A model generated the notes under the pieces. The model saw only the letters and a list, made by a program, of their open reading frames with translations, did no database searches and was not told the origin of the DNA. Positions 1-64,000 of a DNA stretch of 64,000 nt are shown here, piece after piece (within the stretch, counting starts at the first letter, position 1; every line of letters begins with the position of its first letter). This stretch comes from Argopecten irradians. Taxonomy: Eukaryota; Mollusca; Bivalvia; Pectinida; Pectinidae. The stretch covers positions 30,013,540 through 30,077,539 of the forward strand of contig NC_091134.1 in the NCBI RefSeq assembly GCF_041381155.1. The letters run 5' to 3'. The translations under genes and the position numbers were made by a program.

Positions 1-670
1 CATGATGTCATAGTCACAGGATGGTGGGACTAATCGATGGTAAATTGTACTTTTTTGGGATCTCGAAACCCCTGTATCAATACCAATGCACCATATTTGT
101 TAACATGTTACATTGATTTTGCCTGTGAAAAGCCAGATCTCATTTTCATGTGCTCAATAATATTAGATTTCAATGTTTGGGAATCTTCTAATTTTACCTA
201 AATTGTTTGTGCTAAACTGACAACATTGGGTAGGGATGATTGAAACAAGAGCATAAGTTTGTTATTTAGCTTTTCTCATGGTCCTGAATTTCCTCACGAT
301 GTACTGATGAACTGACCTGTAATTAATCTTTTTACATTAATCACAGTTTCAGCTGTATGAGTAAAACTTTATCATAGAAACATGTTTGATATACAACAAT
401 AGACCAGCTGATGTTTGTTAGCCATTTCGCATGTTTTCATTCCTGTTCCGCAAAAGTTCATTACTTGCAGGGGTAGAAATTACCGCAAGCCTGTCGGCCC
501 GGGGCTATTAAATTTAAAGAAGGGCTGATTGTTTATTTGAGGACCTGGTTATTTGGGCTTGTTGATATTTAACCAATCCCAACATTTTAAAAGGTAATTT
601 ATATTGGGGAGGGAATTCCACAAATCCTCGATCATCTGTAACTCATGGATTACAATATTCTATATTACAG
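1..670. other. ABCB7 upstream intron, with part of a foldback element at the window edge
   Basis: No coding exon is visible before the acceptor at 670. Bases 1-60 resemble the right arm of the foldback at 845-992 (shared 'gtgggactaatc' followed by 'ggtaaattgtact'), so a truncated copy of that element starts the window. The rest is unremarkable AT-rich intron. Confidence 0.5.
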
Positions 671-3600
671 TATACAAATGGACAGCCCCGTCTTAGTAGA
701 ATATGCCAATGTTCGGCATTTAAAGCAACTTCATGTAGACCGGGATCTGGGCCAATTTCAAGAAAGGTATGGATAAAATAATTGAGCATGGTTTCCATAT
801 ATATATACCAACAATACAAGCCGGAGTTTTGAGATATATTCCCAGAACGAAGTGAGTAAAGTACAATTTACTGTTGATTAGTTCAACCTTCGAGTGATTA
901 TAACATCACAGAGGTCTGACCGTCACATCAAATTATTATGTCACAATCACAGGAAAGTGGGACTAATCAACGGTAAATTGTACTTCGTCCACTTTTTTTT
1001 ATTTTTAAAAGCGGCATATTGGATAACATAGTATAATGGTTCCATGTTCATTACATAATGTCTAATATTGACCAGTGTTACATACTTTTAACTAAAATTG
1101 AATTCTTGTAAAAGATATTTTACTGTTAAATTGTTTCTATCAAGGTTACCAAAAATGATTTTTTCAAGAGGAACTGTTTCCATGGTCACCCATCATCATC
1201 TACATCAGTCAAATCCGATGACACCAAACATGTGAAGGATGAAGTAAAAGCCTGGGATATCACGCGGGCCATGCTGGGATATGTGTGGCCCAAAGATAAA
1301 CCTGGCATTCGCATCAGAGTTGTGGCTGCCATGACTCTTCTTATAGGGTCAAAGGTCAGGTTCCGATAGATCCAAAATATATCTTTTGAGTATATAATAT
1401 ATACTTGTACAATAAATATGTACAATGCTTTATAGCAATATTTCATTGTCAAAGAAGAAAGAGTATGAAAGTGTTTTTAAAGGTAATGAGTTGTTACTGC
1501 ATTAGTGCATTACCTAAAATATTTCATTTGAAGAGAAAATAATTAAAACAACATTAAGCAAAAGTGTTTTAAGCATATTTTGGTTGTCATATTTTTGACA
1601 TGCATCGGTTGGTAACATACAATGGGTGTTCTAGTATATTTATCATGGTGCACTAACATGCACCATTTGATATGCTAGAACACCCAATGTATGTTAGATA
1701 TCAAGTGCACGTTAGAAATATGAAAACCAATTAATTGTTACATTTACATTGAACTTGTTATTCTAATTATCAAAAGATATAAAATAAAAATGAAAATATA
1801 ATGTATACGTCTGCATATAGAAGCATATCATTTGATGGAACTGTCAATGATTTGGCTGAAAATTCCAGTGGGTTTTCGGCTGTATGTATGTTTGTTTCTT
1901 TACAGGCTGTGAATGTACAAGTACCATTTATATTTAAATATGCTATAGATTATCTTAATGAACCCAGTAATATATTAAATATGGCGTCTGCACCAGCAAC
2001 TGTAATGACATCTGCCACTGCAATTCTTCTTGGTTGTAAGTATATGATTATCTGCTACATTTATAATTAGATGGGGTTTTTTATGCGAGAAGTATTATTT
2101 GTAAATTTAGTTAAATCATTTCATATGCTTGGCTAACACAAATAAGAGAAGGTGGGCCAGTTGGTGAAAGTTTCTGAAATTCTCCAAAGACAATTCCGCT
2201 TCTCATCTTGGTCATGGGTTATAGGTAATTTAAATCAAGGTACTGGCAATCAGATGGTGGTTTACCATTGAAATATAAGTGGTTTATATTGTTACTCGTG
2301 TATGTCCTCTCCTGTTATGTCCACCCCTGCCTCACTGTGTGGAGGGGAGGTTATTATCTGCATGTCCTTTTAATCACATAAAATTCCAGCTCCTCATGTG
2401 GTGAGTGTAATGGATTTATTGTAGATGGAATTGCTAGATCAACTGCCCAAGCCTTTCATGAACTGCGTAATGCCTTGTTTGGAAAAGTTGCTCAAGATTC
2501 CATTCGACGTGTGGCGAGGAAAGTTTTTCTACATCTTCACAGTCTGGATTTGGCGTACCATCTTCAGCGGCAGACAGGGGCTTTATCCAAGGCAATTGAC
2601 AGAGGGACAAGGTAGATTCTGTTAATCCCTGTCTTAACAAAGTAAATTGCCTAAAACATTTGAACAAATTCACTGTATACACTGCCGGTCATTTTGTCCA
2701 ATATGGATTATTGCAAGTACATATAATGTGTTTCTTGTGAACATACTTTGTTCAAGATTTAGATTACCACTGATGATCATATACTGGGTATTCTATTGTT
2801 TTAAGGGGTATTAACACTACACTGACTGCCCTGGTATTTAACCTTGGACCAACAGCCTTAGAATGTCTTTTAGTGGTCTCCTTATTGGTGAGTAGCCACA
2901 CATATCCACACCTGATTATTACCCAACAGAACTGTGTTTGAGAGGCAGGACCGAAAGGAGTCAATTTGGCTTCTTTTCTGAAACTAAGTATGCATGTGGT
3001 GGGGATTCAAAATTATGCAAGTTAATAAATTAAACACGGTGAGGGTGTTGTGTGCCAGAATTGGTCTTTTTGGCTATATTTGTGTGAACGAATTTGTCTC
3101 AGAAACTGAGCATTTGATTTATATTTGACTGGTAACATGTCTACGCTATTTGGTTGGGATTTCAATTGTAAGTCAGCAGTTCGGTGATATTTTACTAAAG
3201 TAACCAGGTGAGCAATATAGGCCCACTGGGCCTCTTGTTATAAATTTTACATACCTTTTACAGGAATTTAAATAGGATGTTAACAATTCATACTTTATGA
3301 TTATTCTAAAATTCAATGTAAACTGGATACATGTACCTTTTATTTTGGATCAATTTCTTTGTGAAATGAAATTCTTCTTTTTTTTATATAAATAACATTT
3401 AAACTATGTTTCCTTAGTAGATTAAAAATGTTTTAATGGCTACAACATGAATATTGTTGGATCTTTCTTAAGAGAGAAACAGAGAAAGCTTTTCATTTCT
3501 GTTTGTAGTACTACAACTGTGGAATGGCCTATGCTGGAGTGGCAGTAGGATGTATATCAGTGTATGCTGCATTTACACTATCATTTACACAATGGAGGTA

Positions 3601-6600
3601 ATTATCATTTAGATATATCTATAGATTGCTGGATAAGATACTGCAGTGGAAGGACCAGTCACTGAAGGGCTAGACACTGAAGGGCCCCTAGTCCCTACCC
3701 TGGTACAAACAATAAGATACTGTGCTCGGAAGGGCCAGTCACTGAAGGGCCCCTAGTCCCTACCCTGGTACAAACAATAAGATACTGTAGTGGAAGGGCC
3801 AGTCACTGAAGGGCCCCTAGTCCCTACCCTGGTACAAACAATAAGATACTGTAGTGGAAGGACCAGTCACTGAAGGGCCCCTTGTCCCTACCCTGGTACA
3901 AACAATAAGATACTGTATTGAAAGGGCCAGTCACTGAAGGGCCCCTAGTCCCTACCCAGGTACAAACAATTATATACTGTAGTGGAAGGACCAGTGAATG
4001 AATTGTTTCCTCTCAGCTTTACTAGACTACTAAGGAAGGCTGGGCTAGATGTTTGTTTTGCAAACTGTTATTCCCTAAATGGCAGTTCCAAATGTCAATT
4101 TCTAAATGACAACTTCAGCTGTTAATACCTAAATGGCAGCTCCAGCTCTTTAAATGGCAATGACAGCTTTAGTTATTGATGCCTAGATAGCAACTTAAGT
4201 AAAATTTGAATGATTAGAAAAAGTATAACAGTATTAGTATTTTAGCATATTATTGAAATGCTTACGGCAAACCAACTTATTTTAGTGTGAGATTAATTTC
4301 CTTGGCGATAAGAAATTGCAAAAATAAATCGTCAAGAAAATGTTTTAAATAAAGGATATACCAATCCTTGATATTAAATCACCTCAAATATAAGGTGGTT
4401 TAGGTTACATTTATTTGACCTTCATTATAGGACGAAATTTCGGAAGCAGATGAATGCTGCAGACTCGGATGCCGGCAATATGGCAATTGATTCTCTTATA
4501 AACTACGAAACCGTCAAGGTACATTGTATAACCATTAAACTTTAACTTTACAAAAGTTGTAACATCAAAAAAAGAAGAAATGTAAAAATCTTGTAAAACG
4601 TGTCCATAAATACACTGGCATGATAGTTGACATGTTTTTATATTATGAAGTACCGGTAAGAATGTTTTAATTTGATTGATTGACATCATCTTTAGGTCAG
4701 CATTTCTAAATCTACCTGCCTATAGTAAATAAAATATCAGTTACCCACCTCTAAAAACTCCTACTGCAAACATGGCTTTCTGTATGGTATTTATGCTCAG
4801 TTATCAATTATCTGCAAAACATATTTCATTTTTAGACCTATTGGTATTTGCAGTGCTCATAATTTCTACAACTCAGGAAAAATATAAAAGAAGAAATATG
4901 TTTGTGAAGAATGAATCTTGAGTGCCTTTACATTGGGATAAATCTTAAATGAACCATAGCTGTTGAATGATTTTTCCACTTGCAAATGAAATGAAAATGA
5001 AATTAAATATATGTGATCTTGACATTATTTCAGTACTTTAACAACGAAACTTATGAAGCTGATAGATACGACAAAGTCCTTGCCAAGTATGAGAAGGCTT
5101 CCCTTAAAATCACCACCAGTCTCGCTGCCCTCAACTTTGGCCAGAACTTCATTTTCAGTGTCGGCCTTACTACAATAATGATTCTGTGTAGTCAAGACAT
5201 TACAGCAGGTAATCTCAGGGATAGACATTACAGCAGGTAATCTCAGGGATAGACATTACAGCAGGTAATCTCAGGGATAGACATTACAGCAGGTAATCTC
5301 AGGGATAGACATTACAGCAGGTAATCTTAGGGATAGACATTACAGCAGGTAATCTCAGTATAGACATTACAGTGTGTAATCTCAGGGATAGACATTACAG
5401 AAAATAATCTCAGGGATAGACATTACAGCAAGTAATCTCAGGGATAGACATTACAGCAGGGATAGACCTTACAGTGGGTAATCTCGGGGATAGACATTAC
5501 AGCAGGTAATCTCAGGGATAGACATTACAGCAGGTAATCTCAGAGATAGACATTACAGCAGGTAAACTCATGGATAGACATTACAGTGGTTAATCTCACG
5601 GATAGACATTACAGTGGGTAATCTCAGGGATAGACATTACAGCAGGTAATCTTAGGGATAAACATTACAGCAGGTAATCTCAGGGGTAGACATTGCAGTG
5701 GGTAATCTCAAGGATAGACATTACAGCAGGTAATATGAGGGGTAGACATTACAGCAGGTAATCTCAGGGGTAGACATTGCAGTGGGTAATCTCAAGGATA
5801 GACATTACAGCAGGTAATCTCAGGGATAGACATTACAGCAGGTAATATGAGGGGTAGACATTACAGCAGGTAATCTCTGGGATAGACATTACAGCAGGTA
5901 ATATGAGGGGTAGACATTACAGCAGGTAATCTCTGGGATAGACATTACAGCAGGTAATATGAGGGATAGACATTACAGCAGGTAATCAGGGATGGACTTT
6001 ACAGCTTGTTATCTCAAGGATAGACATTACAGCAGGTAATCTCAGGAGGGGTAGACATTTCAGCAGGTAATCTCAGAAATAGACATTACAGCAGGTCATC
6101 TCAGGGATAGACATTACAGCAGGTAATCTCAGGAGGGGTAGACATTTTAGCAGGTAATCTCAGAAATAGACATTACAGCAGGTAATCTCATGGAGAAGCA
6201 TTTCAGGAGGTAATCTCAGGAATAACCTATGTATACTGTTAGCAGCATAGTATTCCTACATGAGACCTTAAGGATGTATTCTTCTGTGGTTTCAGTCCCG
6301 TTGAAGTCTCGTTTCAACATAGATTAAAAACGTATTTTCAAATACGATTTATCAATATCTGTAGCATGTGGTCTGTAGCAAATTTTGTCAAAAAATTACA
6401 TTTCTATTTTTAGTAGATTTTTTTACACAGCGATTTTAAGAAATGGCCCATTTGGCGGTCATGTTGAAATTGTGTCTTTTTTGCTTTGAGTAGAGCCACC
6501 GTTTTCCCATTTTTTACTTAAATTGTTTTTACTTAAATCATCACCGCGTCAGCATTTTCAGCTGTATTGAGTTAATTTTTGCTGTAAATCTTCACTGGGT

Positions 6601-9600
6601 TCGTGTTGATTAAAATATTGATCATTAATGTGTGAAATATTACACTTTTGTCACTTTATTTCTACATTTAATGGTAATTTGAGCCCTTCAATTTTTAGTC
6701 AAAATTATTAAAAAATAACAAATATTTAAATGAGGCAAAAAAGTAAGCACACGGACCCCCTATTTTTCTGCCTGATTTAGAAAGAACAACCCTTTTCCTA
6801 TTGATATGCGAACTATTGAAAAAAGTTTAATACCAGAACTTTTTCTATAAAGGGTTAAATTTGACAAAAATGGTTGAAAATGGTGCATTTTGGAGCTCAA
6901 AATTAAGGGGTAGGGGTAGCATATGTTGTTATTTTGAGAAAAAATATGACTCTTATTAATCATAACTGGTATATTTTTAATGAAGACTACTTGAAAATAA
7001 ATTCTACAAACATCCATACATATCAAACACCTCATTAGGGAATTATGGCTTTAAATTCTAGTGTATGGGGTCAAAACGGCTAATTTCCTGTAAAATACAC
7101 TATTTTGTCATTTTGGTATCTTTGAGTGACAATAGCTCAAAAACGAGCACACGGACATATGTTTTTTCTTCCATTTTCTTTCCTATTTCCATAAATCTAT
7201 ATGAGAAAAAAAGTTTAATACAAGAAAATTTTTCAGAGGAGTACATCCTAAGTCAATCTATCTCTTAAAACAATATTATACATTTGTGTACTTAATTTTC
7301 TATTTTTCTTATTTATTTTATGGAAAAAAACCATGAACATTTTAGTGTCAGGTATACATGTACAAGGTAGATATAAACGATCTGTTCTGTGTGTAGGTAC
7401 AATGACTGTAGGAGACCAGGTGATGGTCTGATACTTAGTCTGTTCTGTGTGTAGGTACAATGACTGTAGGAGACTTGGTGATGGTCTGATACTTAGTCTG
7501 TTCTGTGTGTAGGTACAATGACTGTAGGAGACTTGGTGATGGTCTGATACTTAGTCTGTTCTGTGTGTAGGTACAATGACTGTAGGAGACTTGGTGATGG
7601 TCTGATACTTAGTCTGTTCTGTGTGTTGAGTCTGTTGACTTAGGTACAATGACTGTAGGAGACTTGGTGATGGTCTGAAACTTAGTCTGTTCTGTGTGTA
7701 GGTACAATGACTGTAGAGACTTGGTGATGGTCTGAACTTAGTCTGTTCTGTGTGTAGGTACAATGACTGTAGAAGACTTGGTGATGGCTGACTTAGTCTG
7801 TTCTGTGTGTAGGTACAATGACTGTGGATGACTTGTGACTGATACTTAGTCTGTCTGTCTGTGTGTAGGTACAATGACTGTAGGAGACTTGGTGATGGTC
7901 TGAGACTTAGTCTGTTCTGTGTGTAGGTACAATGACTGTAGGAGACTTGGTGATGGTCTGATACTTAGTCTGTTCTGTGTGTAGGTACAATGACTGTAGG
8001 AGACTTGGTGATGGTCTGATACTTAGTCTGTTCTGTGTGTAGGTACAATGACTGTAGGAGACTTGGTGATGGTCTGATACTTAGTCTGTTCTGTGTGTAG
8101 GTACAATGACTGTAGGAGACTTGGTGATGGTCTGAACTTAGTCTGTTCTGTGTGTAGGTACAATGACTGTATGAGACTTGGTGATGGTCTGATACTTAGT
8201 CTGTTCTGTGTGTAGGTACAATGACTGTAGGAGACTTGGTGATGGTCTGATACTTAGTCTGTTCTGTGTGTAGGTACAATGACTGTAGGAGACTTGGTGA
8301 TGGTCTGATACTTAGTCTGTTCTGTGTGTAGGTACAATGACTGTAGGAGACTTGGTGATGGTCTGATACTTAGTCTGTTCTGTGTGTAGGTACAATGACT
8401 GTAGGAGACTTGGTAATGGTCTGATACTTAGTCTGTTCTGTGTGTAGGTACAATGACTGTAGGAGACTTGGTGATGGTCTGATACTTAGTCTGTTCTGTG
8501 TGTAGGTACAATGACTGTAGGAGACTTGGTGATGGTCTGATACTTGTCTGTTCTGTGTGTAGGTACAATGACTGTGAGACTTGGTAATGGTCTGATACTT
8601 AGTCTGTTCTGTGTGTAGTACAATGACTGTAGAGACTTGGTGATGGTCTGATACTTTGTCTGTTCTGTGTGTAGGTACAATGACTGTATGAGACTTGGTA
8701 TGGTCTGATACTTAGTCTGTTCTGTGTGTAGTACAATGACTGTATGAGACTTGGTGATGGTCTGAACTTGTCTGTTCTGTGTCTGATACTTGTCTGTTCT
8801 GTGTGTAGGTACAATGACTGTAGGAGACTTGGTGATGGTCTGATACTTAGTCTGTTCTGTGTAGGTACAATGACTGTAGGAGACTTGGTGATGGTCTGAT
8901 ACTTAGTCTGTTCTGTGTGTAGGTACAATGACTGTAGAAGACTTGGTAATGGTCTGATACTTAGTCTGTTCTGTGTGTAGGTACAATGACTGTAGGAGAC
9001 TTGGTGATGGTCTGATACTTAGTCTGTTCTGTGTGTAGGTACAATGACTGTAGGAGACTTGGTGATGGTCTGATACTTAGTCTGTTCTGTGTGTAGGTAC
9101 AATGACTGTAGGAGACTTGGTGATGGTCTGATACTTAGTCTGTTCTGTGTGTAGGTACAATGACTGTAGGAGACTTGGTAATGGTCTGATACTTAGTCTG
9201 TTCTGTGTGTAGGTACAATGACTGTAGGAGACTTGGTGATGGTCTGAGACTTAGTCTGTTCTGTGTGTAGGTACAATGACTGTAGGAGACTTGGTGATGG
9301 TCTGATACTTAGTCTGTTCTGTGTGTAGGTACAATGACTGTAGGAGACTTGGTGATGGTCTGAGACTTAGTCTGTTCTGTGTGTAGGTACAATGACTGTA
9401 GGAGACCAGGTAGTGGTCTGAGACTTAGTCTCTGTTTTGTGTGTAGGTACAATGACTGTAGAAGACTTGGTAATGGTCGGATACTTAGCCTGTTCTGTGT
9501 GTAGGTACAATGACTGTAGGAGACTTGGTGATGGTCTGATACTTAGTCTGTTCTGTGTGTAGGTACAATGACTGTAGAAGACTTGGTAATGGTCGGATAC

Positions 9601-12600
9601 TTAGCCTGTTCTGTGTGTAGGTACAATGACTGTAGGAGACTTGGTGATGGTCTGATACTTAGTCTGTTCTGTGTGTAGGTACAATGACTGTAGGAGACTT
9701 GGTGATGGTCTGAGACTTAGTCTGTTCTGTGTGTAGGTACAATGACTGTAGGAGACTTGGTAATGGTCTGAGACTTAGTCTGTTCTGTGTGTAGGTACAA
9801 TGACTGTAGGAGACTTGGTAATGGTCTGATACTTAGTCTGTTCTGTGTGTAGGTACAATGACTGTATGAGACTTGGTGATGGTCTGATACTTAGTCTGTT
9901 CTGTGTGTAGGTACAATGACTGTAGGAGACTTGGTGATGGTCTGAGACTTAGTCTGTTCTGTGTGTAGGTACAATGACTGTAGGAGACTTGGTGATGGTC
10001 TGATACTTAGTCTGTTCTGTGTGTAGGTACAATGACTGTATGAGACTTGGTGATGGTCTGATATTTAGTCTGTTCTGTGTGTAGGTACAATGACTGTAGG
10101 AGACCAGGTGATGGTCTGATACTTAGTCTGTTCTGTGTGTAGGTACAATGACTGAAGGAGACTTGGTGATGGTCTGATACTTAGTCTGTTCTGTGTGTAG
10201 GTACAATGACTGTATGAGACTTGGTAATGGTCTGAGACTTAGTCTGTTCTGTGTGTAGGTACAATGACTGTAGGAGACTTGGTGATGGTCTGATACTTAG
10301 TCTGTTCTGTGTGTAGGTACAATGACTGTAGGAGACTTGGTGATGGTCTGATACTTAGTCTGTTCTGTGTGTAGGTACAATGACTGTAGGAGACCAGGTG
10401 ATGGTCTGATACTTAGTCTGTTCTGTGTGTAGGTACAATGACTGTAGGAGACTTGGTGATGGTCTGAGACTTAGTCGGTTCTGTGTGTAGGTACAATGAC
10501 TGTAGGAGACTTGAAGATGGTCTGAGACTTAGTCTGTTCTGTGTGTAGGTACAATGACTGTAGAAGACTTGGTGATGGCCTGATACTTAGTCTGTTCTGT
10601 GTGTAGGTACAATGACTGTAGGAGACTTGGTAATTGTCTCAGACTTAGTCTGTTCTGTGTGTAGGTACAATGACTTTATGAGATTGGTGATGGTCTGAGA
10701 CTTAGTCTGTTCTGTGTGTAGGTACAATGACTGTAGGAGACTTGGTGATGGTCTGAGACTTAGTCTGTTCTGTGTGTAGGTACAATGACTGTAGGAGACT
10801 TGGTGATGGTCTGATACTTTGTCTGTTCTGTGTGTAGGTACAATGACTGTATTAGATTGGTGATGGTCTGATACTTAGTCTGTTATGTGTGTAGGTACAA
10901 TGACTGTAGGAGACTTGGTGATGGTCTGAGACTTAGTCTGTTCTGTGTGTAGGTACAATGACTGTAGGAGACTTGGTGATGGTCTGATACTTTGTCTGTT
11001 CTGTGTGTGTAGGTACAATGACTGTAGGAGACTTGGTGATGGTCTGATACTTAGTCTGTTCTGTGTGTAGGTACAATGACTGTAGGAGACTTGGTGATGG
11101 TCTGATACTTAGTCTGTTCTGTGTGTAGGTACAATGACTGTAGGAGACTTGGTGATGGTCTGATACTTAGTCTGTTCTGTGTGTAGGTACAATGACTGTA
11201 GGAGACTTGGTGATGGTCTGATACTTTGTCTGTTCTGTGTGTAGGTACAATGACTGTATGAGACTTGGTGATGGTCTGATACTTAGTCTGTTCTGTGTGT
11301 AGGTACAATGACTGTAGGAGACTTGGTGATGGTGAATGGCCTGTTGTTCCAGCTGTCGGTTCCTCTCAACTTTCTTGGCTCAGTTTACAGAGATGTAAAT
11401 CAAGCTATTGTCGATATGCATACCATGTTCAGTTTACTGAAAATTAAAAGCCAGGTACAGGTAGGTATCTGAATTTTTTGCTCAGCCTAATCAGAAAAAA
11501 ATCATAGTTTGACCTTAAAAACCAAAGGTCAAAAAGTTTAGCAAAATTTTGAATAAATCTCTTTTGTAGGTCATTTCACCATTAATAGGTAAAAATGACA
11601 CATTGATTAAGAAAAGTTTGTCGAAAGTGAAGTCACAGAGTTGTAATAATACATTCACTCTCATTTTTCAAACAATCCATCAGTTGATGCTATCCAGCAA
11701 TATTTCCATATTACGTCTGATTTCCATCATTAGTAGTAATTATTGTGAAGCTATAAGAAGTGTTTTGTGTTGACCTCTCATTCAAGATCACAGAGGTCAT
11801 AAAGACTATTCTACTATAAGTTGTATTGAATTTATTCAGATGACTGTTAAGGCCCGTTCGGCCTCTCTTGTTTGTGTTCATAGTCGAATAAATGTTCTGA
11901 AAATGTGAAAGTTTGTTTAATCTCTATACAAATGGTTATAGTATTATTACCCAAACATTACACTCTAATTGTACATTGATTTGGATATATTCAGTCTATT
12001 CATAGAAACAAGAGTTATTCATCCTTTTATATTGCAGTCCTTGCCTGATGCTCCCATTCTGATGGCCTCGCCACAACATTCAGCCATTTCCTTTGATAAC
12101 GTCCACTTTGAATACACACCTGGCAGCCCTATCCTCAATGGACTAACATTCGATGTACCGTCTGGCAAGAAAGTAGCCATCGTGGGTGGAAGTGGTTCAG
12201 GGTAAACTCTATTGTATTACTTGTGATCATTCACAGTTCCTTACTCAGATTTCTGCACACAATCTCTTGGCTTGGTTAAGTGTATCAATATAACATTACT
12301 GAGATACTCCTGACCAGATAAACATTCTTCGTGCTTGGACTTAAACTTGATCAACATATTGTCATTGTTTTTATAAGTTGTAGTTTATAATGGTCTCAAG
12401 GTGTATCATGCATATTTATACATTCAAAAGAGAAGTAGGATATGTTGACGATTATAAATGCCATAATTAAGCTATATACATTTGCGTTTATGACATTTGC
12501 TTTCCAGTAAATCCACCATAGTAAGATTGCTGTATCGCTTCTATGATCCGCAACAAGGCAGCATCACCATCAATAACCAATGTATACAGGAGCTGAACCT

Positions 12601-15600
12601 CGACAGCGTGCGGCAGGCTATTGGGGTTGTACCTCAGGTAAGTAAATCAGGGGCTATAACTGTGTATAACACATAAAGGAGCTGTACCTCAAGTTAGTAA
12701 ATCAGGGGCTATAACTGTGTATAACACATAAAGGAGCTGTAACTCAAGTTAGTAAATCAGGGGCTATAACTGTGTATAACACATAAAGGAGCTGTACCTC
12801 AAGTTAGTAAATCAGGGGCTATAACTGTGTATAACACATAAAGGAGCTGTACCTCAAGTTAGTAAATCAGGGGCTATAACTGTGTATAACACATAAAGGA
12901 GCTGTACCTCAAGTAAGTAAATCAGGGGCTATAACTGTGTATAACACATAAAGGAGCTGTACCTCAAGTTAGTAAATCAGGGGCTATAACTGTGTATAAC
13001 ACATAAAGGAGCTGTACCTCAAGTTAGTAAATCAGGGGCTATAACTGTGTATAACACATAAAGGAGCTGTACCTCAAGTTAGTAAATCAGGGGCTATAAC
13101 TGTGTATAACACATAAAGGAGCTGTACCTCAAGTAAGTAAATCAGGGGCTATAACTGTGTATAACACATAAAGGAGCTGTACCTCAAGTAAGTAAATCAG
13201 GGGCTATAACTGTGTATAACACATAAAGGAGCTGTACCTCAAGTTAGTAAATCAGGGGCTATAACTGTGTATAACACATAAAGGAGCTGTACCTCAAGTT
13301 AGTAAATCAGGGGCTATAACTGTGTATAACACATAAAGGAGCTGTACCTCAAGTAAGTAAATCAGGGGCTATAACTGTGTATAACACATAAAGGAGCTGT
13401 ACCTCAAGTAAGTAAATCAGGGGCTATAACTGTGTATAACACATAAAGGAGCTGTACCTCAAGTAAGTAAATCAGGGGCTATAACTGTGTATAACACATA
13501 AAGGAGCTGTACCTCAAGTTAGTAAATCAGGGGCTATAACTGTGTATAACACATAAAGGAGCTGTACCTCAAGTTAGTAAATCAGGGGCTATAACTGTGT
13601 ATAACACATAAAGGAGCTGTACCTCAAGTAAGTAAATCAGGGGCTATCATTGTATAGCGCATAAGAGGCTACATGTATCTTGGATAGGGATGTATACAGT
13701 TAAGAATGAAGTAGTTATGCATTGGAATAATCTCTTAACGAATATTTTAAAGAAATATATGTACTAGAAATATTATGAAGATGAATTTGATTACAATTGA
13801 TGCATATAAATCACTAAAATGGATTAATTGTCAAAACATATGCTGACAGGACGATGGTTGTTTACAATAACAACAAAATATTGCAGTCTCAATTTAGTTC
13901 CAATTTTGGGATTGTTGACAAGAAAAAATGATAAAACCATTAAGAATAATAAAATACATGAATCCATATATAAACTTTTGCAAAAACCTTTTGCAAATTG
14001 TGGAAAAAACAATGTTATACTGCTAACTTGCACATGTGTGACACATATTGGGTCAACAGGAATTTTGTCTGATTTTGTCAATCAGTTTTGCTGTATTTCA
14101 ATAAAAGATAATTGATAATAAAGTTTATATATATACATATTTCATGACATGAATTTTAGGTAATATAGGATGCAATATGGATCATCAAATAGTGAAATTA
14201 GTGGTGGCTTAGTATTATTGTTATTGTCTGATTTCTAGGACTGTGTGCTGTTCCATGACACTGTTTACAAAAACATTCTGTACGGAGATCTCACTAAAAG
14301 CAAAGAGGATGTGGAAGAAGCAGCAAAAATGGCAAGACTTCATGACTCTATTGTTAATAGATTTCCAGCTCAGTATGAAACGCAAGTGGGAGAGAGAGGA
14401 TTAAAGTTATCAGGTAAAGGGACATTTCTTCTCTTGTTATAGGGGTATAAAACAAATAATGTTTGCTGAATGAATTCTGTTCACAATGAGTCTGTAACTT
14501 AACAGAAGAAAACATGTCCATTACTACATAATTATGTACTGCTGTATAGCATTGAATTAGATATGATAGTCGTACCATAGAATTTTAGTTTTGTGGAAAT
14601 ATACCATTTTCAAACTGGGGTGAAGTGATTCAACATGATTTTATAAATTTAATTTTGTACACCCTTAGGGGGAGAAAAACAAAGAGTGGCCATAGCCCGC
14701 ACCATCATGAAGGATCCACCAATCATTGTTTATGATGAAGCTACCTCTTCTCTGGATACAATTACAGAACAGGTAAGAGCAACCAATTACAGAACAGAAG
14801 AATTCAACCAATCACAGAACTGAATAATTCAACTAATTACAGAACAGAATAACTCAACCAATCACAGAACAGAAGAATTCAACCAATCACAGAAATGAAT
14901 AATTCAACCAATTACAGAACAGAATAACTCAACAATCACAAAACAGAAGAATTCAACCAATCACAGAATTGAATTATTCAACCCATTACAGAACAGAATA
15001 AACAGAATAATTCAACCAATCACCGAACAGAATGATTCAACCAATCACAAAACACGAGAACTCAAGCAATCACAGAACACAATAGTTCAACCAATTACAG
15101 AACAGAATCATTCAACCAATCACAGAACATAATGATTCAACCAATCACAGAACAGATTAATTCAACTAATTACAGAACAGAATGATTCAATCAATTATAG
15201 AACAGAATAATTCAACCATTTATAGAAGAAAATGTTCATTTGAAAGGTGTGACAGTTTAACAAATTACAGAACAGTAAGAACAGTTTAACAAATTACAGA
15301 ACAGTAAGAATGAGTTTATCCAATTGCAGAACAGAAGGAATAAGTTTCTGCAAAAACAGAACAAGTCTCTAACCCCTTCCATCATGAGAAGTAATATTCT
15401 GTGGAGAGAGTTTTGGGGTCAGATAGCAATGAAATTGAAAATGAGGAAAAGAAAACTCCCCAACCTGCATCCAATCATGCTATTAGAATTTTATGGTTTT
15501 GTTCAGAGCTTTATCACAATTAATGGTAATTCCATGTAATTACAGAACATTCTGGAAGCGCTACGAAGAATAACAAAAGGCCGTACGACAATAGTGATAG

Positions 15601-15773
15601 CACACCGCCTGTCATCAGTAGTGGATGCCGATCAGATTCTGGTGTTGGACCGGGGTACTGTAGCGGAGAGTGGCACACACTATAGCCTACTGGCCAACCC
15701 TCTCAGTCTGTACGCAGAACTGTGGCAAAAACAAAACCAACTCCCAGAGAGTAAACCTGACAATGAGGAATAA
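671..15773 (+). CDS. ABCB7: ABCB7/Atm1-type mitochondrial ABC half-transporter (5' end outside window)
   Basis: Fourteen exons join in frame to 663 aa: 671-766, 1169-1354, 1906-2035, 2425-2611, 2806-2887, 3509-3597, 4431-4518, 5034-5208, 11303-11460, 12038-12201, 12508-12637, 14239-14413, 14669-14772, 15546-15773 (TAA). All have GT/AG ends and matching phases. The first two exons look like a presequence region (rich in S, R, K), followed by [15 protein letters not shown]. The membrane domain includes NYETVKYFNNE and [10 protein letters not shown]; the ATPase domain has Walker A GGSGSGKS (about residue 446), signature LSGGE (about 553), Walker B IIVYDEA (about 574) and H-loop IAHRLS (about 607). 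The family exports a glutathione-linked sulfur compound from the matrix for cytosolic Fe-S assembly. The protein resembles human ABCB7 along its length, but the C terminus is short and lacks the human Cys-rich tail. Four of its introns carry splice-site arrays. The true start codon is upstream of the window. Confidence 0.95.
845..992. mobile_element. Foldback MITE-like element in ABCB7 intron
   Basis: The left arm (gaacgaagtgagtaaagtac, then an AT-rich stretch ending in gattagttc) is an imperfect inverted copy of the right arm (gactaatcaacggtaaattg, then tacttcgtcc). There is no coding capacity. A related arm lies at 1-60, which shows that it is dispersed. Confidence 0.6.
1579..1731. repeat. 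Imperfect palindrome (foldback element) in ABCB7 intron
   Basis: 'aacatacaatgggtgttcta' near 1611 pairs with 'tagaacacccaatgtatgtt' near 1676-1696. The inner 'tggtgca' and 'tgcacca' and an outer AT-rich arm also pair. A MITE-like foldback is the simplest reading. Confidence 0.65.
2888..3508. repeat. ABCB7 intron ending in a bivalve-type dispersed repeat
   Basis: About 3183-3240 carries, in reverse orientation, the motif 'taacaagaggcccagtgggc' followed by 'ctatattgctcacctgg'. The same terminal motif occurs at 30909 (+) and near 44980-45008 (-), and a shorter form at 11850. The upstream part (2880-2960) resembles 44440-44520. No protein is encoded. Confidence 0.5.
3636..3985 (+). repeat. 64-bp tandem repeat, about 5 copies
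   Basis: The unit starts 'taagatactgtagtggaagg' and contains 'gggcccctagtccctaccct'. It lies in the ABCB7 intron about 40 bp after the donor at 3597. Unlike the other intronic arrays it does not copy the exon edge. Confidence 0.9.
4519..5033. other. ABCB7 intron without recognisable content
   Basis: AT-rich intron with a normal 5' splice site (AAG/gtacat) and 3' splice site (ttatttcag). I see no repeat, RNA gene or open frame worth reporting. Confidence 0.6.
5209..6230 (+). repeat. 28-bp tandem array copying an ABCB7 exon end and 5' splice site
   Basis: About 36 copies of a unit 'gacattacagcaggtaatct' plus 'cagggata'. The exon ends GACATTACAGCAG at 5208 and the donor is gtaatc, so each unit repeats 13 nt of exon followed by a donor-like site. 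Later copies vary by substitution and small insertions. Use of the next decoy donor would extend the reading frame only to a TAA at 5238-5240. Confidence 0.93.
6266..7253. mobile_element. Non-autonomous DNA element with imperfect terminal inverted repeats
   Basis: The left end 'ccttaaggatgtattcttct' (6266) pairs with the right end 'agaggagtacatcctaagtc' (about 7235-7254). The interior has two diverged repeats around 'agcacacgga' (6747 and 7146) and no plausible protein. It lies between the donor-copy and acceptor-copy arrays of the same ABCB7 intron. Confidence 0.55.
7379..11302 (+). repeat. 58-bp tandem array copying an ABCB7 3' splice site and exon start
   Basis: About 67 copies of a 58-bp unit: 'gtacaatgactgtaggagac' + 'ttggtgatggt' + 'ctgatacttagtctgttctg' + 'tgtgtag'. 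The real exon begins at 11303 with the same 31 nt, after the same 'tgtgtgtag' acceptor. Each copy therefore offers a 3' splice site plus 31 nt of exon, and then an in-frame TGA. Copies at 7620-7870 and 8560-8780 have many single-base losses, which could be real decay or poorly polished assembly. Confidence 0.96.
11461..12037. other. ABCB7 intron
   Basis: AT-rich intron between the TMD-end exon and the first ATPase-domain exon. A short 'taaggcccgttcggcctctc' motif near 11850 resembles the end of the dispersed repeat seen at 3240 and 30909. Nothing else stands out. Confidence 0.5.
12638..13646 (+). repeat. 55-bp tandem array copying an ABCB7 exon end and 5' splice site
   Basis: About 18 nearly identical copies. 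The unit runs 'gtaagtaaatcaggggctat', 'aactgtgtataacacataaa', 'ggagctgtacctcaa'. The exon ends GGTTGTACCTCAG/gtaagtaaatcag, and each unit carries 'gctgtacctcaa' followed by gtaagt or gttagt, so about half keep a good donor. Readthrough hits TAA in the first unit. The high identity suggests recent expansion or homogenisation. Confidence 0.95.
13647..14238. other. ABCB7 intron remainder after the 55-bp array
   Basis: AT-rich sequence ending in the acceptor 'gatttctag' at 14238. Open frames on both strands near 13824-14115 have no recognisable features and are taken as chance. Confidence 0.5.
14773..15350 (+). repeat. About 27-bp degenerate tandem array copying an ABCB7 exon end
   Basis: Units of the type 'attacagaacagaataatt' + 'caaccaat', roughly 20 diverged copies. 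The upstream exon ends ATTACAGAACAG/gtaaga at 14772, and the downstream exon begins at 15546 after 'aattacag' with AACATT. The same 12-mer AATTACAGAACA therefore spans both intron ends and recurs inside. Confidence 0.85.
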
Positions 15774-16904
15774 CAGTACAGGATCAATTAGATCTCTTAC
15801 CCAGTTTTAAGTTTTGATATGTGATATCTCAATTGTTGTAGAACCTTGTCAACTTTTAAAGGCGTGGATTTGGATATTAGATTTCATAATCAGTGATATT
15901 GTTTGGTGCTAAAATAGAAACTAAAATTTGTATTCAACATCAAATATTTCGTCATCCTCATTCTTATAGAAATTTGCAGAGGATGTCCTATATCTTAAAT
16001 GGCATTGAAATGGCATTGCAAGTTTTGGATGTTAAATTTCTTTAGTGTGCGAGCCATATTTTGATTATTTAGTTTATAACCAGATTATATATAAGAACAA
16101 AACTAATGTATAAGATATCAGTCCAGAACATATACTAATTATGTTGTTAAGTTTGTTAACTGGATACATAAAAACATACACATGTATTGGTGTAAAGAGT
16201 TACAGTACCATGTTTTGAATTTTATTACATTGAACTTTAGTACTCCACAAATCTGATCTTCACATGTTAACACATAGTGTTGATGGATTAGTGCTTTTTC
16301 AAAGTGCTTTATTTTATAGAGATTTTATTTTGGAACGTATGTGTCTTATGTAATAATTCATGATAAATCATTTTGATTGGATTAAGATTTAGTGTAGAAT
16401 GCCATCAAGTTATTGATAATTATGGAACAAGCAATCGTTTCAAAATCTCTACTTTACCCAAGGACTCCCGTGAAACTACTATTCATTTCAGGCTGTTGAA
16501 CTTCCGTTGTGTTACTTCAGGGTATAATTTATTGAATTCTAATCAAGTCACAAGAGCAGGTGAAGCCCTATGATGTATAGGAGTGTAGTGTATTATCTTT
16601 GGTTATTCAGTAGCACATCAAAATTGGTTATGGTGTTTTTGTTTAAAGATTTACAGTATACACACAGTATACAAACAGTTTTCTGTGTGCATGTCTAAAT
16701 GCTGTTTTCTACAATGTCAATTTGATTTTTGATTCGGGGGTGGGGGGACTTACCCATATCCTATACTAAAGAAAGGCCTTCTGCCATAGGAAGACAAGTA
16801 CAATGTAATTACATGCTATCCTTTGAATATTAAGGCCTTCAGATTTTCATTTTTACGATATCAGGACTACATGTAACATTGATGGTACTATTGGTGATGG
16901 TTGT
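15774..16904 (+). other. ABCB7 3' UTR and downstream region
   Basis: This follows the TAA at 15771-15773. It is AT-rich with no clear coding sequence, probably 3' UTR in its first part. I could not fix a polyadenylation site. A G-rich run lies near 16735. Confidence 0.4.
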
Positions 16905-17690
16905 ATTGTACACAGGTAAACGTGTTGATTTAGATATCTTTCTTGTACACAGGTAAACGTGTTGATTTGGATATCTCTTGTACACAGGTAAACGTGTTGA
17001 TTTAGATATCTCTTGTACACAGTTAAACTTGTTGATTTGGATATCTCTCTTGTACACAGGTAAACTTGTTGATTTGGATATCTCTCTTGTACACAGGTAA
17101 ACGTGTTGATTTGGATATCTCTTGTACACAGGTAAACGTTTTGATTTGGATATCTCTCTTGTACACAATTAAACTTGTTGATTTGGATATCTCTCTTGTA
17201 CACAGTTAAACTTGTTGATTTGGATATCTCTCTTGTACACAGTTAAACTTGTTGATTTGGATATCTCTCTTGTACACAGTTAAACTTGTTGATTTGGATA
17301 TCTCTCTTGTACACAGGTAAACGTGTTGATTTGGATATCTCTTGTACACAGGTAAACTTGTTGATTTGGATATCTCTCTTGTACACAGGTAAACGTGTTG
17401 ATTTGGATATCTTTCTTGTACACAGGTAAACGTGTTGATTTGGATATCTCTTGTACACAGTTAAACTTGTTGATTTGGATATCTCTCTTGTACACAGGTA
17501 AACGTGTTGATTTGGATATCTCTTGTACACAGGTAAACTTGTTGATTTGGATATCTCTCTTGTACACAGTTAAACTTGTTGATTTGGATATCTCTTGTAC
17601 ACAGTTAAACTTGTTGATTTGGATATCTCTCTTGTACACAGTTAAACGTGTTGATTTGGATATCTCTCTTGTACACAGGTAAACTGACTT
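16905..17690 (+). repeat. 35-37-bp tandem array downstream of ABCB7, about 21 copies
   Basis: The unit is 'gtaaacttgttgatttggat' + 'atctctcttgtacacag', with Gly/Thr-type point variants and a 2-bp length variant. Each junction reads 'ttgtacacag/gtaaac', a sequence that could act as both a 3' and a 5' splice site, but no exon was found here. Open frames of about 100 aa on both strands are by-products. Confidence 0.9.
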
Positions 17691-20087
17691 GTTATTTATT
17701 TGGATATTTCACATGTGAAATAAAATGTGATATTTCACATGTACTACCATCTATTGACATGGTGAATGTAACAATTTCCACAAGTCTTTAGTCACAGGCG
17801 TCACATCAAAAGTGTGGCAGTTACTTTTGGCACAGGACTTGGGTTAGTGTTATCGTTTCTCCACCAAAAATCAGGCTAATCGTGGGCATCGAACATATCA
17901 AAACATTTAAATTAGATGCAACAAAGATGGTGTTTTCTGAGCACTATCATCCTAAATTTGTTTTTTGAAAAACAAAGGTGTGGTTTCAAATGAGAGATAA
18001 ACTACAATGTATATGTAACGGATGTAATTGGACATGTTTTAACAAAACCCACTTTAACTATTGTTGTTTCCCACTTTATTTTTCAAATTATACATGTACA
18101 TGCAAATAAGGATATGCTGTGATTTTGTTTTCAAAAGTATTTAAATTATGTACAAGAAATTGTGATAAATAAAATAATGAAAGAAATCCAAATGATCATT
18201 TGTTGTTAATGTGCGAAAAGGATAATTCATTTTCATAAAATGCAAAATTTGAAAACAAATGCTTGATGTTCGTACAGATACAAAAAAATGTATCTGAAAT
18301 TTAATTTTTCAGGGTCTTTCAGAACTACATCCTTTGGGCCTTTTCAAGACTACAAACCAGATGCAAGGCAGTTATGCACTTTGAAAACAAGATAGCCGAT
18401 AGGCCCCCAGCTTGGATTTCGATAGTTGAAGTTTGTTACCATCATTTCTCAGAAAGAACACATGGGATGTTTTTCAAATTTCACATAGTAACACCCCTAG
18501 TACCTTAGTTATGCATATTGCATTTTGGGAACAAGCTGAAATGGATCTTTCAGTACTAACTGATCTTCTTGTTATTATATCAGTGCCAAAATGAAATATG
18601 ACGACAACTAGGGTCCTAGGGGAAACTATACATTTATGTATGAAATTTGAGAATTGTTCCTTTATTTCTTTCTTTCTAGCGGTAAACAAACTTCAAGTAT
18701 CAAAATAGATAAAGACTAGAACAGCTGGCTGTGTTAAGTATATAAGTTCCCCTAGATGTATACGTCAGTTTTGGAACAATCATACAAAAAGGTAGCCAAC
18801 AGGCAGCCGTTTTGGATTTTTTAGTTGATGTTTGAGTTAAAGGGATCTCTCTAAAATTGATGTGTAGAATCTTCTTGGTCCCTAAATTCTGCCAATTGCA
18901 TTTTGTGATAGGAAAGATAAGCCACCATCTACCATTATTCTGATTTTCTCATCTTCCTCGTGTTAAACTTTTAGAACTTGGTCACAAATTCTGCATATAT
19001 CCATTTTGGAAGAAATCCGAGCACAGCATCGCAGACAGTGGCCATATTGAATTAGACAAGTGATGTGTGTTACTGCTCAGCAGACTTAATTTGAAATTTC
19101 TCAAAAAATTTCAAAGGAATAGAGAAAGCGGGGAGAAGATCCTTCAAATTGATAGACATCCATCATCCATGGTGGGCGCCAAGGTCCATGTGGGATATCA
19201 GGACAGTAAAACCTGATTTATCATACCAACTAATTAAAATTTGTAAAATACCAAATTTGCGTATTTTGAAGGCAATTCAATTTCACAAAAATTTATAACT
19301 GCAAAACTACATGTACAATACGCGTTGGTTTACAATTGGTGGTCCAATGTTTAGAATGTTGTTGGACCAATCTCTACTACAATTTACACATTAAAAATGT
19401 TTATATCAAATGATTAAAAGGTCTAACTGTAAATCGCTTTTCGCTATATTCCCAGTCATGTTTTACTGTTAATTTCAGCGAACTTTGATACCCACATACT
19501 AAATGGAAAGAAAAACCAGTATTTTTAAGATAACCTGTATATTTTATTACTGTTCGAAATTGAAATATGATGAGCAGTTCATCCTATGAATATTATCAAA
19601 ATAATTGCAAAATATTCTCTCCAGCATCCTCAATACCCCAAGAGTCACTATCACTGTCATTATATCCATTCCTGGACTATGTCATAGCAAATATGTGTGA
19701 CAATTGATGAACAGCTAATTTGGTTCTTTGATGTTCATCAAAAGAATGCTGTTATCTTCGAAGGAAGTCTCTTATTTTTCCCATCTGAGCTGCCTTTAAT
19801 TTTACTATGAGATAGTCCAAGGGTGAATATATTTGTAGTAAAAGAAAAGAAAAAGAAAATACCAAATCTGTGATTAAGGAATTTTATTCCAGTATAAAAT
19901 ATTTACATCAAATTTGAAGACAAAGGGGATTAAAAAAATCTTCTCGTGTAAGACTTTAAAACCTTCATTGTCTGTGTATTTGTTATTTCAATCTTGCGTG
20001 TATTAAAGATGAACTCACAGATATCACATTTTAAATAATCACTATCTCATCTTATCTGTTGATTTTCTCGTCATGGCTTTCTCCGAT
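17691..20087. repeat. Intergenic region between convergent ABCB7 and PNISR, with old repeat copies
   Basis: About 18300-19200 is a diverged copy of the tandem family at 35440-36735 (shared 'ttggatttcgatagttgaag', 'ggtgggcgccaa' and 'gggat' end). About 19623-19840 is a truncated copy of the foldback at 47766-48070. The PNISR 3' UTR probably occupies the part nearest 20087. No gene is seen. Confidence 0.55.
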
Positions 20088-23000
20088 TTAGTATGATCTG
20101 GAAGTAAACAATACAAACTGGTAAAGATGATGTTAATAAAATAATGTATATAACTTGCTCCTAACAAACTCAAAATATGTTTATATTATGAGCTTAATGC
20201 TATCACTAAGATGAGTGAATACATTTTGGTATTTTAACTAGGCTTTTATACAGTGTACACTGTATATAATTGTTAAAATTAGTTTGTTACAAGCAGGTTT
20301 CATTGTCAACAAACTAAAAGAAGATTTGCCATAAAGAACTATTTGTTGAAAAACATATATATACTTTTTAAAGGGTTCAATTTTGCTATTTTTATTATAG
20401 TGAAAACATCTTCCTTACAAATGCAGAAAACTTGCCAAAAAAAAACCCTAAATATTAAGTTTAAGTGGCTAAATGAAAAAAGATGGAGAAAATGAGCCCA
20501 CCTTGATCTGGATCTAGACCTTTGTTTGCGACTGGACTTCTTACCGCTGCTTCTCCTAGCCTTATCATCATAATACTTTTCCCTACGAGCCTTCCTGCTA
20601 CTGGAACGCGATTCTTGTGATCCACTTCTAGAGTATTTTCCCGAGGATTTCTTGTGTTTGCTGCTGTACTTAACATATCCATCACTGTCATCATCAGAAT
20701 GCTTCCTTTTCTTTGATTTAGACTTGGATTTGCTGCTGTGATGTTCATCATACCTCTCCCGAGACCTACCACGTTCCCTTTCTCGTTTATCCCTACTGGA
20801 ACTTCTCTCTTTCTGTCTGCGTTTCTCTCTATCCCTATCCCATGACCTTGACCTACTCCTGTATCGTCTATCGTCCCTATCGTATGAGCGTGACCTACTT
20901 TTGTGTCGTCGTTGGTCCCTACTATGTCTCCGGTCGGATTCCCTATCACGACTATCGTCCCTGTATTTGTCCCTACTGTCTTCCCTATCGTCCCTGTACC
21001 CCTCCCGGCTATGTGATCTCTCCTCCCGTCTATCCCTACCCTCATTCCCTCTAGAAACTTTCCTTGAGTCCTGTCTACTAGACTTATGTTTCCTTGCACT
21101 CTCCTCGTCTCTACTCCTCCTCCTCCTTTCCTTGTCCACACTACCTTCATCGTCTCTGCTTACCTTGCCTACACCAGATAATCTATTTTTTTTGGAGGTG
21201 GAATCCCTTTTCCGTGAAGTTTTCCTTTCAGACGAACTGGATGTTCCTGAATTAGCTGAGGACACAGAACTACTTGAACTTTCTGAATCTGAATCACTAT
21301 CACTACCACTTGAAGAACTTGTACTAGAAAATTCCTTTGTTTTCTTGGACTTTCTCTGTTTGTCCTTTTTTGATCGGTCACCCTTCCCCTCCCCTGTTTC
21401 CCCAGCCTCCTCATGTTTCACATCCAAACCAGGAATTCCATTGTATTTGTTCTCAAATGGGTAACTTGCTTTCTTTTCAGATATTGCTTCTTTCAGAAAT
21501 GCTGGTGTCTCTGGTTCTGCAAAAGGAAAACAAAACTTAAAAGTAGGTTTCGCCCAACCAAATAAATATTTTTTTGTAAAATCTGATAAAGGGAATAAAA
21601 GATGAAAAAATGTATTAAAAAATACCTCAATTTAATTTCTTTATGTGTATGAGATTGAACAAATGTGTCTTTACAGTGAATAGTCGGGCAAAGAAAACCA
21701 GTCTAAATGCGTTCATTGGCCTTCCAAAAGTTCTCACATATTAATACGACGGTCAAGTTCTGCTTAGTTTCCCAGTTCTGACCATTAAAGTAAAGAAAAG
21801 TTGAAAGCATCGAAAGCGAGGCTGTATGGAAATGTAACCACGGACATAGTGAGCCGGGATGACGTTTTAGAATTCCCATACTTTAAATTAATTTCTTCGT
21901 ACGCAGACAGATTTTGATGAGAGATCGACTGTTCACTTTAATACAAAATTGAAGGAAATCCTTGATTTATTACGAATGTCAGCCAGACAGAATAGTATGC
22001 AAATGAAGCTGAGATAGATTGTGTTGTCAAAATTTTGCGCATGCGCATTGTTACGCACTAAAAGTAAACAAAATGGCTGAACGAAAGCATGCGAGAAAAA
22101 AAATGTATCTGAATCGGCAACAACGACGAGGAACTTACAATGGAATCAGTAGCACCCTATGATATCTCTAGGGAATGAAATTCAGAGATTGCATGTAGCA
22201 ATAGAAGAAACAGAAGCCATGTCTCAAGCAGAACTTTCCCGGATTCTGTTGCATGTGGTGAGTTAAATTACAACACATATGCCAGCGCACATACGGAGAC
22301 AGACTTACTAGATATAGGTTTGATGTACTAAGCTAGCGAGCATAATGTAAGTAACAAGAAGTGTTTTAGATGATATGCTATGTATAAACAGTCCATCGCA
22401 ATTCGATTTGTTATTGTTATTTTTTGAAAGCCATGTCATATACCGTTATTTGATTCTTTTGATGTACATCAAAGGACAAACTACCTGCTTGTCAGTTATA
22501 ACACACAGTACCTTCAGTTTTGCTATGATATATTCCAGGGGATGATTGTAACAGTAATAGTAATCCCTAGAGTATCATGGATGCAATTAAATATGGATAT
22601 ATCAATTTGTTAGCCAAACAGATTTTGTTATTATTAAAGGGAGGTGCAAAACATCATCGCCTATTTGAATACTCCTGTTATTTGAATATTTTCTTCTGGA
22701 AAATACCCTATTCAAATAAGCGGAATCCTCTGTAAAAAAAAAAAAAAAAATATCCAGTTTGTTCTGAATCCAAAGTAATACTTGATAAAATGAACCTAGT
22801 TTAAAGTTGCCAATTAAATGTTGGTCAAATACAAACCTTCAAAAACTTAATATGTATATCATTAACCATTGCAGGATGGACATCCCTTTCCTTCAATGTC
22901 AGCGTATAAAAGAGTATTTTTTCTCTCTCATCACATTATAGATAAGAACTTCTTAATTGCTGAAAATTAACATTTTTTCTTCTTGGGTTAGTCATTTGAG

Positions 23001-26000
23001 GATGCTTTTCGACTGACGTTACAATGCAAGAAACGTTATTTAATTATTGTGATGTCACAATAAGGCTATCCTATTCACTATATCTGGTATCTATATCCTG
23101 CACAAATTAATTGCTCCAGACAGGTCTATCTGACACAGGAAGATATATGAGAGAAAATTAGCTATGTTGTATTTTTCATGTACAAGTTTACCTATTTCAT
23201 CCTCCTCATAGATGGGCTGGCTCTTGCGTCTCTCCTCAAAGTCCCTCTTTTTCCGGCGGATGGTCTCCTGCAGCTCAACATCGGAGTCGGCCTCCTCGTC
23301 CTGACTGTCCCCCTCCACAGCGTCCGAGTCACTGTCTGTCCCGTACCCACCAAGCCCTGTAACAAGGTTCAAACTGCTGACCAAATGTCTCTTTTAATTG
23401 TCAAAAACAGTGCGGACTACTGAGTGAGGCTCTTTTTTCTGGACAAAAATATCTCAGAACATGCTAGGCAGTAGCTATATATAGGAGCCCAGCTAAATAC
23501 TGGTACACCACACACAGAACACCTGAGATATCCCTGTCCATAGAACAGTCACATCTCCCGTATTTCTTGTGTAAATAACTTGAAAAACTTTTTAATTGTT
23601 TCAAATATCATTCATCTACCAAAAATGAATGCTTCAGAAGGTCAGTTTACTTTAGCTTAACAAAAGCAAGTTCAAAGTTTTTTTCTGAGGTTTAATTTTT
23701 TTCATACTTAACCACAATAGTTAACCAGATCTTTTTCTAATGTAAGAGTGTATCAAATGTTCATCAACTGAAATGTAGCCAGTAAAATGATATATACTGT
23801 ATGCCCTAATGCATCTGTCTTTTTCTCTTTAGAATCATTAATCAATTCCAAAGTTACAGATATATTGATAATGTATATGCACAACTTGAACAAGTTGTTG
23901 TCTTATACAAGATTATCTCAAATATATCCGTATGTTTATTTCAGTAAGTTAAGGATGAAAATTGAGCTTATACAAGCAATGAGGACCAATGACGATTTCT
24001 AAAATATGGCTATTACAGCGCCGTTACAACAAGTGTTCCTGTTAACACTCATTCACTCGATAGACACGTTGGCTGGTAGCTGATGTAGTAGGCTGGTAAC
24101 TGATGCAGTAGATTATATTTTAGTTGGCATGTAACGAAGGCGCTGATTGGCTGAAGCATCAGAAGCCCGACTAATTGGTGTGGAAACCAAATCAGGTACG
24201 GCTGACAATAGGTTACGTCATGTCAAAATATATTCCGATCAAACACGGTTTTAACACATATCTGGGTGTTAGTAGGGGATGTAATTCTAGTTGTAGACGT
24301 CGAGTTTGAATGCATCTCCTTAATACTTCTAATTCAATTTGATTCATATTTGCGCGACCCTCACAGGTAATATTCTCGGAGGTTTGCGCATGGACGGTGG
24401 CAGTTTACAAAATGTCTGTTGAATTTAGCCGAGAAACACTAGATTCAAATGCATCTATCTGATTGTGACAAAGTTAAAAAAAATCTACGCCTACAGCTGG
24501 AATAGCATCCCCTACTAACATCAAGGTATGTGCAAAAGCTGGGTTTTATAGGAATATATTTTGACAAGACACGATGGCCAGTCGTACATTGTACCGGAGT
24601 CGGTTTCCCACACCATGCGGTAAAGTTATAATTAGTCAGAAGCAGGCGATATCTTTTCCGTACAACTTCTGTAAGCTTATACTGCCTACTGGTAGGCCTA
24701 CTGTACACACGTTTCAGATCTTGGTAATTGCCGACAGACGTTTCTGACTGTTTAGCTCTGCAACTACGTTGAAGCGACAGCCAATGAGAGCCGCGCTTCC
24801 ACAGCTTATTGAATGTTGTTGGAAAACTGACTAGCTACCATGCAAACTGACTAGCTACCAATCAACGGAACCACCCACTAGACTTGCCGTCACACGTACC
24901 CTTATTGTAACGGCGCTGTAAATGATGTTATCTTAACTATTTATTTACAAGAAATGGATGTCAGAAATAGTTCGCAAAATGACTGCAAAACTGGTCAGAA
25001 CTGTGAATGAAATAAGGAGTAAATCTCTCAAATAGTCTACTATGAGATAGAGGTTTTACGATGAAGAATAAATTGATGTTATGGGGAAACATCAAAGTAT
25101 TTTCTAGACTGTAGCAACAGAAATGGGTGCCAATGCCAGAGACTTTAATCTCTTTTACATTGGTGTAAAGAACAGAGGAATAGTGTGTACCTTCTGGATC
25201 AGATGGTTGAATTCAGAAAATATAACATGAACATGCCAAATGGTGTCAGAGGCTAGATGAAATAGACAAGATGGTGACACAAAAAATATCCTGTATCAAA
25301 ATGGATTAAAATATTTATACGAAGTCATGTGGCCTTGAAAGAAAAAGTGGCATACTTACCGAGACCTGTCAAGGTTGCTAAAGCAGTGGACTTGGACAGC
25401 TGCTTTGCTGGAGCTTTTGTATAATTACATAGACATGATTAGTACAGATGTACTCAGCAAAATGAAAGTAAAAGTAGACACTCTCTTGCTTGTCTAGGGG
25501 AGACAACTCTCTTTTCCCCATCTGAGAACTCTGCTGTGAATACAATTTTGATTTTAAAGCATGTATGATTGCAACAAAATTCTGGGATGAGGGTTAACTC
25601 CTTTACTGTATTAGTTTCCAGAAAAATATTCTCTGATTTCTTCAAATGCTATTTATTTGCACATCATAGTCCAATCAATTTTATCAAGCATGACCATATG
25701 TTATTGGTTTTTATCATCTGATTAAATATATTAAGAACTCAAATAATGAATCGACCATGGTTAAGATTCCCTCATCCCAATTCATAGAAATCTAACAGAT
25801 AACAGAGTGCACATAAAGTCTGGTCTGAATAACTTGATCAGCAGGAAACTGTCCAATAACCTTACAATGCTGCCAGAACAATTGGATTTTTTTGCTTCAT
25901 CGAACTAAAATGACTGAACAGTACTGGATGAAGTAAAATTAATCTGGTGTGAGAAATTGATTTATTAAGAAATAAAATAACAAACTTAACAAGAATAAAT

Positions 26001-29000
26001 CCACAAACTAAAACATATACCAATAGGGCATCAACTGAAACAACAAGAGTATTATAAAATACAATTATTAGCATCAAAATAATGTTAAAATTGATATGGC
26101 ACAATGTGTTTCAAAACTCATTTACCTGGTATTTCACCGAAGACAATTTTTTACATCACAAGTCATAAATACAAGTGTTTCACAACAGTTTACCAAAGAA
26201 TCTGTGTATTGACAGCATTTTGGTTCAAGGAAAAGATTATTGTAATGCTCTTTAACGTAGTCAGCATCTTTTGCACACTGAATATTGCAAAGTAGGTTAA
26301 CTACATCAATAGATTATTCATCCACCATTACAAAGACTACAAGGCACTGTGACAGTGTGATGCTGTGGTCCAGCCTGAAAATAAAGCCAGCTTTTGAAAT
26401 ATGTGCTACCTTTAGCAGCTCTGTTCTTTTCCTTATAATACACTTCCTTAGCCACTGCCTCCATTTCTGATGTCGTCACCTCCAATAAAATTTCTGTCAA
26501 CATCTTCCTGGTTTTCATTATCTGAAAAAGGAGCTCTGTGTAGGTGTTTGTAAAGCGAATCCTTGTTCATCTAGAGTCTGAGTAACGGAGTTATAAAAGC
26601 TCAAATACTATACAATTTTGTTTACGTATTTGCTTTACAACCTGTTAACAGCCAGTTATTTAATGAACAAGATCTTTGATTAATATAAGAATCAACTGTT
26701 GCTCAATAGTTTTTAAACTTACATCTCAGCGTTTTATTGGTATAAATCTATTACAGGATAGAAAGACAAAGTCAATTTATAAATAGTAATAATAATATAC
26801 TTAAACAACAAAGAAATATGAAATGTTACATGAACTAACCATTTCCAGTTGTTTTTCCTCCTCTGTTTTGAATTCCTCTGGCGACGGACTCCTCTTCTTT
26901 GGTTTAATTTCTGGTTTTGGAGACTTAGACTTACTCCTACTACGCTCTGTCTCCTCTTCATTATCAGAATCCTGAAAAATAAATCAACATTACAAATAAC
27001 AGTTGGTAAGACAATGTTGTTAAATTAAACAGAGAAATAGTATTTTGAGTAGCCATCTTCAAGTTAATTGGCTACATTATAATGCATATTTTCAATTATG
27101 TACAAAGAAAAGAATTTCCTACAACACATATAGAAGTGATTGAGTAAAGTTTGGAAGCGAGACCTATTTCTAATTGTTAACTTGAGACATACAAATCTGC
27201 TTTTCTTGGGCACACTAGGCTCCCCCTCAGATTCTCCTCCCCTCTCTTTCAGGATCTCTGCAGCTGCTTCCCTTTCTGCTTGCTCCCGAGCCTCTTTTGC
27301 TTCCTGAATTTCCTTTTCTCTCTTCTCTTTTTCCATTTTCTTTATTTTCTCCCTTTCCATCTTTTCCAATCCTTCTCGTATCCAAGCAGGCAAATTTTTC
27401 CTCTTAGCTGCATCTACAAGTGATGATTATGAAACATACAATTAGATAGCCTCATTCCTTAGGAATTACTCTTTAGTTACCAGTGAAAACAAACAATTTA
27501 CTCAAATTTATATATATATATATGCTATATAATATACAACTATATGTACAAAAATCAATGTAAAATTTTCAACGTAACGTTAATTAATAAATGTATGTAT
27601 ACTTCTCTGTCTTAAATGATGATTGCTATTTTGATCTGATACCAATCAAATCAATGTAGTTTTCAAATACTTTAAGTAAATACAACTAAAATTATGAAAA
27701 ATTTGTTTATTTCAGTAAAAAAAATGAAAATTGGCTCATCGATATGTTATAAATGGTAGCTTGCAACAAGGACTGAAATAAATACTTTTAGTATTGAATA
27801 GCAATACTTTATCAGAACCAAGCTTTCATCGAGATTATGAACAGTGTATTTGAGTACATACATGTACCTGTATTTGAATATACCTGTACTTGAGCACATA
27901 TTTGAGTAACTCTTATGGAGTACATACCTGAGTACACACCTGTATACAAGTACACATCTGCAGTTGAGTACACACATGTATTTGAGTACATACCTGTATC
28001 TGAGTACATACTTGTATTTGAGTATACACCTGTATTTGAGTATATACCTGTATTTGAGTACATACCTATACCACTGTCATCCCCCTGAGGCAGAAATCTG
28101 TTGTGGTCGTGATGACTGTTGAAACCATGGTTACCATGGCTATTCTCTTGGTTATCTGATCCCCAGTATGGTTGGTAGTCACCTTGGTTACCATCCTACA
28201 GACAGCAAATAATGTTATTCCAATTGTTATATGATGATCAGAGAAAGTAACATATTAATTTATTCTGATAGTGTTCCAGATAGTGTGTGTACAAACATAA
28301 TTACACCCAGATAGGTATAAAAACTCAATGTGTGTACAAACATAATTACACCCAGATAGGTATCAAAACTCAATGTGTGTACAAACATAATTACACCCAG
28401 ATAGGTATAAAAAACTCATGTGTTACAAACATAATTACACCCAGATAGGTATCAAAACTCAATGTGTGTACAAACATAATTACGGCCAGATAGGTATCAA
28501 AACTCAATGTGTTACAAACATAATTACACCCAGATAGGTATAAAAACTCAATGTGTTACAAACATAATTACACCCAGATAGGTATCAAAACTCAATGTGT
28601 GTACAAACATAATTACACCCAGATAGGTATAAAAACTCAATGTGTTACAAACATAAATACACCCAGATAGGTATAAAAACTCAATGTGTTACAAACATAA
28701 TTACACCCAGATAGGTATCAAAACTCAATGTGTTACAAACATAATTACACCCAGATAGGTATAAAAACTCAATGTGTTACAAACATAATTACACCCAGAT
28801 AGGTATAAAAACTCAATGTGTGTACAAACATTATTACACCCAGATAGGTATAAAAAACTCAATGTGTTACAAACATAATTACACCCAGATAGGTATAAAA
28901 ACTCAATGTGTGTACAAACATAATTACACCCAGATAGGTATAAAAACTCAATGTGTGTACAAACATAATTACACCCAGATAGGTATAAAAACTCAATGTG

Positions 29001-31731
29001 TTACAAACATAATTACACCCAGATAGGTATAAAAACTCAATGTGTGTACAAACATAATTACACCCAGATAGGTATCAAAACTCAATGTGTTACAAACATA
29101 ATTACACCTAGTGTACACCTGGTAATCCTATGTATACTTGTATATAGACTCACATTTTGGTAATCATATGTATACTTGTATGTAGACTTACATTTTGGTA
29201 ATCCTATGTATACTTGTATGTAGACTTACATTTTGGTAATCCTATGTATACTTGTATGTAGACTTACATTTTGGTAATCCTATGTATACTTGTATGTAGA
29301 CTTACATTTTGGTAATCCTATGTATACTTGTATGTAGACTTACATTTTGGTAATCATAATTTTCCTCTCCGTGATTGTAATCATAAGACTGTTGAAACCC
29401 TCCACCGTGGCCATACTCAAATGTCTGGGATTCCTGAATGAAATAAATATAATGATTGCATAATTACTATTTTAATTTCACATATAAAGTCATTCAACCA
29501 TATAAATATATTTGAACTCTTTGACTGGAACAGGGAATACTTAAAAAGGAAACAGTATGGTCAATGATCTATCACACAGATACAAAGCTGTTTAAGAATG
29601 AAAATATTACATTTCATCTGAATTTATGTCTTTACTAAACATATATACAAATACATACTGTTGTTATAGCTTTATAACAGATACATATCAGTCCTTTTAA
29701 CTATGCATGTTTAGTAGACCGTAAAGGCATCTCAGTATCATAGTGAATATGGTTTTATGAAATAATTATCTTACTATTTTCTCATCCTCCACAGATGGCT
29801 GGGGCATGGTCCAGTTAGGTGGAGGCACGCTCCAGTTTTGTTGTAAACCCCATTCCCATCCTTGAGGCTGACTACCTTGAGCAACAAAATCTGAAAATGA
29901 TCAATAATATACAACAGTTCTAAAACAACATTCATTGTATCTTTTGTTTTCAACAATATTGTAATGTATCACATGTAATTAACAATGACTGCAGGGAATA
30001 GGTAATATGTCTTTCAGCATCTTTTTAGAAGAAATTAATAATTGATAAATATGGAAAGACATTATAAAGAGAAACTTAGGACCAACTACTGGCTCACTTA
30101 AAGTCCTTCTAATCTTGGATGAGCCCTGGAATTGAACTTACTGTTGAAGTTATTAGCTTTGTTGGGTCCATTTTCATTATCCCCATCATCTAATTCCATG
30201 TCCTCTCCACCTCCTCCATTAGAGGGAGCCACAGGCGGTGGTGGTGGGGGTCCGGCATGCATTGCCATCATCATAGGCCCAGGCATTGGTGGTGGTCCAC
30301 CTGGCTGTACAGGTGGTGGGGGTATAGACATATTGTCCGTGCCCACGGTCTCCTTCTGCTGAATCCATTGTTTAGCTAGTGCTGCCCAGTCAACTGAAAA
30401 TCAATCACAAACACTATATACTTAGGTCATTGGATTTTTTCCAGGAGAAAATTACTCAAAATGTATGATGTGCTACATGTTTAAACAAAATGCACTTCTA
30501 GCTAGATATATATATATGACCGAAATAACAAACATTAAAACAAATCTGCAATCCAGCTTTCCCAGCTACTTCTGCTCTTCAGGGGATGTTTATTTATGAT
30601 GAAGAGCAGTGGTAGCTGGGAAAGCGCTAGGGATTGCAGATTTGTTTTAATTTTGTCTTTTCGTGTTTTAATTCCATCACAAGAATATTCTTGATTTATT
30701 TATTCTATATATAGTCTGAGAAGAAATATGGTAAATTACTCACAATATTACAACAGGCTTTCTCCAAAAACAGTTCTTCTATTTCAATATAATTTGTGGA
30801 TATGCAACAATGGATTTTCCCTTAAATTTAGTTTATTTTGAAAGTAAGGTTTGCTTATATTAGTTACAGGAGAATTTCCACAAAATATATACAGTCAAAC
30901 CATGATGTAACAAGAGGCCCAGAGGGCCTGTATCGCTCACAGCTAAAAACAGTTCAAGGGACCGACAGAAAAACTTTGAAACATTAACATTGAGACTTTG
31001 AATTATTCATGGTTAGTATTACAGCGATGTTAACTGTGGTAGTTGTGTACATGTCATCGCGGTTGCGTAAACTTTATAATCATTGAATTTACAACAAACA
31101 AAATAAAATACAATTAATCACATGTATTGCTATCAATGGCAATATATATATTATAAACATGATTTATGCGTACTAGGCCTAACCCATATACATGTGTACA
31201 TGTGGTGACTAATATGAATATGAAGCAATATTACGGATTGAACATAAAAATGAAAACATGCTGTAAAAACGAAACTAAAAAGGAAGAACCAAAAGTGCTA
31301 CAACACCTACAAAAATATTTTGATTTAGAATCAATGATCTACTTGCTCCAGTATTTATGACAAAGTTTGGAATGTAACACTTTATATGAATTACTAATTA
31401 TGTGACCCGCTATCTACCATTCCGTAAATTGTCTTTTTTATTCGAATAATCAAGTGTTAGTTACCTGTATGATTCTATAACAAATGGCCCATGAAAAAAA
31501 GTTTGATACATCAAGAACTTTGATTCATACATGTATTTGCTGGTAATGTTACATAGTGGAGAAATTCGGGACCAAGCAAAAAGTTTGATTCTGAAAGAAA
31601 TTTGATTCATCGGAGTTTGAATCATCAAGGTTTAACTGTACAGTAACCTTTATATATAGCTCACCTTGTTCATGTGGAATGCCTTGAAATGACTGCTGCA
31701 GCATACCAGCTGGCCACGGATTGGCCCACAT
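20088..31731 (-). CDS. PNISR: PNISR homologue, SR-related nuclear protein (complete)
   Basis: Twelve coding exons in transcript order: 31731-31665, 30393-30142, 29890-29775, 29433-29344, 28195-28066, 27413-27193, 26971-26840, 26521-26410, 25413-25360, 23356-23192, 21516-20502, 20097-20088. They total 2364 nt, giving 787 aa (human about 805). The start MWANPWPAG corresponds to the human MWDQ start; the exon continues upstream as 5' UTR to an acceptor at 31810. Conserved blocks follow in family order: VDWAALAKQWIQQ (about 23), a proline-rich run (46-85), LPAWIREGLEKMEREK (about 226), KMLTEILLEVT (about 342), KQLSKSTALATLTGLGG (about 377) and a Ser/Arg domain (about 480 to the end). The human protein is a nuclear, pinin-associated SR-related factor, so a role in splicing is inferred. 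Exon 12 adds only three codons' worth of sequence. Two of its introns are built of splice-site arrays. A polyadenylation signal is possible near 19885. Confidence 0.93.
20098..20501. other. Last intron of PNISR
   Basis: On the minus strand it begins with the donor gtgggc and ends with 'tacttccag'. The open frame continues into it for about 40 codons, so intron retention would give an alternative C terminus. Nothing else is recognised. Confidence 0.5.
22036..22257 (+). other. Candidate promoter plus first exon of an unidentified nested gene
   Basis: Inside the PNISR intron 21517-23191, on the opposite strand. A perfect NRF-1 palindrome TGCGCATGCGCA (22036-22047) follows an octamer ATGCAAAT (21997-22004). 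An ATG at 22073 opens a 29-codon basic ORF whose TGA overlaps a second ATG (22159, 'ATGA'). The second frame runs 33 codons (starts MISLGNEIQRLHVAIEETEA) to a good donor (GTG/gtgagt at 22257). I do not recognise the protein and found no second exon. It could be a decayed gene or chance. Confidence 0.3.
22438..22582. mobile_element. Partial copy of the 'TTTGATGTACATCAAA' foldback MITE
   Basis: Shares the 16-bp palindromic core and the right arm of the element at 47766-48070. It is truncated on the left. A 16-nt A-run follows near 22735. Confidence 0.6.
24016..24918. mobile_element. 903-bp foldback DNA transposon derivative with TA target sites
   Basis: Terminal inverted repeats CAGCGCCGTTACAA (24016-24029 and 24905-24918) are flanked by TA at 24014-24015 and 24919-24920. 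The interior also folds back: 'gtcaaaatatattcc' near 24222 pairs with 'ggaatatattttgac' near 24550, and 'gttagtaggggatg' near 24268 with 'catcccctactaac' near 24507. No transposase is encoded. It lies in the PNISR intron 23357-25359. TA duplication suits the Tc1/mariner superfamily. Confidence 0.75.
25414..26409. other. PNISR intron without recognisable content
   Basis: AT-rich, about 1 kb. Short open frames on both strands lack any conserved feature. No repeat was recognised. Confidence 0.5.
27840..28065 (-). repeat. 18-bp tandem array next to a PNISR 5' splice site
   Basis: On the minus strand the exon ends GGTATAG/gtatgtactc at 28066, followed by about 12 units of 'gtatgtactcaaatacag'. 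Each unit joins as 'atacag/gtatgt', so the donor and its last exon bases recur. Some copies read gtgtgtac or gtatatac and are weaker donors. Confidence 0.82.
28283..29108 (+). repeat. 41-43-bp tandem array, about 20 copies, in a PNISR intron
   Basis: The unit is 'tgtgtacaaacataattaca' + 'cccagataggtataaaaact' + 'caa'. It lies in the intron between the exons at 29344-29433 and 28066-28195 and does not copy an exon edge. It adjoins the splice-site array at 29120-29343. Confidence 0.9.
29120..29343 (-). repeat. 38-bp tandem array copying a PNISR exon end and 5' splice site
   Basis: On the minus strand the exon ends GATTACCAAAAT/gtaagtctac at 29344. The array repeats 'gtaagtctacatacaagtat' + 'acatag' + 'gattaccaaaat', about 6 copies. 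Each unit thus carries the last 12 nt of the exon, fully matching, followed by a consensus donor. Confidence 0.9.
30535..30650. repeat. Foldback element in the first PNISR intron
   Basis: The left arm 'ttaaaacaaatctgcaatcc' through 'tctgctcttc' pairs with the right arm 'gaagagcagtggtagctggg' through 'gcagatttgttttaa', with a 20-nt loop. Small indels separate the arms. It follows a (TA)n tract, like the palindrome at 39782. Confidence 0.75.
30880..31664. repeat. Dispersed repeat in the first coding intron of PNISR
   Basis: Begins with 'aacaagaggcccagagggcc' and 'tgtatcgctcac' at about 30909-30940, a motif shared with 3240 and 45008. The rest up to the donor at 31664 is AT-rich without coding signal. 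Confidence 0.5.
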
Positions 31732-31990
31732 CTTGACGTTGTTGTGTAAAGTCCTCTGGTCTGTTTTTGCTATAAACCTATTTTTCAGTCTTCTATTGGC
31801 AAAGCCCACCTGAAATAGAAATCATACATCAATGTACAACATTGATATTATCTGTGTTATAATTCATTATATACCTCCAAGGTTGATGCTAGTGATGGTC
31901 TTGTACAAGTTGGGGATCCCCTGGACACTCCCGTAAATGCAGGTTAGTCCTGTATTTGAGTAACAATCCTGTATTTGAGGGATAAGTTTG

Positions 31991-32507
31991 TCACACATAT
32001 GCAGGATTCTTTCCTATATTGTGCTGGTATAACAGTATATTGTATTGCTGCTTGAGCGTGTTTAACAAATGTCGAAATCCAGCGTTTCCAACAACGGAGT
32101 ATGGTCGCATGTCAACTACGATAAAAACCTCGATTCCCTGTGTAGTTGTCTTGGATTTACAGGCAACTTTAATTAATGTTTTTAGAAAATATCTCAGATA
32201 CTGTTGCTGGCCTTGTTGTGATTTTTTGGAAGTAGTTGAGAGTTGAGGTCGGAACTTACCCAACTTGGACTTGAGCATGTGTGAGTTTAATACACAGGTT
32301 GGGATGTTGTGTTTTCTAACTAAATGTGTGTTCATAGATCATGTTTGATGTACTGTCATGCTTATACGGAACAATGGTACAACAAATATGGCATGAAGCT
32401 GCTGTGGCTTCTTTCATTCTAAAACCAAAATGTTTCCATACTGCAGAACGGTACAATGTTGGAGGATCTCTCAATTGTACAAACAATGCCTCCTCCTGTC
32501 GAAACAT
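31991..32507 (-). pseudogene. Broken hAT/ZBED-type transposase-like fragment
   Basis: Two open frames joined by a frameshift near 32320-32335. The first has a BED-finger-like stretch (SAVWKHFGF, then CHIC and TSNM). The second has THLVRKHN and then VVDMRPYSVVGNAGFRHLL, a signature of hAT-derived ZBED proteins. A few extra bases (around 'atgatct') break the frame. Only the N-terminal part of a transposase is present. It lies between PNISR and COQ3. Confidence 0.75.
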
Positions 32508-32509
32508 TG

Positions 32510-34290
32510 ATTCTATGTAAGGCTGTTTGTGATTAGGTCACAATGACTGTGCAACCGGCATACAGTGAAAAAGACGCCCAAAGAAAACCCCTCCACTCAC
32601 AGTGCATGTACCGTACATTGTGTTAACAATACCAATTAACGAACCAGGCACGCAATACTGTGGTTCTACTGTGGTATAATGTTTCACCCCTAATCCACAG
32701 TGTGACTGTCAATGGTGTTTTTTTCTCCTATTCTTACAGACTGCATACAAATTCTGCACAATATACCTGATAACATGAGTGTTCGCTTACAATGTGTGTC
32801 TCTGTATGTAAATGTTGACAGTGATGAATACACACCAAAATAAATAAGTCTTTAGTGATAAGTGATAAGTTAACCCAATGAAAATATGTAGATTTTTTTG
32901 CATAATCAATAGATATGGAGGGGCCAGTATCTTATATTAGCTGTCTATCAACTGTTGTCTCCGAGTTTCAGACTGCGTCTCAGTCTTAAAAGTGTACTTG
33001 CTTCTTTTTTCAGCATGAAAAGTGAAGCGCCATGGCACAAATACTTTAAGAAGGATAACTAGAAATTATTATCTGGTGGTCCTGCTGGCAACCAATTAAA
33101 GTGAATTTGTATCAACCCTGTTGTTCCTGGTATATTTATAAAGATGTTGAGGAAAATTGCCTTCCTGTTTTATTGTACAAAACATATACAGTAAGCTTAC
33201 AGAGGGTTCTTCAATAGTTGAAAATGTAATAGCCCAAGGCTGCTAATTAGGGCCACTGGGGTGTTGGTCAGGGGTTCAGGGAGTGGTCACACTTCTTTTG
33301 TTTACTTAATTAATGTATTTGTTTCAAGACAAACTAATTTAGCCTCAAAGCAAGGAACAACAAAAAATCAGGATTTTATGTACATATTCGGTCTTTGAAT
33401 ACTTAATGAATCAAATATGTGGTCTAGGCCCAAAACCAGGTTGAATGAAATCTTCAGTTCATAACATTACCCTTCATCTTACTGCAAAAAAAAGAGAGAG
33501 GAAAAGGGGCGCTAGCCTGCCTAACAGGTCCTGCCTAACAGGTCCTTTTCAAGTGTTTTAACCCGAAACGCACATATCATTTTATTTGGCCTAAATATTT
33601 TCTGTATGATTTTCATAGAAATACCGGGATATCTCTAAGTATTTTTTCTTCAGTAGACTATGTCAGTGGTCAAGAGATTTTTTCAGACCAAATTCCGTGC
33701 AAGCGTTGTACGGTTGTTAGCGTTTGGTATGCATGCGACATACACTCAATCACTATCAAACTATTTAAATAAAGTCGCTTTAGTATTACAAAATCACAAT
33801 GAATGCATACTTCACTCGAGATATCAAAGCATTTTGAACTCTTTTCTGGAGCTATTTCTTTCGAAGAACAGACGAGGACATGCCTTTCTCAGTCGCCATC
33901 TTGTATTATTTCTTGCAGGGCAGGCGGAAATAGACGGAAATTGGCGGAAATAAATCAGCGGGTCTCCAAATTCATAAGATTAGAGTCGTGTGATGGTTTC
34001 CGGAAAGCGACCAAGGTCGTTTTCGATTCTGGTCGCACCTAGTTGTTCGTCTTTAAAGACGGACCTGGTGATTTTATATTGTTTTCAGACAAGCCTTGAC
34101 AAAGCACTCACAGGCCTGTATCATACACTGCAGATCCGACAGGATTTGAAAATTTAACCGATGGCCCAAGTTGAGGTTAGTAGCCTACTTCCAACACCAA
34201 AAGCAACAAATGTCAGATTTCCTGCGTAATATCAGAAACATATGAGAAAACTTCGAACAACACGTAGAAATAAGCATTAACGCTTTCATG
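32510..34290. other. Intergenic region between PNISR and COQ3, with possible PNISR promoter
   Basis: No supported gene. On the minus strand near 33960-33890 there are three TTTCCG(C/T)-type boxes followed by a YY1-like CAAGATGGCGACTGAG (plus strand 33891-33906). These are promoter-type motifs compatible with a 5' UTR exon of PNISR. The rest shows no recognisable content. Confidence 0.35.
33891..33906 (-). promoter_or_regulatory. YY1-like site, candidate PNISR core promoter
   Basis: CAAGATGGCGAC on the minus strand, just downstream of repeated TTTCCGCC-like boxes. YY1 sites of this kind often sit at transcription starts of housekeeping genes. Linkage to PNISR is inferred from position and strand only. 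Confidence 0.35.
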
Positions 34291-34299
34291 TTTTAGTGT

Positions 34300-34960
34300 T
34301 GTTGATGCACTCAATCCCGAGTTCTTGTTGTATACGTGTATAATTGGGAATAAAACCTTTTTACTTTTAGCGCAGCAAGTGAAAATTTTCCGTTAACACG
34401 CAATTTTGAACCCAAATATTTATACTCATTTACTTGTTCAATTTCTTTGCCATTGAAAAGAAAGGGTTTAACTTTAATCTATTTGTTTTTAGTGGTGCTG
34501 CCTTCTCGTTCGAAAAACCATCGTTTTCGTTTTTGTTGTATTTATTGACAGCTGCCACTTTGCACAATAACTTTCGAGCTCGGTTATTGATTTCTAATTG
34601 TAATCCCTTTGGACTCTCAGATAAAATCACTAAAGCAACTGCAAAAGATAAGCTACCTACTGCTACATCTCCTAGTTTTAGTGGGTCGTACTTCAGAATG
34701 CTTGATAAGTCGTTTATATACACATTAAAAAGTGTAGGACTTAAACTGTCTCCTTGTCCTACCCCTCTGATAATATCCGCAAAATTGTCCGTCGTAAACG
34801 TTTTGAATTTAATTGAGGATTGTGTTTTTTCATACATGACGCATATTATGTTGAAGATATTTTTACCGATACCTTGTTCGGCAAGTTTATATAGTAAACC
34901 TGTTCTCCAAACGCTATCAAAAACTTTGTTAAAGTCAACAAAACTAGCATACATTTAAGA
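34300..34960 (-). pseudogene. Non-LTR retrotransposon (LINE) reverse transcriptase fragment, inverted and inactive
   Basis: The open frame (34954-34430) has FVDFNKVFDSVW, GVGQGDSLSPTLFNVYINDL and then LSFAVALVILSES where active elements have a YADD box, so the catalytic aspartates are gone. Similarity continues in a shifted frame (NGKEIEQVNEYKYLGS near 34440-34390). The 5' part of the ORF is missing. It is placed head to head with the 3' segment at 34991-35430. Confidence 0.85.
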
Positions 34961-34990
34961 AGAATCTCACAAAAAGGTATCAACGTCCTG

Positions 34991-35430
34991 ATGAAAGAAA
35001 CATTGGCTGTAAAAAAAATATACATGCAAATGGAACGTATTCTTGTTTTTCCTATGTTTCTAATATCATTTAAGGAGAATAAGATTTCTTATAACTTTGA
35101 AAATGCCAATCCTAGTAGGACGTTTAAACGTAATCTGAAACTAAGTCTATTATTCAAGAAATCGATACACGGTACATTCAAAACAATTTTTACAACTAAG
35201 ATAAATAAGTCAGATAATAGCAGTAAAACTTTTTTGTATAGCAAATTTAAACAAAACTATAAGGAAGAAACATATCTTTCTATTGAGAATTTTGAATTAA
35301 GAAAATTGCTCCCAAAACTGCGAATTAGCAACCACAGTTTAGATATCGAGGCGGGTATGGTAAAAAGATTCCCCATTCTCTGCGATTATGCAAATTTTGT
35401 AAAGAATTTCAGTTTTTAAAGTTGTTACAT
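34991..35430 (+). pseudogene. LINE ORF2 C-terminal segment (sense half of an inverted insertion)
   Basis: The open frame includes YKEETYLS and KLRISNHSLDIEAG, like the 3' end of molluscan non-LTR ORFs as I know them, and ends 'FVKNFSF'. No reverse transcriptase motifs are present. The segment lies 36 bp from the inverted RT fragment, and the two do not overlap in content. This fits a single insertion with 5' inversion. Confidence 0.6.
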
Positions 35431-35439
35431 TTTTAGCCC

Positions 35440-36735
35440 ACCATCATCAGATGGTGGGCTATTCAAATCGCCCTGCGTCCGTGGTCCGTCGTCCGTCCGT
35501 AAACAATGCTTGTTATCACTATTTCTTAAAAACTGCTGCAGGGATTTTGTTCAAACTTCACATGGAGGTTACCCTTGGTCCCTAGTTGTGCCATACAGAT
35601 TTTGAGGCTGATCGGAAAAACAAGATGGCCGCCAGGCAGCCATCTTTGATTTTGGCAGTTGAAGTTTGTTATCGATATTTCTTGAGAACTACTGAAGGGA
35701 TTTTGTTCAAACTTCACATGGAGGTTACCCTTGGTCCCTAGTTGTGCCATACAGATTTTGAGGCTGATCGGAAAAACAAGATGGCCGCCAGGCAGCCATC
35801 TTTGATTTTGGCAGTTGAAGTTTGTTATCGATATTTCTTGAGAACTACTGAAGGGATTTTGTTCAAACTTCACATGGAGGTTACCCTTGGTCCCTATTTG
35901 TGCCATACAGATTTTGAGGCTGAAAGGAAAAACAAGATGGCCGCCAGGCGGCCATCTTGGATTTTGATAGTTAAGGTTTGATATCCCCATTTCTCATAAA
36001 GTGCTGAAGGGATCTTTCTCAAATTTAATATGTAGGTTCCCCTAGGGCCCTTGTTGTGCATATTGCATTTTTGGACCAAACGGTGAACAAGATTTTGATA
36101 GTTAAAGTTTGTTATGGCTATTTCTCAGATTGTACTGAAGGGATCTGTCTCAAATTTCATATGTAGGTTCCCCTAGGGACCTAGTTGTGTATATTGCATT
36201 TTGGGACCGATCGGTTAACAAGATGGCCGCCAGGCAGCCATCTTGGATTTTGTTATTCAAAGTTTGTTATCGCTATTTCTCAGAAAGTACTGAAGGGATC
36301 TGTCTCAAAATTCATATGTAGGTTCCCCTAGGGCCCTAGTTGTGCATATTGTGATTTGGGACCGATTGGTCAACAAAATTGCTGCCAGGCAGCCATCTTG
36401 GATTTTTATATTCAAAGTTTGTTATCGCTATTTCTCAGAAAGTATTGAATGGATCTTTCCCAAATTTCACATGTAGGTTCCCCTAGGGCCCTAGTTGTGC
36501 ATATTGTGATTTGGGACCGATTGATCAACAAGATGGCCGCCAAGGAGTCATCTTGGATTTTGAAAGTTGAAGTTTGTTACCGCTATTTCTCAAAAGGTAC
36601 TGAAGCGATCTGTCTCAAATTTTATATGTAGTATGTTTGAAAAAGTTTAAAAAGTAGAGAAAAGATCCATCTTTCCTTTGTCAGATATAGATCATTCTTT
36701 GGTGGGCGCCAAAATCCCTCTGGGATCTCTTGTTA
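35440..36735 (+). repeat. About 120-bp tandem repeat family, roughly 9 units
   Basis: Begins with the hairpin 'gcccaccatc'/'gatggtgggc' (35436-35459). Units carry 'gaagtttgttatcgatattt', 'actgaagggat', 'cccttggtccctagttgtgc' and 'aagatggccgccaggcagcc'. It ends 'ggtgggcgccaaaatccctc' + 'tgggatctcttgtta'. A diverged copy lies at 18300-19200. Minus-strand open frames here are by-products. I know this family as common in bivalves. Confidence 0.85.
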
Positions 36736-37338
36736 AATGTAATTAACCACCATTTAAAAAAATTTGAAAACTGAGGAAAGCTGGCTTGATAAATGTTTAA
36801 GTTGTTGTTTTGATCTACTATGTGTTATGTACATGTATATTTTGCATTCATCCCGTCTGTATGGATGTAAGGAAGCAATAAAATTGAATTGAATTGTATA
36901 CTGTATATATGTTTCTGCTGCAGACTAGGAATACTTCAGACTTTGTCCATATACTCGTTCTCATACACTGAATACAGTTTCACGTTTCTGGGCCCAGTTT
37001 CATGATCATTTCATGTACTTTTTGAGAGAAAAATGTCTCATTTTCCAAATCAAAACTTTTTCGTTAACGTTACCATTTTGCAGTTATGAACAAAGACGGC
37101 AATGACGTCATGCAGTTTAAGCGGCGCACAAAAATATTGATATTTTGAAAACATTGCAAAATCATGCAAATAAGAAAAAATATTTGTAAGAGTAGGGAAA
37201 AATAAGTAATGACGAAAAGTTTAAGGTTTCCTTTTCCGGATAATTTTTACCAATTGCTGAATTTTATAATCGCCACAGTGCCCGTTCGATGGTTTCGGGG
37301 CTTTAGCTTAAAATGTAGGTAAAGAGAAAACCGTCTGC
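36736..37338. other. COQ3 upstream region
   Basis: No coding signal. It becomes less AT-rich towards 37300. The probable COQ3 promoter includes the ETS site just before the ATG. Confidence 0.4.
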
Positions 37339-37346
37339 ACTTCCGG
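37339..37346 (+). promoter_or_regulatory. ETS/GABP-like site at COQ3 start
   Basis: ACTTCCGG eight bases before the COQ3 ATG. GABP sites are common in promoters of nuclear genes for mitochondrial proteins, so the placement fits. Binding is inferred. Confidence 0.4.
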
Positions 37347-37353
37347 TAACAAT

Positions 37354-40300
37354 ATGGCGAGCAGTGTGCGAGGTTACAATATTTGCAGAGGCTGTTGTTC
37401 TATTTTGCGTAAAAGTCTGACACTAACTTCCAGTCAGAAGTAAGAAAAGATTTGTATAAATGGACTATTGTTTTATGCAGTCAACTGTGATATATGGCAT
37501 GCCAAACGCTATCAGGCTATTCACTTACTCCCATAACATCAGCCAGTTAGCTATGTTACGGTTACGTACATTTATAAGTTAGATGTAGGCCTAGTGGAAC
37601 TGTACTTTAAACTTTAAAACACCAATAAATGTATTGCTCTGTTCAGAAGTAAGATTAACTGACTCGAATAGTATTATTTTTCTGAAATAAATCGCATAAA
37701 TGTTTTTGCTTTATGAAAGGTATGGCAAGGTTATTTAGGTAACTATTAGTAAATAATCATTTATAATGTTTGGGGGTACGTAATTTCGCACACTTTTGGC
37801 ATTGATTTTAATGAATTTCAAATACTTTCATTCCGAACCAAAAAGGCTGAACTTACATCGGCAGATGTACAAGTGCTTCACAACACACGAGTATGTAACC
37901 GGATATGCGCAGACGTATCACTGCGCACGGGAGCTGTTATTAACTTGATGTTAACCTGTAGTTGAACGGGTTTGGGGGACGTAATTTCGCACACCCCTCA
38001 AACTTTCTTGTTTTTGGAGAAAATAATCATTATCAAACATTTCATGGACCAACAACATTATAAACAAAGATTAAGTACAGTTCCAATCTTGAAATGACAT
38101 CAAAACACAATTATATTTCTAAATGAAAAAGTGACATTTCGCCGCCATTTTCGATATGAAAAATGACCGCTCCCTATAGTAAACAATGTAAACGAGGTCA
38201 AGAAAGTCATAGGGTGTCCGCAGAAAATATCTGTTTTCCGCTTATATTTGATGGATTTTCATACGGGTTTCGATGTATTCTAAAAAAAGGATAGTTTCTC
38301 TACATATTTGTACGTGAATCAGTTATTTATCACCCAGAATTATTTTATGTCAAGTGGTTTATTTTCTATAAATTTCTTTACTGAGATGGGCCGTATTGTT
38401 CCGATTTCGTTTTTTCAAAACAAACTTATCCTGAAAAAATTAACTAAATATGACAAAATCACAGTGAGAGGCCTCCTTTAGTCACAACATAAACAACAGA
38501 GCAAAACTTTCTGACATTTAAAGGAAGATCGCGAAAAATCGTCAGGTGTGCGAAATTACGTACTGTGCGAAATTACGTACCCTCACTCTAATGTTTGATA
38601 TACAAGAACCGAATCTATTTTCACAAGTACCGAAATGATTTCTGCAAGTACCGAAACGACTTCTGCAAGTACCGAAACGACTTCCACAAGTACCGAAACT
38701 ACACAGTACCAAAACTACTCAGTACCGAAAGACCTGAATTCATACAGTTTTCCCGTTCAGCTTTCAACTGAAAAAAACAAAAAATGAATAATCGCTGTGA
38801 TCGGATCGCTGTAAGCTAGTTCTAGCTTGTGAAGATCCATCGTGGTTATTTAATTACTGGTTACAGTTTCAAGTAATTACTGGTTACAGTTTCAAAAATA
38901 TAATGATGCATTGATATATAATTAAATTGTTATAATTAAATGATATAACGACAAAATAAAAAAAAATCCTCAACTATTATAATAAATATTATATCATTAT
39001 AAACTCTCTTTTTATGTTCTTTTTAGCACCAAGCCTCTACTGTCCTGTTCACACTTACCCACAGTTTCTGTCACAAAGTTTCGGCATTGTCATAATAGCA
39101 GTGCAAAGGAACAGCCATGGAGACCTATAGCACAGACTACCATTGATGAGGAGGAACATGAAAAATTCCAGATGCTTTCTAACCTCTGGTGGAATGAACT
39201 GGGAGAATTTCAAGCTCTCCATACTATGAATGAGTTGAGAGTGCCAATGATTAGAGATGCTCTGGTTGGAGAAGTATTCCCATCTACGGCCTTGCCCCTG
39301 ACTGGTATGCAGATACTGGATGTTGGATGTGGTGGAGGGATATTAACAGAGGTATATGTATTCTGTATATATGCTATATATATTTGTATGTTTCTATTTT
39401 CAGTTATGAGTTGCAGCTTAATTTTGAGCTATTTCATGAATAATGGTTTTGCTACCTCATGCAATATTAAAGTATGTAAAAAACATGCAGAAACATATTT
39501 GTTTTCCACCACAGCCACACACTCACATATACTTAATAATATTTGGCATATATAGGCATGATGCCTGTGTATCCAGATCGTGATTCAGATTTTTATTTCT
39601 GTATATATATATCTATGTATCAGTAGTTTTTTCTCTACAGTTAAGACATATTTAATTTAAAAATGAAGTTATTATAGTCTATATATATGTGTATTAGTAG
39701 TTTTTTTTGTACAGTACAAGACATGTTTAATTTAGAAATTAAGTTATTATAATATATATATATATATAAGAAATAAAAACAATAACGACTGACTAGTGAG
39801 CGCTTTCGCCCCATTCAAGGGAGCTCTTCAGTCCGAAGAGCTCCCTTGAATGGGGCGAAAGCGCTCACTAGTCAGTCGTTATCATCTTTTTGACTTAAGC
39901 CATACTTTGTATGGCTTGAGTCATAGGCACTACTTTCAGTAACCTTTCAACTCAGTAATTTAAATGCCGTTGACCTATGACACGCTAATTTAAATGCTGT
40001 TGACCTATGACACGCTAATTTAAATGCCGTTGACCTATACTGTGTACTACATCTCACCCCTCTCCTCTAATTTAAATGCTGTTGATATATACTGTGTACT
40101 ACATCTCAATCCTCCCCTCCCCCCCTTCCTACTCCCCCTGTGCCTGCATGTGTATAATGGCACCTAATACACAGCTAGGCTAGTACCTTTCCTTCCAGCT
40201 GACTGCTGTCCACACACTCTAATCACAATGGTGACTCCCCCATCTAACTTAAACACATAATCTCTGTTATTGATCTTGCTATCTAAGTCTTATAGACCTA

Positions 40301-43300
40301 AAAGTTATAATTAAAAAAAGTAAATTAATCAAACTTTCTTTCCGTGTACTTTAAATAATGCTTTTGAAAACAGACCTGAGTTAAAAGACAATATAAGGCT
40401 GCCATTATGTGTGCATGGTTTTACTTGCATAGATAAGTGAGCAACACAAGAGTGTAGTACAAAGAACTTTTTTTAATGAATATAAGACTTTTGCTTTCTT
40501 TATTTTAAAATCCTATTTCTTTTATTTATAAAAATTTTGATAAAGAAAAATGTCAAATAAACATATATATGGTTTTTCTGTGATCAGTTGAATATTGTTG
40601 AAATAATGATGTCAAAGTCAGTCACAAGACATTTGACTGCTGATAGATACACAAAGCTTTGAATTAAGCTTAATTTTCATATAACACACAGTATCTGTTT
40701 TCTGGGGAATAGAAATCTGCCTAATAGCTTAATGTTTTTATGATGAATTAGTCATATATTTATCATTAGAAAATTATTATTTTTTTACTATAATGATAAT
40801 TGTAAAAACAGAATGGTGTATCTTACACCTTTGTAATGTCATATAATCAACATAAATTAAAACTAAAAATCATTTTGAATTATATTAGCATTTGTGGCAG
40901 TATTGCAAAAAAAATATTACATTTATATCTATGGTTATAAGTGAAACAAGTACATACGTTCAGACCATGAAGTCAAATTATGGTCTACAATTTCATTTCT
41001 ACTAACATTTATGTAAACTAATGTTCAAAATGAAAATTTGTTGTTAGCATCTCGCTAGCTTAACAAAGATGCAACTTTAGAGGTGTCACTAAAATCATGA
41101 AATCCATATATACTTGAGCGGCATGATCATTTCTATGATTAATGTAATGGCCTTGAAATCATCTTTTTTGCTTTTTCCTCAAATACATATGAAAATCATA
41201 TATTAATAATAAAAAAACCCATAGAAACTGTATTTTCAGTACATCAGAATGAAATCACTGAGTTTAATGAGACACTGTTTCATGTTTGATACCTTATTAT
41301 TATTCAAATTATGATTGCAGAATTTACTCTTTGTGTTTATTCCCCATAATGCATGCTTCTTAGATTAAAACCACAACCTATTTTCCATAAAACAGACTGA
41401 ATTCCATCATTATGATAAAAACAGACACAAACAGTGTTGAATTAACATACTTATGTTGAAATAAAATACCTAAAAAAGCTTCTATTACCTAATGATGGCT
41501 TTAAAAGTATACATGAAAATTAAAATGTATTTTGATATTTTCAACATTTACAAAATAATTTGAAATATAGGTGGCTTATGATATTGTGTAAAATACAGAT
41601 AACCGATATTGTGTAAAATACAGATAACCTTGAGTGAGTTCAGGTTGTAAATATTAATATAAGCATTGGCTTTCAGTTGGCATTCATAGTCAATATGAAT
41701 ACCAACTAGAGGGAGGCAAATTTCATGATGCGCTCTAGCTTCTTGGACATTGCTAATGATACAAAAAAGCCTTTCAATCAATATCGATATAATATGCGGG
41801 AATGAAAGAAATAATATGCATATGCACGAAGAAGTTATATATAGGATACTATTCAATTGATGTTGTCAGAGTAAACTGAAGATTGCCATAAAGGGATTTA
41901 AAGGATATGATAAATGCAAGGTACACATAATAACAAAATCTTGGAGTGACAAATGACATTTTTTGCCATTTTCTCAAAAGAAAGAGAGACGGAAATATTT
42001 ATAATTAATCATTGACTCATGGTCGACCCTACTTTGTGATTTGCTATTTGTTTATCAATAATGAAATAAATTGTCATCTTATGATAGAGTGCTTGTATTT
42101 ATAATACAACACTTTTACCTGGAATTTATAGTTGTCCAACTGGGAATTTACGTTATACATGATGTGTATGATATAATGTTCACCAATATCAAATTCATTT
42201 ATCTAAGGAATTGCAATGATTTTGGATTATTGTATTGCATGCATGTTCTTTGTTTTGAGTAGAAGGAAATGGAAAAGTAACTCTAAAAAAATATTTAAAT
42301 TTTTTCTTAACCATTGCTGTTTTAGTTTTTTAGTTTTTATTAGTTTAATGTCCTATTAACAGCCAGGGTCATTTAAGGACGTGCCAGGTTTGTTGGTAGA
42401 GGAAAGCCGGAGTTCGCGGAGAAAAACCACCGACTAGCGGTCAGTACCTGGCAACTGCCCCACATGGGATTCGAACATAGAGGTGGAGGGCATGTGGTAA
42501 TATGTGGTACATCTTAACCACTCGGCCACCGCAGCCCCTAAACCATTGCAATTTGACAACAATTGATGGCCATACTGTTGTACATTGAGATTTATCATTT
42601 GTGTTATCAATGCAAATCAGAATTCTTGATTTGTAACGTTTTTTTAGGCTTAAGTCTCAGTACTTTCAGTACTTTGATTAACAATAGTTGGTGTTTAATA
42701 AAGTATATATATATGTATCATTTAAGCATTGATGTCACTATTTTTTAATTTTATCGGGGTATGAAAAAAAAATTGTTTGCAAACTGTGTGAATCCGCGTA
42801 GCGGATTCTCACAAAAGTTTGCAAACAATTTTTCTTTTCATAACCCGATAAATAAAAAATAGTGACATCAATACTTATAATTAATTTTATACTCTATTTG
42901 ATAAAATGCAGTATGTTTAAATGTAACATTACAGTGGTTTTTCAAGGGACTCTTTTTTCCGAATCAATACGCAACGTCAATGTCTCTATTGTGACGTCAC
43001 GTTAACGTCGGGGTTTCGCGCCATTCTCGGATTTTTTTTTTTCATAGTGGTATGCAAAAAAAATATTGGCCAATCAGAAAGCCAGATTTGGTATGAAAAC
43101 AAAGAAAAATTAATTATATATATATATATAGCCATATCGAATGGCTGATATATATATCAGTAGTTTTTCTCTACAGTACAAAACATGTTTAATTTAAAAA
43201 TCAAATAATTATAGTCTACCACAAGTTGACAGTTTCTGCCTTAATAGTGTACTTTTGATCATTTGAAAACTCATATTATCACAAGTTTTACCATGTTCCT

Positions 43301-45243
43301 GCAAACTTAGTTAATTAGGTTTTGACTGGAATTTATTGTGTACTTTATTATATTATATGACTCTTGTTTATATGTAGCCTTTGGCCAGACTTGGTGCCCA
43401 GATGATAGGAGTGGACATGGTACAGGATAATATAAAGACAGCTCAGGCCCACCTGGTCGATGACCCGTCCATCAGGGCACGTGTTAAGTACATACAGGCC
43501 ACTGTTGAGGATCTAGTCGGGTCAGAGGAAAGAAAATTTGACGCTGTCGTAGCATCTGAGGTGGTAGAACATGTTGCAGACCTTGAGTCGTTTTTGTCTT
43601 CGTCTTGTTTATTACTTAAAGTGAGTTTGAAACCTGAAGTGTCAGGAGAAGCAAAATCCCAAAAATGAGATCCTTTTAAATATAAATTTAATTTCGTTTT
43701 GATGTGAGAGAAAATGTCTATACGTAATGCACTAGTGAATTGAAAATAATTCCGGATTCACTTCTTCATAGTGAAAGTTTTTATACATGTAGTGTCCTTA
43801 ATATCTTTATTTGTTGAAACCTTTCAATTTTTTATGCTACAGCCTGGCGGATCCCTCTTTATAACAACAATCAATAAAACACAGATATCACGGGGTTTGG
43901 CTGTATTTGCTGCAGAAAAGCTGCTACGTTTGGTACCAGATGGAACACATGACTGGGAGAAGTTTGTACCACCGGACGATCTACAGTATCTGCTGGAAAA
44001 CAGTAAGGGGTTACAACAATACAAACATCTAATTTTTAGGTTAACTAATACAGAGTCTCAAGTGACTTATTCCAATCACCTTTGCCTGTCATACGTTGAT
44101 AAACAAATTACATTTTCTACTTCTTTTCCAAAACCACAGAACCAAAATTGTGAATTATATGGTCCCAAAATTTACAAAATCTTCTGAAATTCTAAAAATG
44201 GTAGAATCAAATGCTCCTCATAGATGGAAGATTCTTGAGGTCCTCTAGATAAATTGTGAATGATGCGCATTGTATGACACTGGGTCTCACGTTTCTCATT
44301 GGGGAAGGGATCAGATTTACTATAGTTTATATTAGGTAAAATACATTTTTGAGAATTATTTGATCATTTGTTAAAGGAAATCAGTCAAATGTCAGAATTA
44401 TCATAACTGGTATGAGATGGCGTTTAACCTCATTGACAAAACTCCTGACTGACACACAGGGGTCTGAGGGGCCGGACCAAAAGGGGCCAAATAGGTTTTA
44501 CATTGTGTAACCGTTTTAACTTCAAAAATCTTTTTAGATTCAACAAATAGCAAAATTAAAGTTTGTTTTCGTCAGTTGGTTGATTCATGTAGTGAAGAAA
44601 CACTCAGAATGTAAATATATTGCACTAGTGACATCCTTGTGGGCCTGAGGGGTAGGGTCAAAAGAGGTTATTGACTATATTTATTTAGGTAACTTTCTGT
44701 AAATACAAGTATGCATGGTATTTATATTTGACTGGTAGCATGCCTATGGGGTTGAAATTTAAAATTGTTCAAATTGTTGGTACAAACCTGGGGGTAGACC
44801 AGTAGAGGGGCAGTGCCAAAGTATGCCAAACGTGGTCAGTTTCAGGTTAATTAAGTTCATGTCTCCAAAAATAAGCAATGGATATCACTGGTAGCATCCC
44901 CAGGCAATGGGATAAGGGATTCAAATTGTAAGCCTGAGTTTTTGTGATAGGGTACAATGTATTTACTAAATTAACCAGGTAAACGATACAGGCCCTCTGG
45001 ACCTCATAGTAAGTTTATACATTTGTATGTCATCTGTTTGCTAGCTTTAATTAATTAACTTTCTAATTCCTAGATGGCCTGACTACACGACTAATTCATG
45101 GCCTCCTGTACAATCCACTGACCTGCAGATGGAGCTGGGTCAAGGACACCAGTATGAACTATGCCCTGCATGCAGTTAAGGGGAATAACTCCTTCGAGGA
45201 CCAAGATTTTCAACACGAAGCAAAAGATGAGCCAAAATCTTAG
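37354..45243 (+). CDS. COQ3: COQ3, mitochondrial ubiquinone biosynthesis O-methyltransferase (complete)
   Basis: Five exons join to 984 nt (327 aa): 37354-37439, 39027-39351, 43378-43620, 43843-44002, 45074-45243 (TAG). Phases 2, 0, 0, 1 match at each junction. The product methylates polyhydroxylated polyprenyl-benzene intermediates of coenzyme Q using S-adenosylmethionine, inside mitochondria. Exon 1 encodes a basic, acid-free leader (MASSVRGYNICRGCCSIL), as expected for import. Motif I LDVGCGGG lies near residue 126, followed by GVDMVQDNIKTAQ, FDAVVASEVVEHV (about 190) and PGGSLFITTINKT (about 219). The C-terminal LIHGLLYNPLT and MNYALHAVK also match the family. An ETS-like site (ACTTCCGG, 37339-37346) sits just before the ATG. 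Intron 2 (4.0 kb) is full of mobile-element remains. The gene diverges from PNISR. Possible polyadenylation signals are at 45414 and 45509. Confidence 0.95.
37773..38588. mobile_element. 816-bp non-autonomous DNA transposon in COQ3 intron 1
   Basis: Ends carry 'ggtacgtaatttcgcacac' (left, about 37775) and the inverted 'tgtgcgaaattacgtacc' (right, two tandem copies, 38547-38582), with a third internal copy at 37975. The same 9 bp, TAATGTTTG, flanks both sides (37764-37772 and 38589-38597), as for a target-site duplication. There is no coding capacity. An 8-10 bp duplication suggests hAT or Mutator relatives, but the superfamily is not settled. Confidence 0.65.
38617..38715 (+). repeat. About 23-bp tandem repeat, 4-5 copies
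   Basis: Units of 'gcaagtaccgaaacgacttc' type in COQ3 intron 1, just after the 816-bp element. It does not touch a splice site. Confidence 0.8.
39782..39882. repeat. Perfect palindrome with 48-bp arms
   Basis: Arms 39782-39829 and 39835-39882 are exact inverted copies around a 5-nt loop (agtcc). The outer arm starts 'ataacgactgactagtgagc' and the inner end is 'gagctcttc'. It follows a (TA)n tract and lies in COQ3 intron 2. Confidence 0.9.
39955..40105 (+). repeat. 30-bp tandem repeat, about 4 copies
   Basis: The unit 'taaatgccgttgacctatga' + 'cacgctaatt', with the last copies diverging into 'actgtgtactacatctca'. It lies in COQ3 intron 2. Confidence 0.75.
40106..42318. other. COQ3 intron 2, no recognisable content
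   Basis: Very AT-rich. Open frames such as 41856-41548 (-) and 42071-42262 (+) have no conserved features. No gene or RNA is supported. Confidence 0.5.
42319..42538 (-). mobile_element. tRNA-derived SINE
   Basis: Read on the minus strand, it starts GGGGCTGCGGTGGCCGAGTG (A box) and has a TTCGAATCC B box (42468-42478), as in a Leu/Ser-type tRNA. It continues with 'gaccctggctgttaatagga' and an A-rich tail 'aaaaactaaaaaac'. It lies in COQ3 intron 2, opposite to the gene. The tRNA-like part is not a functional tRNA gene because the cloverleaf is not kept. Confidence 0.85.
42728..42872. repeat. Foldback element in COQ3 intron 2
   Basis: 'attgatgtcactatttttta' (42728) pairs with 'aaaaaatagtgacatcaat' (to 42872). 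Inner 'attgtttgcaaac' and 'gtttgcaaacaat' also pair, as do 'gaatccgc' and 'gcggattc' at the centre. Confidence 0.85.
44280..45073. repeat. COQ3 last intron, with a dispersed repeat
   Basis: 44440-45010 resembles the repeat at 2880-3240 in reading direction: 'ggccggaccaaaaggggcca', then 'accaggtaaacgatacaggc' and 'cctctggacctcat' at its end. No exon lies here. Confidence 0.5.
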
Positions 45244-46097
45244 TGAAGTAGAATTAAGTAATTTATAGTTTCCTTTCCTACAAATTGTGATTAGTCACAC
45301 TTCGGAGGTGCACAATTAGGTGTTGTTAGACATTTAAAACCTTCGACATTCAAATACATGTAGGTCAAAAGTATCTTCTAGATACTTTAATTGTTTTATA
45401 CCCATTTGCATGGAATAAATATTGAGAGAGAAAATGTTTTTTTGATGTATTATGAAGTTCCTAATGGAAATCTGTGTTTATAAACATCCACAGGAATGAT
45501 TGTAACCAAATAAAGAATTACAAGCTTAATTAATTCTTATATTGTTTCAATTCATCAAACCATTATCATCAATTTACCTATCTTATATATACACTAACAT
45601 TGTCGTTGCTGAACTACTGTGACTCCTTGAAGTTAGAGCAAGTTACTAAGAAAATCTACAAACTCAAATGAAATTGTACTGCAGTAGACAGAGACAAAGT
45701 TCAAGGATTTCTTGACTGCACAAAACTCAAGTTTGGTATGACTAACTAGACCATGGTTCTTAAGAATACCTTACAGTTAAAGTCAAAAGGCACTGCAATG
45801 TTAAAGGTCATAGGGGTTAGATAGGCTAAAACCTTTAAACAACTTCTTGTCAATAACTAAGAAGACTAGAGTTCTGATATTTGGCATATACGTAGCATGC
45901 TGGGTTGAAAAGCTACCAAGATAGATTGGTTAAATAAATGACTTTGACATTCTTTAAAGTAAGTTTGTTCAACTGAATGATCTGCTTGGCTTTCATTCAA
46001 GGTCACAGGGGTCAAAAGGTCTTACAAGTTAGCATGCTGGGATGCAGTGCAACCAAATTTGTCCAAATTAAAGGCCTTGAACAGGTAACAGATGTAA
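45244..46097 (+). other. COQ3 3' UTR and downstream sequence
   Basis: AATAAA motifs at about 45414 and 45509 are candidate polyadenylation signals. 45740-46070 contains a dispersed repeat ('aaggtcacaggggtcaaaag') related to 47060-47240. Confidence 0.5.
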
Positions 46098-46099
46098 TA

Positions 46100-47044
46100 C
46101 AGTGTGACTTGTCTAAACCGTACCCTGTACAAACCAGAAACTTGTCTAAACCATACCCTGTACAAACCAGAAACTTGTCTTAACCGGACCCTGTACAAAC
46201 CAGAAACTTGTCTAAACTGGACCCTGTACAAACCAGAAACTTGTCCATACCGATCAAATTGTGTGGTTCCGGATATTTATTAATAAATTATAGTATCTAA
46301 AACCTGTATAATCCGGAACCTGTCTACTCTGAAAACCATATTTATTTTAATAATGTTACTCTACTTTTCTGTAAGGGGTAATTAATGTAGTGCCAATTTA
46401 TAGACCTATATTTATATGTACATATTCCTATACTATATTTTGTAAACCGACAATGATGTTTTAACAAGACGGAACAATCAAAACAAGCACTCTTCATTCA
46501 CGCCTTTGATTCAATGCTATACTGTTCAATCATGAGACGCCTACGGGAGTTTTACCTGTACTAAAGACAGTGACAGCTTTTCACTTGTACATGTTTTTGC
46601 CTCCACTGCGTTCCCCGGCAAGGTCTGTCGATGTAGATTTCTGTCACAGTAAAATACTTTAGGTCATTCCTTATAGGTTAACTTGCGAGATTTTCTAATG
46701 AGAAGTATCATGGCGGCCAAGTGAGCTGTATCGGAGATGTGAGCCATTGAAATGTGCTTACAAAACAATATACATGGAGATGGGTAAATAATCAGATCAT
46801 GTTAGAAATGTTGGATATTGCTGAATTAATAAACGCAAATTTACTTGACATCATTTTCACCGCTGGATGTTTAGCAACACTATGGTTGATGGGATGAAAT
46901 CGTAACTCTTCCATATACCGTCTGTTGTTCAGAACTACGTCATCGAAACTTACCATGAAAAGGTTATATTCTCAACAAATTGGATACCTCTATAAACCGA
47001 ACAAATGGACTGGTCCCTTTACGGTAACATCACAAGTCATACTG
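46100..47044. mobile_element. 945-bp TA-flanked MITE, pogo/Tc1-like
   Basis: The left end CAGTGTGACTTGT and the right end, read inverted, CAGTATGACTTGT are flanked by TA at 46098-46099 and 47045-47046. Inside the left end is a 33-bp tandem repeat ('cttgtctaaaccgtaccctg' + 'tacaaaccagaaa', about 4 copies, 46107-46250). The 'aaaccg..cctgta' style is like that of pogo/Tigger elements. No transposase is encoded. Confidence 0.7.
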
Positions 47045-47765
47045 TATAGGCTAAAATCTTTAAAGGACTTGTGAATAACTGAAAAGACTAGAAACCTTCT
47101 ATTGGGTCTGGGATATCAAGTTTGTTGAAAGGAATGACCTTTATATTCATTCAAGGTCACAGGGGTCAAATATACTAAAATCGTTAAACAACTTCAAAAT
47201 ATTGTCAGATGACTAGCTAGAGGCCTTTTGGGACCCTTGTTATATTTTAGTTGATGGATTCATGCAGGCCAGATAGGCATCTAGCGGAATAATAGGCATC
47301 ATGATTTATTATCATTTTACACGACATACTTACACCCATATCTGCATATTGAGATTGCCAATAAAGTTTTATCAATATACAACAAAGTCAAAAATACTGG
47401 TCAATAAAATAATTTAATATCTCAACTCAGGTTAAAAAATAAAAATATGAATGATAAACGTGTATTGTAAAACAACTACAAAATTATCAAAATTCTATCA
47501 AATCATACTTAAACACATCATATTTTTGACTGCCATTTTAATATATCACATTTGATTGTACACATGGTAAAAGATAGGGTGTACCATGGAATCAAGCTAC
47601 CAATTAACTAATATGCAAAAATATTAAATATGGTATATGAATTTCATTGAAAATTAGAAAGTGCTAGATACTGTATAAGTTAAAGCTATCTCATTATATT
47701 TTAAGACCATAATTAATTATGCAGTTATTTACCCTTGTTAGATGCCGTGATTATTTGTTACACCA

Positions 47766-48070
47766 ACCCTCAATACTCCAGGGATTACTATCACTGACAT
47801 TATATACCTGGACTATTTCATACTAAAACTGGAGGCAGCTCATGAGTAAAAAACCGTCAAAGCACAGGCCTGTAGAGACTTCCTTTGAAGACTACAGAGT
47901 GAGAGAGTGATGCCTGACATCAAAGCCACACTGTGTACCGTTATTCAATTCTTTTGATGTACATCAAAGGACCAAATTCAGCTGAAATTACCTGTGTCTT
48001 TAGTTTTACTATGACATAGTTTACGAGTGGATATAATGAAAGTGATAGCAACCCCTGGAGTGTTGAGGAT
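47766..48070. mobile_element. 305-bp foldback MITE with palindromic core TTTGATGTACATCAAA
   Basis: Arms of about 65 bp pair: 'ccctcaatactccagggatt' on the left with 'aacccctggagtgttgaggat' read inverted on the right. Related partial copies lie at 19623-19840 and 22438-22582. Confidence 0.75.
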
Positions 48071-51000
48071 GTTCTACAACATACACGTACATATTTGTTT
48101 CTGTGAGGAATTTTCAACATTTTCCCTTATATTAAAAGTGGTAAAATAATCAAAGAAAGCTCTCAAGAGTAGATAACTCCTAATTAGACAAAAAAATTGA
48201 CAATCCTGCTTGCTGTTATTTATTTGGAATGGAATCATAAATGTATGATGTTTTTGTTGGACTTGTCGAGTAAACTCTTCAGAAATGAGACTGAAAGACG
48301 ACGGAACCAATATATCAAAGACAAACTGTTGCTAGGATTTCATCTTCTCCTTATAACAGCTAGACATCTTATAGTAATTTCTTTATTTACAGTTAACGGT
48401 CCAAAAATCTTACTTTGCCCAAATCATCAGAGAATAATAAAATACGCGTATTTAACTGATATAATACCTAAAGGTCCTGTTTGAGTTGTTCTGATGGTCC
48501 TGATCAAACTTCTATTTTATAAAATACATGTATATTTGTATATTCAAGTTTACAAACTGGAATATTCTGAATATTTCAAATAAACCATGATTTCACTGAT
48601 TTAGCTTTTGGGAGGTTGTCTGTACATAACTGGTTCAGGATCAGCAAAAACATGTACAGATGAAAATGAAATACATACCCAACATTGATATGATATATAT
48701 AGGAATTAAAGCATCTATCATGGAAAGCACCAATTTAGAAAAGAACAGAAGTTCCACCATCTATTTGGACTTCCATTGTAGTATTTAATTATATGACATA
48801 AATATATATTTGTGATACTATGTATTGTTTGAATAACTTAACCAACAAGTTAGTGTATATTGATCTATACCTATACATGTATATGTAAACTATTTTTTCA
48901 CAATATATCATAAAGCTTAACTATTACCAGTTATAAAATGACTATCAAATTACATGTGTATATCACTTAATCTGGTGTCTTTAATAATCTAAAAAAAATT
49001 AGCAATAATCTATTTCAAAAACAAAGGGTAAATAGCCACACCATCCACAGTATAAAAAATCTCTCCATCACACACAAATACAGGTGGTCTATTTGGTGAA
49101 ACTTAATAAAAAATCACCATTAAAGTATATAAATCTAACAATTGAAATATGTAATAATGAAGATATAAAAACTACAAAAACACATTACACTTATTTCTGA
49201 TTCTGCTTAATAGCAAACAAACTGGTTTTCTCTCTCTCTCTCAGTTTTTTTTTTTTTTTTTTTTTTTTATCATCACATCCCGAAGGAGCCAACAGCAGTA
49301 TAACAATGGATAGCCTTAGTAAAATGGATTAAAAGTATCTAGTCTTTGCATACAACAGTTATCTGAATTTAGGACAGGGATGGATAGTTACGTCATATGA
49401 TGTATACAAAAATAATGTTGTTTCCTGTGAAACAGTATTAAGATTTGCTCAAACACACATGACATCGCAATCAATACCCAACCAACAAGGGGAGATAACT
49501 ATGTAATGTGTAAATTCTTTTTTTCTAACTACAGGACGAAATAGCATTGGCAATATAGCTTTAAAGTTGTAAGAAACAACTTCAATAATTTTCTGAAATT
49601 TGTTATATATTAAGAGATTTCATAATTCATCAAGATATGCAGACAATCTCCAGGGACATCATCACTTCCTTGAAGTAAAAACAAATATATCACATCTAAA
49701 TTTCAACAACAACAGTTAAAATTATCTGGAATGTCAACAACAACAAATCATCTACAAAAATTGGTTCTACAAAATGATAAATTATTACTAATTAACAAAA
49801 TCAGAAAAAATAGCACGTAAAAACTTCAATTAAAAAAAAATATCAATATGTAAAACTTGACAAAATAACACTCTTTTGGAATACCGGTGTCATACAAAAT
49901 TTTGTCCCCCATTAAATATTCATCTGCATGAGCATATCATAGTGATCAAAATTGTATAGGACACTGGTACATACATCTTAAACTAACAATGCTGATTATA
50001 TTTGGGGAAGATATAAAACCTAACTCAGAAAAAAATATGAATATGTATATAAAAAAATGACCCTTGACTTTAATGACAAGACATGTCCTTGACCTTTGGC
50101 TTTGTCATGGGTATCAAATTCTTCCCTGACTTTTGGCTTTATAAACAACCACAAGAAATTTCCCTGACCTTGGATCAAGTTTTGACCACCAGCATCTTGA
50201 TTCTCTGACCATTTACATAATTGTCATTAACTAACAACAAGCCTTGCTTTTCTGTCTTACCATGGACCACAAGAAATTTCCTATATTTCTAATTTATGCC
50301 TCAGCTTATCTAATATTGAAAAAAAATGGTTATTTATATTTGACCTATTTATCTTTATAGTACATGTTCTGTAAGTAATTGTGTTCTATATGATGTGTTA
50401 CATTCAGAAATAAACAGTAATGAATGAAAGTGACCTTGTTTGGCAAGAAATGAACCTTGTTTTTAACCTCATTTTTGAACAAAAGAAATTTTCCAGACCC
50501 TTGACCTTGAGGTATAAAAGAAACAAATGTTATACAGCCAATATGACAACAAGTACATGTACTTAAATATTATTCAGTTTCAAACGTGTTATCAATATTC
50601 TTTTCAGATAAAACAAATTATTATAGGTAGACACACATTATGTGTGGATTACAAAAGATTTTTAAATTTCAAAATCATGATACAAGTGGCTGTTGGTAAT
50701 TGTCAGGGTTTCCAAATTAAAGAACCAGCTTCTCTCGGTTAAGCCACTCATAAAAATACAGATCGGAGGAGAGAGATATATAGAAATACCAGCACTAGAA
50801 TGTGAAACATGCAGAAAAAATACATTTACCTGTCAAGTCAGACTTGTATAATACTTGACATTTCACTTCAATTGAAATTAAATATAACATGTTAGTTTTA
50901 TAAAAATGTCATTGTATGTTACAGGAGTACTGAAATAAACTTCCATAGTCTGGTTATACATAGCACTTTGTTTATAGCTACTGTTAATATCCACATTTTA

Positions 51001-52301
51001 GCACGTTTTGTACTAACAGATCTCCTAAAATAGCACTGCTCTATACACCATATTACCACTTCTTACTGACAGCTATCAATCAATCATGACTTTGCAATTT
51101 GTATTGTGTATGCTCCGACGTTGGGTCCAATAATAAATGGGTACAAATGCATGTACGAGCGGGTGACTATAGATCAACTGGTCAGTGGTCCTTGGTCAGT
51201 TACTTCCTGGGGTACCTATACAAGTCACCATTTTGTTAAACCCGGAGAATTGTTCTAATTTCATTAAAAATGAGTCGCAGAAAAATAACATTGTTGTAGT
51301 GTTTGAACTGTATCCGTCCCTTAAATTTCATAATAGGTTGGTCCAGTCTTAGAGTCAGAATAGTTCAAATGTGTCTTCGGGGGGAATGACTATCATAAAA
51401 GATTAGTGTATAATATTCAGCAAGAAATACTTGTATTAAATTGTTCTGAACGATCTAAAATGATATTAGTACAAACTGAGGGTTAAAGTATGTATCAGGG
51501 TTAGATAATGTGAAGATAATAAATGTGGAATATCTTATAAATAATTTAATTTTTGATTCTTTTGATTTTACGTTAAAATAGAGATTCTTATAGTACATTT
51601 TGTATAGGAATATGTACATATAAATATAGGTCTATAAATTGGCACTACATCAAATACTCCTTGGTAATATAAACAAACAAAAATAAATAAATAAACAAAC
51701 AAAAATGTCAGAACATCTACAATTATATGAAAAAAATAATGAGTTAATACAAACAAAACAAATGTTAATACAAGAAGACTTGATGATCATCATCTGTAAG
51801 TTGTTTGGCAATTAAGAATTACTTATTTATGTCTGGAATATTGTACTATCTTTCATGGGTTGAAGATTTTCAAATCAATAATCATTGGGTTAATTATTTC
51901 ACGGTCAGTTTGGTTAGGAACTGAAAAGAGATTTTTTTCCATGAAAAGAAAAGAACACAAATATTTTGATAATTTTTTAGTTATTTACATACCAATTAGC
52001 TATTATTTGAAAAATTGACCCACAGCCACGGTAAGTAACTTGTTTGACTAGATCTGCTGATGATATATATCAAGTAATAAAAGGCAGAACTACAATTGTT
52101 AATTGGACTTAAGGGGGACATAACTCTCAAACTATTCATTCCTTGATTCTGATGTTTCTTTCGGTGTCTTCCCACTCAGCCAACATATCCAGCAAAAATA
52201 ACATGTTGGCTGAGTGGGAATGAACCTTTCTTTTTTGCCTATTTATTGCAGGTGAATGTTTGTTAAAAAGTTAATTGAAGGTAATTACCAGTAATATGAA
52301 A
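48071..52301. other. Long AT-rich region downstream of the MATCAP-type gene
   Basis: No gene is supported. It includes a (TC)n run and 24 T's (49230-49268), short runs with 'ccttgacctttggcttt' repeats (50060-50170), and a 49-bp stretch (51602-51650) shared in inverted form with 46385-46433. The part next to 52301 is probably the 3' UTR of the minus-strand gene. Confidence 0.5.
52168..52220 (-). repeat. Perfect 18-bp-arm hairpin after the MATCAP-type stop codon
   Basis: 'ttcccactcagccaacat' (52168-52185) and 'atgttggctgagtgggaa' (52203-52220) form a perfect stem with a 17-nt loop, 82-134 nt beyond the stop. If the 3' UTR extends this far, the mRNA would carry a stable stem-loop. Confidence 0.8.
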
Positions 52302-55300
52302 TTAGCATGCTGTTAATTTTCGATCACTTCTGTCACACATGCGTTTGAAGATGGATGAGCGCCAAGAAATTTTGCTTCCTCTATAAGAGGGAGGAACTAG
52401 ACCTGCATCCTTTAAGGTAGATTTTATGAGATTTGGAGTTAATCCTGCGTCGTGTTTAGATTTGGTAAAAGCACTGCGAGTAGGAACCAATCCTGCATCC
52501 TGAAAAAATAATTTATTTTTTGAAGTAACAATTTACACCTACTTTTTTTCCCCAAAAATAAAGTTTAAAACCTGAAATTGATCATTAATATTTCTACTGT
52601 CTACTTAAAGTGAATCTAACAATCATTTCATCATGCATTTATCTGTCCTTGGTAGCTGGTACTGATTGTAACATTGTTCCTTTTTGGAGAAATCTGACAT
52701 TTTTTCTCAAAATTCTGGTAAGTTTTTTTTTTTTTTTTACCAAACTCATGACGTTACTCTCAATATCCATTAATGTAACATTTAATGATCAGCTCACAAT
52801 AACAGGTAACTCTGCAATCCACAAAAGATAGGAAAAAGTAAGACAAGCGGACAACACCACTAATATTATATTTGTTAATAAAAGACAACAGTAGGAATTG
52901 ATAATTTATTAAATAGACCTACATGACTATGTCTACATTAACAGCTTTACCAGAAAAAAGAAAGAGGATAAAATCCAGCACCAAAACCAATTTGATCATG
53001 TTCTTTTTGCTGTATGAATTATGTACGGATTGTAAATTTGTAAATATACATTTGCAAAAATAAAAAACAGATACTGTTTTCTTTGTCTCAAATATACCTA
53101 AATGGGCAAATTTTAATTTTAAAAATAACAAAATGATAAAAAATATTAAAATTCAAAAGAAAAAAATGTAACAGACTTGAAACAACATTGTGTCAATATT
53201 TTGAATGAACAGAAATTCCAGCACATTGGCATTAACAACAAAATAAATCAAATTAAAACAATTATCAAATAAACCCATTTCAAAGTAGTGACATTCTAAT
53301 GTGGTAATATATGATAAAAATCAATTTCAGATCTTTGGAGATTCTCAAGTCTTTGGCATTTTGAGGGATTTATATCCCTGACATTCTCATTAGTAAAACA
53401 TTTTGGCACATCAAAATCTTATGATATTGCCAACAGCAAATCTACGAGAAATCACTGGCAATATACACATCGGATTGTGTTAATATACATCAGTCCATGC
53501 CATACACAGTCTGTATCGACATTGTACGGATATATCAAAGCATGCAGGACAACTGACTACTTGCAAATAATGCGGAGGGGCCAACAGCTTATCTTCTGGA
53601 AGAGAAACAAAAGTCAAGAATTTTATATAAAGAATGAAGCAGAATTGAACGAAGACTATACATTTGAAACTCAAAAAGTGAAAAAAGGTGCAAAGTGATT
53701 GAGTGAATTATTAGGATGTGATTCTTTTACTGACATGCAATTGTTCATTTAACTAAATAAAACTAGGCAGTTTACATTTGGGATATTGTTGTGATGAAAT
53801 AAATCCATTCTTAATCTGTTTACATATGGTGATATGTCATATAACATAGTTAAACAAAGGGTGGTAACTCTGATCAATCAAAATTTACTACCTTTAATTT
53901 AGAACATTTATAGTGAGCAGGTATTCCACCTCTTACAGAATGTTTTACCACAGTTTTTGAATCAAAATCCCAAACATTTTATGCCATTTCTAGTAGACCT
54001 AAATGAATGAAGTTGAGTAAAGTTGGATATAAACTAAATGAAAATTCAATATTCCACATTCAAACCAAGCAAACAAATGAAAAGCAGCATCACCAAGAGT
54101 TACAAAGCAGGACTAGCTTGAGTTTTCTATATAAATTCACCCTATTAAAATGGTCCAAACTTGACTGGTTTTAAACTCCTGTATCACTGTTGTATGAACA
54201 GGCAGGTTTGACAGTTTACCTTATCTGAACTCGAACTGTATCCGCTGATGTAGTCCCAGTCCTGATGAAAGATATTTTAAAACAATGCAGAAATTGTTTG
54301 AATTCAAATAAAAAATATCCCCCATCATTTTGAAAATGTATAAAAAAAAAACAAATAAAAAAAATGCTTATTTTTTTATTATAAAATCATTTAGAAAATA
54401 CTATACACTTTCTAAAGGAAACTGTTGCCATTAAGAATGGTGTCAAAGTGTTGGTTAGTATGATAGTCCTGTTGTTTTAAATATTTGTAGGTTTCTTTAA
54501 AAATGTCAATTAATACTATTTACATACTGGGTACATTAAGTTTGTCATCAGTTTTTCATCAGTCCAACATCATTGGAAAGCCAAAAAGGCTTGTAGCGAT
54601 ACATGGTAGTATTTACATTAATGGTAAGATTGAACAATTTACATTTTTTTATTGTTATCTATATGTATTTTAAACCTATAGTTTTTACACTAAATGAGCA
54701 AATTAATTGAAGTCTTGGACCTTATTACATTCGTATTATATTTTAGTGGCATTAAATAAAGTTAATATTCTATCTCATATATAGGTCAATTAGTCATTAG
54801 AGAATTCTTGAATAAAATTGGATTCAATCACAAAAGATTTTTTTTATTTATTATAAAGGGATGTTATATTAGGATTTGAAGTAGCAGATCAATAAAATTT
54901 CTAAAAAGCATTTGGGAAGATAGACATGGTTATAGAAATAAAGGGAGATAATTGCAGCTGAAAAGAGGAAGAAATTCCAGGAGAGCAGGGAGGTACTACA
55001 GCTTAGGAAGGGAGATAACTACAGTTGATGAAAATAAAAGCACTGGATGACTATGTAACGTAGGAGAGTTAGAGAGAGAATTCTTACCGGTTCTTTACCA
55101 TCACAAGAACCAACAGCCCTTTTGTACTACAATTACATAACATGACTTGATTATGTACATCATACAAATATTACAGATACCATATCTGAAGTGCAGTCAC
55201 AAGAAATGTTTTCAGGAATTATGAATTTCTTTCATCACATTGAAATCTAAGGTAAAGAAAATCTAGATATTACTTTATATCACTTCTAGAAAAATCACAA

Positions 55301-58300
55301 TTTAAATACCAGTAGCATTAAATCTAAATATGCAATCAAAAGCAAACTTTGGTTGAATATGGCAAACATATAAAATGGCACTCGTATATATCGTCATTGA
55401 CTTGCATCATATATCATTATCGCTTCAATTAAAAAGAATTCAAAGATAAGTATCACTTTATATTAACAAAAATATCACTTTGAACATTGAATCATAACTA
55501 TTTCAACAAAAAATGATTTCCATATTAAATAAAATCACAGTTACTTGTTGTATGCATATATATTACAACTAAAGGCAAATAATTACCCGCACCGTTTTAG
55601 TTTTGATAAAGTGAAAGTGTCACTACAGAAAAAAGGAAACAAACCATGTAATATTGTCTATCAACAATTAAAAGAAAAATAAAAATTATTCAAAATGAAA
55701 ACCTCTCACAAATGAAGCAAAATAAACCAGAGATATAATTAATATCTCTGTATAAACTGACTAGAATATCTTAAACATCATAGAGCCTTTGATATTTATC
55801 AGAATTTTGTTACCTAACTTGTTTACCTGAAACACAAGTTTAATCTCTCATGTTTCTAAGATAAGAATAATACATGATTGCATTACAGGGGTAAAAGAGA
55901 CAACATCTTTATTCCTATTTTAAAAAAAAAGTTGAACATTTCATAGAAATTCAGTTTTTTTCAGCTAATTTCAAGTAAATACATATTTCTTCAATAATTT
56001 GACGGTAATTACTTAAAATATGCATCTAATTTTTACGGTTATAAACTTAAAATAAAAATGTTAATGCTTTTATCATTTATGTTATTTTAAGAAAAATTTA
56101 ACTGATGAATCATTTTTCCGAACTCTTCTCAATGAAAACACTTAATAAAGTTTTACAGCAAAATATGTGTATGTATTTTCTGTAAAAAAAAGTTTGATCT
56201 AGCTAGGTATTTACTTGCTTTGCTATCACACGAGCACGCACACTGAGACGATTGGCTGAAGTCTGTGCTCTATGCAGATTAAATGGTGGAAAAGCTCTAG
56301 GAACCGAGGCACTTGGAGAATGTGGCATGAAAACCGACAATTGAGGAACATTTACATCTGAATTTGCCATGTCTTTAAAACATCGATTACTTGACTGTGG
56401 ATAAATAAATTTTTCTGGGCCCCACTCAATAACAGATGGTCCATAGGTATGTTCATCATTAGTAATGTTATTGGTAGGAAATTCAGATGACGATAGCGCA
56501 GATGAGCCTTGCCTAGAGTGAATGTGAAGGTTTTGATTGGTTGATTTAGGATAAAAGCCAGACACACCAATATCAGTAAGATAAGAGAAACCAGAGGCAT
56601 GCCATGGCATAGACACGGGAGGGAGCTTTACCTCGACACATTTTGTGCTTTTTGACATGGATTGCTGGGTTTCCTCCTCCTCCTCCCCATCTTCTACCAC
56701 AATTGTAGTAGATTTATCTGTGCTGTAGGATGCTGGACTCCACTGATGGGCGAGCTTTGCCATGAGAAAATGCTTATCACTGGGCTCTGATTGAGACCTC
56801 TCTAGGTAGTTATTTAGTGCCCTTATGCTGTAGGCTCCAGAATTCTGTCCATTTGAAACATTTTCCATGGAAGGATTGCTAACAGAAATACTTCCATTAT
56901 TGTTAGTTTCTGATGACCAACTTGTTGGCACAAAGGGTTTGCAATAACCCTCAGCTTTAACAGGACCTAAGACAGTTGCAGAATTGGAAGAACCAAGGTA
57001 TGGAAGCTCAGGAAGGGCTCGAAGTTGGTGCGTTACAACTTGATTCAACTGGTTTTCAGTAGGTATATATGATGAGATAGGAATGAGGTCAGACTTAGAT
57101 CTAGTTGTTGATATGGGCTGGAGGTTGGACCCTGGTGTTTGTGTGTTCTGGGACACTGGTGTCAATGTATTCTGGGACCCTGGTGTCTGTGTATTCTGTG
57201 ATATGGGCTGGAGGTGGGACCCTTGTGTCGATATATTCTGTGATATGGGCTGGAGGTGGGACCCTGGTGTCGATGTATTCTGTGATATGGGCTGGAGGTG
57301 GGACCCAGGTGTCGATGTATTCTGGGGCACTGGTGTCGATGTATTATGTGATATGGGCTGGAGAAGGGACCCTAGTGTCTGTGTATTCTTGGACACTGGT
57401 GTCAATGTATTCTGTGATATGGGCTGGAGGTGGGACCCTGGTGTCGATGTATTTTGTGATATAGGCTGGAGATGGGACCCTGGTGTCAATGTATTCTGGG
57501 ACACTGGTGTTGGTGTATTGTGATCAGATTTTGAAGGCTTTAAGTGGATATCTTTGTTTGGTGAGGATTTGATTTGTTGCATATTTGATGAAGAGTGCAT
57601 AGAACTTTTCACGAGGAAGGGAGTGATGTGTGGCGTTTGTTTGAAGTTTGATTTTGTTGATTGTGATGATTCTACTGTGTAAGGTTTTGTCTCATTTGAA
57701 ACTGTTGGAGAGGTGTCTGCACTTCTTTCCATGCCTGGAGTAACATTCCGTGAAGTTATTTGCTCTGTTTGACCTGAGCTTGAAGATAAATGTGATGGTA
57801 TATCTGGCTCATGTAACTCAACATCCTGCCGATGAGCTCCTTTGTCATGTGATTCTGGTTTGAAACTACTTGACATTGACAACATGGAAACCAAAGATCC
57901 AGTTTTTGAACCTTCTAACACCTGAATGGGAGTGATAAAATCGGCACAATCATGTATACTGCAGCTATCATCAAAGAACTCCTCCAAGTGATCATCAGCT
58001 GATCTTTGAAAAGCTAGAGTATCAAGTGCCTCAGTTCCTGATGAGTGAAACCCTGTGTCACACACACTACCACTGTTGACCCGAGGGTCTGTACTATCCC
58101 TGAGTGCATTATTGGCAGCTGGACTTTTGCAGTGTACTGGTGTATTATCAATGTGATTACTACTTTCAATCTCATTCTCAGATGAATCCGATTCATTTGC
58201 TGAAGTCAAGAAACCACCTTGATTAAAGACCTTTAATGCCCTTTTGCCCATTTTCCTCACCTTTCCACTACTGCTGGCTGGTCCAATGCGTCTGCCTCTC

Positions 58301-61300
58301 TTTAGCCTTTGAATGTATGCCGCAGGTGGTGAACTTTTGGGGTGAACTTGATTTAAACCATTCAGATTAGCAATTGTTTGCAGCTGTTTTTTATATTTCT
58401 TTTCATTTTTCATGAATGCAGGGACACGAAGACAGTCAAGGCGAGCAACTCGTTTACATCTTGGAATTTCATCTGGACAGATTTTTCCACTCATCATTAC
58501 ACCAAAGTCGATGGAATCTATATTTCTTAGGATTTCAACAGCACCTAGATAATAACAAAAACGTCAGTAACAGATCAGACTTTCTACCAATAAATTCTAT
58601 TGGACATTATTACCAGTGGACTAAAAAATATTATTTGGCATTGGTCTGTGTGGCAGGGAATTTGATTGCTCAAAACACTGAGTGAAGATTTTTTGTCTTT
58701 AACACCTATCTTGATGTAAGGTTATACATGTAATTCCACTGTTTTTGTGATACAAGTACAACAAATTATCTTGATACACCGTGTGGTATGCTTCACATAA
58801 CCTTAATATAATTAAAGCATTGAGTTAACCTTCAAAGTAGCACTGGTCTTTTCCATATCCTCCAATATCATTTGGATCCACAAGGCCACGCTTCACCCTC
58901 ATACAGTACTTCCATCGCTGTTCTTTACTTGATATGTATGTTCCTAGGTGGTCAAACAGCTGTTTAAATGACATCCCACTGGCTTTACAGGCTGTATCTG
59001 TATAAACATGAAGAAGTTAAGTAAGGACTATACAGGCTGTATCTGTATTAATATTAAGAAGTTAAGTAATGACTATACAGGCTGTATCTGTATTAATATT
59101 AAGAAGTTAAGTAATGACTATACAGGCTGTATCTGTATAAATATTAAGAAGTTAAGTAAGGACTATACAGGCTGTATCTGTATAAATATTAAGAAGTTAA
59201 GTAATGACTATACAGGCTGTATCTGTATAAATATTAAGAAGTTAAGTAATGACTATACAGGCTGTATCTGTATAAATATTAAGAAGTTAAGTAATGACTA
59301 TACAGGCTGTATCTGTATAAATATTAAGAAGTTAAGTAATGACTATACAGGCTGTATCTGTATAAATATTAAGAAGTTAAGTAATGACTATACAGGCTGT
59401 ATCTGTATAAATATTAAGAAGTTAAGTAATGACTATACAGGCTGTATCTGTATAAATATTAAGAAGTTAAGTAATGACTATACAGGCTGTATCTGTATAA
59501 ATATTAAGAAGTTAAGTAATGACTATACAGGCTGTATCTGTATAAATATTAAGAAGTTAAGTAATGACTATACAGGCCGTATCTGTATAAATATTAAGAA
59601 GTTAAGTAATGACTTTACAGGCTGTATCTGTATAAATATGAAGAAGTTAAAGATGCTTCACCGCTGACAAATGGTATTTTTTCACTATTAAAAACAGGAG
59701 CAGACGATTTAGTATTTTTCTTCAGTTACAAAAGTTACTTACTTTACACTATTACCACCATTGAAAAGTTTGAGCTTCTAATTTTACTTCAATTTAAAAA
59801 TATGAAAAATAATTAATTGCATCCCGAAAAAATTCAGAGGCACTATATTCTATATGGAATGAAGTACTGATTGCACATGCACAACAGGCGAAATAAATTA
59901 TTTTATATTATTTTTTGTGTTAATTAGGCATATTTATACACGATTTAACACCAATTATTGCTCAAATGATGAATATCATTTACACTCTGTCGGCGGTGGA
60001 GCATCTTTAAGTAATGACTTTACAGGCTGTATCTGTATAAATATGAAGAAGTTAAATAATGACTTTACAGGCTGTATCTGTATAAATATGAAGAAGTTAA
60101 ATAATGACTTTACAGGCTGTATCTGTATAAATATGAAGAAGTTAAGTAATGGCTTTACAGGCTGTATCGGTATATACATGTACATAAAGAAGTCAAGTTA
60201 TGACTTTACAGGCTGTATCTGTATATACATGAAGAAGTTAAGTAATGACTTTACAGGCTGTATTATGAAATATGAAGAAGTTTTAAAAATATATCAAATA
60301 TTTTAGCATTTGTATTCAATAATTTATATTTCTATTTTTATTCTTCAATTTTTAATTTGTGTTCTAAATATATGTGTCACATTTATATTGTAGAAGTTAT
60401 TTGTTTTCATTGTAAAAAAGTAATTTGTATTCTATAACATCCATTCATAATGTAGATGGTGTGTCAAATTCATCCATAAAATCTTACAGAAATACATACT
60501 TCTTTCTGTCTGTTACATGTAGGTGTTGTTACAATGCTTAACTGTAATTGTAACGGATAGTCCTAGTAACTGTCACATCTAATATGTCACGTAACTTACA
60601 ATACAACATGGCAGGTCCCCACAGAAAGCGTTCCTTGGCCTCCAGTATAGTATGTATGGCAGCTAGTCCTTCTTCTGCTCGCATATGCTCTAGACTACCC
60701 ATACCTTTGATACCAAATCTCCGTCGGTCACTATACCAGGGTTGAAGGCCATCATTGAAGGCACGGAACTAATATCATTAAGGAAATAGATAAAAGTTTA
60801 TTGAAAATTTCCACAATTAATTCTAACTAGTAGAATACTTACACAGAGCTCTCCAGTGAGGATGATTCCTATTCAGACTAGAACGAATACACGTACCCGG
60901 CCTACTATACCTTTCAGTCGGGTACGAATTGGTCCCTATGTGTAGTAGTGGAGCACTGCCTCCGAAAAATACTCGGGCACAGTTTTCTATACTTTTTTGT
61001 AGGTTTCCAATTATTTTATGCGTAGGTATACATGCATTTACATATTATTTTTGTCCAAAACAAACATAACTACCATTCTTAATATCAACCGTACCGCTCA
61101 CAAGACGTCAAATTCACAATTTGTGGACTTGTCGTAAAAATTCCTCTCAGAAAGACCTTCATATGTATTACGTAAAAAAATAATGCCTCGATGAGAATTT
61201 GATATTTAATGTGGTTCAGTTTTATTGCCTAGTAGGTCAGCGATATCAAACAAGTACGATAAAATGCAAACAAACTTTTATAATGGTTTGAATAATTATT

Positions 61301-63634
61301 ACTTTGCTCCATTAGCAGTAATAGGCACCAATTGCAGCTCTAAAGACGACACCATTTTCTGTCTCAAAGTCTTTTGAGCTACAATATTGCAGCTACATTC
61401 AGACATGTACCATATAATAGAAATATCATGTACACTGTAGTTATTTCCAAAATTTGTAGTTGCACTCTGAACACTCTTTTCAAATGTTGTTTTTCCAAAA
61501 ACCTAAGACCTGATTCACATGTCAACAAAAGCTATGCATAACCATTGATATATTGTCAATAACAAACATTGACATGTAGTTGATAGACCCTTGATCAAAT
61601 TGCAGTGAAACCCTTTTTCTGAGGCTATGTCATCATTTTTCTTTTGTCTATGAAAGAAAAATAATCAATCATGGATAATTTATCAGGTAGACAGCAATAT
61701 CTCAACATTTATAGTAAAAGATTTTTGCAGATCAGCATCCTACAAACCTCATTCATATTTAACAAGCAAAGTCTTCCAGGCGGGTACAGAGATATCTACA
61801 ATTTTACAATTGAACATGCATCTGATACATAATTATTTTCATCTTTATATATATATTTTCATTGTATATTTTATCTTTTAAGCACTTTTACAGTGATTTT
61901 TTCAATGTATAACTTTACAAAAATGGCGAGTAAAACTTAAGATTTTCACATGTGAATCACGACGTAATAATGCAAAAACATCGTCAGATTTTGGTTTTCG
62001 TCTACGGTGTATAAGTCGCACTCCAAATTTTCAAGGAAAAAATTTGTGACTTATTCTCTGGAAAATACAGTATTCATTTGACCGAACCATGCAAGATTAT
62101 ATCAGCAATTACTCTGGGTAGTGTCCAATGGCACCATGATTGGTTGATCGCCAGACAGTATGTAACCACACCTTGTGCTCTCACACGCACATTTGCACAT
62201 TCAGATGTGTGTTTCCATTCATTACCGGAGCATAACATACACAATGCAAAGTCGCATGCAGTTTGATTGACAGCTGGCGATCAGACAAATGCACAAACAC
62301 TTTAACTTCACCTAAAAGACTTAGACCAGGAAATTACTTCTTGAGAGAATGTGAATACCAAAGGCGAATATATAGTCCAAAGTTTTTTTTCAGCTTCTGT
62401 TGAAATAATAAAACTTGATTTAACTTCTTTGTAAAAGGATACAAAATGAGTGCCAATCTCGTGGTTGGCAAGACAACGAATCCCATGCTCTGTGATGTAT
62501 ACATTATCAGTGGAGTTTCTTATCCAAAAAGAAAAATTCCTCGCTTCAGGTTTATTGGACCTAACATTGGGACCAACCCACATCATTCGTGCACTGAAAT
62601 AGAAATTCATGTCATTATTACTTCTATCAGATCAGGTAAAATAATTTGAAATGACTAAAGATAATCTTTTTAGGAAGTACAACAAATGATCCAATAAGCT
62701 CTTGTGACCAATCAAATTCTTCCCCACCTTTTTTTTGACTATCTGGTATTGGACTGGGTAGTCAGAATGGTATCAAAATATCTCAAAAAGCTGTCTTCTT
62801 ATTACGCTATTGTAAGTGTCCTGTACACTATTAACTCATTCAATTTCACCCCTGACATTTCATAATAAACTGATCTAGTCTTTGATTTAGATGAGCCTAA
62901 ATGTGTATTCAGGGGTGAGTTCATTATAGTTAGCATTTGTAACACCAAAGTGACCACTGTAATCCTTATACTCTGCAACATGTTAAAGTAATTAACAGGA
63001 TTCATCATGCTATACAGATCACAGACCTAGACAGTTCATCAATCATCTTGTCAATGGTCATTTGAGAAGCTTATGCTTCAATCTTCATTTTTTCTCAATT
63101 GGACAAATCTATTTTAAAGTATTAATTAACAGTTGCCCTGTGTATAGAAAATGAGATGTGAGGTGAAAATTCTTAACCTGGCAGCCATATCATTGCACCA
63201 AATGATACTCATGGCCCCATCCAGATTGTGCTCTTTGATGTAATCCTGTAGAACTTCTGTGGCTTGTTCTTTAGAAATTCTTTCTCCATACTGCTTCGTA
63301 ATGTATTTTTCTGCATCACCGTATTTTTCTTTCACTGACTTCAGAATAAACTCTGCTTCACCAAATAAATCAAATCGAATCTGGTTTTTGGCTTTATGGT
63401 ATAACTGCTCAATTTCATCCTCTGATCCTTTGAGGACAAATTGAGGTAGTTTTCCATGCTTCAGGAAGCGTTCTCTTTGCTCCTCAAGGTTTATAGGACA
63501 TATTGCACCAGTAAACTTCAAAGGCTGCTGCTCTAAAAATCTTATTTTTGTTTTCTGAGCTTTATCCTTTCGTTTATCTTTCCGGGTCATCCCTTCTGAT
63601 GCATACAACTGGAGGTTCTTGTTCAGCTTTTCTC
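52302..63634 (-). CDS. MATCAP/KIAA0895-type (DUF1704) tubulin tyrosine carboxypeptidase with long C-terminal extension (5' end outside window)
   Basis: Seven exons, in transcript order: 63634-63178, 62593-62443, 60768-60600, 58991-58830, 58544-56215, 54261-54220, 52499-52302 (TAA). Phases agree, giving 1168 residues in the window. The metalloprotease motif HEIGTH is at residues 196-201 and RAEEGLA about 30 residues later probably supplies the Glu zinc ligand. The downstream MSFKQLF, WKYCMRVKRG and VRVPAFM-like blocks also fit DUF1704. Human MATCAP1/2 (about 470-520 aa) remove the C-terminal Tyr of alpha-tubulin; that activity is inferred here. After about residue 400 the protein is low-complexity: Ser/Asn-rich, with 14-residue SQNTSTPGSHLQPI repeats encoded at 57110-57525, a 42-nt exon, and a last exon with three DAGL[VT]P repeats. 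The extension is several hundred residues longer than in human. The acceptor at 58991 is copied in the adjoining array. The start codon lies beyond the window. Confidence 0.88.
52500..54219. other. Last intron of the MATCAP-type gene
   Basis: AT-rich, 1.7 kb. Open frames at 53477-53698 and 53674-53480 overlap each other antisense and show no conserved features. Nothing else is recognised. Confidence 0.5.
54262..56214. other. Intron of the MATCAP-type gene
   Basis: AT-rich, about 2 kb, between the 42-nt exon and the large exon. No repeat or gene is recognised. Confidence 0.5.
57110..57525 (-). repeat. 42-bp coding tandem repeat within the large MATCAP-type exon
   Basis: Encodes 14-residue repeats of the form SQNTSTPGSHLQPI, about 8-9 full or partial copies, with 15-30-bp sub-periods (SQNT[SLQ]TP). 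The period is a multiple of three, so the frame is kept. Antisense open frames over it are shadows. Confidence 0.92.
58992..59650 (-). repeat. 45-bp tandem array copying a MATCAP-type 3' splice site
   Basis: About 14 copies of (plus strand) 'ggctgtatctgtataaatat' + 'taagaagttaagtaatgact' + 'ataca'. On the minus strand each reads 'atacagatacag/CCTGTA', the same as the real acceptor and exon start at 58991 (CCTGTAAAGCC). The array continues at 60007-60290 beyond an inserted MITE. It gives a 219-aa open frame on the plus strand only because 45 is divisible by three. Confidence 0.94.
59651..60006. mobile_element. 356-bp MITE with TTAA target-site duplication inside the array
   Basis: Inverted ends AGATGCTTCACCGCTGACA (left) and, read inverted, AGATGCTCCACCGCCGACA (right). 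TTAA lies on both sides (59647-59650 and 60007-60010), and the array unit has this TTAA once ('gaagttaagtaatg'). TTAA duplication is the mark of piggyBac-type insertion. There is no coding capacity. Confidence 0.88.
60007..60290 (-). repeat. Distal part of the 45-bp splice-acceptor array
   Basis: About 6 copies of the same unit, here mostly with 'gactttacagg' (like the exon's CCTGTAAAG) and 'aatatgaagaag'. This part is closer in sequence to the true exon start than most of the proximal copies. One unit is lengthened ('gtatatacatgtacataaag'). Confidence 0.9.
60769..62442. other. Intron of the MATCAP-type gene
   Basis: 1.7 kb without a supported gene. Near 61995-62075 is a likely old element end: 'ggtgtataagtcgcactcca' and, about 45 bp on, 'gtgacttattctctggaaaa' fold back on each other. 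Confidence 0.45.
62594..63177. other. Intron of the MATCAP-type gene
   Basis: About 0.6 kb, AT-rich. It runs from donor gttaag to acceptor 'ctatttcag' on the minus strand. No recognisable content. Confidence 0.5.
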
Positions 63635-64000
63635 CTGTAAATAAAAATGTGAAGCTTTATGAATGTTACAATGAATAATGCCATAACATGCAACAGTAGT
63701 GAAATGCTCATTTATTGGCCTTTATGCATTATTCTGAAATGGTCAGGTCATGGCTGTGTTTTTCTTTATCAAATAAACTTGCAGTGAGAAATCCTTTTAC
63801 CATATCAAATAATGTTATATAGTGTCATCTTATCCCAAAATTTTCTGTGTTTAAATGTTCTCTAGTTTGCAGTTAAACCGCTGCCTTAGCGATGAACTCT
63901 GTATAAAAACAACCTGATATATTTTGCTGATTTACCACAGATCAAGCATGTAACAGACAAATACCATATATACAATATTATACACAATCACCTACATGTA

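Follow-up and report, generated by a model that had tools for sequence, protein, structure and literature searches.

In amphioxus, minisatellite-like tandem repeats known as mirages lie across exon-intron boundaries and leave splicing undisturbed (PMC3087553, PMC3902484). In the available text of these papers, mirages occur at both 5' and 3' boundaries, RT-PCR suggests that splicing is regular, and repeat length is unstable; the affected genes include Adh3, the globins BflGb6 and BflGb9, PGBD5 and others. No mirage outside amphioxus was found among the matches listed in the open-licence literature, and the main text of a Daphnia tandem-repeat survey (PMC3152781) contains neither 'splice' nor 'exon-intron'. 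Tandem repeats make up 21.7% of another scallop genome, that of A. pleuronectes, as given in an excerpt of its report (PMC10225492).

The DNA analysed here, a stretch of 64,000 nucleotides referred to throughout as the window, comes from a pectinid scallop with an ABCB7 protein 90% identical to that of Pecten maximus. It carries seven minisatellite arrays on exon edges, spread over three unrelated genes (ABCB7, PNISR and a KIAA0895L/MATCAP1-like gene), at five donors and two acceptors, and falling on six introns. Seven such arrays in three genes had been claimed in an earlier note on this DNA, and both TRF and the raw sequence bear this out. They are named A1 to A4 in ABCB7, A5 and A6 in PNISR, and A7 (A7a plus A7b) in the MATCAP1-like gene:

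5195..6224, forward strand: A1, 28-nt unit, at the donor of ABCB7 exon 8 (TRF, sequence).
7381..11333, forward strand: A2, 58-nt unit, at the acceptor of ABCB7 exon 9 (11303) (TRF, sequence).
12628..13647, forward strand: A3, 55-nt unit, at the donor of ABCB7 exon 11 (12637, CAG|GTAAGT) (TRF, sequence).
14759..15347, forward strand: A4, unit of about 25 nt, at the donor of ABCB7 exon 13 (14772, CAG|GTAAGA) (TRF, sequence).
29120..29355, reverse strand: A5, 38-nt unit, at the PNISR donor AAT|GTAAGT, whose exon ends with base 29344 (TRF, sequence).
27929..28067, reverse strand: A6, 18-nt unit, adjoining the PNISR donor TAG|GTATGT, whose exon ends with base 28066 (TRF, sequence).
58986..59650, reverse strand: A7a, 45-nt unit, at the acceptor in front of exon 58830-58997 of the MATCAP1/KIAA0895L-like gene (TRF, sequence, 7z5g alignment).
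60007..60282, reverse strand: A7b, the 45-nt array of A7 resumed past an inserted element (TRF, sequence).

Two further intronic arrays lie off the junctions and count against the pattern:

3664..4002, no strand assigned: 64-nt array in ABCB7, separated by 66 nt from the donor of exon 6.
28284..29108, no strand assigned: 44-nt array in PNISR, 11 nt from A5.

The scallop arrays are not new in kind, and amphioxus mirages are their closest known counterparts. As in the published excerpts on mirages, the unit spans the exon-intron boundary, donors as well as acceptors are involved, the genes are unrelated, copies keep or lose AG or GT, and coding sequence is unaffected. Unlike mirages, they are hosted by a mollusc rather than a cephalochordate, are seven in number, distributed over six introns of three genes lying near one another, reach up to 68 copies, and in one case occupy both ends of an intron with unrelated arrays; moreover, they are known from the DNA of one assembly alone, whereas RT-PCR and length instability are on record for mirages. 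In unit length and copy number they resemble the other minisatellites of this genome, but their unit includes an exon edge. Introners, the intron-making transposons described in part in PMC9860276, likewise supply splice sites, but the scallop units are mostly unrelated to one another, and the one searched matched its own locus only.

The gene models that define these junctions are as follows:

671-766, 1145-1354, 1906-2035, 2425-2611, 2806-2887, 3509-3597, 4431-4518, forward strand: ABCB7 coding exons 1-7 (gene model).
5034-5208, 11303-11460, 12038-12201, 12508-12637, 14239-14413, 14669-14772, 15546-15773, forward strand: ABCB7 coding exons 8-14 (gene model).
30142-30393, 29775-29890, 29344-29433, 28066-28195, 27194-27413, reverse strand: five PNISR exons (last edge set by eye).

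The ABCB7 model comprises 14 exons and 671 aa in a single open frame, its 5' end lying outside the window. It was assembled by hand and verified by translation, because the automatic gene finder called too many tiny exons within the arrays, and its junctions are fixed by the model together with homologues. In Pecten and Ylistrum, the modelled ABCB7 proteins continue uninterrupted across the junctions that bear arrays here. The PNISR junctions are backed by the orthologues P0121/P0122, and PDB chain 7z5g does the same for the MATCAP1-like junction; Pfam returned no domain in two MATCAP1-like fragments, whereas the PDB comparison did match. The acceptor of the latter gene had previously been placed at 58991, which would give YSCKAS; position 58997 is correct instead, yielding AMLYYTACKASGMSF, which aligns with ALLYYTIHRAARMSF of 7z5g.

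Each unit was proposed to copy an exon edge plus its splice site, including 6-31 exonic nt. This holds for six of the seven arrays, A4 through its exonic part only, with 10-31 exonic nt: 14 in A1 (5195-5208, the authentic donor CAG|GTAATC following 5208), 31 in A2 (11303-11333, the longest among the seven), 10 in A3 (12628-12637), 14 in A4 (14759-14772), and 12 each in A5 (29344-29355) and A7a (58986-58997). The proposal fails for A6, which shares just 2 nt with its exon (28066-28067); this array abuts the exon edge without copying it, and is a weak case. The description of the 14772 array as a copy of the donor also needs qualifying: its unit is about 25 nt, and none of its copies retains the GT, so that splice-site copying in A4 rests on the exonic part; related degenerate copies extend to about 15347.

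A2, with about 68 copies and a 174-nt higher-order period, has as its unit a complete 3' splice-site module of 31 exonic nt, a branch-point-like CTGAT, a pyrimidine-rich stretch and AG. Most of the residues encoded by these 31 nt are conserved in ABCB7 chains and in two relatives at greater distance, and this conservation identifies the exon as the source of the repeat. The idea of recursive splicing at A2 was set aside, the copies regenerating only a weak donor (CAG|GTACAA, score 3.6). Intron 8 of ABCB7 carries A1 and A2, unrelated arrays, at its two ends. The A7 unit, at the other acceptor, is likewise a complete module and contains TTAAC/TTAAT branch-point-like motifs and TATACAG.

The units had been called unrelated in sequence, which is mostly true of pairwise comparisons (45 pairs, 30 shuffles each), the exceptions being two marginal pairs that exceed their shuffles: A2-A4 (score 14, highest shuffle 9) and A3-A7 (score 16, highest shuffle 14). 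A 373-nt segment of A3, the array with the 55-nt unit, matched its own locus only in the 846-Mb genome, under a search that passes over very common words. A single dispersed repeat family was rejected as the origin, the units being mostly unrelated and the one array searched genome-wide being confined to its locus.

Splicing has to pass over many spare sites, above all in two of the three genes. Under a simple hand-set splice-site score, with 'near' denoting a shortfall of at most 2 nats from the authentic site, four arrays (A1, A2, A5, A7) hold 114 GT or AG sites that equal, exceed or come near the authentic score; these are sites rather than copies, and a few lie outside the copied position. 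They comprise 20 GT sites at or above the authentic donor plus 5 near in A1, 57 acceptor sites at or above plus 10 near in A2, 4 equal plus 1 near in A5, and none at or above but 17 near in A7. Outside the 114 are 6 GT sites of A6 scoring at least 2, counted without an authentic-site reference score, and 18 decoys of A3, all weaker than the authentic site, which read CAAGTTAGT (11) or CAAGTAAGT (7) and never the authentic CAGGTAAGT. Set against the expectation of well over 100 decoys, the total stands at these 114 matching or near-matching sites, but the decoys at 12637 are uniformly weaker and the copies at 14772 lack the GT. Every ABCB7 decoy tested in silico led to a premature stop (108/108, as 25/25, 65/65 and 18/18). 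Judged from sequence, the copy contiguous with the exon is probably the site used in splicing.

It is probable that these are mirage-type minisatellites, in which a chance tandem duplication spanning a junction was tolerated and then grew into the intron. A short duplication at the DNA level, through slippage or repair, would by chance span an exon-intron border, and the new copy would therefore hold both the exon edge and the splice site; the units do hold exon and intron sequence arranged as in the genome, the exonic part being coding DNA. The exon-contiguous copy would remain the authentic site, all sequence beyond it becoming intron. Recognition across the exon presumably prefers the site adjoining it, and use of a decoy would lead to a premature stop and probably to decay, so that the duplication may be nearly harmless; nonsense-mediated decay has been discussed as a backup for weakly defined new introns in the portion of PMC2809761 available.

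The array would then lengthen into the intron through unequal exchange or slippage, as other minisatellites here may do. Such growth is suggested by the higher-order period in one array and by divergence that increases with distance from the exon in three arrays out of seven, namely A1 (rho 0.50, P=0.002), A5 (rho 0.85, P=0.034, 6 copies) and A6 (rho 0.77, P=0.044, 7 copies), these P values being uncorrected for seven arrays; no polarity with exon distance was seen in A2, A3, A4 or A7. Some arrays have weakened or lost their decoys (12637, 14772). The priming at junctions and the selection for exon-adjacent repeats suggested earlier are neither of them needed for such duplications to survive, although room is left for a junction bias or local hot spot, since the six junction arrays exceed the 1.19 expected.

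That expectation derives from the three gene segments of the window, where 6 of 9 arrays span a junction by at least 6 nt (P=2.2e-4). The ABCB7 segment alone has 4 of 5 arrays on junctions (P=8.5e-4), against 1 of 3 for PNISR (P=0.33) and 1 of 1 for the MATCAP1-like gene (P=0.19), the latter two segments having been cut around the arrays. The local enrichment is clear yet post hoc, and is carried by ABCB7. By an annotation-free score, exon ends occur at 7 of 12 window array edges, compared with 8.3% of 600 control positions (P=1.5e-5); the 12 arrays were picked by hand, omitting the coding array 57109-57519 and few-copy arrays, counting A7a and A7b as one, keeping one 3.5-copy array as a non-hit, and placing the edge of A6 3 nt deeper in its exon.

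For comparison, twenty 10-kb stretches at regular spacing along the same chromosome (C1) were sampled, 200 kb in all, of which 19% is tandem repeat, with 17 arrays of at least 4 copies and 39 predicted exons. Two of the 17 have an exon-edge score above 12, as do 10.6% of 283 control positions. One is a coding repeat; at the other no exon can be recognised, and its flank contains a dispersed repeat also present in another stretch, leaving no convincing junction array in the 200 kb. The arrays of the sample pass no more often than control positions, and neither the recurring process specific to junctions suggested earlier nor a genome-wide preference for junctions in scallops is shown by these data. 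With no bias, about 0.4 junction arrays would be expected in 200 kb, an estimate that takes 16 arrays, 78 predicted edges and a span of 60 nt; a junction bias of several-fold would thus still fit. A codon-only score put 12% of 25 edges above 5, versus 3.3% of 6251 controls, with too little power; the top two sides of its edge hits include the coding repeat.

Much of this could arise without any special process at junctions, in a genome about one-fifth minisatellite from which one extreme window happened to be noticed. About 13,200 such windows fit in the genome, and P values of 1.5e-5 to 2e-4 would be expected in 0.2 to 3 of them; the sample behaves like its controls, and the enrichment outside ABCB7 is not significant alone. 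The strength of the two local comparisons tells against this, as does the contrast between window and sample (7/12 against 0/16 with the coding and dispersed-repeat arrays dropped, Fisher P=7e-4; against 1/17, P=0.003), though the score was trained partly on the window's own exons and so favours the window. We regard chance of this kind as a tentative possibility, short of even. A true preference, whereby junctions favour minisatellite birth or growth (transcription-linked breaks or pausing being one conceivable cause) or selection retains the arrays next to exons, would account for the local enrichment and for the several unrelated genes in which mirages are present according to the amphioxus excerpts, but the numbers are small and post hoc, and the sample with its 39 predicted exons has no convincing case. 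The low-copy arrays of the window also show no junction match; just two lie in junction-listed segments, so they cannot separate a bias of birth from one of growth. Such a preference seems rather unlikely.

A further reading is that at least ABCB7 intron 13 was born by tandem duplication of coding DNA, leaving the unit at both ends, one of them in A4 and the other here:

15537..15551, forward strand: far acceptor of ABCB7 intron 13 (TAATTACAG|AACATT) (sequence match to A4 unit).

Here 12 nt (15538-15549) are identical to the A4 unit. The match scores 14, a value reached in 1 of 300 random flanks, against 9 for the best other ABCB7 acceptor (n=12), and stands at about 2% after correction for its being one of seven arrays tested. 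In the Mizuhopecten gene model, a unit-like stretch is fused to exon 14 (RPITEQNILAAL), and the accessible text of PMC3087553 puts mirages forward as an origin of new introns. That text also describes the Rogers model of intron gain, in which AGGT-containing coding DNA is tandemly duplicated; intron 13 resembles it in its duplicated junction-like segments and, as the 12-nt match suggests, in having the unit at both ends, but at the far ends of the other scallop introns there is another array or nothing that matches. None of the other six arrays has a match at its far splice site, and in this scallop the two cut points lie 5 nt apart within the unit, which would break the frame unless a later shift occurred; this origin is distinctly unlikely. 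It is unlikely, too, that scallop junctions are preferred for minisatellite growth, module arrays being common and occasionally becoming introns, with ABCB7 intron 13 as one example. Were the pattern genome-wide, scallop genes would have tens of identical competing splice sites, a natural test of exon-proximal choice, and perhaps a continuing source of new introns outside chordates. An assembly artefact is very improbable: variant copies and a higher-order period are unlike read collapse or over-expansion, the ABCB7 frame is intact on both sides of the arrays, and, though copy number may still be wrong, A7 is interrupted by a transposon-like element:

59651..60006, no strand assigned: 356-nt MITE-like element within A7 (read by eye).

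Its terminal inverted repeats match at 17 of 19 nt, and it is flanked by a TTAA target duplication (59647-59650, 60007-60010).

Seven arrays in the window (C1:30013540-30077539; assembly 845.8 Mb) touch an exon. The earlier note had placed 6-31 exonic nt in each, which holds for six (10 to 31 nt) and fails for the PNISR donor at 28066; it had also set the MATCAP1-like acceptor at 58991, which homology moves to 58997.

Arrays on exon edges in the window
Donors 5208, 12637 and 14772 and acceptor 11303, plus strand: ABCB7 junction arrays, 10-31 exonic nt
Donor 29344, minus strand: PNISR junction array, 10-31 exonic nt
Acceptor 58997, minus strand: MATCAP1-like junction array, 10-31 exonic nt
Donor 28066, minus strand: seventh array, PNISR, 2 exonic nt only

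ABCB7 lies on the plus strand, with 14 coding exons inside the window forming a single open frame of 671 residues; protein identities with Pecten maximus (90%), Ylistrum balloti (88%) and Mizuhopecten yessoensis (87%, over 74% of the query) mark the window as pectinid scallop DNA. Intron 8 of this gene has arrays at both ends, with unrelated units. PNISR and the MATCAP1/KIAA0895L-like gene are both on the minus strand, and a methyltransferase gene, which we take to be COQ3, is located between the other genes. Within the long MATCAP1-like exon is a coding minisatellite (57109-57519; TRF periods 24, 42, 66 and 108), whose periods are all multiples of 3 and which leaves a 786-codon frame uninterrupted. 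An intergenic reverse-transcriptase-like open frame (34434-34766, minus strand; GVGQGDSLSPTLFNVYINDL), judged by its motif, is probably a remnant of a non-LTR element.

At acceptor 11303, the 31 exonic nt encode an 11-residue stretch with counterparts in ABCB7 PDB chains, presumably human, and in 7pqx (GDLSVGDLVLI) and 7n58, which we take to be from a fungus and a plant, respectively. The repeat was made from the exon; this conserved sequence was not delivered to the gene by the repeat. As each unit carries exonic and intronic sequence in genomic order, the duplication occurred in DNA (or unspliced RNA), not spliced RNA.

Decoys, the spare splice-site copies inside arrays, were ranked against the authentic site with a simple hand-set position score, those within 2 nats counting as near. 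The 5208 array has 20 GT sites scoring at least as high as the authentic donor and five more near it; the 29344 array has four and one, and the 11303 array 57 and ten acceptor decoys. At 58997, none equals the authentic score and 17 are near; none of the 18 decoys at 12637 is within 2 nats of its donor, and the copies at 14772 lack GT. Units of both acceptor arrays hold a branch-point-like motif, the stretch before AG, and AG, and are thus complete 3′ splice-site modules. In silico, every decoy tested brought a stop ahead of the normal one (25 at 5208, 65 at 11303, 18 at 12637). About 1.1 kb past the ABCB7 stop, a 37-nt array (16906-17685; exon-edge score 10.0) has donor-like CACAG/GTAAAC in many units, with no recognisable exon beside it.

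Such arrays probably arise by a junction-spanning duplication in which the exon keeps its own site and the extra copy is displaced into the intron. Recognition across the exon, where a 5′ site has a stimulating effect on the 3′ site upstream (PMC8724738), would favour the exon-proximal site. Splicing errors would lead to premature stops and probably then decay, an argument already made for new Drosophila introns (PMC2809761). We infer that splicing tolerates the arrays. From then on they would turn over and grow like any minisatellite; a higher-order period of 174 nt is present in the 58-nt array, and copy divergence increases with distance from the exon at 5208, 29344 and 28066, with no such trend in the other four. 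The 45-nt array at 58997 contains a 356-nt MITE-like element (59651-60006), presumably piggyBac-like, with terminal inverted repeats matching at 17/19 nt and a TTAA target duplication; the array is older than the element.

Across three gene segments, six of nine arrays span the junction by at least 6 nt, against 1.19 expected when a seed one unit long is placed randomly anywhere except within exon interiors (P=2.2e-4). This local enrichment is carried by ABCB7 (4/5, P=8.5e-4); PNISR (1/3, P=0.33) and the MATCAP1-like gene (1/1, P=0.19) are not significant singly. An exon-edge score above 12 is reached by 7/12 window arrays; of random positions in the window, it is reached by 8.3% of all 600 (P=1.5e-5) and by 12.3% of the 269 genic ones. 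A wider sample of C1 speaks against this: in twenty 10-kb stretches, one per 3.6 Mb and 19% tandem repeat, two of 17 arrays with at least four copies score above 12, and among 283 control positions the share is 10.6%. Neither was accepted as a junction array, a matter of judgement: one is a coding repeat in a presumably NOLC1-like gene, and the other, in stretch L019, has no recognisable exon and a flank repeat also found in L010. Window and sample differ by Fisher's test (P=7e-4 with 0/16, P=0.003 with 1/17), a comparison favouring the window because the score was partly trained on its exons. With 39 predicted exons in the sample versus 31 in the window, several junction arrays would be due at the window rate and about 0.4 without bias; a moderate bias may be compatible with the sample. 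As the window P values are post hoc and about 13,200 windows of such size exist, local enrichment is no proof of genome-wide preference.

The NOLC1-like gene (L022, 2464-3859 and 7703-9239) has a 120-nt coding repeat of 11.6 copies and a 33-nt array of 47 copies, the latter apparently directly past a stop codon of that gene. In L024 (2146-2296 and 2348-6060), the acceptor of a predicted exon has an array with a 22-nt unit (169 copies) starting about 50 nt upstream of it, close to the junction but not on it. An identical 39-nt flank occurs in two distant arrays (L010, about 6838; L019, about 4229), so some scallop arrays lie beside or inside a dispersed element.

Two amphioxus reports describe mirages as minisatellite-like tandem repeats of 5′ and 3′ exon-intron boundaries, apparently regularly spliced and unstable in length, and put them forward as an intron source (PMC3087553, PMC3902484). 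The scallop arrays, known here from DNA, share this anatomy; they are probably of the mirage kind, already known, and stand out by phylum, number and density, with no report of mirages in molluscs among the literature matches listed.

The ABCB7 intron 13 acceptor (TAATTACAG/AACATT) has 12 nt in common with the array at donor 14772, a match equalled by 1/300 random flanks for one among seven arrays tested and a possible sign of intron birth. The public Mizuhopecten ABCB7 protein model diverges from other models exactly past VPQ (junction 12637 here) and resumes with RPITEQNILAAL, where a reading that resembles the unit runs into exon 14; this protein model suggests that the unit is also at the 3′ end of intron 13 in Mizuhopecten. 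Its errors fall exactly between two junctions that have arrays in the window, suggesting that arrays at ABCB7 loci disturb annotation or assembly in Mizuhopecten too.
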